The position numbers and the translations under genes were made by a program. Below the pieces are notes generated by a model. That model was not told where the DNA came from. It did not search any database and worked only from the letters and a program-made list of their open reading frames with translations. Below, piece by piece: positions 1 to 64,000 of a stretch of DNA of 64,000 nt. The number at the start of each line of letters is the position of its first letter. Position 1 is the stretch's first letter. Source of the DNA: Metallumcola ferriviriculae (GTDB taxonomy: Bacteria; Bacillota; JADQBR01); assembly GCF_035573695.1 (NCBI RefSeq), contig NZ_CP121694.1, positions 3,604,001 through 3,668,000 on the forward strand, given 5' to 3'.

Positions 1-868
1 CGTAGGGATAACGGCCGTAAATCTCGTTATAAAACTGCAAAGATTCGGCGGCTGCATCCAAAAAATTGCGCTTTTTATGATAAAAGTATTGTACGATTGT
101 ATCATCAACTTTCTTTTGCATCATACTAAAGTTTTCGCCATAAACGAGGGTTAGATCTCTAATCGGCAGCTTGCTGTCAAACCAAATAGTTCTCTCAGCA
201 CTCTCTGTTGCTGGGAAAAAAGGAGATATGACCTGAAGATTATTAGAAGAACGAATATGACCTTTGAAAAAAGCGCTGTCAAAAAAATAAGGGTCCCCGA
301 AATCACTGGGGTGGAATTCCATCCATTCTTTTTCCTTGATATCATAAGGTGCAATAACCGGATACCAGTTAGACAGCATTCCCACACCTAGATAATAGCC
401 GAATCTTTCCCCTTGAATAGGGACCTCGGTATTGAAATCCATAGTAATGCTGATTTTTTCACCCGGAGCTAGCCTTTCGGGCAGTTTTACCATGGCATGC
501 CCCGTATCTAGCTTGTACACAGCTGGCTTATTTTGAATTTTTATTTCGTTAACGCGTATATATGGTTCATTGTATAAAATGTTGGCGGGAAGCAGTAACT
601 TAACCACTTCCAGGCCATAATTAAGATTATTGGTATAGTCTATCGCCATCTTCGCTGTGACTCTGTTTTCTTTCGAAATAAACGCTTCTATTATATATGT
701 AGGAAAGACCTCTTCTTCAATCAAAGGGGCAATCTCATCTACCGTATTTTTCTCAACACTATCTTTCTTGCTGCTGATCTGCTCGTTGCCGGCGCTATAA
801 TTTAGATTAGCCGCGTATAAAAGTAACATTATAATTAAAATTGTAATACCCATGATTTTTCTCAACAT
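1..868 (-). CDS. M1-type (gluzincin) metallopeptidase, N-terminal part, cut by window start
   Basis: Reading the minus strand from an ATG at 868 gives an open frame of about 289 codons that runs off the window. It begins with a hydrophobic anchor or signal (ITILIIMLLLYAANL), followed by a beta-rich region. It ends at the window edge in LQFYNEIYGRYPY, the conserved stretch that lies ahead of the HExxH zinc site in M1 aminopeptidase-like proteins. The catalytic HExxH would lie outside the window, so activity cannot be judged. The frame upstream of 868 hits a stop at 884-886 and the ribosome site is weak. Family assignment is by recognition of the NE.YG.YPY motif and N-terminal fold pattern; substrate is unknown. 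Confidence 0.6.
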   Translation of the reverse strand, partial: MLRKIMGITILIIMLLLYAANLNYSAGNEQISSKKDSVEKNTVDEIAPLIEEEVFPTYIIEAFISKENRVTAKMAIDYTNNLNYGLEVVKLLLPANILYNEPYIRVNEIKIQNKPAVYKLDTGHAMVKLPERLAPGEKISITMDFNTEVPIQGERFGYYLGVGMLSNWYPVIAPYDIKEKEWMEFHPSDFGDPYFFDSAFFKGHIRSSNNLQVISPFFPATESAERTIWFDSKLPIRDLTLVYGENFSMMQKKVDDTIVQYFYHKKRNFLDAAAESLQFYNEIYGRYPY

Positions 869-1040
869 ATTCTGCCACGCACCTTAATCTAGTAGTTCTT
901 TACATTTTTTCAATTTCACCTTCACAGGAGGTTTCTATTAATGTTACATTTTATTTCGGCATATTTCCTGCTAAAAAGCAAAAAAACCGCTAAATTAATT
1001 TACCGGATTCAAGCTGCTTCTAACTGTCCCTTTACATTAG

Positions 1041-1069
1041 AAAAAAATTATAGGGAGGTTTCCCTCCCT
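1041..1069 (-). terminator. Rho-independent terminator after the 1073-2017 gene
   Basis: On the minus strand a GGGAGG/CCTCCC hairpin with an AAA loop (1052-1069) is followed by TATAATTTTTTT. It lies just past the stop codon of the membrane protein gene. Confidence 0.7.
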
Positions 1070-1072
1070 TGG

Positions 1073-2017
1073 TCAATTTGCTAAACCACTATTTCTTTGC
1101 TGATAGATATTTTCTAAGTTCCCAACCGCATGAAACAGACGGTCAGCATCACCACGCAGCGAAATACCCTCCAATGGCTCAACACATTCATAAGCTCTGG
1201 ATGTAAAGCGCATCATATCCTCCAAATCCTGCTTTAGCTTCGCCACCGTCTCGTTGGTTTGCCGTATGGCTAGTAAATAACTATTGCATATATCCCTGCC
1301 AATCCCGTAATGTTCTCGATCTTCCGTCAATACTGTCATCAAACCCCTCATGGGTGCAAAATCAGACCTATTATATTGCTTTAGCTGATTTGCCATTTCT
1401 TCATTTTTGCCCATTTCTAACAATCGCGTAAGGGCCTGGCAGCAATCAGCAATGGTTTCTTCCGACTCTGATACATTGACGTATTTTGCTTCCCAATTAT
1501 TGATATCCGTTGTGATAGACTGAAGTTTTTTATTTATATCCTGAATGCTGTCATTGATTTCAGACAAACCTTGGTCGGCTTTGCCGGCACTATTCATCAA
1601 ATTTAACACTGCACTTTTAAAATAAGCCGTTCGCTCCTGCATCAGTCTAAAAGTATTATCTAAATAATTTAACAGAACGCCTACCTGTTCTCCTGCGAGG
1701 GCTACTTCATCCTGCCCATTGATAACATCGTCTTTGTCTAAATTCAGTTCGCCTCCGACACAGGCATCCAAGTAGTTGAGCAGCGACTGAATTCTTCTTC
1801 CCAATACCTTGGTATAAAAAAACCTAAACATCAGAGCAAAAACTAACCCCTGAATTATGAGGCCTGGCATTATCTCCCGAAAGTAAATCTGTTCCGCTTC
1901 GGCACTTAAAGGAATAATCCGCATTTTAAAGTAAATTGCCCAGAGAATTATAAAAAAGGTAATGCTTCCTACTGAAAGTAAGAATATTTTATTTACCAAA
2001 GGCCTATTTTTTTTCAT
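1073..2017 (-). CDS. Two-TM membrane protein with coiled-coil cytoplasmic part, function unknown
   Basis: A 314-residue protein. Two hydrophobic helices (about residues 10-30 and 50-68) are followed by a long, charged, helical region that resembles a HAMP linker plus coiled coil (residues 70-180) and a helical C-terminus. No kinase, GGDEF or chemoreceptor signalling motif is visible. A GGAGGG site sits about 7 bases before the ATG. It is the last gene before a terminator and lies downstream of the Tad pilus genes on the same strand, with a hairpin between, so it may be co-transcribed with them. It could be a pilus-associated or sensory membrane protein; no family was recognised. Confidence 0.6.
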   Translation of the reverse strand: MKKNRPLVNKIFLLSVGSITFFIILWAIYFKMRIIPLSAEAEQIYFREIMPGLIIQGLVFALMFRFFYTKVLGRRIQSLLNYLDACVGGELNLDKDDVINGQDEVALAGEQVGVLLNYLDNTFRLMQERTAYFKSAVLNLMNSAGKADQGLSEINDSIQDINKKLQSITTDINNWEAKYVNVSESEETIADCCQALTRLLEMGKNEEMANQLKQYNRSDFAPMRGLMTVLTEDREHYGIGRDICNSYLLAIRQTNETVAKLKQDLEDMMRFTSRAYECVEPLEGISLRGDADRLFHAVGNLENIYQQRNSGLAN

Positions 2018-2041
2018 ATCAAACCCTCCGCATTACAGGTT

Positions 2042-2064
2042 ACCCCTATCTGCCCTGTAGGGGT
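2042..2064 (-). terminator. Hairpin between DUF192 gene and downstream membrane gene
   Basis: Perfect 7-bp arms ACCCCTA/TAGGGGT (2042-2048 and 2058-2064) start at the stop codon of the DUF192 gene. There is no U-run after it, so it is more likely an mRNA-stabilising or partial terminator hairpin than a strong stop. Confidence 0.4.
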
Positions 2065-2420
2065 TAGGTTAAACTAATTCTGTCTCCGGTGGAGATGGAT
2101 GTGTTATCTATTGTTCCCTGAGGAAGCTCAACTGCCATCACAGAACTAAGTCCGCCTGAAACAATCCTCCCGGGCTTTACTCCGTAATACATTTTGCTGA
2201 TCCTGCCCTGTTTATCGACAAAGATTACGTCAATAGGGAATTTCATGCCAAACGTATGAATGGTGGAACATGACTTGATAATCAATGCACTCCCTGGGGA
2301 AAACTGCTTCATCCCCAGCAGCCCCTTTAAACGGCTGAAAAAGCGCTCTGCCAAAGCAGTCTGGGAGGATATTGTCACCCCTCTGAACGGGACTGTAATT
2401 GCCACAGGATGAAAAATCAT
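2064..2420 (-). CDS. DUF192 family protein at the end of the Tad operon
   Basis: A 118-residue protein matching the DUF192 pattern: an ER...RLKGLLG start region, a central IIKSCSTIHTFGMKFPIDVIFVD core and a C-terminal AVELPQG segment. The family is a small beta-barrel of unknown biochemical role; many members carry a signal peptide, which this one lacks. Its ATG overlaps the TGA of tadC (ATGA), which is strong evidence of translational coupling. DUF192 proteins are often found next to Tad/type II secretion clusters in Firmicutes and Actinobacteria, so a role in pilus assembly is plausible but unproven. Confidence 0.85.
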   Translation of the reverse strand: MIFHPVAITVPFRGVTISSQTALAERFFSRLKGLLGMKQFSPGSALIIKSCSTIHTFGMKFPIDVIFVDKQGRISKMYYGVKPGRIVSGGLSSVMAVELPQGTIDNTSISTGDRISLT

Positions 2421-3313
2421 TGGCTCATCACCCTTATTATTTGGATTAGTGCCGGTCCTAATAACACAACGAACATGGTCGGGAAAATGAACAATACCAG
2501 CGGCAGCAACATCTTTACCGGTGCTTTCATAGCCTTCTCCTCAACCTTCTGGCGATGTTTAGTACGCACCTGCATACTCTGCGACCGCAATACTTGCGCC
2601 AATCCCACTCCCAACTGTTCTGCCTGTATGACGGCGGAAACGAAATTAGCCACGCTCTCCGTACCAACCCGACTGGCCACATTGCGCCAGGCTTTTTTCC
2701 TTGACTGTCCCATTTGGAGTTCCCGCAGCAAATAGGCAAACTCTTTAGCTAATACTCCCCTCCCTTTTTCTACTACCTTTGCCAATGCGGCGTCAAGGCC
2801 TAAACCGGCTTCCACACTGATGGTAAGTAAATCCAAGCAATCCGGAAGCTCTTTATCGCATTTTTGTTTTCGCAGAACTATGCGCTGCCCGATTACTAGT
2901 TCCGGCACCAAATATCCTATCGTTCCCGCTGGTACTATTGCCTTTATTACAGTGAAAACATTAAAGCCACCGTCTCCCAAAACCAGCAATAATAATACAA
3001 TCCCTGCAGCAACGGTACTTCCCAGCAATTTTGCCGCAGCCAAATCACTGGGGACAGCAGTCAAAAAACCCGCCTGCCACAAGCGCTTCTGCCATGCTTC
3101 TTTTTTTTCTTTTGGAAGCATAAAGGATACTTTCTTTACCAATCGTTGCCGCAAAGGATGCAAAATCCTTTGTGTGAACGGCTCATGCAGCTTTGTATCT
3201 CCTGGAGCGCTAGTATTTAAACGCTGTTCTATGGAATTTACCGCCGGACTTGCCAAACTCAACCCAATAAATAACACTGCAAAAGAAACTAGTAATGCCG
3301 GTATCAATCCCAT
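2417..3313 (-). CDS. tadC: TadC-like inner-membrane platform protein of the Tad pilus
   Basis: A 298-residue type II secretion F-domain protein. There is an N-terminal membrane segment, a pair of helices around residues 90-135, the F-domain (LPDCLDLLTISVEAGLGLDAAL; the usual DALD..A..V.AGL signature) at about 155-270, and a final hydrophobic segment. TadB and TadC together form the membrane platform on which the TadA ATPase acts to polymerise Flp pilin. A clean AAGGAGG precedes the ATG. It is 9 bases downstream of tadB, in the order A-B-C typical of tad loci. The gene is full length. Confidence 0.9.
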   Translation of the reverse strand: MGLIPALLVSFAVLFIGLSLASPAVNSIEQRLNTSAPGDTKLHEPFTQRILHPLRQRLVKKVSFMLPKEKKEAWQKRLWQAGFLTAVPSDLAAAKLLGSTVAAGIVLLLLVLGDGGFNVFTVIKAIVPAGTIGYLVPELVIGQRIVLRKQKCDKELPDCLDLLTISVEAGLGLDAALAKVVEKGRGVLAKEFAYLLRELQMGQSRKKAWRNVASRVGTESVANFVSAVIQAEQLGVGLAQVLRSQSMQVRTKHRQKVEEKAMKAPVKMLLPLVLFIFPTMFVVLLGPALIQIIRVMSQ

Positions 3314-3322
3314 TCGCCTCCT

Positions 3323-4246
3323 TCATATACCCAAAGAAACTATTTTTCTAATCATTAACGCCCCCATTATTTGCGAAATAACACCGTAAATAATGAGTAT
3401 CGGTCCCACTGGATCAGTAATTAAAACTTTAATATATTCCGGATTAATTAACATTAATATAAACGCTAATACCAGTGGCAGCGAACCAATAATCATCCCG
3501 GAAATTCGACCCTGCGCCGTTAAAGTTTTAATTTCTCCTTTAATACGAACCCGCTCAGTAATAGTTTCAGAAATTTTGTCAAGTACTTCAGCAAGATTAC
3601 CGCCGACCTGCCTTTGAATCAGTACCGCAGTAACCATCATTTCCAAATCCTCACTGGCAACCCTTTGTAAAACACCGCTTAGCGCACGCTCAGTGGGCAT
3701 ACCCAATTGAATTTCTTTTAATATCCCAGAAAATTCCCCACCCAACGGCATCGGTGCCTCTTTAGCAATCAGATCCATCGCCTGAAAAAAACTAAAACCC
3801 GCCCGCATTGAATTGGCCATTAACACCATTGCCTCTCCTAACTGACCGTCAAATTTACGTATTCTTTTGCCGCGTACGCTCGCTAACCATAACGAAGGTA
3901 AAAACATCAATACAATGGTTAATGCCAAAGCTTCTATGAAAAGGCCGGCTACTATCAAGTAACCTAACAGCAAAAAAACTGCTCCGCCAATTAACAAAGC
4001 TTCTTCAAGCCGTAAGGGTACCCCGGCCTGGAGAAGATAGTTAACCAAGCGCTGGCCCATGCTTAATTTTTTTGCTAATTCAAGCAGGCTATTCTTCTCA
4101 GTTTTTTGCGCCCCCGGATATTCACTGTTAAACCCTGTCTCCTGCAGTAGGCGGTCCAAACGCTTCCTTTCTTCAAAAACGGTAAATAAACCCAAGAGTA
4201 CCACTAAAGTCCAGGCAAATATCAAGCCGCTAATTATTACAGTCAT
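3323..4246 (-). CDS. tadB: TadB-like inner-membrane platform protein of the Tad pilus
   Basis: About 307 residues from the ATG at 4246. An alternative GTG at 4255 overlaps the tadA stop, but the AGGTGA site that spans the tadA stop codon favours the ATG. An N-terminal TM is followed by a central double TM (about 85-130) and an F-domain with GEAMVLMANSMRAGFSFFQAM and the RVASEDLEMMV segment, then two C-terminal TMs. It is the partner of tadC in the pilus platform. Tight spacing on both sides marks it as an internal operon gene. Confidence 0.9.
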   Translation of the reverse strand: MTVIISGLIFAWTLVVLLGLFTVFEERKRLDRLLQETGFNSEYPGAQKTEKNSLLELAKKLSMGQRLVNYLLQAGVPLRLEEALLIGGAVFLLLGYLIVAGLFIEALALTIVLMFLPSLWLASVRGKRIRKFDGQLGEAMVLMANSMRAGFSFFQAMDLIAKEAPMPLGGEFSGILKEIQLGMPTERALSGVLQRVASEDLEMMVTAVLIQRQVGGNLAEVLDKISETITERVRIKGEIKTLTAQGRISGMIIGSLPLVLAFILMLINPEYIKVLITDPVGPILIIYGVISQIMGALMIRKIVSLGI

Positions 4247-4251
4247 TTTAA

Positions 4252-5559
4252 TCACCTAGTCATGTTAAAAAATAAATTTTGCGGTAATTCTATATTTTCT
4301 GCCGCCATCCGGCTAATAAATTTCGGCCGTATCCCCGTGGGTCTGAACCCGCCCTGAAAGCCTTCCTGATTATAGCGAAATATATCCTGCAGCACGATTA
4401 TATCCCCCTCCATGCCCAAGACTTCCGTAATGTAAGTAATACGCCGCTTTCCATCACTCATCCTGGACTGCTGTATAATTACATCAATTGCAGAAGCAAT
4501 TTGTTCCCTAATGGCACGCACGGGCAAATCCATCCCGGCCATTAATACCATAGTTTCTAGTCTGGATAAGAGGTCCCTGGGGGAATTTGCATGACCCGTG
4601 GTCAAGGACCCGTCATGACCCGTATTCATCGCTTGAAGCATATCCAACGCCTCACCACTTCGTACTTCACCCACAACAATTCTATCCGGCCTCATCCTCA
4701 ACGCATTACGTACCAACTCCCTAATGGTCACTTCCCCCCGCCCTTCAATATTTGATGGCCTTGTTTCTAAAGGCACTACATGTTCCTGCATTAACTGCAG
4801 TTCGGCCGCATCTTCAATGGTAACGATGCGTTCATTTCCCGGGATAAAGGAGGATAGTACGTTTAACGTAGTAGTTTTACCTGACCCTGTGCCGCCTGAA
4901 ATGATGATATTTAAACGTGCCTTGACACAGGCCTCTACAAGTGTGGCCATTTCCTCAGAGAGTGTCCCTAATTCCACTAAGTTATTAATCTCCAATGGCT
5001 TCTTCGAGAACTTTCTTATCGTCAGGATAGGGCCTTTTAGGGAAAGCGGCGGAATAATTGCATTAACCCGCGAACCATCCTTTAACCGGGCATCTACCAT
5101 GGGCATACTTTCGTCGATTCGCCGACCTAAGGGGGCCACGATTCTTTCAATCAAACTAGTAAGCTGCTCACTATTTTCAAACTTCACTTCAGTTTTTTCT
5201 AGACGGCCACTACATTCGACAAACACCTGGTCAATTCCATTAACCATAATTTCAGACACTTTTTCATCGTGGAGCAGTTCCTGGATTGGGCCATAGCCAA
5301 CTGCACCGTTGATAATCTCTCTAATCAACTGCTCTTGCGCTGCCTGGGACAAGCCACTCTCTTCCTTGAGTACTTTCTCCGCTATTTCTCTTATTTGGTG
5401 TTCCAATTCCCCCTCGTTGGAGCCCCACGCCGCCGTTTCCGATTTTCCCAGTTCGCCAATCACCATTTCATGCACTTTTCTTTTCAGCCCATCCTTTTCC
5501 ACCGTTACCGATTGAAAGGTGCGGTTTTGACTTTTTTCCAAACGTTCTAATAATGTCAT
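4252..5559 (-). CDS. tadA: TadA/CpaF type secretion ATPase driving Flp pilus assembly
   Basis: A 435-residue CpaF-family ATPase. The N-terminal domain carries VGYGPIQELLHDEKVSEIMVNG, typical of the family. The Walker A is SGGTGSGKTTTLNVL (near residue 220). There is an Asp box with TIEDAAELQL, and a Walker B region RPDRIVVGEVRSGEALDMLQAMNTGHDGSLTTGHAN containing the His box. It hydrolyses ATP on the cytoplasmic face to extend (and possibly retract) the pilus. GGAGGGTG precedes the ATG. The upstream gene ends 12 bases away. All catalytic motifs are intact. Confidence 0.95.
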   Translation of the reverse strand: MTLLERLEKSQNRTFQSVTVEKDGLKRKVHEMVIGELGKSETAAWGSNEGELEHQIREIAEKVLKEESGLSQAAQEQLIREIINGAVGYGPIQELLHDEKVSEIMVNGIDQVFVECSGRLEKTEVKFENSEQLTSLIERIVAPLGRRIDESMPMVDARLKDGSRVNAIIPPLSLKGPILTIRKFSKKPLEINNLVELGTLSEEMATLVEACVKARLNIIISGGTGSGKTTTLNVLSSFIPGNERIVTIEDAAELQLMQEHVVPLETRPSNIEGRGEVTIRELVRNALRMRPDRIVVGEVRSGEALDMLQAMNTGHDGSLTTGHANSPRDLLSRLETMVLMAGMDLPVRAIREQIASAIDVIIQQSRMSDGKRRITYITEVLGMEGDIIVLQDIFRYNQEGFQGGFRPTGIRPKFISRMAAENIELPQNLFFNMTR

Positions 5560-5570
5560 GCTACACCCTC

Positions 5571-6761
5571 CTAAAAGCTAAATATCTTTTTAAACAAACC
5601 CGGTCCCTCTGCAACCGCAGCTGCACTTCCGCCGACAATACCACTAAGCTTTTTGAAGGAATCATTCATCCCCTCAGGGGCTCGGCCCAATAACGGCGGC
5701 ATGCCCTTATTCACCGCATTTAAGATTTCCTTCTCACCCCACGGAATAGATACCCCTAAACCCGTCTTCAGGTTTTGTTCTATTACCGATGATTTCAACC
5801 CGCCACTAATTCCAGCAAAATTTTCTAACAAATGTACCTTATTTAAAAAACCCAGACTATCGAAAACCGAGCGGGCCGATATAGCAGATTTTAAGGCTGG
5901 AATATCGGGGGTAACCACCTGGAAAATTAAATCTGCCTTATCAATAGCCATCAGGTTTAGCTCATTAAATCCGGTAGCCATATCTAAAATAATAAAATCA
6001 AAGCGGTCCTTTATAACATTGATAATGTTTTCGATAAAACCGCGATTGATTTTCTCACTGCTGCCTACATTACCGACACTGGGCAGCACCTGCACCCCGG
6101 ACAAATGGGGCAACAGATAACTTTGTAGGACCTCCCAATCCATTCTGTCTTCCTCCAGAAGCTGTTCTAAAGTACGCTTGGGGCTTAACCCCAACATAAT
6201 CGCTACATCGCCAAACTGGGTATCCAAATCCAATATGGCTACCTTAGCCGTTTTGGCTAAGACTACGCCAAGATTAACTGCTATAAAGCTTTTTCCTGAA
6301 CCGCCCTTACCGGAAAAAATGCTGATTACCTTTCCCCGACGCATTTTGGATAGGGATTGTCCTTCTGTGCCCGCCCCCGCACGACGCTTAGTTAATTGGT
6401 TGACCTGGCGAATGGTGTTGGCCAATTCATCGCCGCTAAAAGGTTTAGTGAGATATTCACGTGCACCGGCCATCATAGCTTTTTTTAAGTATTCTTGTTC
6501 CCCCTGAATGGATATCATGATAATGGCCACATTGGGATAACGTGATGTGATTTCTTCAGTAGCTTTAATGCCATCCAAACCCGGCATATTGATGTCCATC
6601 AAGACGACATCCGGGCTGCTGCTTTCCACAATTTCTATGGCCTCATTACCGTTAGCTGCTTCCCCAATTACCGCAACGTCTTTTTCAAAATATAATAAAC
6701 GCGATATATCTTGTCTTGTTTGAGCAATGTCATCAACTATTACTACCGTTATTTGCTCCAT
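5571..6761 (-). CDS. cpaE: Response-regulator receiver fused to MinD/ParA ATPase (CpaE/TadZ)
   Basis: I take the ATG at 6761 because GGAGGGGGGGG lies just ahead of it; a TTG at 6782 is possible. Residues 1-125 are a receiver domain with DD10-11, phospho-acceptor D56 (VVLMDINMPG) and the conserved Lys in YLTKPFSG. From about residue 148 there is a MinD-like ATPase with deviant Walker A SGKGGSGKSF, an LDLDTQFGD switch and a DFIILDMATG segment. CpaE/TadZ proteins act as polar localisation factors for Tad pili; in many homologues the receiver is degenerate, but here both halves look catalytically complete. The start overlaps the end of cpaB by 29 bases. Confidence 0.92.
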   Translation of the reverse strand: MEQITVVIVDDIAQTRQDISRLLYFEKDVAVIGEAANGNEAIEIVESSSPDVVLMDINMPGLDGIKATEEITSRYPNVAIIMISIQGEQEYLKKAMMAGAREYLTKPFSGDELANTIRQVNQLTKRRAGAGTEGQSLSKMRRGKVISIFSGKGGSGKSFIAVNLGVVLAKTAKVAILDLDTQFGDVAIMLGLSPKRTLEQLLEEDRMDWEVLQSYLLPHLSGVQVLPSVGNVGSSEKINRGFIENIINVIKDRFDFIILDMATGFNELNLMAIDKADLIFQVVTPDIPALKSAISARSVFDSLGFLNKVHLLENFAGISGGLKSSVIEQNLKTGLGVSIPWGEKEILNAVNKGMPPLLGRAPEGMNDSFKKLSGIVGGSAAAVAEGPGLFKKIFSF

Positions 6762-7485
6762 TGCTAGGTCCCCCCCCTCCAAAGAAAGTATTGCTACCCA
6801 GTGGTTTAAACTTAAGCATTTGGTTATCCTCAGGGTGCCTAAGCACGAGATGCATTCTGCCCAACTGTGATGCCAATATAACGGCCTGGGATTGTTTGGA
6901 CTCTACTTCGATGCTCACATTAGCCATCTTCACCACATCTTCACCGCGATTAAGTAGTTGGTTTACTGCCAAAAGACGCACATTCTCCACTACCAACACC
7001 GCCTTAATCCCCCCTCCATTAGACTGCTGCATATTTTGTTGAGGCTCTATGGTAGCATAGACGTCCACTCTGTCTCCTGGTTTTATCAGCCCTGACAACC
7101 CCTGCACATCATCTATAGCTATACTTACTGCTCTTTTTCCCGGTGTTATTTTAAAGCTAAGCCCTGCCACCGCCTGATCTGGAAATAAAAGTTTCTGAGC
7201 CACTATTTGTTCTCCGGGGTAAATCGGCACCTTGGCTACAGCATCTTTCAAACCCGTAAGTTGTTTTACTGCACCAGGCAAAAGCTGGTTATTCGTAATC
7301 TCTCTGACAGTTACATCCGCCGGCGTTATCCTCTGAAGCGATGATATTTCCTTTACCACCACCAATGTCTTGGTCGTCTCAGCCTTACTGTCGGTTTTCG
7401 CCTCTAAACCATCGAAAAAAAAGTATGTCGCAACACCTGCCGCCACTGCAAATATTATAGAAAGAATCACTAGTTTCTTACGCAT
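6733..7485 (-). CDS. cpaB: CpaB/RcpC-like pilus assembly protein with SAF domain
   Basis: A 250-residue protein. It has an N-terminal membrane anchor (LVILSIIFAVAAGVATYFFF), then an SAF domain (VVVKEISSLQRITPADVTVREI...) at about 40-105, and the RcpC/CpaB domain (KRAVSIAIDDVQGLSGLIKPGDRVDVYAT). The C-terminus is Gly/Asn/Ser rich. In Gram-negatives RcpC/CpaB works with the outer-membrane secretin; no secretin gene is present here, as expected for a single-membrane cell, where the protein probably links the platform to the wall. Its ATG overlaps the tadG-like stop by one base (TAATG). Confidence 0.9.
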   Translation of the reverse strand: MRKKLVILSIIFAVAAGVATYFFFDGLEAKTDSKAETTKTLVVVKEISSLQRITPADVTVREITNNQLLPGAVKQLTGLKDAVAKVPIYPGEQIVAQKLLFPDQAVAGLSFKITPGKRAVSIAIDDVQGLSGLIKPGDRVDVYATIEPQQNMQQSNGGGIKAVLVVENVRLLAVNQLLNRGEDVVKMANVSIEVESKQSQAVILASQLGRMHLVLRHPEDNQMLKFKPLGSNTFFGGGGPSNGANNGSNS

Positions 7486-8441
7486 TATTGGTTATCCCCT
7501 TTCACAAGCCTTACGGTCTTAAGGCCAAAGTCAGGTACATCTACCCCTGTAGTCCCGGCCGCAAAGGATTTTACAAAATAGCCAATTATTTGATTATTTA
7601 CACCCGTTCCCGAAACCTCTGAAATAAAAAAAGATGCAAACCCAACAACTTCAACCTGTTTAATCTGCCCCGAAAGGATTTCTACTTCTTTATAGACCGG
7701 AACTAAAAGTATTCTAGGACAACCCGGTTTAAAACTACTATATGTACACGCCGGGTCATGGTCACATTGCTGGAGCAAGAAATCAACCCCTCGCCGGGTT
7801 GCTCCGGATATGTTTCCTGTTTCCGTAGCTACTACATCACCCACGGCCAATAATTGCCTAAACCCATACTTGAGATTCTCTTCATACTTTGATGCCCCGC
7901 CACCCCCTAGTGATAGAGCGCCAAAATTTCCTGCACCTAAATAAGTCTCAAAAGAAAAGCCGTTTGGCGACTGCTTCAGTATATAAGGGTCATCATAATC
8001 AAAATTATGCTGCTCAATGGCTAAAGGCGCAGCCCCGATAACAGAGGAAACAGCGCCGATTTCAGCGACAGAAACTCCGGATACAGTGCCACTACTGAAT
8101 CCCAGCAACGGTGCAAAAAAGAAATGAAGGTCTTTTTCTCCCCATAGTTTTAGACCAGCTTTTGTCGGTCTATTATTGATACTGTAGCTATCCAACCCAG
8201 GAACATTATTTAAAAGATATTCTTGCGCAACAGCGAAAGCGTTAGCAGGCTGGTCGTACAGTTCCATCGTACCTGCCAATGCCCCGGCATCAAGGCCTTG
8301 CTGCAGCTTTTCCTTCGCCACCATAGTCAGTGCAACATCCACAACTATGGCTCCTGCTGCCATGAACAAAAGCATCAAAAGAGCCACAAATACCACGGCC
8401 TGTCCTTTATCATTTTTTAGGTGCTTAATCAATTCAATCAT
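7485..8441 (-). CDS. TadG-like pilus-associated protein
   Basis: About 318 residues from the ATG at 8441, chosen because GAGGTGG lies directly ahead; a longer frame to 8510 would overlap tadE without a ribosome site. The N-terminus has the GQAVVFVALLMLLFMAAGAIVVD segment, the same class of charged-then-hydrophobic leader (K-G-Q-A) as in tadE and flp, which suggests processing by the prepilin peptidase. The rest is extracellular, with DAGALAG typical of the Flp/TadG 'putative Flp pilus-assembly' region. Cysteines in the central part (QQCDHDPACTY) may form disulfides. It lacks a visible von Willebrand MIDAS motif found in long TadG. Confidence 0.75.
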   Translation of the reverse strand: MIELIKHLKNDKGQAVVFVALLMLLFMAAGAIVVDVALTMVAKEKLQQGLDAGALAGTMELYDQPANAFAVAQEYLLNNVPGLDSYSINNRPTKAGLKLWGEKDLHFFFAPLLGFSSGTVSGVSVAEIGAVSSVIGAAPLAIEQHNFDYDDPYILKQSPNGFSFETYLGAGNFGALSLGGGGASKYEENLKYGFRQLLAVGDVVATETGNISGATRRGVDFLLQQCDHDPACTYSSFKPGCPRILLVPVYKEVEILSGQIKQVEVVGFASFFISEVSGTGVNNQIIGYFVKSFAAGTTGVDVPDFGLKTVRLVKGDNQ

Positions 8442-8451
8442 CCTAACCACC

Positions 8452-8847
8452 TCATTCGATACGCATCGTTGTCTCAGCTTGAACAATAAATGGATTGGGT
8501 AAGAATCCATTCAATACTGGAGCATAAATGCTTAGGGGATAATCTATTTGTACCGTTACACTTCTCCCCGGCTGCCGTTCCACCTCACTGGGAAGGACAT
8601 GTACAGCCGCAGTTTCCGCCCCCAAAGAGAACAGCTCTCCCTTTACCTTAGTAACTATTTCCAGGTCATCAGCCCTCAGGGAAGCAATTCTTGCGCCCTC
8701 CCGAGCAGCTTGACCCACAATTAAATAAGTATGGATTACTCGCCCAGCTTCCAATACGCCTAAAGATAATATTATTAACAACGGCAGCGCCAATGCTATT
8801 TCCACCAATGCTTGTCCTTTATTGCATCGAATACTCTTTAGAAACAT
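8452..8847 (-). CDS. tadE: TadE-like minor pseudopilin
   Basis: 131 residues from the ATG at 8847 (GGGGG six bases ahead; TTG at 8853 is the alternative). It begins with a TadE-family leader NKGQALVEIALALPLLIILSLGVLE, with the diagnostic Glu after the A-L-V, followed by a GR.I..Y...GQAAREGAR stretch seen in this family. TadE pseudopilins are cleaved by the prepilin peptidase and help start or cap the pilus. It overlaps the prepilin peptidase gene stop by a few bases and is followed at once by the tadG-like gene. Confidence 0.88.
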   Translation of the reverse strand: MFLKSIRCNKGQALVEIALALPLLIILSLGVLEAGRVIHTYLIVGQAAREGARIASLRADDLEIVTKVKGELFSLGAETAAVHVLPSEVERQPGRSVTVQIDYPLSIYAPVLNGFLPNPFIVQAETTMRIE

Positions 8848-8849
8848 CT

Positions 8850-9362
8850 TCAAACCCCCAACAGAAAGACCACTAATGCACCGATACTTAATAAGAGACC
8901 GTACGGAATAGTTGCTGCTGCAGTACCGTCCTTTTCCCCCACAAAAGTGTTAATCTGAAAGCCGGACATGACAAATATACTTAATTCCATTATCGAACCC
9001 TTGGTAATCGCCAGCAGCTTTTTTTGTTTTGACAAAATTGCTGCAGCATAAATACCACCTAGAATTGCCGCGATTAAAAATGATTGTACTGCACGGTAAG
9101 GACCGAGAAACGCGCCAATCGCACCCAGTAATTTAACATCACCTGCACCGATACCGCCCATTGAATAAGGTATAATAAGAACTATAATTCCAGTAACCCA
9201 GCCGATAAATGCGATGCTTAGACCCCGTGTGCCTAAATAATAGTAATTCGTAATAAAACCAAGCAAAGCCCCGCCTAACGTAGCCCAGTTGTACAGCTTT
9301 CTTGTGCGCAGGTCAGTGTAACAGCATATAAGTAATATTGTGATAAGCAATATTTTAGCCAA
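8850..9362 (-). CDS. Type IV prepilin peptidase (TadV/CpaA, A24 family)
   Basis: A polytopic protein of about 170 residues. It has the two catalytic Asp motifs of A24 peptidases: D in CYTDLRTRKLYNW near the N-terminus and GIGAGDVKLLGA (GxGD) in the middle. It should cleave Flp, TadE and TadG-like leaders at the cytoplasmic face. The longest frame starts with TTG at 9398, but that codon lies in the loop of a 13-bp hairpin. A TTG at 9362, preceded by GGGGGG with proper spacing, is the better start. The N-terminal methyltransferase domain of PilD is absent, as usual for Tad systems. Confidence 0.9.
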   Translation of the reverse strand: MAKILLITILLICCYTDLRTRKLYNWATLGGALLGFITNYYYLGTRGLSIAFIGWVTGIIVLIIPYSMGGIGAGDVKLLGAIGAFLGPYRAVQSFLIAAILGGIYAAAILSKQKKLLAITKGSIMELSIFVMSGFQINTFVGEKDGTAAATIPYGLLLSIGALVVFLLGV

Positions 9363-9382
9363 TACTAATCCCCCCTGGTTGT

Positions 9383-9413
9383 GTAAAGCCCTACTCAATA
9401 AGTAGGGCTTTAC
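9383..9413 (-). terminator. Perfect 13-bp hairpin between flp pilin and the rest of the tad operon
   Basis: Arms GTAAAGCCCTACT (9383-9395) and its exact complement (9401-9413) with a 5-base loop, 16 bases past the flp stop. The U-run is short (UUU), so it is best read as an attenuator or 3' protective hairpin that lets flp mRNA outnumber the assembly genes. Confidence 0.7.
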
Positions 9414-9428
9414 ATGATTACATATTCA

Positions 9429-9611
9429 TTAGGGTGTTGGCGCTTGTCCCTGGAGACCGGTAACCACCTTTTCGAACATGGTCACCAGCTCGTCTTTGAG
9501 CAGTAATAAGGTGCCAATAAGGAGAACCGCAATAAGCGCCAAGATCAATCCATATTCCGTCATCGCCTGTCCTTTTTCATCAAACAAAAACTCAGTCAGC
9601 AAGTTAAACAT
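9429..9611 (-). CDS. flp: Flp family type IVb pilin
   Basis: A 60-residue prepilin from the ATG at 9611, with GGAGGTG ahead of it. It has a leader with EKGQAMTEYGLILALIAVLL: cleavage expected after the G before Q-A, with the family's E and Y at the start of the mature N-terminal helix. The short tail ends in GQAPTP. This is the major subunit of a Tad pilus used for surface attachment in many bacteria. It is the first gene of the operon, with its own promoter and a strong hairpin after the stop. Confidence 0.95.
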   Translation of the reverse strand: MFNLLTEFLFDEKGQAMTEYGLILALIAVLLIGTLLLLKDELVTMFEKVVTGLQGQAPTP

Positions 9612-9692
9612 TAAATGCACCTCCATTTGTTTTGTTTCACTTAAAGTTTATCAATTTCGACAGCTGCATTTAATCCACCGTAGGTCTCATTT

Positions 9693-9720
9693 AATATAGG
9701 AAAATAGTCCTAGAAAGCAA
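9693..9720 (-). promoter_or_regulatory. Probable sigma-A promoter of the flp/tad operon
   Basis: Minus strand: -35 TTGCTT (9715-9720), 16-base spacer, -10 TATATT (9693-9698). The leader to the flp ATG is about 80 bases. The -35 abuts the U-run of the upstream terminator. Confidence 0.5.
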
Positions 9721-9740
9721 AAAAGACCCCCAACGGGTCC
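9719..9740 (-). terminator. Rho-independent terminator of the degS/degU-like operon
   Basis: Minus strand GGACCCGTTGGGGGTC followed by TTTTTT, 24 bases past the response regulator stop. It isolates the two-component genes from the pilus operon. Confidence 0.8.
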
Positions 9741-9764
9741 TAATCTGAAACTCTTGAATCTGTC

Positions 9765-10412
9765 TTAATCTTTTATTATATTGTGCTTTAAAGCAAAGAC
9801 TGCCGCTTGAGTACGGTCGCTGACATTTAACTTGCGAAATATATTAGTGATATGGTTTTTTACAGTCTTATCACTGATAAACAGCCTATCACCTATCTCT
9901 TTGTTCGACAAACCCATAGTTATGGCAGTAAGCACTTCCATCTCACGCGGAGTCAAAGGAGATGCCTCTTCTTTTTCGCCTTTGGACATTTGTTGAAACT
10001 TGTCTAGAATTTTCGTAGTGATTGATGGGTGAATAATTGACTTACCTTGAACTACATCTTTAACCGCCTCGACAAGAATTTCCGCATCTATATCCTTTAA
10101 AACATAGCCGGAAACACCGGCATTAACCATTTCAAATACATACTCCTCATCGTCATGTATAGTCAAAGCAATTATTTCCGTAAGAGGAAACTCCCCTTTA
10201 ATTATTCGAGTCGCTTCTAGCCCATTCATTCCCGGCATATTAATATCCATCAGCACCACATCGGGTCGGAATTCCCGTGTCATGTCCACAGCCTTTGTAC
10301 CATTAGCCGCCTCAGCGACCACTTCCAATTGGGGTTCCATGGATAATATTTTCCCTAATCCTTGACGAATTAAAGCATGGTCATCGGCAATTAAAATCCT
10401 AATTACATTCAT
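9765..10412 (-). CDS. NarL/FixJ-type response regulator, DegU-like
   Basis: A 215-residue regulator with a receiver domain (D10-D11, phospho-acceptor D56 in LMDINMPGMNG, Lys in YVLKDIDAE) and a C-terminal LuxR-type HTH (LTPREMEVLTAITMGLSNKEIGDRLFISDKTVKNH). The HTH and the receiver resemble Bacillus DegU. It follows the DegS-like kinase by 5 bases and is the evident partner. Placed directly upstream of the pilus operon, it is a good candidate regulator of it; no binding site was identified. Confidence 0.9.
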   Translation of the reverse strand: MNVIRILIADDHALIRQGLGKILSMEPQLEVVAEAANGTKAVDMTREFRPDVVLMDINMPGMNGLEATRIIKGEFPLTEIIALTIHDDEEYVFEMVNAGVSGYVLKDIDAEILVEAVKDVVQGKSIIHPSITTKILDKFQQMSKGEKEEASPLTPREMEVLTAITMGLSNKEIGDRLFISDKTVKNHITNIFRKLNVSDRTQAAVFALKHNIIKD

Positions 10413-10417
10413 TCTGC

Positions 10418-11590
10418 CTACTCCTTAATGGGAATCTGTAATTTGATCTCTGTTCCCTTCCCCGGCAAGCTTGAAATTTTAAAAGTTCCCTCCAGTAATT
10501 CTACTCTTTCACGCATCCCAATAAGTCCATAACCCTTGGCCTCCGGACCCAATTTTTCTTCCACATTAAAACCGACACCTTCATCAGTAATCTTACAGTT
10601 TACAAACTCCGGCTTCATCTCTAGGCGCACATTCACCGTCTCTGTCTGGGCATGCTTGTAACTGTTATTAATTGCTTCCTGAATCACCCTGAAAATTGCC
10701 ACTTCCATCGCGGATGAAACTCGCTTATCTTTCCCCATGGTTACAAGGTCCACCAATAATCCGGTTCGTTCCTGGAACTCGGCAAAATACCTTTTCAGTG
10801 TCGGTATTAGTCCCAAATCATCCAGCACCATCGGGCGTAGGTCGAAAATGATCTTGCGAACATCCTGCAGTGTAGATTTAACTCCCTCTTTTAGTGCCTG
10901 CAATTCGCCGGGCACTTGTGCAGGATTCTTTTCCAGCAGGCGCTCACAGATTTCCGCCCTTAAGATAACACTGGCCATAGATTGCGCCGGTCCGTCATGG
11001 ATGTCCCTGGCAACCCGGCGGCGTTCCTCTTCCTGAGCTTTAATGACCTGCAGTCCTAAGTTCTGGCGTTGCTGCAGTTCTTCAAGTTTTTCAGTAATAC
11101 CCTGTAAATTGCCCGTCAGCAGACGAAGTGCTCCCCCCACGTTAGTTATTAATTTTTCTGCTTTATTTTCTGTGTCCAAAAGCTTACGTAATCTTAATTC
11201 GACCTCTGTGCGGCGCTGCCTCAACTGGCTCTCCCGTTCCCGAAAAAGACCTAGCTTGACCTGATATTCCCGGGCATTGTCATACGCCTCTTTTATGTCT
11301 TGCTCCGTGTAACGACTAAAATTCCTACTCACTTCCATCAGTCGATACCTGGCTGTTTTTTCTGCCTTTTCTAACTGATCAACTTCATGGATGGTTTTGG
11401 CAGTATTAATTTGCACTCGTTCCAGTTCCTTTTGCAGATTATCTCTTTCTACTCGCGCGTTTTCAGCAATATCATATATCTGTTCCTTCCCTTTTTCCAC
11501 CGACTTAACAGTTTCCTTAATGATGCGGTCTAAGCTGTTAATGTCGAACACAATCTCACTCCTGACATAATCTCTAATAGTTTTCGACAA
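10418..11590 (-). CDS. Cytoplasmic sensor histidine kinase, DegS-like
   Basis: A 390-residue kinase without membrane segments. Residues 1-180 are almost wholly coiled coil and resemble the DegS sensor domain. The HisKA_3 box is EEERRRVARDIHDGPAQS with phospho-acceptor His198, followed by a HATPase domain with QEAINNSYKHA (N box), DEGVGFN and GLIGMRERVELL (G boxes). It autophosphorylates and passes the phosphate to the adjacent regulator. The C-terminus overlaps nothing; the gap to the regulator is 5 bases. The signal sensed is unknown. Confidence 0.9.
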   Translation of the reverse strand: MSKTIRDYVRSEIVFDINSLDRIIKETVKSVEKGKEQIYDIAENARVERDNLQKELERVQINTAKTIHEVDQLEKAEKTARYRLMEVSRNFSRYTEQDIKEAYDNAREYQVKLGLFRERESQLRQRRTEVELRLRKLLDTENKAEKLITNVGGALRLLTGNLQGITEKLEELQQRQNLGLQVIKAQEEERRRVARDIHDGPAQSMASVILRAEICERLLEKNPAQVPGELQALKEGVKSTLQDVRKIIFDLRPMVLDDLGLIPTLKRYFAEFQERTGLLVDLVTMGKDKRVSSAMEVAIFRVIQEAINNSYKHAQTETVNVRLEMKPEFVNCKITDEGVGFNVEEKLGPEAKGYGLIGMRERVELLEGTFKISSLPGKGTEIKLQIPIKE

Positions 11591-11700
11591 TATCTCCCCG
11601 TTTTTGGGGGTGGTCTACATTTAATTTAGCTAACAATGAGAAAAAACCCTTTTATTGTGTAAAAGGAAAATTATAAATACATAGAGGTTTTTATTATTTT

Positions 11701-11727
11701 TTGACGAAATATTAGCAATTATATAAA
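11701..11727 (+). promoter_or_regulatory. Possible promoter of the chemoreceptor-like gene
   Basis: TTGACG (11701-11706) and TATAAA (11722-11727) separated by 15 bases, shorter than the optimum 17, so weak. About 94 bases before the ATG. Confidence 0.35.
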
Positions 11728-11820
11728 ACTTCCGGTTAAAACTACTGGGTTAAACAGGTGCTAGCAGGCCCTAAATACTACCTATTACTATCACTAAGAA
11801 ACTTAAGGAGGAATATTATT

Positions 11821-12645
11821 ATGAGTATAGTTGATAAAGTTGTAGATTCAGCACCATTTATTAAGGCCCTATTAGGAGACAAGTTTACTTTAATCGTTTC
11901 CGACCTGGACAAATACGTTGTTTGTGAAATAGGCGCAGTTGATTTCGGGGTTACCATTGGAGACAAAATCATTGACGGCTCTACCGTAGCCAAAACATTG
12001 AAGGCAGAACAAGCAATAGTAACAAAGGTAAGTTCTGAGCAATCAAAGTTTGGCTTCCCTTACATTGCCAACACCGTCCTATTAACCGAAGACAACGAAA
12101 TTAAAGGTACGCTAGCTTTTTTCCAAAGTACAAAAACGGAAGAACAGATTACTAATATGTCTCGGGAGCTTTCCATGACAAGCCAGCAGCTAAGCGGCGT
12201 CTCGGAAAACCTAACCGGGGGTGCACAAGAACTTGCGACAATAACACAAACTATCTCCCAAGAAGCTGGTAAGATTGGTCAACAAATTCGCCAAACCGAC
12301 GGTATTATGAAACTAATTCAGGAAATATCAGACTCCACACACATGCTCGGCTTGAACGCCGCTATCGAAGCTGCCAGAGCAGGCGATATGGGAAGAGGTT
12401 TTTCAGTTGTTGCGGAAGAAATAAGAAAACTGGCCGGAAACTCCAAGGCCTCTGCCAAAGAAATAAAGGAAAACTTAAATGAGATGACCAAAATGATTTC
12501 ACTGCTAACTGGTGAAATTGAAAAAATTGCTGCCTTAAGTGAAGAGCAGGCAGCATCCACAGAACAGACCAATGCATCAATTCAACAGCTACAGGCGGTG
12601 GCGCAAGAATTAGAGCAAATTGCGGCCAATCTCGTCGGAAAATAA
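11821..12645 (+). CDS. Small soluble methyl-accepting chemotaxis-like protein
   Basis: 274 residues from the ATG at 11821, with TAAGGAGG ahead. There is no membrane segment. Residues 1-115 form a small sensory domain, and the rest is a shortened MCP signalling hairpin whose tip reads [31 protein letters not shown], which binds CheA and CheW in true receptors. Proteins of this architecture are common in Clostridia as cytoplasmic receptors. There is no che gene in the window, so the pathway it feeds is unknown. A strong terminator follows at once. Confidence 0.88.
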
Positions 12646-12684
12646 GCTTCTATCAAGCCGGGTACCGGCTTGATAGAAGCTTTT
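12644..12684 (+). terminator. Strong terminator after the chemoreceptor-like gene
   Basis: A near-perfect 18-bp inverted repeat (AAGCTTCTATCAAGCCGG and its complement) followed by TTTT. It starts at the stop codon and could serve both strands. Confidence 0.85.
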
Positions 12685-12719
12685 CCATTCAAAGAGCTGG
12701 CTCTTACTTACTTCGTTGG

Positions 12720-12986
12720 TCATACCGTCTCTTGTTTTTTGGCCTTATACACCAAACTTTCCTTTTGCAGCCGGGTCAGTTTTTTTAGTTGATACTCTCT
12801 TTTAGACGCCTCACTGCGGTCACTGCATTCTTCAAAATAATAGAGTTCCACCGGCACACGGCCCCGTGTATATTTAGCTCCCTTACCTCGATTGTGGGCA
12901 TCTATTCTTCCATCAAGATTATTTGTTATGCCCACATAATATGTATTATCACTGCATTTTAAAATATACACGAAGTAATTGCTCAT
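12720..12986 (-). CDS. GIY-YIG nuclease domain protein
   Basis: An 88-residue single-domain protein with FVYILKCSDNTYYVGITNN, the GIY-YIG signature in the YIL...YVG form, followed by the conserved Arg (DGRIDAHNRG), and the ARYTRGR-like KYTRGRVPVEL. It belongs to the UPF0213/YhbQ-type small group, which acts on DNA structures in the few studied members. AGAGGTT precedes the ATG. It stands alone between convergent and codirectional neighbours. Confidence 0.9.
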   Translation of the reverse strand: MSNYFVYILKCSDNTYYVGITNNLDGRIDAHNRGKGAKYTRGRVPVELYYFEECSDRSEASKREYQLKKLTRLQKESLVYKAKKQETV

Positions 12987-13055
12987 GTTTTAACCTCTAA
13001 TCCGCAGTTCAATCAAGCATTTCTACCTGTCAAGTTTAACCGTACCCGTATTCAA

Positions 13056-14348
13056 TTACGGCCTGCCTTTTATAATCAGATGTTCCATCACCAATACGGC
13101 CACCACACCTACTACAAAACCATTGCCTAATATCGGTCTTAATGTCGGCGGAAAACCTGCCGTAACGGCGCCGGGAAGGAATGATATAATTACCCCCAGC
13201 ATTAAAGGTAACCCCACAGTCAAACCGTTATCAAAGCTAAAATCCCCTGAGCCATAGGCCATTATTAAGCCGGCGGAAATTTGTGAACACATAATGTAAA
13301 CCAAGACACTGCCGATGACAGCGGACGGAATGGTTCCGGCGAATGATATAACCGCCGGTAAAAAAGAAAGTACCAATAAGCCAATCCCGGTAGGAATTAA
13401 TGTAAACCTGGATGCGCAGCGGCTGGTAGCAATAACCCCGGGACTCATTGAAAAATCCACTGGACCGATAACTCCCATCAAACCCGATAAAATATTGCCC
13501 AAACCAGTGACGAATGTCCCCCGGCTGATTCTTTTCTCCATGCCGTCTGGCTTTATCATCTCGCCAACAGACTGTATCGACCCCAAATCGTTGATGGACA
13601 AAGCCAAAAAACTGATCAGAAACGCCAATATGACACCCCAATCTACGGATAGAGAGATGCCGGAAAAAAGAAATTGATAGCCTACGGCGGCACTATCAAA
13701 ACTCATAGTACCTGCGTAGGCGGGAAAAAACAATTTATAAACCAGCGTCCCGGCAATAATTGCCCACACTATCAGGGTGGCTTTCCAAATTCCTTTTAAA
13801 TACCTTGCAGCAATAAAAAGCACTAACACAAATACCAAAGAAAATATTAGATTCGCCTGGGCAGCCACCCCGGCATTAGAAGCAGTGACAAGGCCCATAA
13901 TAGTTGGTGTCAGCGTCAGGGCAATTAACAACAATATTGACGCTACCACCCTCGGAGTAAAGATGCCCAGCAACCGCCCAAAAATACCGGTAATACCCGT
14001 TAAGGCTAATACAGCACCGCCAATGGCAATAGCTGTATAAATAGAATCAACATTGCTTCCACTGCTTGCAGCAATACTCACCAATAATACTGCAGCCGGA
14101 CCCAGTATTAACGGCAGTCGGTGACCCCATAATATCTGAACCAATAGCACTATTCCGGTAACAAAAAATGCTTTTTGAATATAGGCCACCTGCGCCAACG
14201 GTTCAGTGGTTTCTATTCCCGCCACTACTCGGCCAATAATGATTATTGTAGGTATCGATATGGCTAACCATTGCAAACCATACAATATCAGCTCCCACAA
14301 AGGCGGGCTATCATCCAAAGCGTATTGGAGCTTGATATCTTGCTTCAT
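13056..14348 (-). CDS. NCS2 family nucleobase (xanthine/uracil-type) permease
   Basis: 430 residues from the ATG at 14348 (AGGGTGAG ahead; a GTG at 14357 is the alternative). It has about 13-14 hydrophobic helices. Family marks include HRLPLILGPAAVLL near the N-terminus, FLALSINDLGSIQSVGEM in TM8 and the GNILSGLMGVIGPVDFSMSPG segment in TM10. NCS2 carriers import purines or pyrimidines with H+ or Na+. The exact substrate cannot be read from sequence. No purine riboswitch is visible in the short upstream region. Confidence 0.85.
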   Translation of the reverse strand: MKQDIKLQYALDDSPPLWELILYGLQWLAISIPTIIIIGRVVAGIETTEPLAQVAYIQKAFFVTGIVLLVQILWGHRLPLILGPAAVLLVSIAASSGSNVDSIYTAIAIGGAVLALTGITGIFGRLLGIFTPRVVASILLLIALTLTPTIMGLVTASNAGVAAQANLIFSLVFVLVLFIAARYLKGIWKATLIVWAIIAGTLVYKLFFPAYAGTMSFDSAAVGYQFLFSGISLSVDWGVILAFLISFLALSINDLGSIQSVGEMIKPDGMEKRISRGTFVTGLGNILSGLMGVIGPVDFSMSPGVIATSRCASRFTLIPTGIGLLVLSFLPAVISFAGTIPSAVIGSVLVYIMCSQISAGLIMAYGSGDFSFDNGLTVGLPLMLGVIISFLPGAVTAGFPPTLRPILGNGFVVGVVAVLVMEHLIIKGRP

Positions 14349-14452
14349 AACTCTCACCCTTTCTGACTACTTTTGCTGTTCCATAATACTTCTATAATGT
14401 TAGCACTTTTTCTACAAAAGTAAAAGATGAGGTTTTTTCACCAGCTAATATA

Positions 14453-17062
14453 TTAAAGCCCCCCATTACTAAGCTTAATATTAAAGACATCCTGAGAATA
14501 ATAACTTTCAGTGTTCACCAGTTCAGCATTATGCTGCTCCGCATGGCACTTCCAGCAAACTGCCATGTTCACATACCGTTTGATGGCTGACGATGGGTTG
14601 ACATCGGCACTATCTGCCTGCGTATCATCGGCGTTACGCATAATCTGCATTGTGGTGCCATGGGCATAGTGACAGGATAGACAGGTTAAAACATCCTGTG
14701 CTGCCCCCTCATATATGCCATACTCATAAACAAACAGCTGCTCGGCGGGGCTAGCCTTATTTGGCAGCATTTCACGGTTGATAGTATGTCGGTAAGCAGT
14801 GGTATATTTCCCCTCCAATCCGCCCTCTTCTGTCTTGAACTTATCCGCGTAGTAATCTGTATGACATGCGGCACAAAACCAGGTAATGCCGTTTAGACCA
14901 CCGTTTTCAGTTTCATTTGCTCCCTTCCAGCGGGTTATTGACCCGTCTAATCCCTGGATGTATTGGTTTGCTGCCGGAGTTTGGTCGTCTGTTTCATCTA
15001 CTGTATAAACCCCGGCGGCTGCTAAATCATTATCCCCCTGGAATTTGCCCCTGTCTACTATCACTACCATAGCGGGAACGATGGCTATCTTTAGCGGCTC
15101 GCTGGGGTAATATCCATCTCTTATCTCAGCGACACCTTCGGCATAATTGATGGCAAACTGTTTGTTTAAATGGCTGCTTTCAGGCAAGATGTAACCTGCT
15201 TCTGCTTGGCTTTTATTTGGATCTATCACCATAGGTGTAACATTAGTGTCTATATTATAGATTGCTTCAAATACTACGGTTTGGGTCATACCTTTACCGT
15301 ATTGTTCTCCGTAGACCCAGGGACCCGGGATTAATGCTCCGTTGTAAACTGCTCCCCATACTTCATTACCTATTGTGTCATCTATCACCTGCCAGTCGGC
15401 TATGGTTACGGCCTGGCGTTCTATATTTGCCGGGTTTGGCACTAATAACCGGTCACTATATGTCCCGTGAGGCTGATGGCAGGATGAACATGTGAATTCC
15501 CCTAACCAGGATTCAGTTTCGATATCATTGATGCCATCAGCATTTAGATCGGCGTCTAATGCCCGGTTACCTCCAGGAGCGGCTGTTAATGTTAAATAGC
15601 CGGTAGGTCGGTGCATAGATGCATTTTCCGCTTTGTCCAGCATCCCGCCAAAGGTACCGCCACCGATATTTGCAAAGTTCGCCGCTTCTACTTGGGCATC
15701 ATATGGGGGTATATCGAAGACATTAAGTTTACCGATGGTACCGTCATGGCAGGCGGTACAGGTGTTATAGATGCCGTTTTGAATGAGCAGCATTTCGCCT
15801 GCGGCAATATGGGTCATATGACAGGATGCGCAGGCGTTGGTATTCTTCTTAAATTGACCATGGACGAAGTTGTTGCCCTCTGCCCGCCTTACCTTGTAAT
15901 CTTGACTCATATTATAGCCTTCGACTATATCTGTACCTAAGTTGCTTCTATTGGCATTGGTACCGAGATAGCTTACTTCAGGTCCGGTCTTGCCGGCACC
16001 GGGAAGGAGTTGTTCCCCTGTTGTTCCCGCCTCCGCATCCTGGACTATACCAGTAGTAAACTCCATTTCTGTCGCTACAACAGAAGCGTTTATCTCGCCC
16101 CAAAGCCAGACCTTCCCATCCTTGGTAATAGCAGCGGAGTTGTTTCGTCCGGCAGCTATTGCCGCTACATCGCTAAGCCCGTTCACCCGAACCGGGACAA
16201 GGCTATTTGCCTTACTACCATTTCCCAGCTGCCCATTTTCGTTAGTTCCCCATGCCCACACCGTACCATCGGTTAACAAAGCCAAAGAATGACCTAAACC
16301 GGTTTCCACTTTTGTTACGCTCTCCAGCCCATTTACCTTTACCGGTGTTTGTTGGTGACTACCTGAACCATCCCCTAATTGTCCTTCGCTATTTATGCCC
16401 CATCCCATGATAGTGCCATCTGCCATTAACGTTAACCAGTAACCGGAACCGGCGGCCACATCCGTCACACTACTAAGACCGGTAACTTTTCTTGGCTGAT
16501 ATTCGCTATTACCCCATTTCCAAACCGTACCATCTGACCCTAAAGCCAAAGAACTTTTCCAACCACCGGATATTTCCACCATGTTGGTTAATCCGGGAAT
16601 CTTTAACGGTTCGGTCACTTTAACCCCTCCAGCCCCCACCTGCCCACTGGAGTTATCTCCCCAGGCGTACACTGTCCCATCTTTCATCAGGGCCAGAGAG
16701 TGGTTTTCACCGGTGGAAATCCTCGTAGCACTTGTAATACCCTTGGTTTGAACCGCCGCCTTCCAACTGGTAGTACCATCACCCAATTGCCCATAATTGT
16801 TATTTCCCCCAGCCCACACCGTGCCGTTTGACTGAAGAAATAAGTAATGGGAAGTACTACCGGATACTGCCACAATATCTGAAAGCCCTTGTAAAACTCT
16901 TGGTTCCGAGCTTAAGTCCCAAACCCTGCCATCCTGCTCCGCAAGGAGCACCTGAAAACCGCTGTCCCAACGGTCCCCTATATCAGCAGCTGCTGCCTCC
17001 GCCAGCTGCATTGAAGTAAAGATCAACGCGATAGTTATCCAACTCAACCCTCTTTTCCCCAC
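14453..17062 (-). CDS. RCC1-repeat protein fused to a six-haem c-type cytochrome
   Basis: An 869-residue secreted protein. It has a signal peptide (residues 1-24, LIFTSMQLAEAAAA). Residues about 35-330 form RCC1/regulator-of-condensation repeats, each about 50 residues with the pattern SLALMKDGTVYAWGDNSSGQ, a predicted beta-propeller. The second half carries six CxxCH haem sites at about residues 411, 435, 525, 730, 794 and 836 (CASCH, CTACH, CSSCH, CAACH, CLSCH, CWKCH), several followed by the HG/PHG pattern of doubled-CxxCH cytochromes. It should lie outside the membrane and take part in electron transfer; the propeller could bind a partner, polymer or mineral. No known gene name. It is monocistronic. 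Confidence 0.88.
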   Translation of the reverse strand: MGKRGLSWITIALIFTSMQLAEAAAADIGDRWDSGFQVLLAEQDGRVWDLSSEPRVLQGLSDIVAVSGSTSHYLFLQSNGTVWAGGNNNYGQLGDGTTSWKAAVQTKGITSATRISTGENHSLALMKDGTVYAWGDNSSGQVGAGGVKVTEPLKIPGLTNMVEISGGWKSSLALGSDGTVWKWGNSEYQPRKVTGLSSVTDVAAGSGYWLTLMADGTIMGWGINSEGQLGDGSGSHQQTPVKVNGLESVTKVETGLGHSLALLTDGTVWAWGTNENGQLGNGSKANSLVPVRVNGLSDVAAIAAGRNNSAAITKDGKVWLWGEINASVVATEMEFTTGIVQDAEAGTTGEQLLPGAGKTGPEVSYLGTNANRSNLGTDIVEGYNMSQDYKVRRAEGNNFVHGQFKKNTNACASCHMTHIAAGEMLLIQNGIYNTCTACHDGTIGKLNVFDIPPYDAQVEAANFANIGGGTFGGMLDKAENASMHRPTGYLTLTAAPGGNRALDADLNADGINDIETESWLGEFTCSSCHQPHGTYSDRLLVPNPANIERQAVTIADWQVIDDTIGNEVWGAVYNGALIPGPWVYGEQYGKGMTQTVVFEAIYNIDTNVTPMVIDPNKSQAEAGYILPESSHLNKQFAINYAEGVAEIRDGYYPSEPLKIAIVPAMVVIVDRGKFQGDNDLAAAGVYTVDETDDQTPAANQYIQGLDGSITRWKGANETENGGLNGITWFCAACHTDYYADKFKTEEGGLEGKYTTAYRHTINREMLPNKASPAEQLFVYEYGIYEGAAQDVLTCLSCHYAHGTTMQIMRNADDTQADSADVNPSSAIKRYVNMAVCWKCHAEQHNAELVNTESYYSQDVFNIKLSNGGL

Positions 17063-17356
17063 GAAAACCTACCTCCCACAATATGGATATTTTTTGATAA
17101 TTTTACCACAAAAGATGGCATTATGTCGAAGAAGTGTTACATGGCTTTTTTTCTGGTCCGCGTCTTAGTTTAAAACAGCGATTAAATAATTATATAATCT
17201 CTCATATATGTTAATCAGATACTATACTGGAAAAAAGGTGATAAACACCGAAACGGATTAAACTCATTTATAGAGAAATAATAAATAAGAAGTCTTTGTA
17301 TGGCATCAGGTGGATATATACTGAAAGGAAAAAATTTTCGGGAGGCGGGCGAAAGA

Positions 17357-17977
17357 ATGTTTCATGACAAATTTATCACAGGTGTACTAATTGGTGTTCT
17401 TGCAGATGCTGTCAAGTTAATTTTCAATTATATTGCCTTTAGCATGGGCTTTACCAACGTAGTTTTCTGGCAGATTACCGCTGCCCGCTTTCTGGGCAAG
17501 GCCGACCTATTTAAGCCTTCTGCATACTTGATTGGCGGAATTGCCGACTTGACTGTAACCGCAGCTTTAGGAGTAGTCTTTCTTTTCACAATTTATTATC
17601 TTATTGGTACGGATTACTTATGGGTCAAAAGCATCGGTTTCGGCATGGCCGTCTGGGTTGGCCTTTTTGGCACACTGCTTGGCGAATCAGTCCAAGGTAA
17701 GCTGCCCCAAAGCCCTTCTGGAATTATGGTCACTATTGGCGCACATCTGTTTTTCGGTTTAGGCCTGGGCTTTTTTACAATGCTTTTCTATAGGGAAGTT
17801 GAAGGGGCTGACGGAGGAAAAAAAGGAGCGTTCTACCGCCACTTTACACCCCTTCCCACGGCAAAAATCATTGAATCAGATTCAGCCGATGATCATGACA
17901 GCGACACAAAAGCTGAGGTTAAGAATACTACTAAGCTCAGCAGTTTACGGAGAATAATAAAAATTAAGAAAAACTAA
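17357..17977 (+). CDS. Four-TM membrane protein, function unknown
   Basis: 206 residues from the ATG at 17357, with GGGAGGCG ahead; an in-frame ATG at 17300 has no ribosome site. Hydrophobic segments lie near residues 8-30, 50-80, 95-115 and 130-155, followed by a charged cytoplasmic tail rich in Asp, Ser and Lys. The pattern (ITGVLIGVLADAVKLIFNY) resembles small YqhR-like or DUF-type membrane proteins of spore formers, but I cannot name the family. It is unlinked to its neighbours by any operon signal. Confidence 0.6.
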   Translation: MFHDKFITGVLIGVLADAVKLIFNYIAFSMGFTNVVFWQITAARFLGKADLFKPSAYLIGGIADLTVTAALGVVFLFTIYYLIGTDYLWVKSIGFGMAVWVGLFGTLLGESVQGKLPQSPSGIMVTIGAHLFFGLGLGFFTMLFYREVEGADGGKKGAFYRHFTPLPTAKIIESDSADDHDSDTKAEVKNTTKLSSLRRIIKIKKN

Positions 17978-18023
17978 TAGCCGGCTGATATTGGAAATTT
18001 AAAATAATTTAAGATATTTAATA

Positions 18024-18052
18024 TTGACACGCTGAGATAGCAAGAATAATAT
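18024..18052 (+). promoter_or_regulatory. Near-consensus sigma-A promoter of the kamA-family gene
   Basis: TTGACA (18024-18029), exact 17-base spacer, TAATAT (18047-18052). Only about 22 bases remain to the GTG start, so the leader is short. Confidence 0.75.
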
Positions 18053-18074
18053 AGAAGAAAACGTCTGAAAAGGG

Positions 18075-19199
18075 GTGTTTATTATCAAAGAAAATACACG
18101 CAAATCATTAACAGTTGCACCAAAAATAGAAGAATGGCAGGAACAGATGCGAAATATGGTTGATACCATTGACAAACTAGAAAAATACATCAATGTTACC
18201 GACGAAGAAAGAGAAGCTATCAAAACAACTTCCGCCCGCTGGGGCACCACCCCATATTTTGCATCATTAATGGGCCGTGATAATGCCGATGACCCAATCC
18301 GTAAACAGGTTGTCCCTTCCAAAAAGGAACAAGAAAATTTCTATGGGATTGAGAACTACTTAATTCATAAGGAGAACCGGTCAGGAGAAGAAAATAGACC
18401 GGATAGCATCGCTAGACAGTATCGAGATAGAATCGCCTTTACTGTGGTAAACATATGCGGCAATTACTGCCGACATTGTTTCCGCAAGGAGTTGGTCGTA
18501 GATGAGTCCTTAGAGCTGCGGTTGGATGTAGACGAAGGGCTGGACTGGATTAGAGAGCATACAGAATTAAGGGACATCCTGGTAACAGGTGGAGATCCCC
18601 TACTGCTTCCCGACGAACAAATTGAATATATCATAAGAAAACTGCGGGAAATCCCACATATTGAAATGATTCGCTTTGGCAGCCGCCTGCCCATTGTCCT
18701 GCCCCATAGGATAACTAAAGGACTGCAGAAAGTGTTGGGCGGATACCACCGAGTTCCCATCTGGCTTAATACTCAATGTAACCACCCTAATGAAATCACC
18801 GAAAGAACGGCTGAAGCGGTATGGGATCTGCTGACCTGCGGGGTGAATGTAGGTAATCAGGCAGTACTCATGAAAGGTATTAACGATGATGTTGAGACCT
18901 TTCGTGAGTTACATCAAAAACTGCTGGCTATCAGAATAAGACCTTACTATGTCTTCTATTTGGAGCCTGCTCCGGGTATTGACCATTTCCGTACACCGGT
19001 AGAGAAAGGCGCAGAATTAATTCGGGATGCCCTTCGCGGCCATACTTCCGGTTTGGCCCAGCCCATGTATGTAGTGGCAACCAACATCGGTAAAATACCA
19101 TTAATGCCCGACTACTACATCCAAGAAAAAAATGAGCAGGAATATGTGCTTAAAAACTACAAGGGTGAAACAACCACTTTGCCAAACATTCCGGAGTAA
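18075..19199 (+). CDS. KamA family radical SAM aminomutase
   Basis: A 374-residue protein. The radical SAM cluster is CGNYCRHCF (Cx3Cx2C), preceded by RIAFTVVNI, followed by the TGGDPLL motif that contacts SAM and by PYYVFYLEPAPGIDHFRTPVEKG, matching lysine 2,3-aminomutase relatives. PLP-binding lysine is expected in the C-terminal YVVATNIGKIPLMPDYY segment (GKIP). The 1,2-amino shift acts on lysine or glutamate; the residues separating the two were not resolved. It is shorter than clostridial lysine aminomutase (about 416). Start: GTG at 18075 is the only standard codon near the AAAAGGGG site but very close to it. Confidence 0.85.
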   Translation: MFIIKENTRKSLTVAPKIEEWQEQMRNMVDTIDKLEKYINVTDEEREAIKTTSARWGTTPYFASLMGRDNADDPIRKQVVPSKKEQENFYGIENYLIHKENRSGEENRPDSIARQYRDRIAFTVVNICGNYCRHCFRKELVVDESLELRLDVDEGLDWIREHTELRDILVTGGDPLLLPDEQIEYIIRKLREIPHIEMIRFGSRLPIVLPHRITKGLQKVLGGYHRVPIWLNTQCNHPNEITERTAEAVWDLLTCGVNVGNQAVLMKGINDDVETFRELHQKLLAIRIRPYYVFYLEPAPGIDHFRTPVEKGAELIRDALRGHTSGLAQPMYVVATNIGKIPLMPDYYIQEKNEQEYVLKNYKGETTTLPNIPE

Positions 19200-19224
19200 G
19201 GTTCGTTATTTTTCAAGCCCTCAA

Positions 19225-19255
19225 ATGCCCGACTCCTTGGCAAGGAGTCGGGCAT
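19225..19255. terminator. Strong hairpin after the kamA-family gene
   Basis: Arms of 15 bp (ATGCCCGACTCCTTG and complement) with almost no loop, followed by ATTTATA. It has no long U-run but is positioned as a terminator. Confidence 0.65.
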
Positions 19256-19435
19256 ATTTATAATAATTAACAGTGCGCTTTACCATAGCAAGCCTTAGGT
19301 TACGGGCGGCATGCCTCCCCTACGAAATGGGCTAATAATCTTGATAATTATTAAGAGAATAAAGGACTTGATTAAAAGTCTAAAGAAACGTAAAGAGACG
19401 CATCTAACTATTCCGTGAATATAAGGAGGATATTA

Positions 19436-20155
19436 GTGGCAGTAAAATACAAAGCGGCAGGGGATATTAGCTTACTTATTGAGTTCGAAAATGAAATTTC
19501 CGAAAAAGTAAATGCAAAAGTTAGAAATTTATACTTGGCAATTGAAAAAAACTGTCTTGTAGGAGTCGAAGAGGTGATTCCCACCTACAGGTCCCTCTTA
19601 ATCAATTATAATCCCCTTGAAGTTAAAGGGACTACCTTAATTGAAAAGTTAAAAGACATTGAAAGCCGTCTCGAAGAAATGGATATACCTAAACAAAAAG
19701 TTGTTGAGATTCCCACGCTTTATGGCGGAGAGTTTGGGCCTGATTTGCAATTCGTAGCAGACTATAACAAGATGAGTGCTGAAAATGTAATAAAAATCCA
19801 TTCCCAGGGAAAGTACCTCATTTATATGCTGGGTTTTACGCCAGGCTTTCCTTACTTAGGTGGTATGTCAGAACGAATTGCTACACCTAGGCTGAACAAC
19901 CCACGCATTCGCATTACCGCGGGCAGTGTCGGTATTGCCGGCACTCAAACGGGAATTTACCCCATTGAAAGCCCCGGGGGCTGGCGGTTAATAGGGCGCA
20001 CCCCGATAAAACTCTTTAATCCCGACCGCCATCCGTATTTTCTGTTACAATCGGGAGATTATCTGCAGTTTACCGCAATTAATGAAACAGAATATAACCT
20101 TATCAATGAGCAAGTAGACAAAAATCAATTTCAAGTAAATACAACATTACTGTAG
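19436..20155 (+). CDS. pxpB: 5-oxoprolinase subunit PxpB (KipI-like)
   Basis: 239 residues from the GTG at 19436, preceded by AAGGAGG; a GTG at 19415 lies upstream of that site. It carries the family motifs PTYRSLLINYNP, IPTLYGGEFGPDL, MLGFTPGFPYLGG and AGSVGIAGTQTGIYPIESPGGW. PxpB with PxpC and PxpA cleaves 5-oxo-L-proline (pyroglutamate) to glutamate using ATP; Bacillus KipI also inhibits the sporulation kinase KinA. Fifteen bases separate it from pxpC. Confidence 0.93.
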   Translation: MAVKYKAAGDISLLIEFENEISEKVNAKVRNLYLAIEKNCLVGVEEVIPTYRSLLINYNPLEVKGTTLIEKLKDIESRLEEMDIPKQKVVEIPTLYGGEFGPDLQFVADYNKMSAENVIKIHSQGKYLIYMLGFTPGFPYLGGMSERIATPRLNNPRIRITAGSVGIAGTQTGIYPIESPGGWRLIGRTPIKLFNPDRHPYFLLQSGDYLQFTAINETEYNLINEQVDKNQFQVNTTLL

Positions 20156-20170
20156 AGGGGGCCGTAAGTA

Positions 20171-21199
20171 ATGGATGCAGTAAAAATTATCGAACCAGGT
20201 CCCTTAACAACAATTCAAGATACGGGCAGAAAAGGTTATCAAAGATACGGCATGCCCGTCGCCGGGGCTATGGATCTTTTTTCTTACAGAGTCGCAAACT
20301 TATTAGCAGGTAACGATGATAACGCCGCAGCTCTTGAATTTACGCTGCAGGGACCAAAAATGGAGTTTTTACACAATGCGGTAATTGCAATCACAGGAGC
20401 CGAAACGATACCGATAATAGACAACAAACCGGCGCCCCTATGGCAGACCATATTTGTTAAAAAAGGCAGTGTCCTTAGCTTCAATGGGATTAAATCCGGC
20501 CTGCGGGGCTATGTGGCTATAAGAGGCGGCGTAGAAGTCCCCAATGTTCTTGAAAGCGGGTCAACTTATCTGCGGGCAAATATTGGTGGAATTGAAGGGC
20601 GCAAACTTACTTCCAAGGATATTATCCCTATGGGAGATTCAATTGAGGGATACCCCGGAAACCCGCAGCCTTATATTCTGCCAAAGGATTTCATCCCAAG
20701 ATTTAATGATACTGAAGAAATCAGGGTCATTCTTGGACCACAAGAAGATTTGTTTAAAAAAGAAAGTATTAAAACCTTTTTAAACTCAGAATACACAGTT
20801 ACCACCCAATCAGACAGAATGGGCTACAGATTAGAGGGACCGACTATTAGGCACAAAGAAAGTCCCGACATTATTTCTGACGGTATCCCTTTGGGCGGAA
20901 TACAGGTGCCTGGCCACGGCCAGCCCATTATTATGTTGGCGGATAGGCAAACGACAGGCGGTTATACAAAAATAGCAACGGTTATTTCCACAGATTTAAA
21001 TAAAATTGCTCAGTTAGCACCGGGGAAAAAGATAAAATTTAAATCAGTTACCCTTGAAGAAGCACATGATGCCCTTCGCATCCAGGAAAGCATTGTTAAC
21101 AGCATCGAGAAACTACCTGAAGCCCCTAGTAGCAAAAAAATATTAAAACTTAAAATTTCTGGAGAAGAATTCTTAGTTACTATTGAACCAATTGATTAA
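20171..21199 (+). CDS. pxpC: 5-oxoprolinase subunit PxpC (KipA-like, biotin-dependent carboxyltransferase fold)
   Basis: A 342-residue protein with IIEPGPLTTIQDTGRKGYQRYGMPVAGAMD at the N-terminus, the most conserved part of the family, then RGYVAIRGGVEVPNVLES and a C-terminal ISDGIPLGGIQVPGHGQPIIMLADRQTTGGYTKIATV. Together with pxpB it forms one subcomplex of the three-part 5-oxoprolinase. GAGGGGG precedes the ATG. It converges on the pxpA operon through a shared 22-bp terminator hairpin. Confidence 0.93.
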   Translation: MDAVKIIEPGPLTTIQDTGRKGYQRYGMPVAGAMDLFSYRVANLLAGNDDNAAALEFTLQGPKMEFLHNAVIAITGAETIPIIDNKPAPLWQTIFVKKGSVLSFNGIKSGLRGYVAIRGGVEVPNVLESGSTYLRANIGGIEGRKLTSKDIIPMGDSIEGYPGNPQPYILPKDFIPRFNDTEEIRVILGPQEDLFKKESIKTFLNSEYTVTTQSDRMGYRLEGPTIRHKESPDIISDGIPLGGIQVPGHGQPIIMLADRQTTGGYTKIATVISTDLNKIAQLAPGKKIKFKSVTLEEAHDALRIQESIVNSIEKLPEAPSSKKILKLKISGEEFLVTIEPID

Positions 21200-21247
21200 T
21201 GTAACGACAAACCAGAGGGTAATCCCCTCTGGTTTGTCGTTACATTT
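21198..21247. terminator. Bidirectional terminator between pxpC and pxpA
   Basis: Arms of 22 bp (21198-21219 and 21225-21246) with a 5-base loop. T-runs on both sides suit both converging genes. Confidence 0.9.
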
Positions 21248-21257
21248 TCAGGATATT

Positions 21258-22022
21258 TTATTTACGATTTAATGCCGTCACTTTGACGCCTGCATCTTGG
21301 AAAACTTTTTTAATGTGTTCAACCAATGCTACGGCTTCCTGATTATCTCCGTGAACACAGATGCTATCGGCTTTGATATCGATGGTTTTACCATCCAATG
21401 TAGTTACCTTCCCTGCTTGAATCATCCTTAATACTCTTGAAGCAGCAACTGTTTTGTTATGGATCACTGCGCCCTCAGTTCCTCGGGGCACCAGAGTTCC
21501 TTCCGCGGTATATGCTCGATCCGCGAACACTTCACTTGCAGTTTGCAGACCTACCTCTTGTCCCGCCTTAATAAGCTGAGAACCCGATAGTCCCATTAAA
21601 ATTAGCTCACAGTCCACCAAATAGACACCCTCAGCTATAGCTCTGGCTAGAGTATAATCCCTGGCCGCCATATTATAAAGTGCCCCATGCGGTTTGACAT
21701 GCTGCAGCTTGCCACCATAAGCTCTGACAAATCCATTAAGAGCACCTACTTGATATATAATATATGCTTTTGCTTCTTCTGGACTAATAACCATATTGCG
21801 CCTGCCGAAACCCATTAGGTCAGGAAAACCGGGATGGGCACCCACAGCCACATTATTCTCCAGCGCCTTTTTGACGGTAAATTCCATTACCTGGGGGTCC
21901 CCGGCATGAAAACCACAAGCAATATTTACAGAAGTCACATAGCGAAGCACCACTTCGTCATTGCCGATTTTATAATTACCGAAACTCTCGCCAATGTCAC
22001 TATTTAAATCAACCCGATTCAT
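21258..22022 (-). CDS. pxpA: 5-oxoprolinase subunit PxpA (LamB/YcsF family)
   Basis: A 254-residue protein with the YcsF signature VDLNSDIGESFGNYKIGND, the NIACGFHAGDP metal-site-like motif, GVAVGAHPGFPD (here NVAVGAHPGFPDLMGFGRR), HVKPHGALYN and SICVHGDN. It completes the 5-oxoprolinase with pxpB and pxpC, although here it is on the opposite strand as last gene of the TRAP transporter operon. AAGGAGG precedes the ATG. Full length. Confidence 0.94.
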   Translation of the reverse strand: MNRVDLNSDIGESFGNYKIGNDEVVLRYVTSVNIACGFHAGDPQVMEFTVKKALENNVAVGAHPGFPDLMGFGRRNMVISPEEAKAYIIYQVGALNGFVRAYGGKLQHVKPHGALYNMAARDYTLARAIAEGVYLVDCELILMGLSGSQLIKAGQEVGLQTASEVFADRAYTAEGTLVPRGTEGAVIHNKTVAASRVLRMIQAGKVTTLDGKTIDIKADSICVHGDNQEAVALVEHIKKVFQDAGVKVTALNRK

Positions 22023-22052
22023 ATGCTTACCTCCTTTCCAGAATAAACATAC

Positions 22053-22064
22053 GGGGGCGCCCCC
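22053..22064. other. GC-rich perfect palindrome between dctM and pxpA
   Basis: GGGGGCGCCCCC sits in the 66-base gap. It could form a short stem that separates mRNA segments; no U-run follows. Confidence 0.35.
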
Positions 22065-22088
22065 CTAAAACGTACCCTTTTTCGTCCC

Positions 22089-23399
22089 TTATCTGACCAT
22101 CAAGTTTGGCAAAATGAGTACCAGCTTGGGATATACAGTAACAAGAGCTACCACCGCTAGCAAAATTACAAAGGAAGGCAGTGCATAAAGTGCTATTTTA
22201 AAAATATCTTCGTCAACAAGACCATTAATGACAAATAGGTTAAACCCAACCGGAGGCGTTATCTGAGCAACCTCAATCATGATTACCAAATAGATACCAA
22301 ACCAAAGGGGATCAAATCCCGCTGCCTGAATTAACGGTAACGCTAACGGCAAACTCATAACAATCATAGAAAAGCCATCCAGCAGACAGCCCAAAATTAA
22401 ATACATTATAGATAAGATAATCATTAGTTGGTAGTTGGAAAGATCAAGTGTTCCTATAAATGCCGTCAGTTTTGAAGGAATACCCAAGTAACCTACTGCA
22501 ACAGATAGATATGAAGCACCTACTACGATCAGCATAATCATGGCACTTGTCTTAACAGCACCCAGAACCGCTTCCCAAAATGTCTCCTTATCCATACTGC
22601 GTGAAATTCCCGCAAAAAACAAAGCACCAAGAACTCCGACAGAAGCCGCTTCAGTGGGGGTGGCCCAACCTGCATAAATACTGCCTAACACCATACCGAT
22701 TAAGGTAATTACCGGAAATAATAAGGGCAGTGTCCTAAATCGTTCACTCCAAGTCGATCTTGTATCGCCGAGCGGCGCCAGGTCGGGGTTAATAGCACAA
22801 CGCACCATAGTGTAGCCCCCGAAAGCAATAGCAATAATGATACCAGGAATGATCCCGGCAATAAATAATTTGCCGATACTAACCTCTGCAACAATACCGT
22901 AAACCAGCATCACCATACTAGGTGGTATCAGAAACCCTAAGGTGCCGGCTCCGGCCAAGGACCCGATAACAAGAGACTTATCATATTTACGCTTGTAAAG
23001 TTCCGGCAAGGTAATTCTTCCCACAGTGGCTGTAGTAGCAGCGGATGATCCACTGACAGCCGCAAACAAGGTACAAGCCACGATATTTACATGAATTAAG
23101 CGTCCCGGTAAAAAATCCATCCAAGGGGATAACCCCTTAAACAGGTTTTCAGATATCTTACTACGAAACAAAATTTCACCCATTAAGATAAACAACGGCA
23201 GTGCCATCATTGTCGAACTGCTGGTATTATTCCACAAGATATTCGATAGGATAGAAAAAGGCGGGGCCGTGGTAAAAAGAGAAAAACCCGCTATACCTAC
23301 TAGGAATAGCGATACACCAACCCACACAGAACTGCCCAAAAATATAACAAGAAGAGCTAATAAAGTCCAAGAAACAGTAAATGAACTCAAGGCAAACAT
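22089..23399 (-). CDS. dctM: TRAP transporter large permease (DctM-like)
   Basis: A 436-residue protein with about 12 hydrophobic helices. It has the family signature AVSGSSAATTATVGRITLPEL (the conserved GSS.A.....G), GFLIPPS, WATPTEAASVGVLGAL and EVAQITPPVGFNLFVI. DctM carries the substrate path in TRAP transporters, which use a Na+ gradient. It follows dctQ by about 30 bases. Context with pxpA strongly suggests a 5-oxoproline or related acid as substrate. Confidence 0.93.
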   Translation of the reverse strand: MFALSSFTVSWTLLALLVIFLGSSVWVGVSLFLVGIAGFSLFTTAPPFSILSNILWNNTSSSTMMALPLFILMGEILFRSKISENLFKGLSPWMDFLPGRLIHVNIVACTLFAAVSGSSAATTATVGRITLPELYKRKYDKSLVIGSLAGAGTLGFLIPPSMVMLVYGIVAEVSIGKLFIAGIIPGIIIAIAFGGYTMVRCAINPDLAPLGDTRSTWSERFRTLPLLFPVITLIGMVLGSIYAGWATPTEAASVGVLGALFFAGISRSMDKETFWEAVLGAVKTSAMIMLIVVGASYLSVAVGYLGIPSKLTAFIGTLDLSNYQLMIILSIMYLILGCLLDGFSMIVMSLPLALPLIQAAGFDPLWFGIYLVIMIEVAQITPPVGFNLFVINGLVDEDIFKIALYALPSFVILLAVVALVTVYPKLVLILPNLMVR

Positions 23400-23428
23400 C
23401 CCCCCAAATGATAACTATTAAAACTTAT

Positions 23429-23962
23429 TCAACGACCTAATGCCTCTGATTCCACTTCTTCCACCTCTATTTCACCAGTTTTAAGTTTAATTATTGACCT
23501 TAATATTTCAGCTATAAATTGAAGTGCAACCAGAAAAGAACCTAAAGGCATGACTGCTTGTGGAATGGCAAGATATGTTTCTGAAATCTGCATCGAACGA
23601 CTGCCTGAAACCACGGAATCCCAAAAGAAACTGCCGCTGGTATAAGTGATAATGGCAAACACGGTTAATCCTATTATAAATGCGTAAAGCTCGAGGAGAA
23701 TCTTTGCCTTACCTTTAAGTGATTTATGCAGAAAAACCATACGGATGTGGCCTTTTTCTTTTAAAGTATAGGCCAGGCCGAGAAAGGTAATGGCTACCAT
23801 CAGGTACCCGGTATATTCTTCAGTAACATAAAGGGTTTTATCGAAAAAGGTACGAATAACAACCTCTGATAGCACCAAAGCTACACCGATTAACATCATA
23901 ATGCCTGCGATTCTGCCAAATATTTCGGAAATGCGGTCAATTAGTCGGACAAGTTTTTCCAT
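23429..23962 (-). CDS. dctQ: TRAP transporter small permease (DctQ-like)
   Basis: A 177-residue protein with four hydrophobic helices. It contains VLSEVVIRTFFDKTLYVTEEYTGYLMV, the DctQ mark with the E-E pair, and the KEKGHIRM segment. It pairs with DctM in the membrane. The Glu-rich tail is unusual but not remarkable. The gap to dctP contains a hairpin. Confidence 0.9.
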   Translation of the reverse strand: MEKLVRLIDRISEIFGRIAGIMMLIGVALVLSEVVIRTFFDKTLYVTEEYTGYLMVAITFLGLAYTLKEKGHIRMVFLHKSLKGKAKILLELYAFIIGLTVFAIITYTSGSFFWDSVVSGSRSMQISETYLAIPQAVMPLGSFLVALQFIAEILRSIIKLKTGEIEVEEVESEALGR

Positions 23963-24007
23963 GCTTCCCTCCCCTTCCGAGATAAATGAAAACTTGATAA
24001 AAAGAAA

Positions 24008-24039
24008 GCAACCGACAAAAATTATAAGCTGCCGGTTGC
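24008..24039 (-). terminator. Hairpin between dctP and dctQ
   Basis: GCAACCG (24008-24014) pairs with CGGTTGC (24033-24039), 20 bases past the dctP stop. Moderate stem without a long U-run: an attenuator or 3' protective hairpin that would raise binding protein over permease. Confidence 0.5.
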
Positions 24040-24059
24040 ATCTTTACCTGAATTATTCT

Positions 24060-25109
24060 TTAGCGGCCAACCTCTTCTTTGAACTTAGCCACGATTTCTT
24101 GCGCCTCCGGCGGGGCATCCTTTAACCAATCTTGGCGAATTTGCTCTGTCACTGTGGACAATTCATCCAAGAACTCCTGGCTGGGCTTAAGCGTGGTGAT
24201 ACCCTTTTCGTTAACTAACGCTTCTTTTTCTGCATCAAGTTTAGCAACATCTTCCCATGCTTTAGCTTCCATTTCCTTACCAGCGTTAATTAACTTTTCT
24301 TGAGTTTCAGCATCGAGCTTATTGAACTCATCCAAGTTAACTGTTACAAGGTCAGTAGCCTGGGTAACACTTACAGGTACATAATAATCAAGAACTTCCC
24401 AGAACTTAGCATCTACTGCAGTAGGAGTAGATGTCAAAACTGAGTCAATCACACCGGTAGCCAGAGAGGAGTATACCTCACTAAAGGGCAGTGGGTACGG
24501 GGTACCGTCTGCTGCTTCAACCACAAGAGCACCGTTCTTATCATATGTCCGCATTTTCAGACCTTCCATGTCCGCCAAAGATTTTACTTCATTTTTTGTC
24601 CAAAATCCTGCTGCCGGCCATGGAGAAACATAAAGAATTTTTTGTCCCCACTTCTCTTCGGCAACTTTATCAAAATATGGGCGTGCAATCTCATTTAACA
24701 ACTTTGCTTCTTCATGGTTCTGTACCAAGAATGGCAGGGTTACTACACCAAACAGCGGTTCATCACCTGCAACACCACTGGTAAGCATATCAGAAACCGG
24801 CACCAGTCCGTCACGAACAACTTTTAATAATTCCGGACCTTTGTAGCCTAGTGCTCCACCAGTCTTAACTGATAAGGTCACCTGTCCGTCAGTAGCTTCT
24901 TTTACCTTATCCGCAAATGCCTGCAGAGCAACGCTTTGATGGTTATTAGGCGGCCATACGGAATTAGCTACCCACTCAACAGGTTTTGCCTTTTGTCCAT
25001 CATCTGCGGGTTTTTCACCTTCAGCCTGCTTGCCGTCGCTGGCACAACCAGCTAAAGCTAAGGAAAGAGCCAACAATAATACAGTTAAAACAATTAATGA
25101 TTTTTTCAC
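24060..25109 (-). CDS. dctP: TRAP transporter substrate-binding lipoprotein (DctP-like)
   Basis: A 349-residue protein. It has a lipoprotein signal with LALAGCASDG (lipobox LAGC, Cys at about residue 22), followed by a low-complexity linker and a DctP domain. The domain has the conserved GLKMRTYDKN Arg that salt-bridges the substrate carboxylate, and the helix MEAKAWEDV. It should deliver an organic acid, by context 5-oxoproline, to DctQM. AGGAGGG lies before the start; the initiator is ATG or GTG within a few bases of 25109. First gene of the operon. Confidence 0.92.
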   Translation of the reverse strand: MKKSLIVLTVLLLALSLALAGCASDGKQAEGEKPADDGQKAKPVEWVANSVWPPNNHQSVALQAFADKVKEATDGQVTLSVKTGGALGYKGPELLKVVRDGLVPVSDMLTSGVAGDEPLFGVVTLPFLVQNHEEAKLLNEIARPYFDKVAEEKWGQKILYVSPWPAAGFWTKNEVKSLADMEGLKMRTYDKNGALVVEAADGTPYPLPFSEVYSSLATGVIDSVLTSTPTAVDAKFWEVLDYYVPVSVTQATDLVTVNLDEFNKLDAETQEKLINAGKEMEAKAWEDVAKLDAEKEALVNEKGITTLKPSQEFLDELSTVTEQIRQDWLKDAPPEAQEIVAKFKEEVGR

Positions 25110-25150
25110 TTCTTAAAACCCTCCTTTAAATTGTGATATTTTTATATCCT

Positions 25151-25175
25151 TTATACCCAATTTCATTGAGTATAA
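25151..25175. promoter_or_regulatory. Imperfect 25-bp palindrome in the dctP promoter region
   Basis: TTATACCCAAT (25151-25161), TTC, ATTGAGTATAA (25165-25175): 11-bp arms with one mismatch, 42 bases before dctP. On the minus strand it contains a TTATACT box resembling a -10. It is a plausible operator or 5' leader hairpin for the transporter operon. Confidence 0.5.
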
Positions 25176-25365
25176 GAATAACCTGCCTTTTAAAAAATTC
25201 TGCTTCACTAACAGAACCTCTAGTTCAATTCGCGAAAAAGAATAATATCCCTCTTTTATTGGTAGATAATCATCCAGGAAATTTCTGTCTGATTAATGGA
25301 AAAAACATTTAATTCCAAGGGTTTGGGTAATCACATCTCCTCAGCAACTGCATATTTTATTTCTG

Positions 25366-25376
25366 AAATGAATCAA
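25366..25376. repeat. 11-bp direct repeat, left flank of the IS pair
   Basis: AAATGAATCAA. The same word occurs between the two IS copies (27093-27103) and at the right flank (28821-28831). It is the likely target duplication. Confidence 0.75.
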
Positions 25377-27092
25377 TAGGTAATTGCGAAATTCAAAATT
25401 TAACGTAGGCAGCTAATCAGAAAGTTTAATAAAGAGGACAGAAAATTTTAAGCAGAGGTTGGACAGAAAAAATTCGGCACAAATAACCGCAAGTATTTTG
25501 CGGGTTGAAAGAGCAAGTATAAAGGATTTGCTAAGCCAAAAGAGGTTTAAGGCTTCTGATGAGTTCGTGTTTATGGAGTTTGTCTGCAAGAATAACGGTA
25601 AGCAGTTGAGTAATTCCTGCAAGGAGTAAGTCAGCCTTAATGGTTAAAGCATTTGTAGTTTTTCTGTTGGCGACGCCAAAATTGGATTTAAAGTGTTGAA
25701 TGGTTTGCTCAATAACGCAACGATTTTTGTAGATATCAATCCATTCAGGGGTGTCTCTAATAATGCCAGGATAAAGTCTTAAGTCTTTTTCAGGATAGGT
25801 ATAAAACATTCTACCAGAAGGAGAGTCGGAGCAAGGATGTTCACATAAAGTAATGCGTTTAGAACCTTTCCACTTCATTTTTGGGCAAACCCATTTATCT
25901 CTAACAACGCCACTCCTTAAGGGCGCTTTACCTTCATATTTCATGGGTAAAGAAGAATCTAACGGACACAGAGGTTGTCCAGATTCGTTGAACCCGGGTT
26001 CAGGGAGGTTCTTAGAACCTCGTTCGTTCAGAGGAATGACTGTTTTTAAAAAGTGACAATCCTTCAATAAAAAGTTATAGGAATCGTTTGTATCAAAAGC
26101 AGCATCGCCAATAAACGTGCTGGGTTTAAAATGAGTATGTGTTTTAAAAAAGTCGCGCAGAACAGGTTTAAGTGCTTTAGAATCGGATAAGGATTTATCT
26201 TCATCAGGGGAATCAGACTTTTTCTCTATTGGGATTTCAGGGTGTGCATTTATAAAGTCTTCATCAAAAAAGGAAATATTTCTGACTATACCAAGGCCAT
26301 TTGTGAGCATACCAAATTTATAGACATAGCAAAAATGGCCATTGATGTAAAGCTGTTTGACATTTGGATTTGATGATGCGCAGGAAGGCATAATGCCGTA
26401 TGCCATTTTGTATGGGTCAACAGAAGAGTTGCCTTTGTATTGAGACTTAAGCTGCTTGATTAAGCGATTGATAAACTTAGGATTATTCTCAGTAACGTAA
26501 GCTTCAACGCCAGAGGTATCAAAGACGAGATATGAAGCAAGTTCTGAGTTAATTTGCTCACAAATAGGTTCAGTTTGATCAACAAGGTTATCAAAAAGTG
26601 TTTGAAGATGTTTAGAAAAATCTTGCTTAAATCGTGTAAATTTTGATGCATCAGGTACTTTAGAAAAACCACAGAATTCACGGATTTCCTTGGAAAAATT
26701 CAAAAAAATAATCAGAAGCGCATCTGTAGGAATAGAAAAGATTCTCTGAATGATGAGTGCATAAAGAAAAGACTCAAGCTTAAATTTTCGTTTGCGACCA
26801 AAGTGCTTGTAAAAAGCCTGATAGAAACTCAGCGAAATATACTCTGAAAGTTGAATATGCTCTTCAAGAAGCGCTAGAAACCGAGGTTTATCCTTATCAA
26901 CGAAATCAAGACAACCGTCATAAATATCAGATAGGGATAATTGTTTAAATTTCACAGAATAGATCTCCTTTCTTGTTGAATGTAGATATTGCCTGTTAAC
27001 TATATTTTACACAAGACAAGTGAGGAGTTCTATATAACTAAGCAAGAAAAAAGATAGAATTTGCAAGGGTTGCGGCGTTTTGCAAACGCCTA
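25377..27092 (-). mobile_element. Insertion sequence, copy 1 (1,716 bp, DDE transposase)
   Basis: Bounded by TAGG at the left and CCTA at the right. The ends are imperfect inverted repeats: left TAGGTAATTGCGAAA, right (complement) TAGGCGTTTGCAAAA. It holds one transposase gene and is flanked by AAATGAATCAA on both sides. Copy 2 follows after exactly one 11-bp repeat, with an offset of 1,727 bases that holds throughout, so there is no indel between copies. The family is IS4/IS5 superfamily by its transposase; the exact IS group (IS1182-like is my best guess) needs a search. Confidence 0.88.
25531..26955 (-). CDS. DDE transposase of IS copy 1
   Basis: A 474-residue transposase with a GTG start, AAAGGAGA ahead. 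Catalytic acidic residues are likely D in LVFDTSGVEAY, D in TFIGDAAFDTN and E in YKNRCVIEQTIQHFK; the last matches the YREK pattern of IS4-type enzymes. Between them lies a Cys-containing insert (WVCPKMKWKG...CEHPC). The product is identical to that of copy 2. The reading frame is intact, so the element could be active. Confidence 0.92.
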   Translation of the reverse strand: MKFKQLSLSDIYDGCLDFVDKDKPRFLALLEEHIQLSEYISLSFYQAFYKHFGRKRKFKLESFLYALIIQRIFSIPTDALLIIFLNFSKEIREFCGFSKVPDASKFTRFKQDFSKHLQTLFDNLVDQTEPICEQINSELASYLVFDTSGVEAYVTENNPKFINRLIKQLKSQYKGNSSVDPYKMAYGIMPSCASSNPNVKQLYINGHFCYVYKFGMLTNGLGIVRNISFFDEDFINAHPEIPIEKKSDSPDEDKSLSDSKALKPVLRDFFKTHTHFKPSTFIGDAAFDTNDSYNFLLKDCHFLKTVIPLNERGSKNLPEPGFNESGQPLCPLDSSLPMKYEGKAPLRSGVVRDKWVCPKMKWKGSKRITLCEHPCSDSPSGRMFYTYPEKDLRLYPGIIRDTPEWIDIYKNRCVIEQTIQHFKSNFGVANRKTTNALTIKADLLLAGITQLLTVILADKLHKHELIRSLKPLLA

Positions 27093-27103
27093 AAATGAAT
27101 CAA
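27093..27103. repeat. 11-bp direct repeat between the two IS copies
   Basis: AAATGAATCAA joins CCTA of copy 1 to TAGG of copy 2. Confidence 0.75.
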
Positions 27104-28819
27104 TAGGTAATTGCGAAATTCAAAATTTAACGTAGGCAGCTAATCAGAAAGTTTAATAAAGAGGACAGAAAATTTTAAGCAGAGGTTGGACAGAAAAAAT
27201 TCGGCACAAATAACCGCAAGTATTTTGCGGGTTGAAAGAGCAAGTATAAAGGATTTGCTAAGCCAAAAGAGGTTTAAGGCTTCTGATGAGTTCGTGTTTA
27301 TGGAGTTTGTCTGCAAGAATAACGGTAAGCAGTTGAGTAATTCCTGCAAGGAGTAAGTCAGCCTTAATGGTTAAAGCATTTGTAGTTTTTCTGTTGGCGA
27401 CGCCAAAATTGGATTTAAAGTGTTGAATGGTTTGCTCAATAACGCAACGATTTTTGTAGATATCAATCCATTCAGGGGTGTCTCTAATAATGCCAGGATA
27501 AAGTCTTAAGTCTTTTTCAGGATAGGTATAAAACATTCTACCAGAAGGAGAGTCGGAGCAAGGATGTTCACATAAAGTAATGCGTTTAGAACCTTTCCAC
27601 TTCATTTTTGGGCAAACCCATTTATCTCTAACAACGCCACTCCTTAAGGGCGCTTTACCTTCATATTTCATGGGTAAAGAAGAATCTAACGGACACAGAG
27701 GTTGTCCAGATTCGTTGAACCCGGGTTCAGGGAGGTTCTTAGAACCTCGTTCGTTCAGAGGAATGACTGTTTTTAAAAAGTGACAATCCTTCAATAAAAA
27801 GTTATAGGAATCGTTTGTATCAAAAGCAGCATCGCCAATAAACGTGCTGGGTTTAAAATGAGTATGTGTTTTAAAAAAGTCGCGCAGAACAGGTTTAAGT
27901 GCTTTAGAATCGGATAAGGATTTATCTTCATCAGGGGAATCAGACTTTTTCTCTATTGGGATTTCAGGGTGTGCATTTATAAAGTCTTCATCAAAAAAGG
28001 AAATATTTCTGACTATACCAAGGCCATTTGTGAGCATACCAAATTTATAGACATAGCAAAAATGGCCATTGATGTAAAGCTGTTTGACATTTGGATTTGA
28101 TGATGCGCAGGAAGGCATAATGCCGTATGCCATTTTGTATGGGTCAACAGAAGAGTTGCCTTTGTATTGAGACTTAAGCTGCTTGATTAAGCGATTGATA
28201 AACTTAGGATTATTCTCAGTAACGTAAGCTTCAACGCCAGAGGTATCAAAGACGAGATATGAAGCAAGTTCTGAGTTAATTTGCTCACAAATAGGTTCAG
28301 TTTGATCAACAAGGTTATCAAAAAGTGTTTGAAGATGTTTAGAAAAATCTTGCTTAAATCGTGTAAATTTTGATGCATCAGGTACTTTAGAAAAACCACA
28401 GAATTCACGGATTTCCTTGGAAAAATTCAAAAAAATAATCAGAAGCGCATCTGTAGGAATAGAAAAGATTCTCTGAATGATGAGTGCATAAAGAAAAGAC
28501 TCAAGCTTAAATTTTCGTTTGCGACCAAAGTGCTTGTAAAAAGCCTGATAGAAACTCAGCGAAATATACTCTGAAAGTTGAATATGCTCTTCAAGAAGCG
28601 CTAGAAACCGAGGTTTATCCTTATCAACGAAATCAAGACAACCGTCATAAATATCAGATAGGGATAATTGTTTAAATTTCACAGAATAGATCTCCTTTCT
28701 TGTTGAATGTAGATATTGCCTGTTAACTATATTTTACACAAGACAAGTGAGGAGTTCTATATAACTAAGCAAGAAAAAAGATAGAATTTGCAAGGGTTGC
28801 GGCGTTTTGCAAACGCCTA
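27104..28819 (-). mobile_element. Insertion sequence, copy 2 (1,716 bp), tandem to copy 1
   Basis: Same ends, length and orientation as copy 1. At its right side the flank reads A-AAATGAATCAA, one A longer than the other two repeats. It ends 34 bases before the arginine decarboxylase ATG, so it now separates that gene from whatever once lay upstream. Confidence 0.88.
27258..28682 (-). CDS. DDE transposase of IS copy 2
   Basis: 474 residues, identical at protein level to the copy 1 transposase, with the same GTG start, ribosome site and DDE/YREK motifs. Identity of both proteins and of the non-coding edges argues for very recent duplication or ongoing homogenisation by recombination. Confidence 0.92.
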   Translation of the reverse strand: MKFKQLSLSDIYDGCLDFVDKDKPRFLALLEEHIQLSEYISLSFYQAFYKHFGRKRKFKLESFLYALIIQRIFSIPTDALLIIFLNFSKEIREFCGFSKVPDASKFTRFKQDFSKHLQTLFDNLVDQTEPICEQINSELASYLVFDTSGVEAYVTENNPKFINRLIKQLKSQYKGNSSVDPYKMAYGIMPSCASSNPNVKQLYINGHFCYVYKFGMLTNGLGIVRNISFFDEDFINAHPEIPIEKKSDSPDEDKSLSDSKALKPVLRDFFKTHTHFKPSTFIGDAAFDTNDSYNFLLKDCHFLKTVIPLNERGSKNLPEPGFNESGQPLCPLDSSLPMKYEGKAPLRSGVVRDKWVCPKMKWKGSKRITLCEHPCSDSPSGRMFYTYPEKDLRLYPGIIRDTPEWIDIYKNRCVIEQTIQHFKSNFGVANRKTTNALTIKADLLLAGITQLLTVILADKLHKHELIRSLKPLLA

Positions 28820-28820
28820 A

Positions 28821-28831
28821 AAATGAATCAA
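28821..28831. repeat. 11-bp direct repeat, right flank of the IS pair
   Basis: AAATGAATCAA preceded by one extra A. It lies just ahead of the ribosome site of the decarboxylase gene. Confidence 0.7.
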
Positions 28832-28853
28832 ATGTGCGAGGAGGATTTTTTAT

Positions 28854-29318
28854 ATGCTACCAACACCAACAAAGTTTACCCTAGTTGCAGGGGAGGGTAC
28901 AGGAATGTCTGCTTTGACTGCATTTGATGCCGCGCTATTAAATGCCGGTGCAGGCAATCTTAATCTATTAAAGGTATCAAGTATACTTCCCCCAACTACC
29001 GACTACCATGAGGACTTATACATCCCCCCCGGTTCCCTTGTCCCAATAGCTTACGGTACCTATACCAGTGCGAACAAGGGTGAAACCATTTCAGCTGCAG
29101 TAGCCGTAGGACTTCCGGAGGGGAATACTTTTGGAGTCATTATGGAATGTTCCGGTACTTGTACAAAGGAAGAAATTACGGAACATATTAAAGGAATGGT
29201 TAAAGAGGCCTTTGAAAAAAGAGAAATTCTATTGAAGGAGATTAAAGTCGCAGCTGTCCAGCATAATGTAACCTGCAATTACGGCAGTGCTTTTGCAGGT
29301 GCAATTCTTTGGTATTAG
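28854..29318 (+). CDS. Pyruvoyl-dependent arginine decarboxylase
   Basis: A 154-residue proenzyme of the PvlArgDC family. The self-cleavage site is LLKVSSILPP: cleavage between the two serines turns the second into the pyruvoyl group. It also has the GEGTGMSALTAFDAAL N-terminus and the GVIMECSG and ITEHIKGMVKEAF segments. It converts arginine to agmatine for polyamine synthesis or acid resistance. GAGGAGG precedes the ATG. Its native promoter is likely displaced by the tandem IS directly upstream. The stop lies 3 bases from the convergent EamA gene. Confidence 0.9.
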   Translation: MLPTPTKFTLVAGEGTGMSALTAFDAALLNAGAGNLNLLKVSSILPPTTDYHEDLYIPPGSLVPIAYGTYTSANKGETISAAVAVGLPEGNTFGVIMECSGTCTKEEITEHIKGMVKEAFEKREILLKEIKVAAVQHNVTCNYGSAFAGAILWY

Positions 29319-29321
29319 GAT

Positions 29322-29753
29322 TTATGTGGTAGAAGCCACGCCAATCAGGATTACCCCGACTATTAAAAACCCCGCTCCTAACAGCTTAAGTGCAGATAGC
29401 GTCTCACCCATAAACTGCCAGCCCATCCAAAGAGTTATTAGCGGCGAGGCAGACAGCACCAATACCGTTGGTCCTACCTGTCCCGATTTTATTGCTGCAT
29501 AATATGCTAAATCGCCGGCGAAGGTAGCAAAAAAAGCTTCAGCCGCCAAAAAAAGCCAACCCCGGAGGGGCACTGACGTTATTCGCGCGGCAGTACCATG
29601 GGATAAAGCCCAGCCCCCCACTAAAATCACCGTAACAACGGTCCTTGCTGCCAGCCCATCCAGGGGATGAATACCTTTTAATCCTACTTTCCCAAACATC
29701 GGGGCTATTCCCCAACATATGGCTCCCAGTATGGCTAAAATAAACGCATACAC
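29322..29753 (-). CDS. EamA family transporter, single-domain
   Basis: A 143-residue protein with about five hydrophobic helices, equal to one EamA (drug/metabolite transporter) unit. It begins ILAILGAICWGIAPMFGKVGLKG and ends WQFMGETLSALKLLGAGFLIVGVILIGV, both classical EamA edges. Single-unit members work as dimers. The gene lies 21 bases after the VanW gene stop and is probably co-transcribed with it. Substrate unknown. Confidence 0.85.
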   Translation of the reverse strand: MYAFILAILGAICWGIAPMFGKVGLKGIHPLDGLAARTVVTVILVGGWALSHGTAARITSVPLRGWLFLAAEAFFATFAGDLAYYAAIKSGQVGPTVLVLSASPLITLWMGWQFMGETLSALKLLGAGFLIVGVILIGVASTT

Positions 29754-29774
29754 TTCTGATCAATCCCTAAAAGT

Positions 29775-30674
29775 TTATTGTGGGGGGGCCTTTTTCACCA
29801 CTTTTGCCATGGGCCGGTAATAATCCACACCCAATGCTTTTTCTTCCACAGTGTGGTCGGGGTAGATAATTTTTAACCATGACTTTACCGCCAGACCGTC
29901 TGCGCCGGGTATGACCACTTCTTCCTGGCTCGGTGCCAATGTGCTGTCATAACGGTAGACCGTCTGCTTTTCCTGCCTATTGATTACCTTATGATGCCAA
30001 GTTACTTGAGGAGGTTTAATTCGTCCGTATAATGCAATATAGAGCGTATTTCCATTGGTATCAGCCCATATTACAATTGGCTGCTCAGTATGATTTTTGA
30101 ATTTCAGGTCCTTGCTTCCGAAGGAAACAGTAGCATCTTGCCCAGGCGGAACGTAGGGTACCTGCATGCCGTGGGAGTGACGCTCGATGATCTTTAAATT
30201 AGCCAGGATGGCAACATTATAGAGAGTGGATGCAATTTTACACACCCCGCCGCCAACTGTTTTTGTCACTTGGCTTCCCACATATGCCGGTCCATCCTGA
30301 AAACCCCGCTGCCTGGAATAGGGGCCTAGCGCCAGGTTCATAGAGAAAACCTTTCCGGGTGAAAGTATTGTCCCGGCCAATAGGTCGGCCGCATGAGCCA
30401 CATTAGCCTCTTCCCCTGGTAACGGATCTGGAAGGGTAGTTTCAAAAGCTGCCATCCTGACATGAGTATCATACTTATCAAGCAGCTGTTGAAATTTTAG
30501 ACGGTTTTCCCACACTAATTCTCCTTTGACTTGATTGCCGTAAGGATGTGCCTTAACAGATATGTTATCAGACCCATGTTTTTTTAATATAAAGTTGAAT
30601 GAACCCATAACCATGAGAAATGCCAGCACTAGCAAAACCGCAGGCATCCTTCTGTTATTAATAAAGTTTATCAT
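29775..30674 (-). CDS. VanW family protein, membrane anchored
   Basis: A 299-residue protein. An N-terminal anchor (PAVLLVLAFLMVMGSFNFIL) is followed by the VanW domain (about 95-225) with AADLLAGTILSPGKVFSMNLALGPYSRQRGFQDGPAYVG, GGGVCKIASTLYNVA and HSHGMQVPYVPPGQDATVSFG. The tail resembles a G5-like strand. VanW occurs in vancomycin-resistance clusters but in Clostridia is a common spore or envelope protein of unknown function. Start: the second ATG of ATGAATG, 7 bases after GGAGG. Confidence 0.88.
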   Translation of the reverse strand: MINFINNRRMPAVLLVLAFLMVMGSFNFILKKHGSDNISVKAHPYGNQVKGELVWENRLKFQQLLDKYDTHVRMAAFETTLPDPLPGEEANVAHAADLLAGTILSPGKVFSMNLALGPYSRQRGFQDGPAYVGSQVTKTVGGGVCKIASTLYNVAILANLKIIERHSHGMQVPYVPPGQDATVSFGSKDLKFKNHTEQPIVIWADTNGNTLYIALYGRIKPPQVTWHHKVINRQEKQTVYRYDSTLAPSQEEVVIPGADGLAVKSWLKIIYPDHTVEEKALGVDYYRPMAKVVKKAPPQ

Positions 30675-30740
30675 TCATAACCTCCATAAAAATAAGCTCA
30701 TTAGAATATTATTCTTTTTGTGATTTTAAATGCTGAAAAA

Positions 30741-30770
30741 TTGCATGATATATGCTAACTTCTGTATATA
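30741..30770 (+). promoter_or_regulatory. Possible promoter of the 30808 gene
   Basis: TTGCAT (30741-30746), 18-base spacer, TATATA (30765-30770), 38 bases before the ATG. Confidence 0.45.
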
Positions 30771-30807
30771 TTATTAAAAACAGGCTGTCACCTTGGAGGG
30801 CCGGTCC

Positions 30808-31383
30808 ATGAGAATATATCTATTTAAAGTGCCAAGTATACTTAGAATAATCAGTTTTCTCCTAGCTACATCTCTGCTTCTTTTTATCCTATCACTTTAT
30901 CCGGGCCGATTTAGCCATGTAGTGGCGCCGGATTGTAATATTACTTCCCCCTCTGGAGATAAAACAATTATCTCAGCTTTAGCTGAAATCGAAATGCCCA
31001 AGCCGCTTAAGGAGCCTATGCTTATAATATCAATGCTTCAAAATACCCTTACTTTATCTGATGGAAATATTGCAATTAAAACCTTTAAGGCTAATTTTGA
31101 AACGCAGCTGCGTCAAGGGGAATATTACATAAAGGAAAAAACAATAACACTTCCAATTATCAACCGAAATTTAGGTTCTCGTATCCTGTTTGTGCGGCGC
31201 CGCGATAGAACCACGGCAAAAGCATTGGTCGCCAAACCCAGCAATTTTCTAATTCATGGAGAATCAACACTTGGCAAAAAAGTAAGTAGAGACTCAAAGG
31301 GTATCATCCTTAGAAATCGCGATATTGAGGAGATATATGACTACATTCCAGTAGGAACAAAAGTGATGGTGACAAGCAACTAG
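30808..31383 (+). CDS. Membrane-anchored protein of unknown function
   Basis: 191 residues from the ATG at 30808 with TTGGAGGG ahead (TTG at 30793 precedes the ribosome site). An N-terminal hydrophobic anchor (IISFLLATSLLLFILSLYPG) is followed by an extracytoplasmic part predicted to be mainly beta, with basic clusters (RRRDRTTAKAL). No Cys, lipobox or known motif. It is divergent from the VanW gene, with which it shares the intergenic region. Confidence 0.55.
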   Translation: MRIYLFKVPSILRIISFLLATSLLLFILSLYPGRFSHVVAPDCNITSPSGDKTIISALAEIEMPKPLKEPMLIISMLQNTLTLSDGNIAIKTFKANFETQLRQGEYYIKEKTITLPIINRNLGSRILFVRRRDRTTAKALVAKPSNFLIHGESTLGKKVSRDSKGIILRNRDIEEIYDYIPVGTKVMVTSN

Positions 31384-31521
31384 ACAAATGATGCCTTTTA
31401 AATTTCATATTACCATAATTTTTAAAAACATCCTAAAGTTCCCTCTTATAAAAGGTACCTTGCCAACAAAAGCTATCTAATGTAGCAAGAAATAAAAAGG
31501 CAAATGGAGGAGGTGTCCGTC

Positions 31522-31755
31522 GTGGATAAAATTAAAAAAGCCAACCAGCAGGTTCAAAATGCGTTGCAGCAGAGCCAGCAATATATGCAAGAAATAGGAC
31601 AATTGGCCAGCCAGCAACAGGGTCAGCAAGGTCAACAGGGTCAACAGCAGCTTCAGCAAAAGTTACAGCAAGCCCAACAACAGCTGCAGCAAGCAAACAC
31701 ACAATTACAGCAGCAGGCGCAGCAAATCCAGCAGGCCCAACAAAAATTGCAGTAA
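31522..31755 (+). CDS. Glutamine-rich small protein
   Basis: 77 residues from a GTG at 31522, preceded by GGAGGAGGTG; an ATG at 31504 lies ahead of that site. About 39 of 77 residues are Gln, arranged as QQ-containing heptad-like units (LQQAQQQLQQA), so a long amphipathic coiled coil is likely. There is a short basic N-terminus and no signal peptide. Gln-rich coiled coils occur in spore coat and cell-surface proteins of Firmicutes, which is only a guess here. A terminator follows 10 bases after the stop, confirming a one-gene unit. Confidence 0.7.
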   Translation: MDKIKKANQQVQNALQQSQQYMQEIGQLASQQQGQQGQQGQQQLQQKLQQAQQQLQQANTQLQQQAQQIQQAQQKLQ

Positions 31756-31765
31756 GGTAGAAATA

Positions 31766-31804
31766 AACAAGGTGTTGTCCACTAAAGTAAGACAGCACCT
31801 TGTT
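31766..31804 (+). terminator. Terminator after the glutamine-rich gene
   Basis: 14-bp arms AACAAGGTGTTGTC and GACAGCACCTTGTT (one G-U pair) with an 11-base loop. Confidence 0.75.
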
Positions 31805-31919
31805 AATTAATTTAGGTTCATACCAAGTACCGATCCAAGCCAGATAATCCCTTTCGATTGGTTCTCTCCCCGTCCGAAGATGTCCCGTTTGTAGTAACTG
31901 CGACTTCATTATCACCCTA

Positions 31920-34061
31920 CTAATTTCTAATTATTAAAGCGTCCACAATTTTTGCCCCTTTATCGGTAACTATCAGCGGGTTAATGTCAAGCTCCTTGAT
32001 ATCATATTCAATTACGAACCGGGAAATCTTTAAAATTACATCAGTAATTGCCTCGAGGTTAGCTGCTGGTCTACCTCTTAACCCTTCGAGTACAGCGTAA
32101 CCTTTGATTTCTTTAATCATCTCTTCAACATCCACTCTCGTAATAGGCGCAATTCTTAGAGCAACATCTTTTAAAGCTTCAACAAAGATACCACCTAAAC
32201 CAAAAATAATCGCATTGCCAAATACGGGATCTCTACTGCTGCCCACAATTACTTCAACCCCACCGCCGACCATTTCTTGTACCAGCACTCCGTGGATCTC
32301 CGCTTGGGGGTCATAATTTTTCGCATTGCTAATTATGTCATGGTAAGCGTCTTTAACTTCCTTGGCAGATGCTAAATTTAGTTTAATACCTTTAGCTTCT
32401 GTTTTGTGGAGAATTTCCGGTGACTGTATCTTCATCACCACTGGATAACCAATATCCGCCGCTATACCGATAGCCATTTCAGCCGAGGTAGCCAATCCTT
32501 CCTGGGTTATGGGCAGTCCGTACGCTTTCAGAAGCTGTTTGCATTGGTATTCTGTCAGGTTTTTGCTATTTTTTAGCAGTTGTTTCGTTTTCACGGGAAG
32601 CTGTGCCTCGCTGCTTTTGTCAACCTGTTTATCTTTTTGGACAATTTTTGCTGCCCTTTCCTGATACCACACTAGCTTTTCCATGGCATCCACCGCATGG
32701 TATCCTTCAAACATCAGAGGAATCCCTGTATTTTGGATTTTATTAACTAACTTCTCACTTTCAGGATCCTCTGTAGTATCGGTGGTGACAAAGACGATGG
32801 GTTTATCGGAAGCATTGTACTGTTCAATCATCCCTTCAACCATCACGTCAGCCCCTTCATGATTTAAGCCAACATTTAAAATTACCATATCAATGTTATC
32901 GTCCTTAAGTATTACCTCCATGCACTTAGCCATCAACGTGGGCTCTGTAAGTATCTGCCCGGTAGGGTCAATGGGATTCCTTGCGGAACCAAACGAAGGT
33001 AGTACTTGCTCTAAGCGACACTTAGTATCCCCTGTTAGTTCCGGTACATTCAACCCAACGCCTTCACACTTATCCGCCAATACTACTCCACCGCCGCCGG
33101 AAGCAGAAAGAATCGCAACATTTCTACCCGCGGCTTTTCTGGCGCTGCGGTGCAGAATTGCAAAGGATGTTAATTCATCCAGGGTCTCGATACGAATAAT
33201 TCCCATCTGCCTAAAGAAGGCCTCATAAACTAAATCATCACCGGCCAACGAACCTGTATGGGATGAAGCAGCCCTGGAGCCCGCACTACTACGTCCCACT
33301 TTTATCAATAGTATGGGCTTTTGCAGTTCTGCTGCCCTTTCAGCAACTTTTCTCAGCTTACTTCCATTTTTGGCGCCTTCCATATAGCCACCAATTAGCT
33401 TGGTATTTGGGTCTTCCAATAGATAACCGATGAAGTCCGAGAACTCAAGATCGGCTTCATTACCAACACTGACAAAGCTGCTAAAACCAACCCCCTGCTG
33501 CAGGGCACGGGCGTAAACCATCACTCCATAAGCACCACTTTGGGTAACAAACCCCAGCGAAGTAGGTAAAACAGGGTCTAAATTTACTATGGTACCGAAG
33601 GAAGCCATCACGGAACCAGGAATATTGATTATCCCCAAGCAATTGGGCCCCAATACCCTGATACTATGCTGTCTAGCCAGATCCGTTATTTCCTGCTGCA
33701 ATCTATTTCCTTCTTCACCCGTTTCCGCAAAGCCAGAACTAAAGATAATTACCGCCTTCACTTTCTTTTTGACACAATCGCGAAACATATCCAAAACTAG
33801 TTTTGCTGGAACACTAATAATGGCCAGGTCCACTGGTTCGGATATATCAATCACGGAAGGATAGCATTTAAGACCTGCAATTCTTTCGTAGCGAGGATTT
33901 ACGGGGAATATTTTACCTGCATATCCTTTAGTGAGAAGGCCTTCTATCGGTCTGCCACCAGGTTTCTTTGCATCGCCAGAAGCCCCAATAATGGCAATAG
34001 ACTGCGGCTTGAAGAAAAAATCCAAGTCAGTTTGAGCAGTTTCGTAATATTTATTTGTCAT
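31920..34061 (-). CDS. ADP-forming acetate/acyl-CoA ligase, alpha-beta fusion
   Basis: A 713-residue protein. Residues 1-150 are a CoA-binding Rossmann domain (SIAIIGASGDAKKPGGRPIEGL). Residues 150-470 are succinyl-CoA-ligase-like with the phospho-His loop region (SHTGSLAGDDLVYEAFFRQ). From about 500 there is an ATP-grasp domain (LKAYGLPITQEGLATS ... VGYPVVMKIQSPEILHKTEAKG). The enzyme makes acid plus ATP from acyl-CoA and is used in amino acid fermentation. Its neighbour, a liv-type amino acid importer, fits that role. It is transcribed alone. Confidence 0.9.
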   Translation of the reverse strand: MTNKYYETAQTDLDFFFKPQSIAIIGASGDAKKPGGRPIEGLLTKGYAGKIFPVNPRYERIAGLKCYPSVIDISEPVDLAIISVPAKLVLDMFRDCVKKKVKAVIIFSSGFAETGEEGNRLQQEITDLARQHSIRVLGPNCLGIINIPGSVMASFGTIVNLDPVLPTSLGFVTQSGAYGVMVYARALQQGVGFSSFVSVGNEADLEFSDFIGYLLEDPNTKLIGGYMEGAKNGSKLRKVAERAAELQKPILLIKVGRSSAGSRAASSHTGSLAGDDLVYEAFFRQMGIIRIETLDELTSFAILHRSARKAAGRNVAILSASGGGGVVLADKCEGVGLNVPELTGDTKCRLEQVLPSFGSARNPIDPTGQILTEPTLMAKCMEVILKDDNIDMVILNVGLNHEGADVMVEGMIEQYNASDKPIVFVTTDTTEDPESEKLVNKIQNTGIPLMFEGYHAVDAMEKLVWYQERAAKIVQKDKQVDKSSEAQLPVKTKQLLKNSKNLTEYQCKQLLKAYGLPITQEGLATSAEMAIGIAADIGYPVVMKIQSPEILHKTEAKGIKLNLASAKEVKDAYHDIISNAKNYDPQAEIHGVLVQEMVGGGVEVIVGSSRDPVFGNAIIFGLGGIFVEALKDVALRIAPITRVDVEEMIKEIKGYAVLEGLRGRPAANLEAITDVILKISRFVIEYDIKELDINPLIVTDKGAKIVDALIIRN

Positions 34062-34112
34062 TTAACTTCGCCTCCTAGGATTATTAATTATGCAAAACTA
34101 ATGCCAATACCA

Positions 34113-34136
34113 ATTGCTGCTATTCATAGCAGCAAT
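34113..34136. terminator. Hairpin between the diguanylate cyclase and CoA ligase genes
   Basis: Perfect 10-bp arms ATTGCTGCTA/TAGCAGCAAT with a 4-base loop, downstream of the cyclase stop. No U-run, so weak as a terminator. Confidence 0.4.
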
Positions 34137-34201
34137 ATCTTCCGTAAAAAAAGAACAGCTAAGTGGCAACTTAACTGTTTGAATCAGTATTCCTTTTTAA
34201 C

Positions 34202-35725
34202 CTACCTCTTTAACTGATCATAGTACATTGAATATTCCAGTTGTTGACTCTTGGCATGATACATAGCCATGTCAGCTTTCTTCATTAAGCTTTCCGATTT
34301 ATCACCGTCTTTAGGATAACAACTTATTCCAATGCTAAACTCTATCTGAAATTCATGGTTATCGCCCGTTTTTATTGGAGCTTGGAAAAGACTATTTATT
34401 TTGTTGGCTACTTCGATAGAATTGTCCTCGGACTTGATATCAGAGAGCAAGATGGTAAATTCATCCCCGCCCAATCTTGATACGATATCACTTTCCCTTA
34501 AATTCGTCCTTAACCTTGAAGTAACTTCCTTTAGTACGCTGTCCCCTACCTCGTGACCATATGTGTCATTAATTTTCTTAAAATTGTCAAGGTCAAGAAA
34601 CAACACGGCTAATTTAAGCTTGTTTTTTTCAGCATCCACTATTGCCTGGTTTATAGACCTTTCAAATAACTTTCTATTCGGTAGGTTGGTAAGCGGATCA
34701 TGGTATGCCATATGTTCGGATTTAAGAAGCAAGTAAAGTATTAAAAGAGCAAATGTCAAATAAACCAGCGTTACCAGTCCTATATTCTTCCAAAAGACAG
34801 TCTTCTGATTATTCAGCTCATTAAAACCCAGATTGTTATAAACTACTTCAATAACATAAGAGTTCCACCAACTGTACTCCCCATCTCTTGTATTCACAAC
34901 ATATGGAATGTACTTATGAGTAAATGAATTCCCCGATGACTTATCTATTAGATTATCTAACTGGACCTCGTCAGATTTTAGGGCCTTTTGAATTTGTGCC
35001 AACTTATTATTATCCATAACTACGTTGTAGTAAGGCTTAGATTTTGATATTTTTAAGATGCTCTTTCTCCCAAAGTTAGTTTTATAAATGGCAACGTTTT
35101 CTACAGACGGGTATTGCATCGTTGACTGCTCTGCCACTGCAAAAATGTCTGCATTGGTTAAAACTGGAAATCTTTCTTCTATATTAATGCTTAATTCCAA
35201 AATGTACTTGTGATCTGGTGTAGGAGTATAGCTATATTTCATTAATTTGCCCGTGTTAGTGGAAATATCCAGCCGGTCCGCTACAAAAGAGTTACCCTGT
35301 AATCGGCTATCGAGAAGTTTGGAAAAAGTAGGAAATTCTTTGAAGTCTAATCCCAGGTCATCTGCAAATGTCGTCCTGACTACTTTAAGATCTTCATTAA
35401 TAATGTAAATGTCACAGTCAGGAATTTCATTTTTCAACGCCTGTAAATCCCAGGTCATTACATCTGGTTCTTCAGAATATTTATTTAAAAGAATCAGAGA
35501 CTTCTTTTGCATTTCAACGTTTAGTTGCTGTTCAGTTATTCCAAGAATTGTATCAGCATATTTAATGGTATTATATACACTCTCCTCCACCAGCTTATGC
35601 TTTGCACCATACTCGGATTCAATGATCTCAACCGTGTTTTCGTAATTGTTATAAAAAAAAGTTAGTAAAATTATGTAGACAATAATTATAATGCTAAGTG
35701 CAAATATATACCGAATATTTTTCAT
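34202..35725 (-). CDS. Membrane diguanylate cyclase with extracytoplasmic sensor
   Basis: About 507 residues from the ATG at 35725 (AAGGGTGTGG ahead; GTG at 35737 possible). TM1 lies near residues 8-28, a long extracytoplasmic domain spans about 30-310, TM2 about 315-340, then a GGDEF domain with DPLTNLPNRKLFE, LDLDNFKKINDTYGH and RLGGDEFTILLSD. The catalytic GGDEF is intact, so it should make c-di-GMP. No RxxD inhibitory site is obvious five residues before GGDEF (sequence ESDIVSRLGGDEF lacks R-x-x-D there). It stands alone. Confidence 0.92.
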   Translation of the reverse strand: MKNIRYIFALSIIIIVYIILLTFFYNNYENTVEIIESEYGAKHKLVEESVYNTIKYADTILGITEQQLNVEMQKKSLILLNKYSEEPDVMTWDLQALKNEIPDCDIYIINEDLKVVRTTFADDLGLDFKEFPTFSKLLDSRLQGNSFVADRLDISTNTGKLMKYSYTPTPDHKYILELSINIEERFPVLTNADIFAVAEQSTMQYPSVENVAIYKTNFGRKSILKISKSKPYYNVVMDNNKLAQIQKALKSDEVQLDNLIDKSSGNSFTHKYIPYVVNTRDGEYSWWNSYVIEVVYNNLGFNELNNQKTVFWKNIGLVTLVYLTFALLILYLLLKSEHMAYHDPLTNLPNRKLFERSINQAIVDAEKNKLKLAVLFLDLDNFKKINDTYGHEVGDSVLKEVTSRLRTNLRESDIVSRLGGDEFTILLSDIKSEDNSIEVANKINSLFQAPIKTGDNHEFQIEFSIGISCYPKDGDKSESLMKKADMAMYHAKSQQLEYSMYYDQLKR

Positions 35726-36109
35726 AATTTCTACCACACCCTTATTAAGTAAAACTAGATATATAAAATAGCAGCGTTAATTAACCATCTCTAGCCTAAT
35801 TGCAACCTGAACCTCTATCCACTAAAGTCATAGATACTTTCGACAATATTTGCCAAAATCCTTTGTTGTTACTCTCACATTTGGAATTTTAAGAAACTGG
35901 TCTCTCCAACATTGCATTTGTATTAATGATGGTACAAGTAAAAAACCGCTTCTGACCTTGCGGCCTAAAGCGATTCTTTTACGGAGTAAACGTTATTTAT
36001 AGCGATTGTGCAGTAATCACGACATTTAGCCCCCGTGACCATGTCTACGATCATAATATGTCTTGCTCTAAAATATGCTTGTTCACGCCAGGCTGCTGCA
36101 TGCTTCTTA
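35726..36109. other. Gene-free stretch between the cyclase and livF
   Basis: No supported gene. A minus-strand frame (35965-36159) continues past the livF stop and overlaps its end out of frame without a ribosome site. No clear terminator for the liv operon was found here. Confidence 0.5.
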
Positions 36110-36814
36110 TCATATACCCATATACGCAGATTTAACATGCTCATCATGAAGCAGTTCATTACCAGTTCCCTTCATGACCACCCGTCCATTTTCCAGAACA
36201 TATGCCCTGTTGCAGTGCTGAAGAGTATGAGCCACATTCTGCTCGACCAATAAGATTGTAACTCCCTTTTTATTAATATCTCTGGCAATCTCAAAAACCT
36301 GGTCTACAATAACAGGTGCCAGTCCCAGCGAAGGTTCGTCCAGCATCAGCAGTTTAGGAAGAGCCATTAAACCCCTGCCAATAGCCAGCATCTGCTGCTC
36401 CCCACCACTCAAGCTGCCTGCTTCTTGTTTATGACGCTCCTTCAAGCGAGGAAACAACTGGTACACTTCTTCCATTGTCTGCTTTCTTTTCTTTTTGGCC
36501 TCCTTGGACAATGAGCCAATCTCCAAGTTTTCCCGTACCGTCATTTCAGGAAATAGTCGCCTGCCTTCAGGTACATGAGCTATTCCCAAATCTGCCGTTC
36601 GGTAACCGGGTATGGAGGATATCTCCTCCCCCGTGAACTCAATACTCCCCTGCATCGGATGAAGTAAGCCGGAAATTGTGTTGAGAATGGTGGTTTTGCC
36701 AGCACCATTAGCCCCAAGTAAGGCGACGAACTCGCCCTCTTTCACCTCAAGGCTCACATCCCAAAGAACCTGAAGATCCCCGTAAGCGACATTGATATTC
36801 TTTACTTTAAGCAT
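36110..36814 (-). CDS. livF: Branched-chain amino acid ABC transporter ATPase LivF
   Basis: 234 residues from the ATG at 36814 (AGGTGA ahead; upstream ATG/GTG at 36820/36823 possible). Walker A GANGAGKTT, signature LSGGEQQM, Walker B LLMLDEPSLGL, H-loop VEQNV. The N-terminus LKVKNINVAYGDLQVLWDV is the LivF type. It drives import with LivG. It overlaps the livG stop. Confidence 0.93.
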   Translation of the reverse strand: MLKVKNINVAYGDLQVLWDVSLEVKEGEFVALLGANGAGKTTILNTISGLLHPMQGSIEFTGEEISSIPGYRTADLGIAHVPEGRRLFPEMTVRENLEIGSLSKEAKKKRKQTMEEVYQLFPRLKERHKQEAGSLSGGEQQMLAIGRGLMALPKLLMLDEPSLGLAPVIVDQVFEIARDINKKGVTILLVEQNVAHTLQHCNRAYVLENGRVVMKGTGNELLHDEHVKSAYMGI

Positions 36815-37526
36815 AAGCATCACCTAAATAGGCCCTAATTACTTCGGGGTTGTTGCTTATTTCTTCAGGGTTGCCGCAGGCAATCTCCTTACCGAAATTA
36901 ATAGCCACAATACGGTCAGCTAAACCCATAATAACTTTCATAACGTGTTCCACAATAATGATTGTAACACCGGTTTCTCGAACCTTACCGATTATCTCCA
37001 TCGCGGCTTCGGTTTCCCGGGGGTTCAGACCGGCTGCAGTTTCATCCAGGAGCAGCAATGAAGGTTCAGTTGCCAGTATCCTAGCAATCTCCAAACGCTT
37101 ACGGTCAGCAATAGTAAGGCTCTTGGCCAATACATCCTGACGGTGCATCAGCCCTGTAAATTCCAATATCTCCAACGCCTTTTCCCGGGCACTCTTTTTT
37201 TCAGGATAACGCAGGAATGCCCCCGTCATTACGTTTCCCAATACTGTCAACCTACCCAGCGGTTTAACAACTTGAAAAGTGCGTCCAATTCCCAATTCAC
37301 ATATCTTATGTGTTGGTAAACGGTCAATACGTTGGTCCTGAAAATATATTTCACCACTGGTGAGGGAGTGGTAATTGCTTATAAGGTTGAAAAGGGTAGT
37401 TTTTCCCGAACCGTTAGGCCCGATCAAACCCAAAATCTCTCCCTCTTTTACCTCCAAAGAAATATTATTAACCGCTACCAGGCCTCCAAATTGCTTGGTA
37501 ACACCCTTAGTCTCGAAGAACTTCAC
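36807..37526 (-). CDS. livG: Branched-chain amino acid ABC transporter ATPase LivG
   Basis: 239 residues from the GTG at 37526, with GGAGG seven bases ahead (GTG at 37535 is too close). Walker A GPNGSGKTTL, the LivG-specific GIGRTFQVVKPLGRLTVLGNVMTGAF, signature-like LTIADRKRLEIAR and Walker B LLLLDETAAGLNP. The Q-loop and signature region are divergent in the way usual for LivG (TIADRKRLE instead of LSGGQ). It overlaps livM by 20 bases. Confidence 0.93.
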   Translation of the reverse strand: MKFFETKGVTKQFGGLVAVNNISLEVKEGEILGLIGPNGSGKTTLFNLISNYHSLTSGEIYFQDQRIDRLPTHKICELGIGRTFQVVKPLGRLTVLGNVMTGAFLRYPEKKSAREKALEILEFTGLMHRQDVLAKSLTIADRKRLEIARILATEPSLLLLDETAAGLNPRETEAAMEIIGKVRETGVTIIIVEHVMKVIMGLADRIVAINFGKEIACGNPEEISNNPEVIRAYLGDAYA

Positions 37527-38484
37527 CCTTTTCACCTCCAGAATACGTCCCGCCGCTTCTTCCCTTAAACAATCCGCGGAGACGGTGGGTTTCCCCCATA
37601 ATTCCGTTTGGTAAAAACATTATTACCAAACATACCAAAACACCAAATGCCAGCACACTAGCCGTACCCCATTGGGCCCTGAATAATTCACTGAGTATGA
37701 CATAAATTGCAGCTCCAACGGCCGGCCCCCATGTTGTGGCTACACCGCCCAGCATGACCACCAGAATGACCATCACTGAAATTTCCGACAGGGAAAAAAC
37801 TACATGAGGGTCTATAAAGGCTAAATAATTCATGTAAAAAGCCCCCGCCAAACCAGTTAAAAAGGCACTAGGCAGCAGTGAGTACATCTTGAACCTCGAA
37901 GTTGGAATTCCCAGTGCTTCCGCCGAGTCCTGATCCTCTCTAATGGCTAAAAAATAATACCCATAACGAGAGTTCATTATAAAGTAAACCACCATGATAG
38001 CGAGACCAAGCATAAATAATGCCATATAATAATAAGGTAATTTGCTGGTAATTGAAGGCATCAGCAGGATACCTCTTGCACCATTAGTGAAGGATACCCA
38101 ATTAGTAAATACAAGACGGAAAATTTCACCGGTAGCCAGCATGGCTAAAGCAAAATACGGACCCCTTAGGCGAAAGCAAATTAGGCCAATGGGAATACTG
38201 ATAAGCATAGCCACCACTGGCCCTAGCAGTATTCCCCACCATGAAGAGAGTTCTAAGTGATGAGTTAGTAAACCTGCTGCATAGGCTCCCAGTCCAAAGA
38301 AGGCCGCGTGCCCGAAGGAAACCTGCCCCGTATATCCACCCAATAGGTTCCAAGCAGTGCCAAGAGTAGCCCAAATCAACGCCATTATCAGGATGTGCTG
38401 ATAGTAGCGCGCCTTTATCACCAGGGGCAATAGGATAGCTATCATTATCCCCAACAATAGGAAAGCGACATCCTTTTTCTTCAT
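37507..38484 (-). CDS. livM: Branched-chain amino acid ABC transporter permease LivM
   Basis: 325 residues from the ATG at 38484, which overlaps the livH stop (ATGA); AAGAGGTGGG precedes it. About nine helices with WNLLGGYTGQVSFGHAAFFGLGAYAAGLL and the EAA-like RYGYYFLAIREDQDSAEALGIPTSRFKM loop that contacts the ATPase. Forms the membrane channel with LivH. Complete. Confidence 0.93.
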   Translation of the reverse strand: MKKKDVAFLLLGIMIAILLPLVIKARYYQHILIMALIWATLGTAWNLLGGYTGQVSFGHAAFFGLGAYAAGLLTHHLELSSWWGILLGPVVAMLISIPIGLICFRLRGPYFALAMLATGEIFRLVFTNWVSFTNGARGILLMPSITSKLPYYYMALFMLGLAIMVVYFIMNSRYGYYFLAIREDQDSAEALGIPTSRFKMYSLLPSAFLTGLAGAFYMNYLAFIDPHVVFSLSEISVMVILVVMLGGVATTWGPAVGAAIYVILSELFRAQWGTASVLAFGVLVCLVIMFLPNGIMGETHRLRGLFKGRSGGTYSGGEKGEVLRD

Positions 38485-39365
38485 TTTGCCCACCTCTTGG
38501 TAATACTGCTAAAACCGCCCGGCAGGAAGAGCAAAACCAACAGGAAGATGACCAGACCTACTACATCCTTATAACCCATAGAAATATAAGTAGCACCCAG
38601 TGATTCTGCTATCCCTAGCGTCAGTCCGCCAAACAAAGCACCCATGGTGCTGCCCATCCCCCCTAAAATAGTGATAATAAAAGATTTGGCAGTAAAAAGG
38701 TGCCCTATATCCGGCCAAAGGTAAAATATAGGCAGCAGCAAGGACCCACCGGCAGCAGCAAGTGCTGCTCCAAGTCCAAAAGTTATAATGGTCACTCGTT
38801 GTGAGTTGATACCCATATAAATTGCTGCCTCTCTGTCCTGAGCAGTGGCCCTGATGGACCGCCCCAGGTCGCTTCTCGTCAAGAAAAGATGTAACCCATA
38901 AGTCATAGCCATAGCAATAACAAATCCCACAGCCATAGGTAGATTAATGGAGATATCTCCTAAATAGATTGCGGAGCTGGAATAAGGCGTCGCTACTGAA
39001 CGATAATCCGACTTAAATATCAGCCTGATAATCTCAGTAAGTACCAGCATTATTCCCACCGTTAACAGCACCTGGTTTTCGGGGAGAATACTGTCCACGT
39101 CTACCAGGCGGTTAATCATATATTTTTGAATTAAGCAGCCGATAAGGAAAAGCACTGGCATGGAAATAAACATCCCCAGATAGGGATCAAGACCCAATGC
39201 CTGATGACAAACGAATGTAATGTACATCCCTACCATTACCAGCGCACCATGGGCCAAGTTTATTATCTTCATGACACCCATTATCAGTGTCATCCCGATG
39301 GCAATTAGCGCATACATTCCGCCAAGTAAAAAACCACTTATGACAGCTTGACCAAATAACGTCAT
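38481..39365 (-). CDS. livH: Branched-chain amino acid ABC transporter permease LivH
   Basis: 294 residues from the ATG at 39365 (GAGGGGG upstream; GTG at 39377 is the alternative). Begins QAVISGFLLGGMYALIAIGMTLIMGVMKIINLAHGAL, the LivH hallmark, and has the EAA-like LGRSIRATAQDREAAIYMGINSQRV. First permease gene, separated from the binding-protein gene by a GC hairpin. Confidence 0.93.
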   Translation of the reverse strand: MTLFGQAVISGFLLGGMYALIAIGMTLIMGVMKIINLAHGALVMVGMYITFVCHQALGLDPYLGMFISMPVLFLIGCLIQKYMINRLVDVDSILPENQVLLTVGIMLVLTEIIRLIFKSDYRSVATPYSSSAIYLGDISINLPMAVGFVIAMAMTYGLHLFLTRSDLGRSIRATAQDREAAIYMGINSQRVTIITFGLGAALAAAGGSLLLPIFYLWPDIGHLFTAKSFIITILGGMGSTMGALFGGLTLGIAESLGATYISMGYKDVVGLVIFLLVLLFLPGGFSSITKRWAK

Positions 39366-39396
39366 TTTTGTAAACACCCCCTCATTACAACAAGAG

Positions 39397-39416
39397 GGGG
39401 GGAGTTACCTCCCCCC
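39397..39416 (-). terminator. Hairpin between the Liv binding protein and livH
   Basis: GGGGGGAG/CTCCCCCC stem with a 4-base loop, immediately after the binding-protein stop, followed on the minus strand by CTCTTGTT. Likely partial terminator that raises binding-protein expression. Confidence 0.65.
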
Positions 39417-39424
39417 TTTTGTCT

Positions 39425-40714
39425 TTACCTTTCACTCCACTTGGGCACAGGGAAGACATAGTCTGCAGACTTAGCCTCTTCAGGCCATACTACTTCCAAC
39501 TGGCCATCTATCCACTGCACCACATAGGTTGTTGGCCGGTCCTGGTTGGTGTAACCTTCCCAGTCCTCAAACTTGACGGATCCCATAATGGTATCCAAGT
39601 CTGTTTCCTCCAGTGCTTTCTTAATACCCTCACGAGTATACTCTTCAGCTCTGTTGAGAACATCAGCGATCACGTACATACTAGCGTAGGCCTGAGCACC
39701 GTGATAATCAGGCTGCTTATCATATTTTTCCTGATAATTTTTGAAATAATCGGCTGCTCCCTTCCAGGCAACGTTAGGCACCCACAGTGTGGTCGAAGCT
39801 ACATATTGAGATGCATCCCCGGCATTTTCCACAAATTCGGGCATGGTGTACCCGGCACCGCCGCCGACAAACAGGTCTACACTGAAATTCAGTTCTTTCA
39901 TCTGTTTTGTAATAAGGGCCGCGTCCATCACATACGATACGGCAAAAATAATATCCGGTTCTTCAGCCTGCATTTTGGCCAACATTGGTTTAAAATCCAA
40001 CGCCCCAGCCTCATAGGATTGATCGAACACTACCTCTATACCATGCTCTGTAGCAGCTTCTTTAAATCCTTCAGCAGAACTAATGCCAAAATCCGTATTT
40101 TCATAAATAACCCCGGCGGTCTTAGCTTTAATTACTTCATCCATCATTTTCCAGAATGAAGCGGTGTACTTACTGGCCGGCGAAGCACTGCCGCGGAATA
40201 TCCACTCCCAGCCCTGCTGAGTTATTTTATCTGCCGAACCGGTAACAATCATAAAAGGAATTTGGTTAGACTGGGCAGTCCCTGCAATAACATTAGTCAC
40301 TGCACTGCTGTAACCACCGCTTAACATATTGACGTTATTCTGGTTAATCAACTTTTCCGCTGCAGCCTTTCCTACATCCTGCTTACTCTGGTCATCTTCA
40401 AAGATAAGCTCAATCCTTCTACCGTTGACAGTAGTTTTTCCTTGTGCCTCCAGTTCGGCATAAGCCATCTCAAAAGAATTCTTTTCCATTTGACCGAACA
40501 TAGCCTGGGTACCGGTCAAGGGTAAGATGAGACCCACCTTAATCGGCTCACTAGAAGTTTCTTCACCCTGAGGCGTCTGCCCTTGGTCTTGGGGACCCTG
40601 TTCTTCGGCTGGGGGTTTTTGACCGCACCCCGCAACCATCACCAATGCAAACACCATCATCAGCATCAGGATTACCCACTTGGATTTGACTAAAAATTTA
40701 ACTTTACCCGACAA
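39425..40714 (-). CDS. Liv-type periplasmic-binding lipoprotein
   Basis: 429 residues from a TTG at 40714, chosen because GGGGAGG lies 8 bases ahead; the longest frame (40786) has no site. Lipoprotein signal with FALVMVAGCGQKP (lipobox VAGC). A Q/E/P linker (to about residue 55) leads to a type I periplasmic-binding fold with KVGLILPLTGTQAMFG, RRIELIFEDDQS and GGYSSAVTNVIAGTAQSNQIPFM. Binding partner of LivHMGF; the ligand could be a branched-chain or other amino acid or an aromatic acid. Confidence 0.9.
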   Translation of the reverse strand: MSGKVKFLVKSKWVILMLMMVFALVMVAGCGQKPPAEEQGPQDQGQTPQGEETSSEPIKVGLILPLTGTQAMFGQMEKNSFEMAYAELEAQGKTTVNGRRIELIFEDDQSKQDVGKAAAEKLINQNNVNMLSGGYSSAVTNVIAGTAQSNQIPFMIVTGSADKITQQGWEWIFRGSASPASKYTASFWKMMDEVIKAKTAGVIYENTDFGISSAEGFKEAATEHGIEVVFDQSYEAGALDFKPMLAKMQAEEPDIIFAVSYVMDAALITKQMKELNFSVDLFVGGGAGYTMPEFVENAGDASQYVASTTLWVPNVAWKGAADYFKNYQEKYDKQPDYHGAQAYASMYVIADVLNRAEEYTREGIKKALEETDLDTIMGSVKFEDWEGYTNQDRPTTYVVQWIDGQLEVVWPEEAKSADYVFPVPKWSER

Positions 40715-41119
40715 AACAATTACCTCCCCATACATTATTTGGTGTAGCTGTAAAATATTGTAATTATATTTTATGTCATTATTCATAATATTTCAATCAT
40801 TATGTCAATACCAATATGACCAAAATTAGGCTGGCCTGAACAAAACCCTTTTCCGCTTCTCCCGCCTAAACAAGCATTCTATAAATCTTATTTACCCGCA
40901 AGTGAAAATATAACAAATCACTCAACGGTGAATACGGTAAAAGCAATTACAATGACTCTAAAATCAGAAGAGTAGCCCATAACCATTAAAATATGGTTAC
41001 TGGGCTACTCTTCGTCTCCGAAACAACAGTACTAAGCAAAAAATGTTTGATATAACTAGGCCATTTTGTACTGTTTTCAAGAAGTTTTACTATTCACTTT
41101 GGTTTAATTATCTTGTCCA
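40715..41119. other. Intergenic region upstream of the liv operon
   Basis: No gene supported. Very AT-rich near 40740-40810, where the liv promoter must lie; it also holds the terminator hairpin of the cytochrome gene. Confidence 0.5.
40969..41011. terminator. Terminator downstream of the six-haem lipoprotein cytochrome
   Basis: Arms of 18-19 bases (AGAGTAGCCCATAACCAT with one bulge opposite) around a 6-base loop. It lies about 110 bases past the cytochrome stop on the minus strand. Confidence 0.7.
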
Positions 41120-42172
41120 TTACGGTTTTCTAAATGTGTGCGTAGTGATGTCGTTAGGAGTTGCACTCTTGGCCCTCTTAGGCATAAACTTGCGTAGGTC
41201 AAACGGCTTGCCTAAATCCTCTTCGCTGTGGCAGCTGAAACAAAGTTTCTCTGGAGTATCTTTTAATTGCCCTGTCGCGGCACCTTGGCTGTGAGGATCA
41301 TGGCAGGTAATACAGCTTAGACCGGCCTCATAGTGCTTACTTTGTATAAAGTCATTGTACTGCTGGTGGTGAGATTTAGAATCACCATTTTCATAGAAGC
41401 GTTTTTCATCTTCACCTTTTGGTACTAACGCATCATAGTGGTCGTTTAAATCATCACCCGGCATAAACCCTAGCGCATCGTCCCGCTTACCGTCCGCATT
41501 TTTTCCGCGCACGTGGCAGGAACCACACACATCAACCTGTCTCTCTGGGGAAAGGTCTGCAACATTTACAGGTTTAACCTTGGCAGGATTTTCAACGTGT
41601 AAGCTGGCAGGGCCGTGACAAGCTTCACAACCAACGCCGGCTTCAACAAATTCCTCTGTTTCAACGTTGTATCCTGTAGTATGGCAGCGGATACATTTGT
41701 CTTCATAAACTCTTTCTTCCCACTCGTCGGCGTGATACTCAGTCCATTCTTCAGTCTTAACTATCCATTGCTTCGGTAAGATTTTTAAGTTACCATCTTG
41801 TTCAACGACATAGCGCTGCTTCCACTTACTGCCGATAGTAAACTTAATGTCCTCCTTAGCTAACCCGGTAACTTCAAGCGGGTTTCCTGCTTTGGCTAAA
41901 TCACCAATGATAGTTTCGTCGCTGGCATCCTGCAGCATTTTGGTATGCATAGTTTGTTCCAAACTCTGCGCGATGTCAGCGTGGCAGCCAGCACAGGTTT
42001 CAGAACCTACATATTCAGCAACTTTTTCAACCGGTTGTTCTTGTGGTTGTTCAGTTTGTTCAGCCGGTTGTTCTTGGTTGCCGTTTGACGGTTCTTCAGC
42101 TGGTTGGCCACATCCTACTGCCAATGCCAGCACTAACAGCATTAGCAATGTCAATAAAGCCCCCTTTTTCAT
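41120..42172 (-). CDS. Six-haem c-type cytochrome, lipoprotein
   Basis: 350 residues from the ATG at 42172 with AGGAGGTG ahead. Lipoprotein signal with LALAVGC (Cys21), then a long Gln/Glu/Pro linker (about 22-48). Six CxxCH sites follow: CAGCH, CIRCH, CEACH, CGSCH, CITCH and CFSCH, with extra histidines that could be distal ligands (HTKM, HHQQ). The order resembles cytochrome c554/NrfB-like multihaem proteins with CEACHGPA and CITCHDPHS signatures. It should sit on the outer face of the membrane and relay electrons. A kinase/regulator pair starts divergently 276 bases away. Confidence 0.9.
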   Translation of the reverse strand: MKKGALLTLLMLLVLALAVGCGQPAEEPSNGNQEQPAEQTEQPQEQPVEKVAEYVGSETCAGCHADIAQSLEQTMHTKMLQDASDETIIGDLAKAGNPLEVTGLAKEDIKFTIGSKWKQRYVVEQDGNLKILPKQWIVKTEEWTEYHADEWEERVYEDKCIRCHTTGYNVETEEFVEAGVGCEACHGPASLHVENPAKVKPVNVADLSPERQVDVCGSCHVRGKNADGKRDDALGFMPGDDLNDHYDALVPKGEDEKRFYENGDSKSHHQQYNDFIQSKHYEAGLSCITCHDPHSQGAATGQLKDTPEKLCFSCHSEEDLGKPFDLRKFMPKRAKSATPNDITTHTFRKP

Positions 42173-42448
42173 TTCTAGCACCTCCTAAGATTTTTTTGTC
42201 AAGAGAGACACTATGAGTATACGACAAATCATTACCCAATCCTATATCCCAAGTGAAAATGAGCACAAGGTCAGGGCCAAAGGTCCCGAAAAGTAAAGGT
42301 CCTTGGTACTCTTGGCGTAAGAGTGGTTATTAAGCTATCTATGCGCTGGATAATAAGGCATATATTGGGGGCGAAATGCTAAAGGAATAAGTCGTAATAT
42401 TGTAGAAATTGTTATATAACAGTTCCTAATTGAAATGAGGCTTGTGAA

Positions 42449-43885
42449 ATGTGGTTCAATTTAGTAGATATTTACGAGCAGCATAGTGAATTGATCTTTT
42501 TCGTATATGGCCTGGTATATGTCTTAACTGGATTTGCAATTCTTGTCAAAAACGTAGAAGCAAGTCAATTTAAACTGGCAAAATACATTCGCTTATTTGC
42601 ATTATTCGGTATTCTTCATGGACTGGCAGACTGGGCCCCAGCATTTTTACCGTTGAATGAACGTAGCTTGACACCTCAAGTTTACGATTTCCTTAGGGTG
42701 TCTGCCTACCTTCTACTATCCATATCTTATGTTTTTTTATTTGTGTTTGGCTTGAAAGTGATACTGCCTGAAAAGGATAAAAGGGCTTTGACGCCTTTTG
42801 CTGTCTTTTTTATATGGCTACTTCTTATTTCTGCCCTTAAGGCGCGAATACCGGACTTTAGTGCATGGTTGGCCCTGTCCAATACGATGGCCAGATACTT
42901 TTTAGGTTTTCCGGCCGCTATCACGGCATCTTATGCGTTTTTTAAACAGACTAAAGTGTTTCGGCTCCTTGATATGCCTCGGCTAATTGATCACATGTGG
43001 TGGGGTGCGTTTTTTATAGCTGTCTATGGCTTTTTCACGGGTTTAGTTGGGTCTAGGTTGGAATTCTTTCCTGCAAACTTATTAAACTATGAATCCTTTA
43101 TTGCCGTCACAGGTGTTCCAGTACAGATCTTACGTTTTGCAGCAGGGGTCGGCATAGGCATAAACATAGTAAAAAGCCTAGAACTCTTTGACGTTGAACA
43201 GAAAAAGCGAGTGGAAGAAGCGGAAAGAAAACATGCCATATTGCAGGAAAGAGGCCGTATTTCCAGAGAAATGCATGATGGAACTATTCAGTCTTTGTAT
43301 GGAATTGGGTTAACACTGGAGCAAAGCCGCCGTCTGATGAAGGATGTCCCTAATCATCCTGCGGCAGAATTGTTGGCATTTTCCATTACGAAGCTAGATG
43401 AAACAATCAAGGATGTTAGGTCCTACATTATGGACCTGCAGCAGCTACAATTTCAAGATATGAAGCTTCATCAGAGTATTCTGGAGCTGCTTAACGAGTT
43501 CACTGTTACGTCTGAAATTAACCCTATTTTTAATTACAAGGAAAACGGGACACAATCGCTTACACCTGACCAACGGGCCCATATTTATCACATCCTTAAA
43601 GAAGCTCTTAACAACATTCGGCGCCATGCACAAGCAAAAATAGTAGAATTAAATGTCTTTCTGCAAAAGGAGTTTATTGAGATAACCGTTTGCGATGATG
43701 GACGAGGTTTTGACCAAGCTAAAATTATATCCCGGCTAGAAGATTCCTCTGGAGACCATCGAGGTTTGAAGAATATGAAAGAACGGATGAATGCAATGGG
43801 GGGAGAAATGGCCATTGTTTCTGGTTATGAGCATGGAACTAGAATTGAACTTTTAATTCCATATAGAGGTGAAATAAATGGATAA
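42449..43885 (+). CDS. Membrane sensor histidine kinase, NarL-system type
   Basis: A 478-residue protein. Seven or so hydrophobic helices fill residues 15-235, with no large extracytoplasmic loop, so it may sense something in or near the membrane. A coiled coil leads to HisKA_3 with GRISREMHDGTIQSL (phospho-acceptor His276) and a HATPase domain with KEALNNIRRHA, CDDGRGF and GLKNMKERMNAMGG. Its stop overlaps the regulator start by 8 bases. It lies divergent to the six-haem cytochrome gene, suggesting respiratory control, but that is inference. Confidence 0.9.
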   Translation: MWFNLVDIYEQHSELIFFVYGLVYVLTGFAILVKNVEASQFKLAKYIRLFALFGILHGLADWAPAFLPLNERSLTPQVYDFLRVSAYLLLSISYVFLFVFGLKVILPEKDKRALTPFAVFFIWLLLISALKARIPDFSAWLALSNTMARYFLGFPAAITASYAFFKQTKVFRLLDMPRLIDHMWWGAFFIAVYGFFTGLVGSRLEFFPANLLNYESFIAVTGVPVQILRFAAGVGIGINIVKSLELFDVEQKKRVEEAERKHAILQERGRISREMHDGTIQSLYGIGLTLEQSRRLMKDVPNHPAAELLAFSITKLDETIKDVRSYIMDLQQLQFQDMKLHQSILELLNEFTVTSEINPIFNYKENGTQSLTPDQRAHIYHILKEALNNIRRHAQAKIVELNVFLQKEFIEITVCDDGRGFDQAKIISRLEDSSGDHRGLKNMKERMNAMGGEMAIVSGYEHGTRIELLIPYRGEING

Positions 43886-44534
43886 AATTAAAATTGTCAT
43901 TGTAGATGACCATGAAATGGTTCGGGTTGGGCTGGGGCATATTTTACGAGGCGAGTCTATGTTTGAGCTAGTTGGCCAAGCAGACACTCCAGATAAGGGC
44001 GTGGAGGCAGTTAAATCTGCTTGTCCTGATGTGGTTCTAATGGATGTCCGCTTTCCCTCCGGTAACGGTATTGAGGCTTGCCGGGAAATAAAGAGTGCCT
44101 GCCCCGAATTAAAAGTATTGATGCTCACTTCATACTCAGACGACGATGCCATAATGTCATCAATCATGGCAGGCGCTAATGGCTACTTATTGAAACAAAT
44201 AGCGGGTGATGAGTTGATAGAATCCATTAAGAAGGTCGCCCAGGGGCAGTCACTGCTTGCCCCGGAAATAACCGGAAAGGTTATGGATTTAGTAAAGAGT
44301 TACCCGAAAGAACGGGTGGACGTAGAAACAAATATTCTAACACCCAAGGAAAAGCATATTTTGCTATTAATAGCCAAAGGTAAAACAAATAATGAGATCG
44401 CCCAGGAATTGTACCTCAGTCCCAAAACTATTAAGAATTATGTCAGTATCATTTTGAGTAAATTAGGCCTAAGTAACCGGGCAAATGCCGCGGCATACGC
44501 GGTTGAGCATCGATTTGATTTGAAAAAGTATTAA
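43878..44534 (+). CDS. NarL/FixJ-type response regulator
   Basis: A 218-residue regulator: receiver with D10, D11 and phospho-acceptor D56 (VVLMDVRFPSG) and Lys in YLLKQIAGDE; LuxR-type HTH with LTPKEKHILLLIAKGKTNNEIAQELYLSPKTIKNY. Cognate partner of the overlapping kinase. The window holds two such pairs (this and the DegS/DegU-like pair). Confidence 0.92.
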   Translation: MDKIKIVIVDDHEMVRVGLGHILRGESMFELVGQADTPDKGVEAVKSACPDVVLMDVRFPSGNGIEACREIKSACPELKVLMLTSYSDDDAIMSSIMAGANGYLLKQIAGDELIESIKKVAQGQSLLAPEITGKVMDLVKSYPKERVDVETNILTPKEKHILLLIAKGKTNNEIAQELYLSPKTIKNYVSIILSKLGLSNRANAAAYAVEHRFDLKKY

Positions 44535-44624
44535 AAGAAAATTCTTGAAACTATGCCAAAAAATATTATAATAGGCCATGTAGGCTTGAATGACATGAAT
44601 GACTTGAATGAAAGGATAGATGTA

Positions 44625-45458
44625 ATGGATCATAAAATTTGGGACTGTCATGTCCATTTGTTTCCTAACAGATTGTTCAAAGCAATCTTTCGCTGGTTTG
44701 ATGCCCATAACTGGATAATTCCTTATAATAGCTGGTCTTATCGAGAACTTCAAAACTATTTAGAATCATTAGGAGTAGAACGGGCCTTTTTGCTCACTTA
44801 TGCTCATAAAGCTGACATATCCATGACGCTAAATCAATGGGTTCGCGACTTTTGCCGGGACAACCCTATGTTTATCCCCTTTGCCTGTATCCATCCCGAT
44901 GATCATCACCTAGAAAGAAACATTGAGACAGTTCTAGACGAATGGGATTTTGTCGGCTTCAAACTTCAACTGGCTGTGCAAGGTTTTTCTGCCGCCGATC
45001 CACGACTAAAGCCCATTTACCACGCGGCTGAAAAAAGAGGAAAACCCGTAATCATACATACTGGTACGGCCCCTTATCAAGCCAAGGATTATCCCCTGTT
45101 GGGGATAGATTATCTCCTGCCGGTACTTAAAGAGTTTCCGGAACTAAAAGTCTTGGTTCCCCACTTTGGGCTTTTTGAAATGGAAAAGACATTTGCGTTA
45201 TTGGCTGATTTCCCAAATTTGTACCTTGACACATCCTGGGCCATGGGCAATCCAACCCAGCATTTGGACCAAGGCAGGCTCCAGGAAATTATGCAACTTT
45301 ATCCCCAACGTTTTCTTTACGGCAGCGACTTCCCAATCATGGAACATGACCCCAAAAATGCCATAGATGAACTGATGAACTTAGGACTTTCTCACCCGGT
45401 TTTAGGTAACGTATTGAAGGATAACGCCATGCGATTAATTAAAACAGTCGATAAATAA
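44625..45458 (+). CDS. Amidohydrolase-family (TIM barrel) metal-dependent hydrolase
   Basis: 277 residues from the ATG at 44625, preceded by AAAGGA; an ATG at 44553 lacks a site. It starts IWDCHVHLFPN (HxH metal ligands), continues with FACIHPDDHH, GFKLQLAVQGF and PVIIHTGTAP (third His), LKVLVPHFG (fourth His) and FLYGSDFPIMEHD (metal Asp), all typical of amidohydrolase_2 enzymes. The substrate is unknown; such enzymes include decarboxylases and lactonases. It follows the regulator by 90 bases and may share its transcript; a terminator follows. Confidence 0.85.
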   Translation: MDHKIWDCHVHLFPNRLFKAIFRWFDAHNWIIPYNSWSYRELQNYLESLGVERAFLLTYAHKADISMTLNQWVRDFCRDNPMFIPFACIHPDDHHLERNIETVLDEWDFVGFKLQLAVQGFSAADPRLKPIYHAAEKRGKPVIIHTGTAPYQAKDYPLLGIDYLLPVLKEFPELKVLVPHFGLFEMEKTFALLADFPNLYLDTSWAMGNPTQHLDQGRLQEIMQLYPQRFLYGSDFPIMEHDPKNAIDELMNLGLSHPVLGNVLKDNAMRLIKTVDK

Positions 45459-45491
45459 ACTAGGAGGGGATAATTTTCCCCTCTAGTTTTG
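45457..45491 (+). terminator. Terminator after the amidohydrolase gene
   Basis: AAACTAGGAGGGG and CCCCTCTAGTTT pair with one bulge, followed by TTTT-rich sequence, immediately after the stop. Confidence 0.75.
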
Positions 45492-45646
45492 CGCTGCCGT
45501 CTATCATCAAACAGCGAATCTTTATTGCCTAAGCTACCATCCTCCAATGAAAGGCGAAACCTCCTCGAAATATGGCCTATTAAATAAATTCTCCTTCCAA
45601 AGTTAATACTACTTTTAAGAAACTAAAATTCTGGGAGGGCTTAGTT

Positions 45647-46627
45647 TTGGTAAATATCTCAGTATTTAAAAGTTCTAACAGTAAGAGTGAACAGCTTAGC
45701 ACAATAGAGGCCTTTAATATTTGGAATATATTGCGCTCAAGGTATATAAGTATTGAAACCTACCAATTCTTAAGGAATTTCATCCATGACCGTGATTTTA
45801 TACTTATAGCCAATAATCATTTAGACGATTTTCAAAGCCAGGTAGCCACCCTGGAGGCGCTAGGTAAGCATTTTAAACTGCAGGTACCGACAAGGCCCCC
45901 GGCACAAATTAAGATTTCTACCCAGCTAGAAGCAATAACTGACAAATTTGTTCATAGAAAATTCTTCAGCGATTTGATATCTGAATTAAAGATATTGTCT
46001 GATGCCCTTACTACCTCAACAACAAACGATAGGCTGCGTAAACATTTATCCTCCTTTGTGTTAGATCATTTGAAAAACTACGAAGAACTATACAAATTCG
46101 GTAAATTAAAGGGGTGGACCGATATAGAACCTGCTTTTACATCTGGTAAACCTACGAAAAAGGAACCAATCGCCGTCAGTGAAGCATATCATCTCTGGGA
46201 GCACTTAAACTATCGTTATGACCAGCTGGAACTAACTAATCTATATCTTAACTTTGTGCATGATGCAGATTTTAGAGCAATATTACAAGGGGGCTTATCC
46301 TCTTTAAATAGTCAAATTAAAATCCTTGAAAAAGAATCAACCAAATTTGAAGTACCTTTACCAGAGAGGCCCCCGGCTTCAATGTCAGTTACTATTGACC
46401 CTGAAATAATGACCGATAAATCTGCGTATAGAACCATCTTCACAGGAATGCAGTCAGCTACTAGCTTACATACTAGAGCAGTTATAGACACTATCAGAAA
46501 TGACCCTTTACGAACGGTATTTTTTGATTTTCTAAAAGAAGAGCTTAATTTTTATGATAAACTTGTAAAGTATGGAAAAGTGAAAGGCTGGCTTCATATC
46601 GTTCCGACTTTTAGAAATATGGCTTGA
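45647..46627 (+). CDS. DUF3231 family protein, subtype A (two tandem domains)
   Basis: 326 residues, TTG start with GGGAGGG seven bases ahead. Two homologous helical domains (about 18-165 and 175-322). Each has an E-A-x-x-(I/L)-W start, an (I/V)HDxDF motif, an acidic/aromatic helix, an (S/T)xTxDxLR motif (here TSTTNDRLR and TIRNDPLR) and an end block KFGKLKGW/KYGKVKGW. DUF3231 proteins are found mainly in endospore formers and have no known biochemical role. The conserved Glu, His and Asp within helices suggest a ferritin-like or metal-binding bundle (inference). A ferritin-like gene follows. Confidence 0.85.
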   Translation: MVNISVFKSSNSKSEQLSTIEAFNIWNILRSRYISIETYQFLRNFIHDRDFILIANNHLDDFQSQVATLEALGKHFKLQVPTRPPAQIKISTQLEAITDKFVHRKFFSDLISELKILSDALTTSTTNDRLRKHLSSFVLDHLKNYEELYKFGKLKGWTDIEPAFTSGKPTKKEPIAVSEAYHLWEHLNYRYDQLELTNLYLNFVHDADFRAILQGGLSSLNSQIKILEKESTKFEVPLPERPPASMSVTIDPEIMTDKSAYRTIFTGMQSATSLHTRAVIDTIRNDPLRTVFFDFLKEELNFYDKLVKYGKVKGWLHIVPTFRNMA

Positions 46628-46700
46628 TTGTTTGATTAAGGAGATAAATGGGATATACTGTTGCTTGTTGGGAATTAAAATACATCAATTGGAGGCCCTA

Positions 46701-47156
46701 ATGCTTTCACGGGAAGAAGTAATTACCAAACTTAATTGGTTTTACAGTTTAGAACTAAACCAAGTAGGTCTTTATAATGCTCAAAGTAAAACAATCGATG
46801 ATATATACATTAAAAGAACCCTTGAAAGAGTCGCTAGCATTGAACAGCAACATGTCGATAATGTTGCAGACAAAATTAAAGAATTAGGCGGCAGGCCCAC
46901 TTCAATCGGTGCAGTGATTGCTCCTTTTACTGGGAAAACTGCTGGCAACATAACTGGTTGGTCAGGTGTCATCAATCTTCTCAAGGCTAATATCAAGTTA
47001 GAGCAAAAGGCCATGGCTGATTATAAAGACTTTATTCTTAAGGCTGCATCTGATCAAAGTTTGTTTGACCTATTATGGTCAAACTTGATTGATGAGGATT
47101 TGCATTCAGCTTGGTTTACTAATAAGGTTGCCGAATTAGAAAATATAAAGACTTAG
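46701..47156 (+). CDS. Ferritin-like (di-iron four-helix) protein
   Basis: 151 residues from the ATG at 46701, with TTGGAGG ahead; a longer frame from 46632 has no site. The helices carry the ferritin-like pattern: E18 (SLELNQ), E48-x-x-H51 (IEQQH), a Glu in KLEQKAMADY and ExxH in DEDLHSAW. This would bind two irons. The closest groups are DUF2383/COQ7-like or rubrerythrin-like proteins. It follows the DUF3231 gene by 73 bases in the same orientation. Confidence 0.8.
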   Translation: MLSREEVITKLNWFYSLELNQVGLYNAQSKTIDDIYIKRTLERVASIEQQHVDNVADKIKELGGRPTSIGAVIAPFTGKTAGNITGWSGVINLLKANIKLEQKAMADYKDFILKAASDQSLFDLLWSNLIDEDLHSAWFTNKVAELENIKT

Positions 47157-47412
47157 CCCATCTACCTAAGTTAGCACCTTTAGAAGCCCCCGTAATGTCC
47201 CAAGGAAAGAGAGACTAATGATCAATAGTAGAAGGTATGTCCTCACATTAGAGAAATACATATAAGGGGAATATCCCAATCTATTATGCTCTAGAAAGTA
47301 ATTTTTCGCTAAACTAATACTCATATTATAATTCCATTATATAATATTGCGATGCCATGTTTAACAAGGCGTTGTGCCTAGCTTCAATAACTGAACTAAG
47401 AATGGGGGAATA

Positions 47413-48636
47413 ATGGTGAAAAAATTGGTCAGCTTACTATTGGTTTTATTAGTTTTTACAGGAACTGCCTCGGCCGCTGATTTAAGCCCAGATGTTCGTT
47501 CAGCAATATTAGTGGATGCTGCTAGTGGAAAAATTCTTTACCAGGAAAATATAGATACTCCGATGCCCCCCGCTAGTATGACAAAGATGATGACAGAATA
47601 CTTAGTGTTAGAGGCAATTAAAGATAAAACTATAACCTGGGATGATATTGTGACAACTTCTGATTATGGTTTCTTCTTAGGGAGATACGGTGGTTCCCGG
47701 GTATTTTTGAATGAAAAGGAAAGAAGAACGGTCAGGGAGCTTTATGAGGCTATGGCCATCTATTCCGCCAATGATGCCACTGCAATGCTCGCCGAGCATA
47801 TCGCTAGCACAGAAACCGCATTCGTAGAACTAATGAATGAAAAAGGTCAAGAACTGGGAATGAAAGATTCTAACTTTATTACCAGTACCGGTCTTCCACG
47901 AAACATTCTTTCTGATTATGCCCCACCGATTTCCTTAGGTGAGCAGGTGATGTCAGCAAGGGATGCAGCTATCCTGGCCCGCGAGTTAATAAATACTTTT
48001 CCGGAAGCCTTAAAGATTGCCTCAACTCCTAAGGCTGTTTTTAGACAAGGGGAAGATGATCAGGTGGAAATGATTAATTGGAACTGGATGCTGCCCGGCC
48101 TTTGGTATGAATTAGAAGGCGTGGATGGCTTAAAAACAGGATATACGGAAGCTGCCGGCAACTGCTTCACCGGCACCGCTAAAAGGGGAAATATACGCCT
48201 TATTAGTGTTGTTATGGGTGCAAAGTCGAAAGAACATCGTTTTAAGGCAACTAAGGAGCTTTTAGAATACGGTTTTGAAGCCTTCACTGTAGAAAAAATA
48301 GCAAAGAAAGGTGACACTATTAAAGGGTACGAGAAAACAAAGGTACTAAAAGGGAAAAAGCTAGAGGTACCGGTGGAAGTTGCAGAAGATATTTCCTTAA
48401 TGGTAAAGCGGGACAGCAAAATTGAAAAAGTAGTATCTCTAACAACAGTAGAAGCACCCGTCAAAAAGGGGCAGGTCATTGGTTCCGTAGCCTTTGATTC
48501 TGAAAGCGATTATCTTAGGGAAAAGGATAAACAAGATACAGAAATAAATATGGTGGCAGTTGAAGAGATAGAAAAGGCTTCGTTAATAATAAGACTTTTT
48601 CGAGGCATTAAAAACTTCTTTTTAGGGCTATTTTAG
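47413..48636 (+). CDS. D-alanyl-D-alanine carboxypeptidase (DacF/PBP5 family)
   Basis: A 407-residue protein. Signal peptide (VSLLLVLLVFTGTASA). Penicillin-binding motifs: SMTK (SxxK, catalytic Ser), SAN (SxN) and KTGYT (KTG). A C-terminal beta-domain and an amphipathic final helix (LIIRLFRGIKNFFLGLF) typical of PBP5 membrane anchoring. It trims the terminal D-Ala of peptidoglycan stem peptides; DacF and DacB act in spore cortex formation in Bacillus, but subclass is not resolved here. GGGGGAA precedes the ATG. Confidence 0.93.
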   Translation: MVKKLVSLLLVLLVFTGTASAADLSPDVRSAILVDAASGKILYQENIDTPMPPASMTKMMTEYLVLEAIKDKTITWDDIVTTSDYGFFLGRYGGSRVFLNEKERRTVRELYEAMAIYSANDATAMLAEHIASTETAFVELMNEKGQELGMKDSNFITSTGLPRNILSDYAPPISLGEQVMSARDAAILARELINTFPEALKIASTPKAVFRQGEDDQVEMINWNWMLPGLWYELEGVDGLKTGYTEAAGNCFTGTAKRGNIRLISVVMGAKSKEHRFKATKELLEYGFEAFTVEKIAKKGDTIKGYEKTKVLKGKKLEVPVEVAEDISLMVKRDSKIEKVVSLTTVEAPVKKGQVIGSVAFDSESDYLREKDKQDTEINMVAVEEIEKASLIIRLFRGIKNFFLGLF

Positions 48637-48816
48637 TGTTCATCACGTCGTGATTCCATAAGATGATCGATAGCACTGCCTCAAAATCTCCCAGCATACT
48701 TTAGCTAATCAAGATATCCACCATGCAGCCATATGATTTCTGCTTTAGAGTTACCGTCACTCTACTGTTTATTTGCTATTAGAATTATAGCTGGAACTAA
48801 AAAATATCGTTTCCCC

Positions 48817-50805
48817 TCAGTTAGCTTTTTTGTGTTCCTTTTCAAAGAACACTGCCAAACAGGCATCTACGATTTCAGAATCGTAAAGAATACCTTTATT
48901 TCTCAAGATATCTTTCTTTGCCATTTCCTTATTTAAGGCAGGTCTATATGGCCTGTGTGAACACATGGCCTCAACTACATCTGCTACTGCAACTATTTTT
49001 GCTTCTAAAAGTATCTCCTCGCCCTTCAATCCTTCAGGGTAACCAGACCCATCAATTCTTTCATGATGCTGTAAAACAATTTGGGCTACAGGCCACGGAA
49101 AATCTGCCCTTTTAAGGGTTTCATGACCCATTGTTGCGTGGTCCTTTATTAGGTTGAATTCGTTTTGTGTGAGCTTGCTGGGTTTACTTAAAATACTCGC
49201 TGGAACATGAAGTTTTCCTATATCATGAAGTAAAGCGGCAACCTTAATTCCCTCAAGACTATCTTCAGATACTTCCAAATGCCTTGCAATGTTGCAAGCG
49301 ATGTCCGCTACACGATGTTGGTGGTCTGCTGTATACGAATCAACCATTCCAATTGTAGAGGATAATAAATTAACAGTGTCCTCCAAAAGTTTCTGAAGCT
49401 TCGTGTTGCTATCCTTCAATTCTTGTCTGGACAAATCCCGTTCTAAAGCATTTCCGATAATTTCTGAAAAGAGCCGCACTACCGTAAAATCTTCTTCTGA
49501 CCATTTGTTTATTTCATCTACTTCGTGTAGTGCGATAAAGCCAATTATCTCTCTCTTAACAGCTAGTGGTAAAGCAATAAGTGACTTTACATCCTGCCTT
49601 CCTAATGTAGTTTTTTCCCTGCTAGCTTCAACAGGCAGTTTGGATACATCGTCAATAAGGATATTCTGATTGTTTTTTATCTTTGCTACCCACCACGGAA
49701 CATCGTCACAGGATAAATTTTTATGATTTTCTATCTGAGGGGTTACCCCTTGGGCACACCATTCATGGGTATTGTCCATAACAGTACCATTGTTCTTAAA
49801 AAGGAAAATGCATGTACGGCTTGCCTGACAAATGTTACCCAAATCATTTAAAGCATCAGCGATAGCACTTTCAATGTCTAATGTTTTAATAAACCTTGAC
49901 GAAATTTTAAGTAGGGCTTTTTCAAATTCATATCGCTTTCTTAATAAAAGTTCCGTTTTAGTTCTTTCCATTATTTCATTCTCAAGTGTATCGTTTAGTT
50001 GTTTAAGCGCTTTGGTCCTTTCAGCTACCTTCTGTTCTAGGGTTTCATGGGATTGACGCAGTTCATTTTCCACCTGCTTTATTTCAGTGATGTCCCTTCC
50101 CTCGGCCTGATATTCCATAGCTCTTCCCTTATCGTCAAATATCAATTTACAAACCCATTGAATGCGTAGGTTATTTATGCTTGTTTCCAAAAACCCAACG
50201 GGTGTCTGGAAATTCAGTTTAGATATTAAGTTAATTAAAGATTCTGTCCTATCGGCAGGGACAATATCTAACATACTTTTACCTATCATATCATCGGGGT
50301 TTTTACCATAAATATTCGCATATATTTTGTTCACAAAAGTATACTTCATTTCAGGGGAGATCCGAAATATTAAGTCATTTTGACTCTCAATAATATTCTT
50401 AAGCTGCTTATGAACTATATACAATTCACCCTTTAAATTGGTATTTTCGGTCACATCCTCGGCTTTGCATAAGATATATTCAACCATACCTTTATCATTT
50501 TTAAAAGGCTCTTTAGTTATTGATAATAACCGCTTTTCACCATCTTTGTTCTTTACCCATTCTTTACTCTTAACCCGTTTCTCTTTCTCAAATACCGTCT
50601 TATTACTCAATGAGCATTGCTTTCGCTCTTCTTCACTAAGCACTTTGCATATTTTAAAGTTGTGACATTGGTCTTGTGTGAGCCCCATAAATTCGGCATG
50701 CGCCTTATTGGCCCAATAGTAAGTATCCATGTCCTGAACCCATGCCTGGTAATCCATTATATTTAACAAACTTACCAATTTATCATCCAACGAAATAAAC
50801 CCCAT
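48817..50805 (-). CDS. PAS-GAF-HD-GYP signalling protein (c-di-GMP phosphodiesterase type)
   Basis: A 662-residue protein without TM segments. Two PAS-like domains (about 1-120 and 130-245), a coiled coil (250-295), a GAF domain (about 300-460, with ALPLAVKREIIGFIALHE) and a C-terminal HD-GYP domain with HDIGKLHVPASIL, DHATMGHETL, HHERIDGSGYPEGL and ADVVEAMCSHRPYRPAL. The HD and GYP residues are intact, so it should hydrolyse c-di-GMP to pGpG or GMP. GGGGGG precedes the ATG. It stands alone and may oppose the two GGDEF proteins of the window. Confidence 0.92.
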   Translation of the reverse strand: MGFISLDDKLVSLLNIMDYQAWVQDMDTYYWANKAHAEFMGLTQDQCHNFKICKVLSEEERKQCSLSNKTVFEKEKRVKSKEWVKNKDGEKRLLSITKEPFKNDKGMVEYILCKAEDVTENTNLKGELYIVHKQLKNIIESQNDLIFRISPEMKYTFVNKIYANIYGKNPDDMIGKSMLDIVPADRTESLINLISKLNFQTPVGFLETSINNLRIQWVCKLIFDDKGRAMEYQAEGRDITEIKQVENELRQSHETLEQKVAERTKALKQLNDTLENEIMERTKTELLLRKRYEFEKALLKISSRFIKTLDIESAIADALNDLGNICQASRTCIFLFKNNGTVMDNTHEWCAQGVTPQIENHKNLSCDDVPWWVAKIKNNQNILIDDVSKLPVEASREKTTLGRQDVKSLIALPLAVKREIIGFIALHEVDEINKWSEEDFTVVRLFSEIIGNALERDLSRQELKDSNTKLQKLLEDTVNLLSSTIGMVDSYTADHQHRVADIACNIARHLEVSEDSLEGIKVAALLHDIGKLHVPASILSKPSKLTQNEFNLIKDHATMGHETLKRADFPWPVAQIVLQHHERIDGSGYPEGLKGEEILLEAKIVAVADVVEAMCSHRPYRPALNKEMAKKDILRNKGILYDSEIVDACLAVFFEKEHKKAN

Positions 50806-50857
50806 ATTCCGACCCCCCTAGCCTGTTCAGTCAGACCCCCAGTATCTCTATTTATGG

Positions 50858-51004
50858 CTATCGTTTTAGTGTCAGAAACAGTTTTCTTGCTATATATTTA
50901 AACCACCCTTGTCTATCACTATCATAAGAAAAACTGTTATTTGAAAGGAGTATGTAAAAAGATTTTCTTTCTTCATGGGTCATTTCCAATAAATCTTTAC
51001 CCAA
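50858..51004 (-). CDS. Small hypothetical protein, 48 residues
   Basis: A frame of 63 codons is open from ATG 51049, but GGAG lies before a TTG at 51004 that would start LGKDLLEMTHEERKSF. The product is acidic then basic, ending FKYIARKLFLTLKR, with an amphipathic tail. Nothing matches. I call it because of the ribosome-site-like sequence and its fit between genes; it could be spurious. Confidence 0.35.
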   Translation of the reverse strand: MGKDLLEMTHEERKSFYILLSNNSFSYDSDRQGWFKYIARKLFLTLKR

Positions 51005-51049
51005 AATCCACACTCTCCTTTCGAACTTGATTAACTTCGTATGCCGCAT

Positions 51050-51810
51050 TATCCACGGCTTAGTACTAGATTAATTTCCACCTAAACATTTGTTAAACCT
51101 TCTTTAGAGACCTTATTAATATTTGTATGCTGCTTCTTTGTTCCACCGTTCTAAAAATGCGTTGTCAATTTTTTAAACGCCGCAAGTAGATAGGTCAATT
51201 ACCATATCACAATCCTAATAACTATCGAATGCAGAGTTGTCCATATTTTAGCAGCTCACCTTGTATTCAATGTTGTGTATTCACTGTTTGTTCCCTCAGC
51301 CCTTGTGATATTTGTCACATTTTTTTACTCCCTTGTCACAATTTGTATAAGTATGTCATTAAATGCACTGAATTGTTCCATAGAAGAATTTTCTGGAATT
51401 TACCATTAAGTTCTTAACATCGCTTATTAAAGTCATAACAATTATTTCTGGGCGATTAAATATTCGCTGGTAAAGCGGTGGGCTTGCATTATTCGTAGGA
51501 ATTGATGCGGGTTGCTTTAGGTGGACACGGGGTGGTTATTCTAGAATAATGGCAGGCGCAGTGTTGATGTGGCAGGAATATAGAGGAAATTAATCGAACT
51601 ATAACAAACAAATGTATTATAATTGAATCAAACTAGCCTACCTCATACTAGCTAAGTTCCTAATTTAAATTATTAAACTCAACCAAGTAGATTCTTTCTA
51701 AACTACACCAGCTATGATTTAATAGCCTATCCGGAACAGACCGTCCCGATACCAGGGGCTAATTATCTAAATATTATGTCAACTGCAAGTAATTAAAAGG
51801 AGTATCTCTT
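51050..51810. other. Long AT-rich gene-free stretch
   Basis: About 760 bases with no supported gene on either strand. The part 51450-51600 has a higher GC content than its surroundings and no recognisable motif; it may be a gene remnant. Confidence 0.5.
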
Positions 51811-53028
51811 ATGAAAATTAGCCGCTGGACTGCGCTCGCTTGGATTGCTATATCTGAATTATTTGCTTTAAGTTTATGGTTTAGCGCCTCCGCAATATTA
51901 CCTGAACTAACTAAAGTTTGGAATCTTAACTCCTCTATGCAAGCTTGGGTGACAGCTTCCGTTCAAATCGGGTTTATTACCGGCGCATTATCTAGCTCTC
52001 TTTTCGGTATTGCAGATCGATTTAATGCTCGAAAAATATTTGCTGTTTCGGCACTTACAGGGGCGGTCGTAAATGGATTATTGGTTTGGGTGGATAGTGC
52101 TTGGCTTGGCATAACACTACGTTTTATAACGGGAATAAGCATGGCGGGTGTTTACCCTATCGCTGTAAAGCTGCTATCCCAATGGTTTCCCACAAAGCGC
52201 GGAGTAGCTATTGGCATTTTAGTTGCTGCGCTTACTTTAGGGTCCTCTTTACCCCATTTCATTGTGTTGTTTTTATCTTCGGTTCATTGGCAGCTAGTCA
52301 TCGCCACCAGTTCTATTTTGGCACTAATTTCTACTGTGATTATCACTTGGGTTCTACCAGATACTCCCGTCGCTTCAAAAAAGAATCCTGTTTCTTTTAA
52401 ATTATTAAAAAAGGTTGTTACAAATAAACCCGTCATGCTTGCTAATTACGGCTATTTCGGACATCAGTGGGAATTATACGCGATGTGGACATGGCTCCCG
52501 GCTTTTTTAGCCGCCAGCTTAATAACATATTCCCCACAAATAAACCCGCTATGGAGCAAGTTATTTTCATTTTTGTCCATCGGAGTTGCGGGAGCTTTTG
52601 GATGTATAATCGGTGGATACTGCGCGGAAAAAATAGGTAAGTCTAATCTTACTATCATTGCCATGTCCATAAGTGCACTTTGTTCGATTATAATCGGTTT
52701 TACATTTGGCAGCTCTATTTGGCTGACCCTGATAGTGTCCCTGATTTGGGGTATGACAGTCGTTGCGGACTCAGCGCAGTTTTCAGCAGCGGTCACGGAT
52801 TTCTCAAATGCTGACTATGTGGGGACAGCCCTAACCTTTCAAATGTCCATTGGGTTCCTCATAACCGTCTTCTCTATCAACCTGGTTCCGGTTATTCAAG
52901 CACAGATTGGATGGGAATGGGTATTTGCCATATTAAGTATTGGGCCAATCCTTGGTATAATTTCCATGAGCCATTTAAAATACTACGAAACATCAGGGAA
53001 AAAAGAACCTTATACTCTTTGGTTTTAA
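51811..53028 (+). CDS. MFS transporter
   Basis: A 405-residue, 12-TM major facilitator. Motif A in loop 2-3 reads GIADRFNARKIF, and the D-R-F pattern is close to the family's G-x-x-x-D-R-x-G-R-R. WFSASAILPEL in TM1 resembles nitrate/nitrite or NarK-like and CynX-type carriers, but substrate cannot be set. AAAGGAG precedes the ATG. It stands alone. Confidence 0.88.
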   Translation: MKISRWTALAWIAISELFALSLWFSASAILPELTKVWNLNSSMQAWVTASVQIGFITGALSSSLFGIADRFNARKIFAVSALTGAVVNGLLVWVDSAWLGITLRFITGISMAGVYPIAVKLLSQWFPTKRGVAIGILVAALTLGSSLPHFIVLFLSSVHWQLVIATSSILALISTVIITWVLPDTPVASKKNPVSFKLLKKVVTNKPVMLANYGYFGHQWELYAMWTWLPAFLAASLITYSPQINPLWSKLFSFLSIGVAGAFGCIIGGYCAEKIGKSNLTIIAMSISALCSIIIGFTFGSSIWLTLIVSLIWGMTVVADSAQFSAAVTDFSNADYVGTALTFQMSIGFLITVFSINLVPVIQAQIGWEWVFAILSIGPILGIISMSHLKYYETSGKKEPYTLWF

Positions 53029-53133
53029 ATTACGCCTCTGAAAAGGTAAATTGTGCTAAATATAAAGGATTTTGTCAAAATCTGGAGAACTAAAAGTTTG
53101 ATTGTATTTTTACCAAGATAGGAGAGAGCATAT

Positions 53134-53805
53134 ATGAATTTGCTTTTCACCGAAAAAACATCTCTTAAAATGGGCCTCTTAGGTTTTGTTTTTAGCGTCA
53201 TCGGTTATCTCCTTGAAGAATACATAGCTTTACCACGTTTATGGGTTTGGATATTATCAGCAGTAGTTTTAACCTTTGCAGGTTGTCTTTTTGGTAGGTT
53301 AATTGAACATCTACATCGCGGGGCTTACACTGACTCTTTAAGCGGCTTGCGAAACAGAAGATTTCTTTATAATAAGTTAACAGTAGAAATGGAAAGAGTT
53401 AATAGAAATAAGACTTGTCTTTCGATGTTAATGATTGACATCGACAATTTTAAGGAAATCAATGACAACTATGGCCATTTAAAAGGAGATAAAATCATTA
53501 GAATGCTCGCAAAAGCAATGAAGAGCAATAAACGAGCAACTGATACAGTTGCTCGTTTGGGTGGGGATGAGTTTATTATCGTTCTGCCAGAAACGGACTT
53601 CAATGGGGCAAGGTCTGTCGTCAGTAGATTATTAAAATCCATTGCCCAAATGAAATCGTCTCCCAAATTTTCGGTAAGCATTGGAATTACCTCGACCCTT
53701 GACAAAATTGAAGTTCGTAAGTTTATCAAGCAAGCAGACAGTGATCTCTACAAAGAAAAAGCTAGAAAAAAAGATTTGGGGACCGACTATTCTTCTGCCA
53801 TTTAA
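53134..53805 (+). CDS. Diguanylate cyclase with two N-terminal TMs
   Basis: A 223-residue protein. Two hydrophobic helices (about 10-60) lead directly into a GGDEF domain with DSLSGLRNRRFLYN, IDIDNFKEINDNYGH and RLGGDEFIIVLPE. The active site is intact; there is no sensory domain apart from the membrane part. GGAGAG precedes the ATG. Confidence 0.92.
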   Translation: MNLLFTEKTSLKMGLLGFVFSVIGYLLEEYIALPRLWVWILSAVVLTFAGCLFGRLIEHLHRGAYTDSLSGLRNRRFLYNKLTVEMERVNRNKTCLSMLMIDIDNFKEINDNYGHLKGDKIIRMLAKAMKSNKRATDTVARLGGDEFIIVLPETDFNGARSVVSRLLKSIAQMKSSPKFSVSIGITSTLDKIEVRKFIKQADSDLYKEKARKKDLGTDYSSAI

Positions 53806-53874
53806 CTTATGCTTGCCTGGGACCAGTTCTGCCCCCGGCCATCACCCGTAATAATTAACTTTGCAATTGGCAAC

Positions 53875-53896
53875 GCCTGGAATCCTTATTCCAGGC
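53875..53896 (+). terminator. Hairpin after the short diguanylate cyclase gene
   Basis: GCCTGGAAT and ATTCCAGGC perfect 9-bp arms, 4-base loop. A second, weaker inverted repeat AAGACACC/GGTGTCTT follows at 53931-53962. Confidence 0.5.
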
Positions 53897-54046
53897 ATAC
53901 AAGTAACTTTCAGACCTTACTGCGAATTATAAGACACCCTTCCAGGTCTAGGGAGGTGTCTTAAAGGTAAGTGCTAAATTAAGGCAAACTACTCCCCAGT
54001 AGTGAAATTACCCATATGATATGCGCCGCAACTGCAATGCACATTT

Positions 54047-55063
54047 TTAATTATGCAAGCTTAAATCACTAGTAGTATCCGCTACCAGAAGTTTATGAAA
54101 AATAGTAAAAACAACGGTATTAACCAGAATTATTATGAAGATAAGCAAACGCCAATTAGCCGCAGTCAAATAATAAATAACCGCTAGTAAGGCACATACC
54201 AATTGCAGTAAATAGCAGGCCATGACCGCTTCCATATGGCCAAATCCTTTTTGGTCCATTAAAATGTTGTAAAACTGACTGCGGCCTGGCGCGAAAACCG
54301 GCTTGGAATTAATTATTTGGCGTGTGAATGTTACTAACACATTAAAAATTGGGATACCTACTAATATTAATACACCCATCAAAGATTGAAACATTGAAAA
54401 ATGCTTAAACGTATAAAACCCTGTGACAGCTAAAAAAGCGCCCAGCATTAGACGTCCGGCACTGCCTAAATAAATTTCTGCAGGATAAGACTCGTACTTC
54501 AAGAATGCACCTAAAGTCGATATCATAACCCCGACAATTAGTAGAAGATAACTATTACCGGTAAACATAGCCGGGACTACAGCACCAACACCAAACACCA
54601 CAGTGATACCTGATGCCAGACCATCTAAGCCGTCTATTGAATTAACGGCACTCTGACAAATTACAACAAGTAAACAAAGGTAAACAGCCGGCAAAAAACT
54701 ACCGCCGAAAATTACATATGTAATTCCAGCTGATGCGCCTACGCCAAAATAACCGGCAATTTTGACACCCAGCGACATTTTCCTAAGATCATCAATAAAA
54801 CCTAGCACTACTGCCACAGTAAGAGTAACCATATAAACAAAAAATATTTGAGAAAAAAATTTACTATTGATTATAGCCAAAGCGGTCATTCCTACCGACC
54901 AGCCAAGAAATATCGGTAAGCCCCCTGAGCTAGGCATGGTTTTTCCATGATTTTTCCACTGGTTAGGCATATCCAATATTTGTGTCTTTTTAACCAAAAG
55001 CGCAGTTAATAAGGTTATTATAAAAGGTAGGATGGAAACCACCGCAATTTGTATTCCGTTCAT
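54047..55063 (-). CDS. Undecaprenyl-phosphate sugar-1-phosphate transferase (TagO/WecA/MraY family)
   Basis: A 338-residue protein with about 10 TMs. It has the GT4 family marks: MPSSGGLPIFLGW near residue 45, FIDDLRKMS (the DD Mg2+ motif), NSIDGLDGLASG (catalytic NxxDGxDGL). In Gram-positives TagO starts wall teichoic acid synthesis by moving GlcNAc-1-P to undecaprenyl phosphate. MraY is less likely, as the mur genes are absent nearby. GAGGTGA precedes the ATG. Confidence 0.88.
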   Translation of the reverse strand: MNGIQIAVVSILPFIITLLTALLVKKTQILDMPNQWKNHGKTMPSSGGLPIFLGWSVGMTALAIINSKFFSQIFFVYMVTLTVAVVLGFIDDLRKMSLGVKIAGYFGVGASAGITYVIFGGSFLPAVYLCLLVVICQSAVNSIDGLDGLASGITVVFGVGAVVPAMFTGNSYLLLIVGVMISTLGAFLKYESYPAEIYLGSAGRLMLGAFLAVTGFYTFKHFSMFQSLMGVLILVGIPIFNVLVTFTRQIINSKPVFAPGRSQFYNILMDQKGFGHMEAVMACYLLQLVCALLAVIYYLTAANWRLLIFIIILVNTVVFTIFHKLLVADTTSDLSLHN

Positions 55064-55272
55064 CTTCTCACCTCTGAATTACCAAATATACCTCAATCTG
55101 TTAAACAATTCGACGGTATTACTGGTATTCCTTTAGACGGTGTGGAGAAAATATACCGGGAAAGGCCATTATCAGCAACTGCCGCACAAAACGACTATCG
55201 CAAAGTTAACGATAATTTTTGAAACTCCTTTCTACTTTTAGTCGTTTAATAAACTTCTTGTTCCAGTAACAA

Positions 55273-55320
55273 AAACAGTGCAGCTGCCCCGAATCCTTAT
55301 CGGTACTTCCTGCACTGTTT
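55273..55320 (-). terminator. Terminator after the 37-residue peptide gene
   Basis: AAACAGTGCAG (55273-55283) and CTGCACTGTTT (55310-55320); on the minus strand it is followed by TTTTTG. Confidence 0.7.
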
Positions 55321-55354
55321 TAATCATTTAAACGCGACACTCTGAGAAAAGTAG

Positions 55355-55468
55355 TTATACCGCCGCTTTTATTCGTAAAAACTTTTGATACCGTTCCCCC
55401 CAGTTGAGTATATAAGCAATGATAATACTATAAAGCAAGATTCCAGCAAACCTCGTGAATCTATTCAT
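55355..55468 (-). CDS. Short one-TM membrane peptide, 37 residues
   Basis: ATG at 55468 preceded by GGGGGG with 7-base spacing. The product is MNRFTRFAGILLYSIIIAY... with a hydrophobic middle and a basic C-terminus (ERYQKFLRIKAAV), a good small single-pass membrane peptide. A rho-independent hairpin lies just downstream. It is too short for standard gene finders. No family recognised. Confidence 0.55.
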   Translation of the reverse strand: MNRFTRFAGILLYSIIIAYILNWGERYQKFLRIKAAV

Positions 55469-55570
55469 TTCGAATCCCCCCGTTAACATTACTATTCTTT
55501 AGCGCTGGTGAAGAACCTTCAATTATTTACCAAAGATATGGGTTGTGTTGTTAAGGAGAATGTAACTGGT

Positions 55571-55795
55571 TTACTTATTACCATTGACAATTTCTATAGC
55601 TGCTTTACCTGTCATATGTTCGGTTTTGACTTCAATTAAACATACTCTATCCCAGTCTTTTTTAATTTCTTGCTGCCCTTCTTTAATATAGTCAGGTGAA
55701 TATTTTTCAACTAAACATTCAAGGGCATATCGCCTATCGGAATCAGCTGTAAGAATCCTTGCTCTACCAAAGATGGGAAACACTCCTCTAAACAT
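55571..55795 (-). pseudogene. C-terminal remnant of a PPOX-type (NimA-like) flavin-nucleotide-binding protein
   Basis: The 74-residue frame (PIFGRARILTADSDRRYALECLVEKYSPDYI ... IEVKTEHMTGKA) matches the second half of pyridoxamine 5'-phosphate-oxidase-like proteins, which are normally about 150-160 residues. The FMN-binding first half is missing upstream, where only noncoding-looking sequence occurs. An AGAGGTG lies before the ATG, so a short product could still be made, but the fold would be incomplete. Confidence 0.65.
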
Positions 55796-55854
55796 AATTA
55801 CACCTCTAATTCTTCCGTTATTTTTAGGTTCTTATCTAAAGACCTGAAAGTTTC

Positions 55855-56479
55855 TTAAAACAAGTTGATTATACATTCTCCTAGTACTTGTTCACCTAAT
55901 AATAAAGACAACCGGTCGCCATCTGATACCGGTCCCACCCCTTCCGGAGTCCCAGTAAATATTATGTCACCTTTTCCTAGACCAAAATGCTCTGCCGCAA
56001 AATCTATAATCGTCTGTAAGTTAAAAACCATATCTTGAATATTGCCCAACTGAACCTGTTGCCCGTTTCTTAAAAGAGCAAAATCTACTTTTTCACATCC
56101 TCAATCCCCGGGAACTCTATAAACTTACTTATTACCGCTGAATTAGGAAAGCCTTTGGCCATTGACCATGGGTATCCTTTTCTCTTCAATTCGTCTTGAA
56201 CATCCCTCAAAGTAAAGTCAATTCCTAGAGCCATGCCGCTAAGAAGTTTATCCACCCCTAAGCCTTCGTATATGGCCTATCTATTCGAATGACCAATTCA
56301 ACCTCAAAATGAACAGTTCCACGGCCCCCGGGAAGACTAATCTCCTGTCCATTGGCCTCCACCAATGCATGAGTAGGCTTGTTAAAGAAAAGTGGCGAAG
56401 AAGGGACAGCATTTTTTAGTTCTTTTGCATGGGAAACATAATTTCTGCCGACACAATAAATGTTTCTAATCGAATTCAT
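55855..56479 (-). pseudogene. Fumarylacetoacetate hydrolase family gene with two frameshifts
   Basis: Three frames are needed to read one FAH-family protein: residues from 56479 (IRNIYCVGRNYVSHAKELKNAVP ... FEVELVIRIDRPY), a shift near 56260, then a middle (EGLGVDKLLSGMALGIDFTLRDVQDELKRKGYPW ... FPGIEDVKK), a second shift near 56090, then the end (IQDMVFNLQTIIDF ... GDIIFTGTPEGVGPV). The metal ligand region (HFEVEL) and the TPEGVGP end motif survive. Start ATG has GAGAGGA ahead. Either the gene is dead or the sequence carries two errors. Confidence 0.8.
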
Positions 56480-56667
56480 AACAGTCGTCCTCTCATCTTT
56501 GGTAGCATTAAACGCAAGCAAAAATATATACACTCTACATCGTCAGCCTCGACCAGTTAAACAATATAATTCAGCCAAATTCTAAAACTAGGTTACTTCT
56601 GTTTCGTCATAAGTTTAGGAAACAATTTTGTTACATATATCAAAGGAACTGTATAAACTTTTAATAG

Positions 56668-57577
56668 TTATTTGCTTTTCGTAAGCAAATTTTCTAAAGC
56701 TAATTCAAGTGTAGGAAATAAAAATCCAAATCTTTCCTCCATTAATACTTTAGGCATAACCTGTTGACCTTCGAGAATAAGTTTACTTTTTTTGCCCAAG
56801 TGCCAATTTCATAATAAAGGAAGGCACAGGAAGCCAATGCGGTCGTTTTAATACGGACCCAATTATTTTGCCGAAACTTTTCATTCTTAAAGGTGCTGGT
56901 GAGGTTACATTAACAGGTCCATACAAATTATCATTTTCAATAGCAAATACGATAGCTCGTACGGCATCTAGGAAATGAACCCAAGAAACCCACTGTTCAC
57001 CTGCACCAACCGTACCACCAGCAAACAATTTATATGGCAAAGCCATAAGGGGGAGGGCACCACCTTCGTTACCAAGCACAACACCAAATCTCATAAAGAC
57101 AGTGCGCACCCCATATTCATTAGCTTTTTTAGCTTTGCTTTCCCAATCATTCACAGTTCTACCTAGAAAATCGTCTGCTGTCTCTTTTGAATCTTCCGTA
57201 TAAACCGCATCAAGCGATACTGGATAAATACCAATGGCACTGGCATTAATCAATACAGCAGGTTTTCGAGGTGATGCTGCAATTATTCTTAGTAACTCCT
57301 CTGTTGCTATCATCCGACTGTCATATATTTGTTTTTGGTGCTTCATAGTCCATCTACCCTGGTTTATTGAAACACCTGCCAAATTAACAAGCACATCAAC
57401 ATTTCCTAGTTCTTTTTCAGGATTATTACCTTCCTTGAGCCAATTAACATATAATACATCCTTCGATGAAATTTTGTCATTTCTAGTTAAGATGATAATT
57501 TCATGACCTTCCTCGATAAGTAAGTCAGCTAATTTTCTCCCGATAAACCCAGAACCACCAGCAATAACGATTTTCAT
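56668..57577 (-). pseudogene. TIGR01777-type NAD(P)-dependent epimerase, frameshifted in a poly-A run
   Basis: The 264-residue frame has the Rossmann start VIAGGSGFIGRKLADLL, the VLVNLAGVSINQGRW motif and WVSWVHFLDAVRAI. It ends early after LALGQKK. If one A is dropped from the seven-A run near 56792, the frame continues SKLILEGQQVMPKVLMEERF and ends ELALENLLTKSK at 56668, the normal C-terminus for this family at the normal distance. So a single-base insertion truncates about 35 residues. The family includes SulA-like/YfcH proteins of unknown substrate. Start: ATG 57577. Confidence 0.82.
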
Positions 57578-58160
57578 ATCTTCACCTCATCGGACAAATT
57601 ATTGTCAGGACAGTCTTTCAGTAGGTAACTGCGGTACAAGAATCTTCCGTCCACATCAAAAATTCCAACGAAAGCTATTAACTGAATATCTTCTATTATC
57701 AAACTGGCTAAGGCTGAAAATCGTAAATCCTAAGCCCTTGTCGGTGGACTTGACGGCGGCTAAATCATATTCGTTCCATCTGGACTACAACAAACGAAAT
57801 TTCCTGTCACAAGCGCAAAACTAATATTCTCCTAACAGGAAACGGTTCCTTAAGTGTCCAAGTACAACCCCGCTTAGCACTAGGGGTAAGTCGCTGTAAT
57901 ATCGAGGAAATGTCGGAGAATATATATACATGCCAGGTATGGTAGGTAAAATCAGAGATGGATAGCAATATACAGTGCTGGCAGTCCAACAGCTAGTAGT
58001 TTTATCCAGTCAATTTTCCATTTGCCTTGTTTTCTAAATGCACTAATAAAACTTGGCTATTCCTCCAAATAAGCTATTTTCACTGGTATATGTGATATTC
58101 CTCCTACTTCAAATTCCGCATCCACTCATCCAGCCATATTAAACTTGACAGGGCCTTTCA
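57578..58160. other. Gene-free stretch, probably decayed coding sequence
   Basis: No intact gene. On the minus strand, 57600-57780 reads as protein-like sequence only through stops (for example RWNEYDLAAVKSTDKGLG), hinting at a remnant. Nothing firm. Confidence 0.35.
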
Positions 58161-58720
58161 TTACCTCTCCCGAACAAGTGCCTTGCCAATTAAAATACCA
58201 AAAAGAATACCTACTAGCGGAAACGCCAACATAGCAGTTCCCCAAAGCTTTAAATCTACGCCAAATATTTTGGTAGCATAAGGGCTAACAAACAATATCC
58301 CTACACCCATCACTAAAACCGTAAGCAACAGTTGTCCCCAAGCAGGATTAAGCCCCTTATTAAACGGTGCTAACTCCAAAAGTAAGCCCGTGAGTACAAG
58401 AACCAACTACTGGAAAAGCACTTGTCATCACTTCATAGTTTAATGTAAATGTAGCTTTTCGGTACGGTATATAGTAGTAGATATACGCACTGCTTCCTAA
58501 TGCCACGATTATTAACCTCACTAGGTTTCCTGCGGCGTTACTGGAATTTGAGGTCCTCTGCCAAAAGCAAAATATTTAATCCTCTCATCCTCAATTATAC
58601 CGCCAATGATAAATTGTTCTTTACCCTTTTCATTGCTACTAAATATTCCTGCAACATTAAACGGCTGGTATTCTTCGACGGGGTAACCGTATGAACTACT
58701 TCCAGCATGCCAAAAACCCC
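58161..58720 (-). pseudogene. Decayed membrane protein gene, at least two frameshifts
   Basis: From about 58720 three segments in different frames join into one protein: SSYGYPVEEYQPFNVAGIF ... GPQIPVTPQET, then (shift near 58530) LVRLIIVALGSSAYIYYYIPYRKATF, then (shift near 58410) VLVLTGLLLELAPFNKG ... LGTAMLAFPLVGILFG. The last part has three hydrophobic helices. The first part has no usable start. I do not recognise the parent family. Confidence 0.6.
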
Positions 58721-58731
58721 CCAGCTTCCTT

Positions 58732-58977
58732 TTTAACCCTGTAACGCCGAAAGTACTTTTTTCTGTTCATATTTTCCATATTGATCCTTTAATAAAACAT
58801 TTCAAAGAAGCAATATCAATTAACCTTGATAATACAGAAAAGTTAATTTTAAAAAAGTTGGTAGAAAGGCTTAGACACTCAAGAAAATTCTTTAGAAAAG
58901 AGATACAAGAATATTCTATGTTGTCTAATAAAATACTGTATTTAAGTATTCTCCGTGATTTGACAAAAGAAGAATAA
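58732..58977 (+). pseudogene. Orphan C-terminal coding fragment
   Basis: A plus-strand frame without start codon reads FSVHIFHIDPLIKHFKEAIS and continues as charged helices (TEKLILKKLVERLRHSRKFFRKEI) to a stop at 58975. The helix-rich end resembles a regulator or coiled-coil tail. No ribosome site or promoter; likely a remnant. Confidence 0.35.
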
Positions 58978-59088
58978 ACAACCTCAGGGAACCAAGCATT
59001 TGACTTCTTTAAAGCTTCTGACTGTTCCGCCCCTCTGTGCTTCGTTCTTTAGCATTTTCCCAGCCCCAAATTTTTTGGGGCCCTAACT

Positions 59089-59267
59089 ATGTAAAACGAA
59101 AAAAAAGTCTTTCCACGCCCATCCCCCGAAACCCCCGCCACTAAAGCATCCCATCTTTTACCAGTAAATAAAGTTTTTCCATGAATGGACTGTATCTGAA
59201 AACCACCACAACTCTTTTCACAATTTTTTCCCACCAAACACCACGAAAATGAAAAAAAAGTCTTTCC
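59089..59267 (-). repeat. Three dispersed copies of a GGAAA-x-ACTTT-(A/T)TTT motif (minus strand)
   Basis: On the minus strand GGAAAGACTTTTTTTT ends at 59114 and at 59267, and GGAAAAACTTTATTT ends at 59180. They are the same word as the tandem units at 59471-59550 but in opposite orientation, about 300 bases away. Confidence 0.6.
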
Positions 59268-59360
59268 AAAACTGTTTTCTCAAATTTCTTCTATACAAAA
59301 CTCCCCAAAAAGCCTGATACTACTGGCTTTAAGCCTTCCCCCTACTACCCATACAGTAAA

Positions 59361-59410
59361 AAATAAGGGTCAAAGTGAGTCTAAAGCTAAATCACTCTGG
59401 GCCCTTATTT
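59361..59410. terminator. Bidirectional hairpin upstream of the recombinase repeats
   Basis: AAATAAGGG (59361-59369) pairs with CCCTTATTT (59402-59410), with an inner AGTGA/TCACT pair. It separates the minus- and plus-oriented motif copies. Confidence 0.65.
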
Positions 59411-59470
59411 GTCAAGGTTTATGGTGTGTTTGGCGCTGCCGTATGAAGTTTTCACTATTACCTTCCCAAT

Positions 59471-59550
59471 GGAAACACTTTATTTGCTTTGGAAAAACTT
59501 TATTTGCTTATGGAAAGGGTTTTTTTTCGGTGGAAAGGGTTTATTTGAAT
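59471..59550 (+). repeat. Four tandem 20/21-bp repeats before the recombinase
   Basis: Units begin with GGAAA at 59471, 59491, 59512 and 59532 (spacing 20, 21, 20). Consensus GGAAAnnnTTTATTTGCTT; the first two differ at one base in the core. The period of two helical turns puts all copies on the same DNA face. The last copy overlaps the ribosome site and start of the recombinase. Confidence 0.8.
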
Positions 59551-60231
59551 TTTACATCTTACATGAAGACTGTTAAGAATTATCAGCCCCGCAGCTTTAA
59601 TGCGAAGCTGGCTGCCTTAATCAAGCTGAATGAATTTCTAGTATCACAGGGCATCCAGACTGATACAGTCGTTTCCCAGAAAGATAAGATTAAACTACAT
59701 GATCAGGTGAGTCCCACTGAAGTCATAAAGAAAGATGTGGATCAATTCAGGCAGGTGCTTCTTGAGAAAGAGGGGCGAAAGTTTTATACAATAGCCACGC
59801 TTCTGGCCTACTGCGGCCTAAGAGTTTCCGAATGCCTCAACATCAAAAAAGCAGATCTCGATTTCAAGACCAGGGAGCTGGTAGTGAGCGGCAAAGGAGA
59901 AAAACGGCGGGTGATTTATATGGGCGATAAAATAACTGCTGCATTAAGAGAATATCGGGCAGCAGTTGAAATTGCCGAAAATGACTATATTTTTAAAGGT
60001 GATAGAAATAGCAAAAGGATGAATAGAAGTTATATCAGCCGTATTTTCTCAAAGCATTCAGATACAATTACCCCACACCAACTGCGACATTTCTTTTGCT
60101 CACATGCTCTAGAAAATGTGTTTCAAATTTCCGAGGTAGCGGCGATTGCTGGCCATAGCAATATTGCAACTACATCAACATACCTGCACTGGACAAAGAA
60201 ACAGGTTCGGGAGAAGATGAATTCTTTATGA
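59545..60231 (+). CDS. Tyrosine recombinase/integrase
   Basis: 228 residues from a TTG at 59545, with GGAAAGGG ahead; the longest frame (ATG 59443) would translate the tandem repeats. N-terminal core-binding domain (about 1-95), then a catalytic domain with the first Arg in CGLRVSECL, a Lys in GKGEKRRV, HQLRHFFCSH (HxxR), the second His in GHSNIATTSTYLHW and the nucleophile Tyr in that stretch. All R-K-H-R-H-Y residues are present, so it should be active. The N-terminus is slightly shorter than usual in XerC/D. No partner excision gene nearby. Confidence 0.88.
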   Translation: MNFTSYMKTVKNYQPRSFNAKLAALIKLNEFLVSQGIQTDTVVSQKDKIKLHDQVSPTEVIKKDVDQFRQVLLEKEGRKFYTIATLLAYCGLRVSECLNIKKADLDFKTRELVVSGKGEKRRVIYMGDKITAALREYRAAVEIAENDYIFKGDRNSKRMNRSYISRIFSKHSDTITPHQLRHFFCSHALENVFQISEVAAIAGHSNIATTSTYLHWTKKQVREKMNSL

Positions 60232-60375
60232 TTTGGGGTCAACTTAGTCTTTTAAAGCTAAATTTTCTTATGCCGTTCCATGTGATAAATGCGACATAGC
60301 AGCGCAAATAAATTCATCCCTATCTTGCTGATTAATAAATTATTAAAATGGAACAATATCTCTAGAGGTGATTTT

Positions 60376-60855
60376 ATGTTCCAACCAGCGCTAGTATCTT
60401 TTTATAAAGCTGTATTATTCGGTATCGCTACTATATTATTAATACCGAAAGAGAAGTATAAAAAGTTCCTTATATATGGCTTTTTGCTTGGAGCAGTCGG
60501 GGATGTCTTAATAGTTACATTAGTTGGGGGACTATTGGGTCTTATTAAATATCAGAATACAGGTCCCTTTAATATTTTAGGATTATTTTCTTTCTGGACA
60601 CCGCTAGCCTGGATGTTTACATTAATGCTATTTTTATATTTCTTACCAGTTAGAATAGTTTTTTATCATGTATACATTGTTGGGTTTGCACTCTTTGGTT
60701 TTATGGTCGGTTTAGTCCTGCAGCACCTTGGAACTTTTCAATATGTGGGGAATTATATTTATTTTGCTCCGATTACTTTTATAACCTGGTTTTTCCTTTC
60801 TGCATGGCTGTATCGTAGGAGCGAAAATATTGCTCTGCTAAACAAAATTAAATAA
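60376..60855 (+). CDS. Polytopic membrane protein, possibly CBO0543-like
   Basis: 159 residues from the ATG at 60376 with AGAGGTG ahead (longer frame to 60289 lacks a site). Five hydrophobic helices, Trp/Phe-rich, basic C-terminus (YRRSENIALLNKIK). The topology is like the CBO0543 group of small Firmicute membrane proteins. Function unknown. It precedes a DUF3231 gene by 46 bases. Confidence 0.65.
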   Translation: MFQPALVSFYKAVLFGIATILLIPKEKYKKFLIYGFLLGAVGDVLIVTLVGGLLGLIKYQNTGPFNILGLFSFWTPLAWMFTLMLFLYFLPVRIVFYHVYIVGFALFGFMVGLVLQHLGTFQYVGNYIYFAPITFITWFFLSAWLYRRSENIALLNKIK

Positions 60856-60901
60856 CTTGTGAACCTATAAAGCTAAAAAACACAAAGAAAGGAGACATAA
60901 C

Positions 60902-61879
60902 ATGGTACTTGGCATAAAGCAAACAAAATCTAAAACACAGGCAATGATTAATGTTGCTGAGGCAAACAACCTCTGGGACCTGACAATAACAAAACACAAG
61001 GGAATTGACAGAGCTTTAATCTGGTTAACATATGCTAAAGACCCAGATTTAAGAGTAATAATCCAGCAAGCTATAAATAAATCTAAAAAGCAAGTAAAAT
61101 CCCTAGAAAACGAACTAAACAAGTTCTCCATTTTAGGCCCTAAACAAAGCAGGGTTAAAATGAATGTCTCCGCTAACTCCGAATTACTCTTAGACCAGGA
61201 TATAGGAGGTTATTTGCTGCTTGCAATACAAGAAGAAATTGAACTTTTATTTAGAGCTTTTCGTACTTCAACTACCAACGATGCAATTAGGGCGTTATTT
61301 GTGAAATTTCTAACAGAAGCGATTTCCGATTTGGATAATACAGTTAAATACCTTAAGCTTAAAGGATGGGTTGAATCTTCACCTTTATATCCTAATATCC
61401 CTAATGAAACCACAGAACAGATTAATGCTGCTGAAACATTTCATTTATGGGATCACTTAACTTTTCGTTACGATAACATCTACCAGACCCAATTTTGGTA
61501 CGAGCTTGCTAAGGACTCTGATTTAAAGTTACTTTTACAAAAAGGACTGCAAGATAACTTAAAAAAACAAGCAAAGAAACTGGAAGACGAACTTGTCAAG
61601 TTTGGTATCCCTATACCCAAACGGCCGCCTGATGCTATCCCTACTCCACCGAGGCAGTCCATTACAGATGACTATATTTTCAGGTCACTTTTTTCGGGCA
61701 TAATAGGGGCAGCCTGGTTGCATGCCCTTGCACTAAAACAATGTACAACCAATGATAGAATAAGGCAGATCTTTAAAGATCTGCTGGTGCAGGAAATCAA
61801 TATATTAAATAAGATGATCTTATACGGTAAAACAAAGGGGTTTTTTGAAGTAGTGCCGCAGTTCTCACCAACCCTTTAA
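60902..61879 (+). CDS. DUF3231 family protein, subtype B (two tandem domains)
   Basis: 325 residues; ATG with AAAGGAGA ahead. Two domains (about 15-160 and 172-320). The first ends KYLKLKGWVESSPLYPNIP, the second YGKTKGFFEVVPQF. It has AEANNLWD, TYAKDPDLRV, TSTTNDAIRALF and AETFHLWDHLTFRYDN with KDSDLK and CTTNDRIRQIF. It resembles the partial gene at the right edge more than its A-type neighbours, so two subtypes exist here. Unknown role, likely spore related. Confidence 0.85.
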   Translation: MVLGIKQTKSKTQAMINVAEANNLWDLTITKHKGIDRALIWLTYAKDPDLRVIIQQAINKSKKQVKSLENELNKFSILGPKQSRVKMNVSANSELLLDQDIGGYLLLAIQEEIELLFRAFRTSTTNDAIRALFVKFLTEAISDLDNTVKYLKLKGWVESSPLYPNIPNETTEQINAAETFHLWDHLTFRYDNIYQTQFWYELAKDSDLKLLLQKGLQDNLKKQAKKLEDELVKFGIPIPKRPPDAIPTPPRQSITDDYIFRSLFSGIIGAAWLHALALKQCTTNDRIRQIFKDLLVQEINILNKMILYGKTKGFFEVVPQFSPTL

Positions 61880-61948
61880 AGGTTTTAATAACAATTACTT
61901 ACCAGGAAAAACTACAGTACTACTGTTTTTAAAGGAGTTGAAAACCAG

Positions 61949-62917
61949 ATGGGCATTTCAATATTCAAAACTTCTAGAGGTGTATAACAAATAAATACTG
62001 CAGAAGCGTTCAGTGTCTGGAATTTGTTGCGGGAAAGATATATTAGTCTTCAAGCAAACCAGGTGATGAGTAATTTTATCCATGACCGTGATTTATTAAT
62101 TTTATTAGATAGTAATCTAAACGACTTTAAGAAGCAAATTAAGGTTATGGAGAATATGGCAAAGAAATTTAAACTTAAAGTGCCGTCCCGACCTCCAAGC
62201 GATTTTAAAATATCGCAAAAGATTAATGAAATATCGGACAAAATGATCTATAAAATTATGTATAATGATTTTTTAGCCCAAATGCAGGGACTAATTCGTG
62301 CCATTCGTACCTCTACAACAAATGATGATTTGAGAAATGTCTTTATGAAATTTTACTTAGGTCATCTTGAAAACTTCGTGGATTGGTTTAAATTTGGAAA
62401 ACTTAAAGGATGGGCTGACATAGCACCTGCTTTTATAACTTTTAAGGCGGTGGAAGCAGAGAAACTTTCCGTTAATGAAGCAGACCATCTCTGGAACCAT
62501 ATTACTCAAAGGTATGACAATCTGCAGCAGACCCAGTTTTACCTGACATTTATACATGACCCAGATTTTAAGGTTATAGTTCAGCAGGGACAAATGGTGT
62601 TACAACAGCAAATCGAAAGGTTAGAAAAAGAAGCTAACCATTTTGAGGTTCCGTTACCCGAAAGACCGCCCGCTATAATGGAGTCCCCCGTTGACCCAGA
62701 AATTGTTGAGGACAGATATATGTATAGAATTGTTTTAAAAGGTATGCAGGCAGCTATTGAACTACACTCTACAGCAGCGGTGGAAACTACTCGTAATGAC
62801 AAGCTAAGAGGTTTATTTGTGGGTTTACTTAAGAAAGAATTAACCTCATTTGACAAGTTTCTTAAATTCGGTAAAGCAAAAGGATGGACTAAAGTTGAGC
62901 CGATGTATAAGTTCTAA
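61949..62917 (+). pseudogene. DUF3231 subtype A gene with an in-frame TAA at codon 13
   Basis: The frame begins at ATG 61949 with AAAGGAG ahead (GISIFKTSRGV then TAA at 61985-61987, then QINTAEAFSVWNLL...). The start region matches the intact subtype A protein at 45647 (NISVFKSSN...). After the stop the frame is open for 310 codons with both domains intact. So either a nonsense mutation kills it or translation restarts at an internal TTG (62024). Other DUF3231 marks: FIHDRDLL, TSTTNDDLRN, KFGKLKGW, EADHLWNHITQRYDN, TTRNDKLRGLF, KFGKAKGW. Confidence 0.8.
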
Positions 62918-62954
62918 CCCCATACCCAATGGTCTAATCTCGTATCTAAAAGTC

Positions 62955-62987
62955 AAACGCAGTAACCGTTACGGTAGCTGCGTTTTT
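62955..62987. terminator. Terminator between the converging DUF3231 genes
   Basis: AAACGCAG (62955-62962) pairs with CTGCGTTT (62978-62985), with inner ACCGT/ACGGT pairing; T-run of five on the plus strand. Confidence 0.8.
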
Positions 62988-63025
62988 CATTGGGTTAATG
63001 TGTTTTACAAATCTATTATAGAAAA

Positions 63026-64000
63026 TTATTGAGATGTCCCGTATTTAGGTGCTTTGTTTATCCACCCCTTGAGCTTGCCAAACTTGACAAAGTCATCAAA
63101 TAAATTCACTTCTTTAAGAAGTAATTGTGAAAATAGTTTTCTTAACCTGTCGTTAGTTACAGACTGTTTCAATGCTAGGGCATGAAAAGTTTGTGCTCCT
63201 TGAATACCCATCAGAACCTCTCTGTACATAAAGTCATCTTCCAGGATTTCCGTGTTTTGAGTTGGTGGTCTAACTTGAGGAGGTTTTACGGGTAGGGGAA
63301 GACCATACCGCCTCACTTCATTTTCCAGCATATTGACTTGGCCATTTAGCTCCTTCATGCCTCTATCAAGAATAACCTTGAATTCAGCATCATGGGCAAA
63401 AGTAAGAAACTTATATGTTTTCCGAACCGTATCATACCTAAAGGTGAGGTGGTCCCATAGGTGATAGGCTTCCGCAGTGTCTATTTCTTCCGTACCCTGC
63501 GGCACACCGTTATACAACGGAGGTGTGGAAATCCACCCTTTCAGCTTTACATATTTTGCAGTCTTATCAATCTTAGGAATATCCTTTTTTAAAAGCATCA
63601 AAAGCGTGTCATAAACCAAGTCGTTAGTTGTACTGGTTCTCATTGCTCTTAAAAGCATTTCAACGAACTCCTGCCATAGTGCAAACATCTGCATCCCAAT
63701 AAACTGATCCGACTGAATTTCGGAATTTGCGCCAGAACGAATATCAATTACATGATTATCTGGACCCTTGATACCAAACTGCTCTAATCTATGTTCCATC
63801 AGTTTAATATCACTTTCAAAGTCTTCTATAGTAATTTTAAGCTGAGCTTTAAGGTCTAAATCATGGGCAAGACTGTCCCACATCTGCAACCGCTGGTGTG
63901 CTAGATATTTAGCTGTTAAAATGCTCCATAGACTGAAAGCTTCAGAAATATCAATTTCGGAACGCTTTGCATTTGTTTTAGGGTTTTTAGATAGTATTTC
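63026..64000 (-). CDS. DUF3231 family protein, subtype B, cut by window end
   Basis: The frame is open to the window edge; the reading before the first internal ATG (SEIDISEAFSLWSILTAKYLAHQRLQMWD) matches the start of the 60902 protein, so only about 10 residues and the start are missing. Two domains; the first ends KYVKLKGWISTPPLYNGVP, the second KFGKLKGWINKAPKYG. It also has TSTTNDLVYD, AEAYHLWDHLTFRYD, FAHDAEFK and VTNDRLRKLF. Faces the 61949 gene across a shared terminator. Confidence 0.85.
   Translation of the reverse strand, partial: EILSKNPKTNAKRSEIDISEAFSLWSILTAKYLAHQRLQMWDSLAHDLDLKAQLKITIEDFESDIKLMEHRLEQFGIKGPDNHVIDIRSGANSEIQSDQFIGMQMFALWQEFVEMLLRAMRTSTTNDLVYDTLLMLLKKDIPKIDKTAKYVKLKGWISTPPLYNGVPQGTEEIDTAEAYHLWDHLTFRYDTVRKTYKFLTFAHDAEFKVILDRGMKELNGQVNMLENEVRRYGLPLPVKPPQVRPPTQNTEILEDDFMYREVLMGIQGAQTFHALALKQSVTNDRLRKLFSQLLLKEVNLFDDFVKFGKLKGWINKAPKYGTSQ

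Follow-up and report, generated by a model that had tools for sequence, protein, structure and literature searches.

Proteins of the DUF3231 family (PF11553) are common in spore formers and one of them has a solved structure, but no function has been assigned to the family. The solved protein, BH2358 (PDB entry 2RBD), carries the title of a putative spore coat protein; a literature search for DUF3231 and BH2358 found no paper on the family. Its chain forms a single four-helix bundle, the architecture that is also found in Dps and bacterioferritin. In ferritins, the di-iron signature is the ExxH motif, present in helices B and/or D. The Coat_F/CotF proteins (PF07875) are sporulation proteins like those of DUF3231 and show weak sequence similarity to them (E about 1e-4).

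The window analysed here is a stretch of 64,000 nucleotides, positions 3,604,001 to 3,668,000 of the single-contig 3.72 Mb genome of Metallumcola ferriviriculae. The original prediction described four DUF3231 genes in it, each a tandem of two domains, and a profile search matched all four products to PF11553 with E values from 9.5e-15 to 5.5e-22 and 55.1 to 78.6 bits, the curated cut-off being 29.6 bits. The window genes thus add members to a known family with a known fold. Subtype A is represented by A1 (45647..46627, plus strand, 326 aa, E 5.5e-22) and A2 (61949..62917, plus strand, E 4.4e-20), subtype B by B1 (60902..61879, plus strand, 325 aa, E 7.5e-22) and B2 (minus strand, 63026..64000 within the window, E 9.5e-15). 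The motif forms said to be common within each subtype were found in the proteins. For two genes the predicted extent had to be corrected. B2 is a subtype B tandem as proposed, but its start codon at 64012 lies 12 nt past the window end (full gene 63026-64012, corresponding to 12027-13013 of locus L015). A2 is indeed a subtype A tandem, but the frame from 61949 reads MGISIFKTSRGV* and is broken after 12 codons, codon 13 being an in-frame TAA (61985-61987); it is open again only from 62024 to 62917, resuming inside helix A. Because the coding sequence on both sides of the TAA resembles subtype A, and the frame is otherwise open after it, A2 appears to be an interrupted gene or a young pseudogene, unless there is a base error at the stop.

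Further copies were detected elsewhere in the genome by a profile search: at 697.5 kb an intact B tandem (L016), single-domain genes at 938.4 kb and 1649.0 kb, and at 357.5 kb a remnant of a B N-domain without its C domain (L160, 4487-4942). DUF3231 copies are therefore gained and lost. A reverse-transcriptase-like frame is located about 1.5 kb from the remnant. Directly before the DUF3231 cluster at 60.4-64.5 kb of the window, a tyrosine recombinase gene (Phage_integrase, E 5.7e-28) is found at 59443-60231, and a mobile origin is possible. Carriage of DUF3231 genes on plasmids was also searched for, and no match was found.

Structure predictions bore out the proposed four-helix bundle in each domain. 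In the AlphaFold2 models of A1 (pLDDT 89.9) and B1 (pLDDT 91.1), eight helices are arranged as two antiparallel, ferritin-like four-helix bundles in which a long crossover links helices B and C. The two models repeat each other, and the first was compared with the PDB. Its best match among solved structures was 2RBD (Foldseek E 5e-6; VIA Z 20.6 over 152 residues, rmsd 1.6), which was also matched by the A/B sequence profile (E 4e-12) and differs from the window proteins in that these consist of two fused bundles. The family had been put forward as one with no known function; this still applies to the function, while the fold is known. Dps and bacterioferritin were the next best structural matches (Z about 16). 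The DUF3231 tandems have the bundle in common with these proteins but are unlike them in lacking ExxH, in their low identity (about 4-14%) and in the tandem fusion. No transmembrane segments were detected in the tandem proteins (Kyte-Doolittle windows). The window proteins have pI values of 7.8-9.1, and Dps-like DNA binding through basic charge is unsupported as a family trait, the median pI being 7.2 for A and 7.9 for B.

The metal or cofactor sites of the original prediction were not supported as sites of the ferritin kind. Among 53 tandem proteins, ExxH was found at the four helix B and D positions 0, 0, 1 and 0 times (1/212) and is missing at all four in 52. The HDxDF and TNDxLR motifs correspond to helix N-caps in the model, helices B, C and D starting at or immediately after D48/D206, D99/D257 and N127/N285, respectively. 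Judged by these sequences, the DUF3231 tandems lack a canonical di-iron site and are probably metal-free. Nevertheless, the main invariant interior polar residues of the 53 tandems, R190, H275 and E299, lie in the C domain, where E228 is also conserved in 90%. H275 and E299 could provide an unusual site for a metal or cofactor, and together with the ferritin-like fold and the presence of oxidative-stress proteins in sigma-G regulons (PMC3789822) this would fit proteins that function in storage or redox reactions through a non-canonical C-domain metal site made up of E228, H275 and E299 with H182/H186. Such a function is judged improbable, as ExxH pairs are missing, the N domains have no residues equivalent to this set, H275 and E299 are replaced by Cys and Val in 2RBD, and E299 would be placed nearer to R190 by helix register.

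A total of 84,980 genomes were scanned, which yielded 80 related loci. In a tree of the 53 tandem proteins, subtype A formed a clade of 24 rows (support 100/100, stem 0.69) containing the genes at 45647 and 62024, and subtype B a clade of 24 rows (support 98/95) containing those at 60902 and 63026; besides these, the tree had a third, small clade and one divergent pair. The division into two subtypes was therefore confirmed, and both occur in many other Clostridia-type genomes. The identity between the A and B proteins of the window is about 28-34%. In a tree of single domains, the tandem N domains constituted one clade and the C domains another, and each of them was split into A and B. By this topology, one duplication or fusion produced the tandem before A and B diverged. 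Two tandems are located in contigs labelled Calditrichales and Desulfovibrio (L056 and L074) and are nested among Bacillota sequences, for which mis-binning, mislabelling or transfer are possible readings.

The original prediction noted that A and B lie next to each other, and it proposed a heteromeric A/B structure. For 299 genomes of the phylum, tandem genes were typed as A or B by the higher-scoring profile, two genomes with intermediate tandems (G201, G284) being left out of both counts. A was present in 12 genomes, B in 21, and both in six (G000, G001, G048, G085, G116 and G225, with a partial A gene in G001 and G048). Over all 299 genomes this overlap exceeds the 0.8 expected (p 4e-5), which is in favour of a heteromer as is the arrangement of B1 and A2, but among the genomes bearing DUF3231 it is not beyond chance (p 0.13). 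Moreover, six of the 12 A genomes are without B and 15 of the 21 B genomes without A, in none of the other five genomes that carry both do A and B share a contig, and A2 is interrupted. An obligate A/B complex is consequently highly improbable. The adjacency was seen in this window only and was rejected as a conserved gene pair. A and B are best explained as paralogues that would have been gained and lost independently, rather than as obligate partners.

A link to sporulation was evident from the distribution of the family. SpoIVA was present in all 65 genomes with DUF3231 compared to 256 of the 299 genomes of the phylum overall (p 1e-5), and the family is therefore tied to sporulation. In a control genome outside the phylum, that of Deinobacterium chartae, a weak DUF3231 match below the cut-off was obtained. 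For promoter analysis, upstream regions long enough to hold a promoter were reduced to 37 non-redundant genes and compared to 415 control genes. The consensus for sigma-G established in B. subtilis, GHATR-N17-19-CATWHTA, was detected upstream of nine of the 37 DUF3231 genes and six of the 415 controls (p 2e-7). Promoters of C. difficile recognised by sigma-G have been reported to be very similar to this consensus (PMC3789822). At the same threshold, sigma-E, sigma-K and sigma-A each gave no match in the 37 regions, so that no mother-cell promoter was apparent at the level of sequence motifs; sigma-F scores were also mildly raised.

Since SASP genes are classical sigma-G targets, an independent matrix was trained on the SASP promoters of eight genomes from this clade, which have the form GTATA-N17/18-(A/T)ATACTA and lie about 38 nt upstream of the start. 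With this matrix, 12/37 DUF3231 upstream regions were found compared to 23/415 controls (MWU p 7e-7), and two thirds of the non-redundant DUF3231 genes scored below 7 bits. The putative promoter of A1 (45582..45611, plus strand; AAATA-N18-AATACTA, 42 nt upstream of the start codon) scored above 98.3% of the 415 controls, i.e. in the top 1.7%, and its -10 is identical to that of a SASP gene of the same genome (L134). The gene at 938.4 kb scored above all controls and A2 above 95.7% of them, the moderate match of A2 most likely being internal to an operon. For B1 and B2 no clear sigma-G match of their own was detected, and none before their upstream membrane genes. Upstream of many Clostridium A genes, and of an A gene in the contig labelled Calditrichales, GTATA-N18-CATACTA is present in register.

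Enrichment of sigma-G without that of sigma-E or sigma-K favours the spore interior over the coat as the site of the DUF3231 proteins, as far as promoter motifs can indicate it. Of the originally proposed storage or coat structure in spores, the sporulation link held and the coat part was weakened. Forespore transcription is no proof of an interior location, because in C. difficile some products of sigma-G, CotG and SodA, have been located at the surface of the spore (PMC3789822). Hence, DUF3231 proteins could still be constituents of CotF- or CotJ-like structural layers, possibly at the surface despite synthesis under sigma-G. The title of 2RBD and the Coat_F similarity point in this direction. 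The similarity is below the curated cut-off, with at most 22.9 bits where 25.7 are required for PF07875, and the label of 2RBD appears to be annotation, no paper mentioning DUF3231 having been found. The cotF gene of C. difficile depends on sigma-K (PMC3789822), whereas the DUF3231 upstream regions, with no sigma-K or sigma-E match in 37 at the threshold used, look like sigma-G targets. A coat function is therefore considered possible, though unlikely, and the spore interior is preferred.

Two loci of the genome, at 380.6 and 2451.4 kb, were considered as DUF3231 candidates and assigned to Coat_F instead. Their PF11553 matches are sub-threshold. At both, a TAA separates the Coat_F gene (380,551-380,976, L019; 2,451,353-2,451,753, L020) from a short upstream frame whose product matches DUF3231/CotF over the N-terminal half. 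The CotF-like bundles are apparently encoded here by pairs of small neighbouring genes and may be split four-helix bundles.

Genes in the neighbourhood of DUF3231 were also inspected. As predicted, a ferritin-like gene directly follows A1 (46701..47156, plus strand, 151 aa; PF00210, E 7.4e-9). Its product is a canonical di-iron protein with two ExxH motifs, and the likely start is the ATG at 46701, which has a ribosome binding site, not 46632. As a conserved partner of DUF3231 this gene was rejected, since by tblastn one other clear relative was found near a DUF3231 gene, in L017. The relative is a COQ7-like di-iron protein with 31% identity to the window protein. In L017 (3980-5503), its gene and two membrane-family genes form one run, at a distance of 2.5 kb from a single DUF3231 gene.

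B1 is preceded at a distance of 46 nt by a gene for a multi-span protein (60376..60855, plus strand, 159 aa, four Kyte-Doolittle transmembrane windows), relatives of which, a second membrane family, are located near DUF3231 genes in L055, L077 and L104. B2 is preceded on the same strand (minus) by a 166-aa membrane gene outside the window (64042-64539; L015, 13043-13540). The right end of the window therefore comprises two convergent units, membrane-B1-A2 and membrane-B2. Another family, membrane proteins of 150 aa with weak similarity to DUF6789, occurs near DUF3231 genes in ten loci and immediately adjoins them on the same strand in four, L015 (B2), L051, L077 and L084. It is present in 32 of 37 genomes with a tandem-profile match and 29 of 262 others, an association that may partly come from shared ancestry because the family has many paralogues per genome. 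The single-domain gene at 938.4 kb, with its strong sigma-G type site, is divergent from a complete gerA-type operon (GerA/GerAC/permease; L018, 7917-12563), an arrangement which, taken with the promoter data, favours synthesis in the forespore. The intact B tandem at 697.5 kb is followed after about 0.27 kb by a DUF421/YetF gene (L016, 7487-9481). This family, not homologous to DUF3231 and its neighbour in four loci, is linked to spore heat resistance in 2Duf, a protein of the spore inner membrane. In C. difficile, a DUF421 gene belongs to the sigma-G regulon (PMC3789822).

From these analyses, DUF3231 proteins would be sporulation proteins forming a branch of the ferritin-like superfamily, in which one internal duplication created a protein with two bundles, from which subtypes A and B later diverged. 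Being soluble and without the di-iron ExxH, they are most likely structural or partner proteins, that is, pseudo-ferritins and not iron-oxidising ferritins. The promoter motifs make transcription by sigma-G in the forespore most likely, and the proteins most likely end up inside the spore, in the core or at the face of the inner membrane, possibly in partnership with small multi-span membrane proteins. Taken as a whole, the reading as soluble, probably metal-free forespore pseudo-ferritins with a structural or partner role is somewhat favoured; its forespore part by itself is held with greater confidence, the structural role with less.

For a family common in spore formers, these results provide a history of the subtypes, evidence against ferritin-type metal chemistry and against an obligate A/B complex, and sequence evidence for a forespore programme, by which the likely site of expression is moved from the mother cell to the forespore. 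They also name a co-occurring membrane family and open the function to testing in species of Clostridium and Desulfosporosinus that can be cultured. Annotation of DUF3231 proteins as iron storage or coat proteins without data should be treated with caution. It is a speculative and rather unlikely proposal that a widespread class of forespore-made, metal-free tandem pseudo-ferritins acts at the inner membrane of the spore together with small multi-span membrane proteins. If true, a component that has until now been wrongly labelled as coat protein would contribute to spore resistance or germination.
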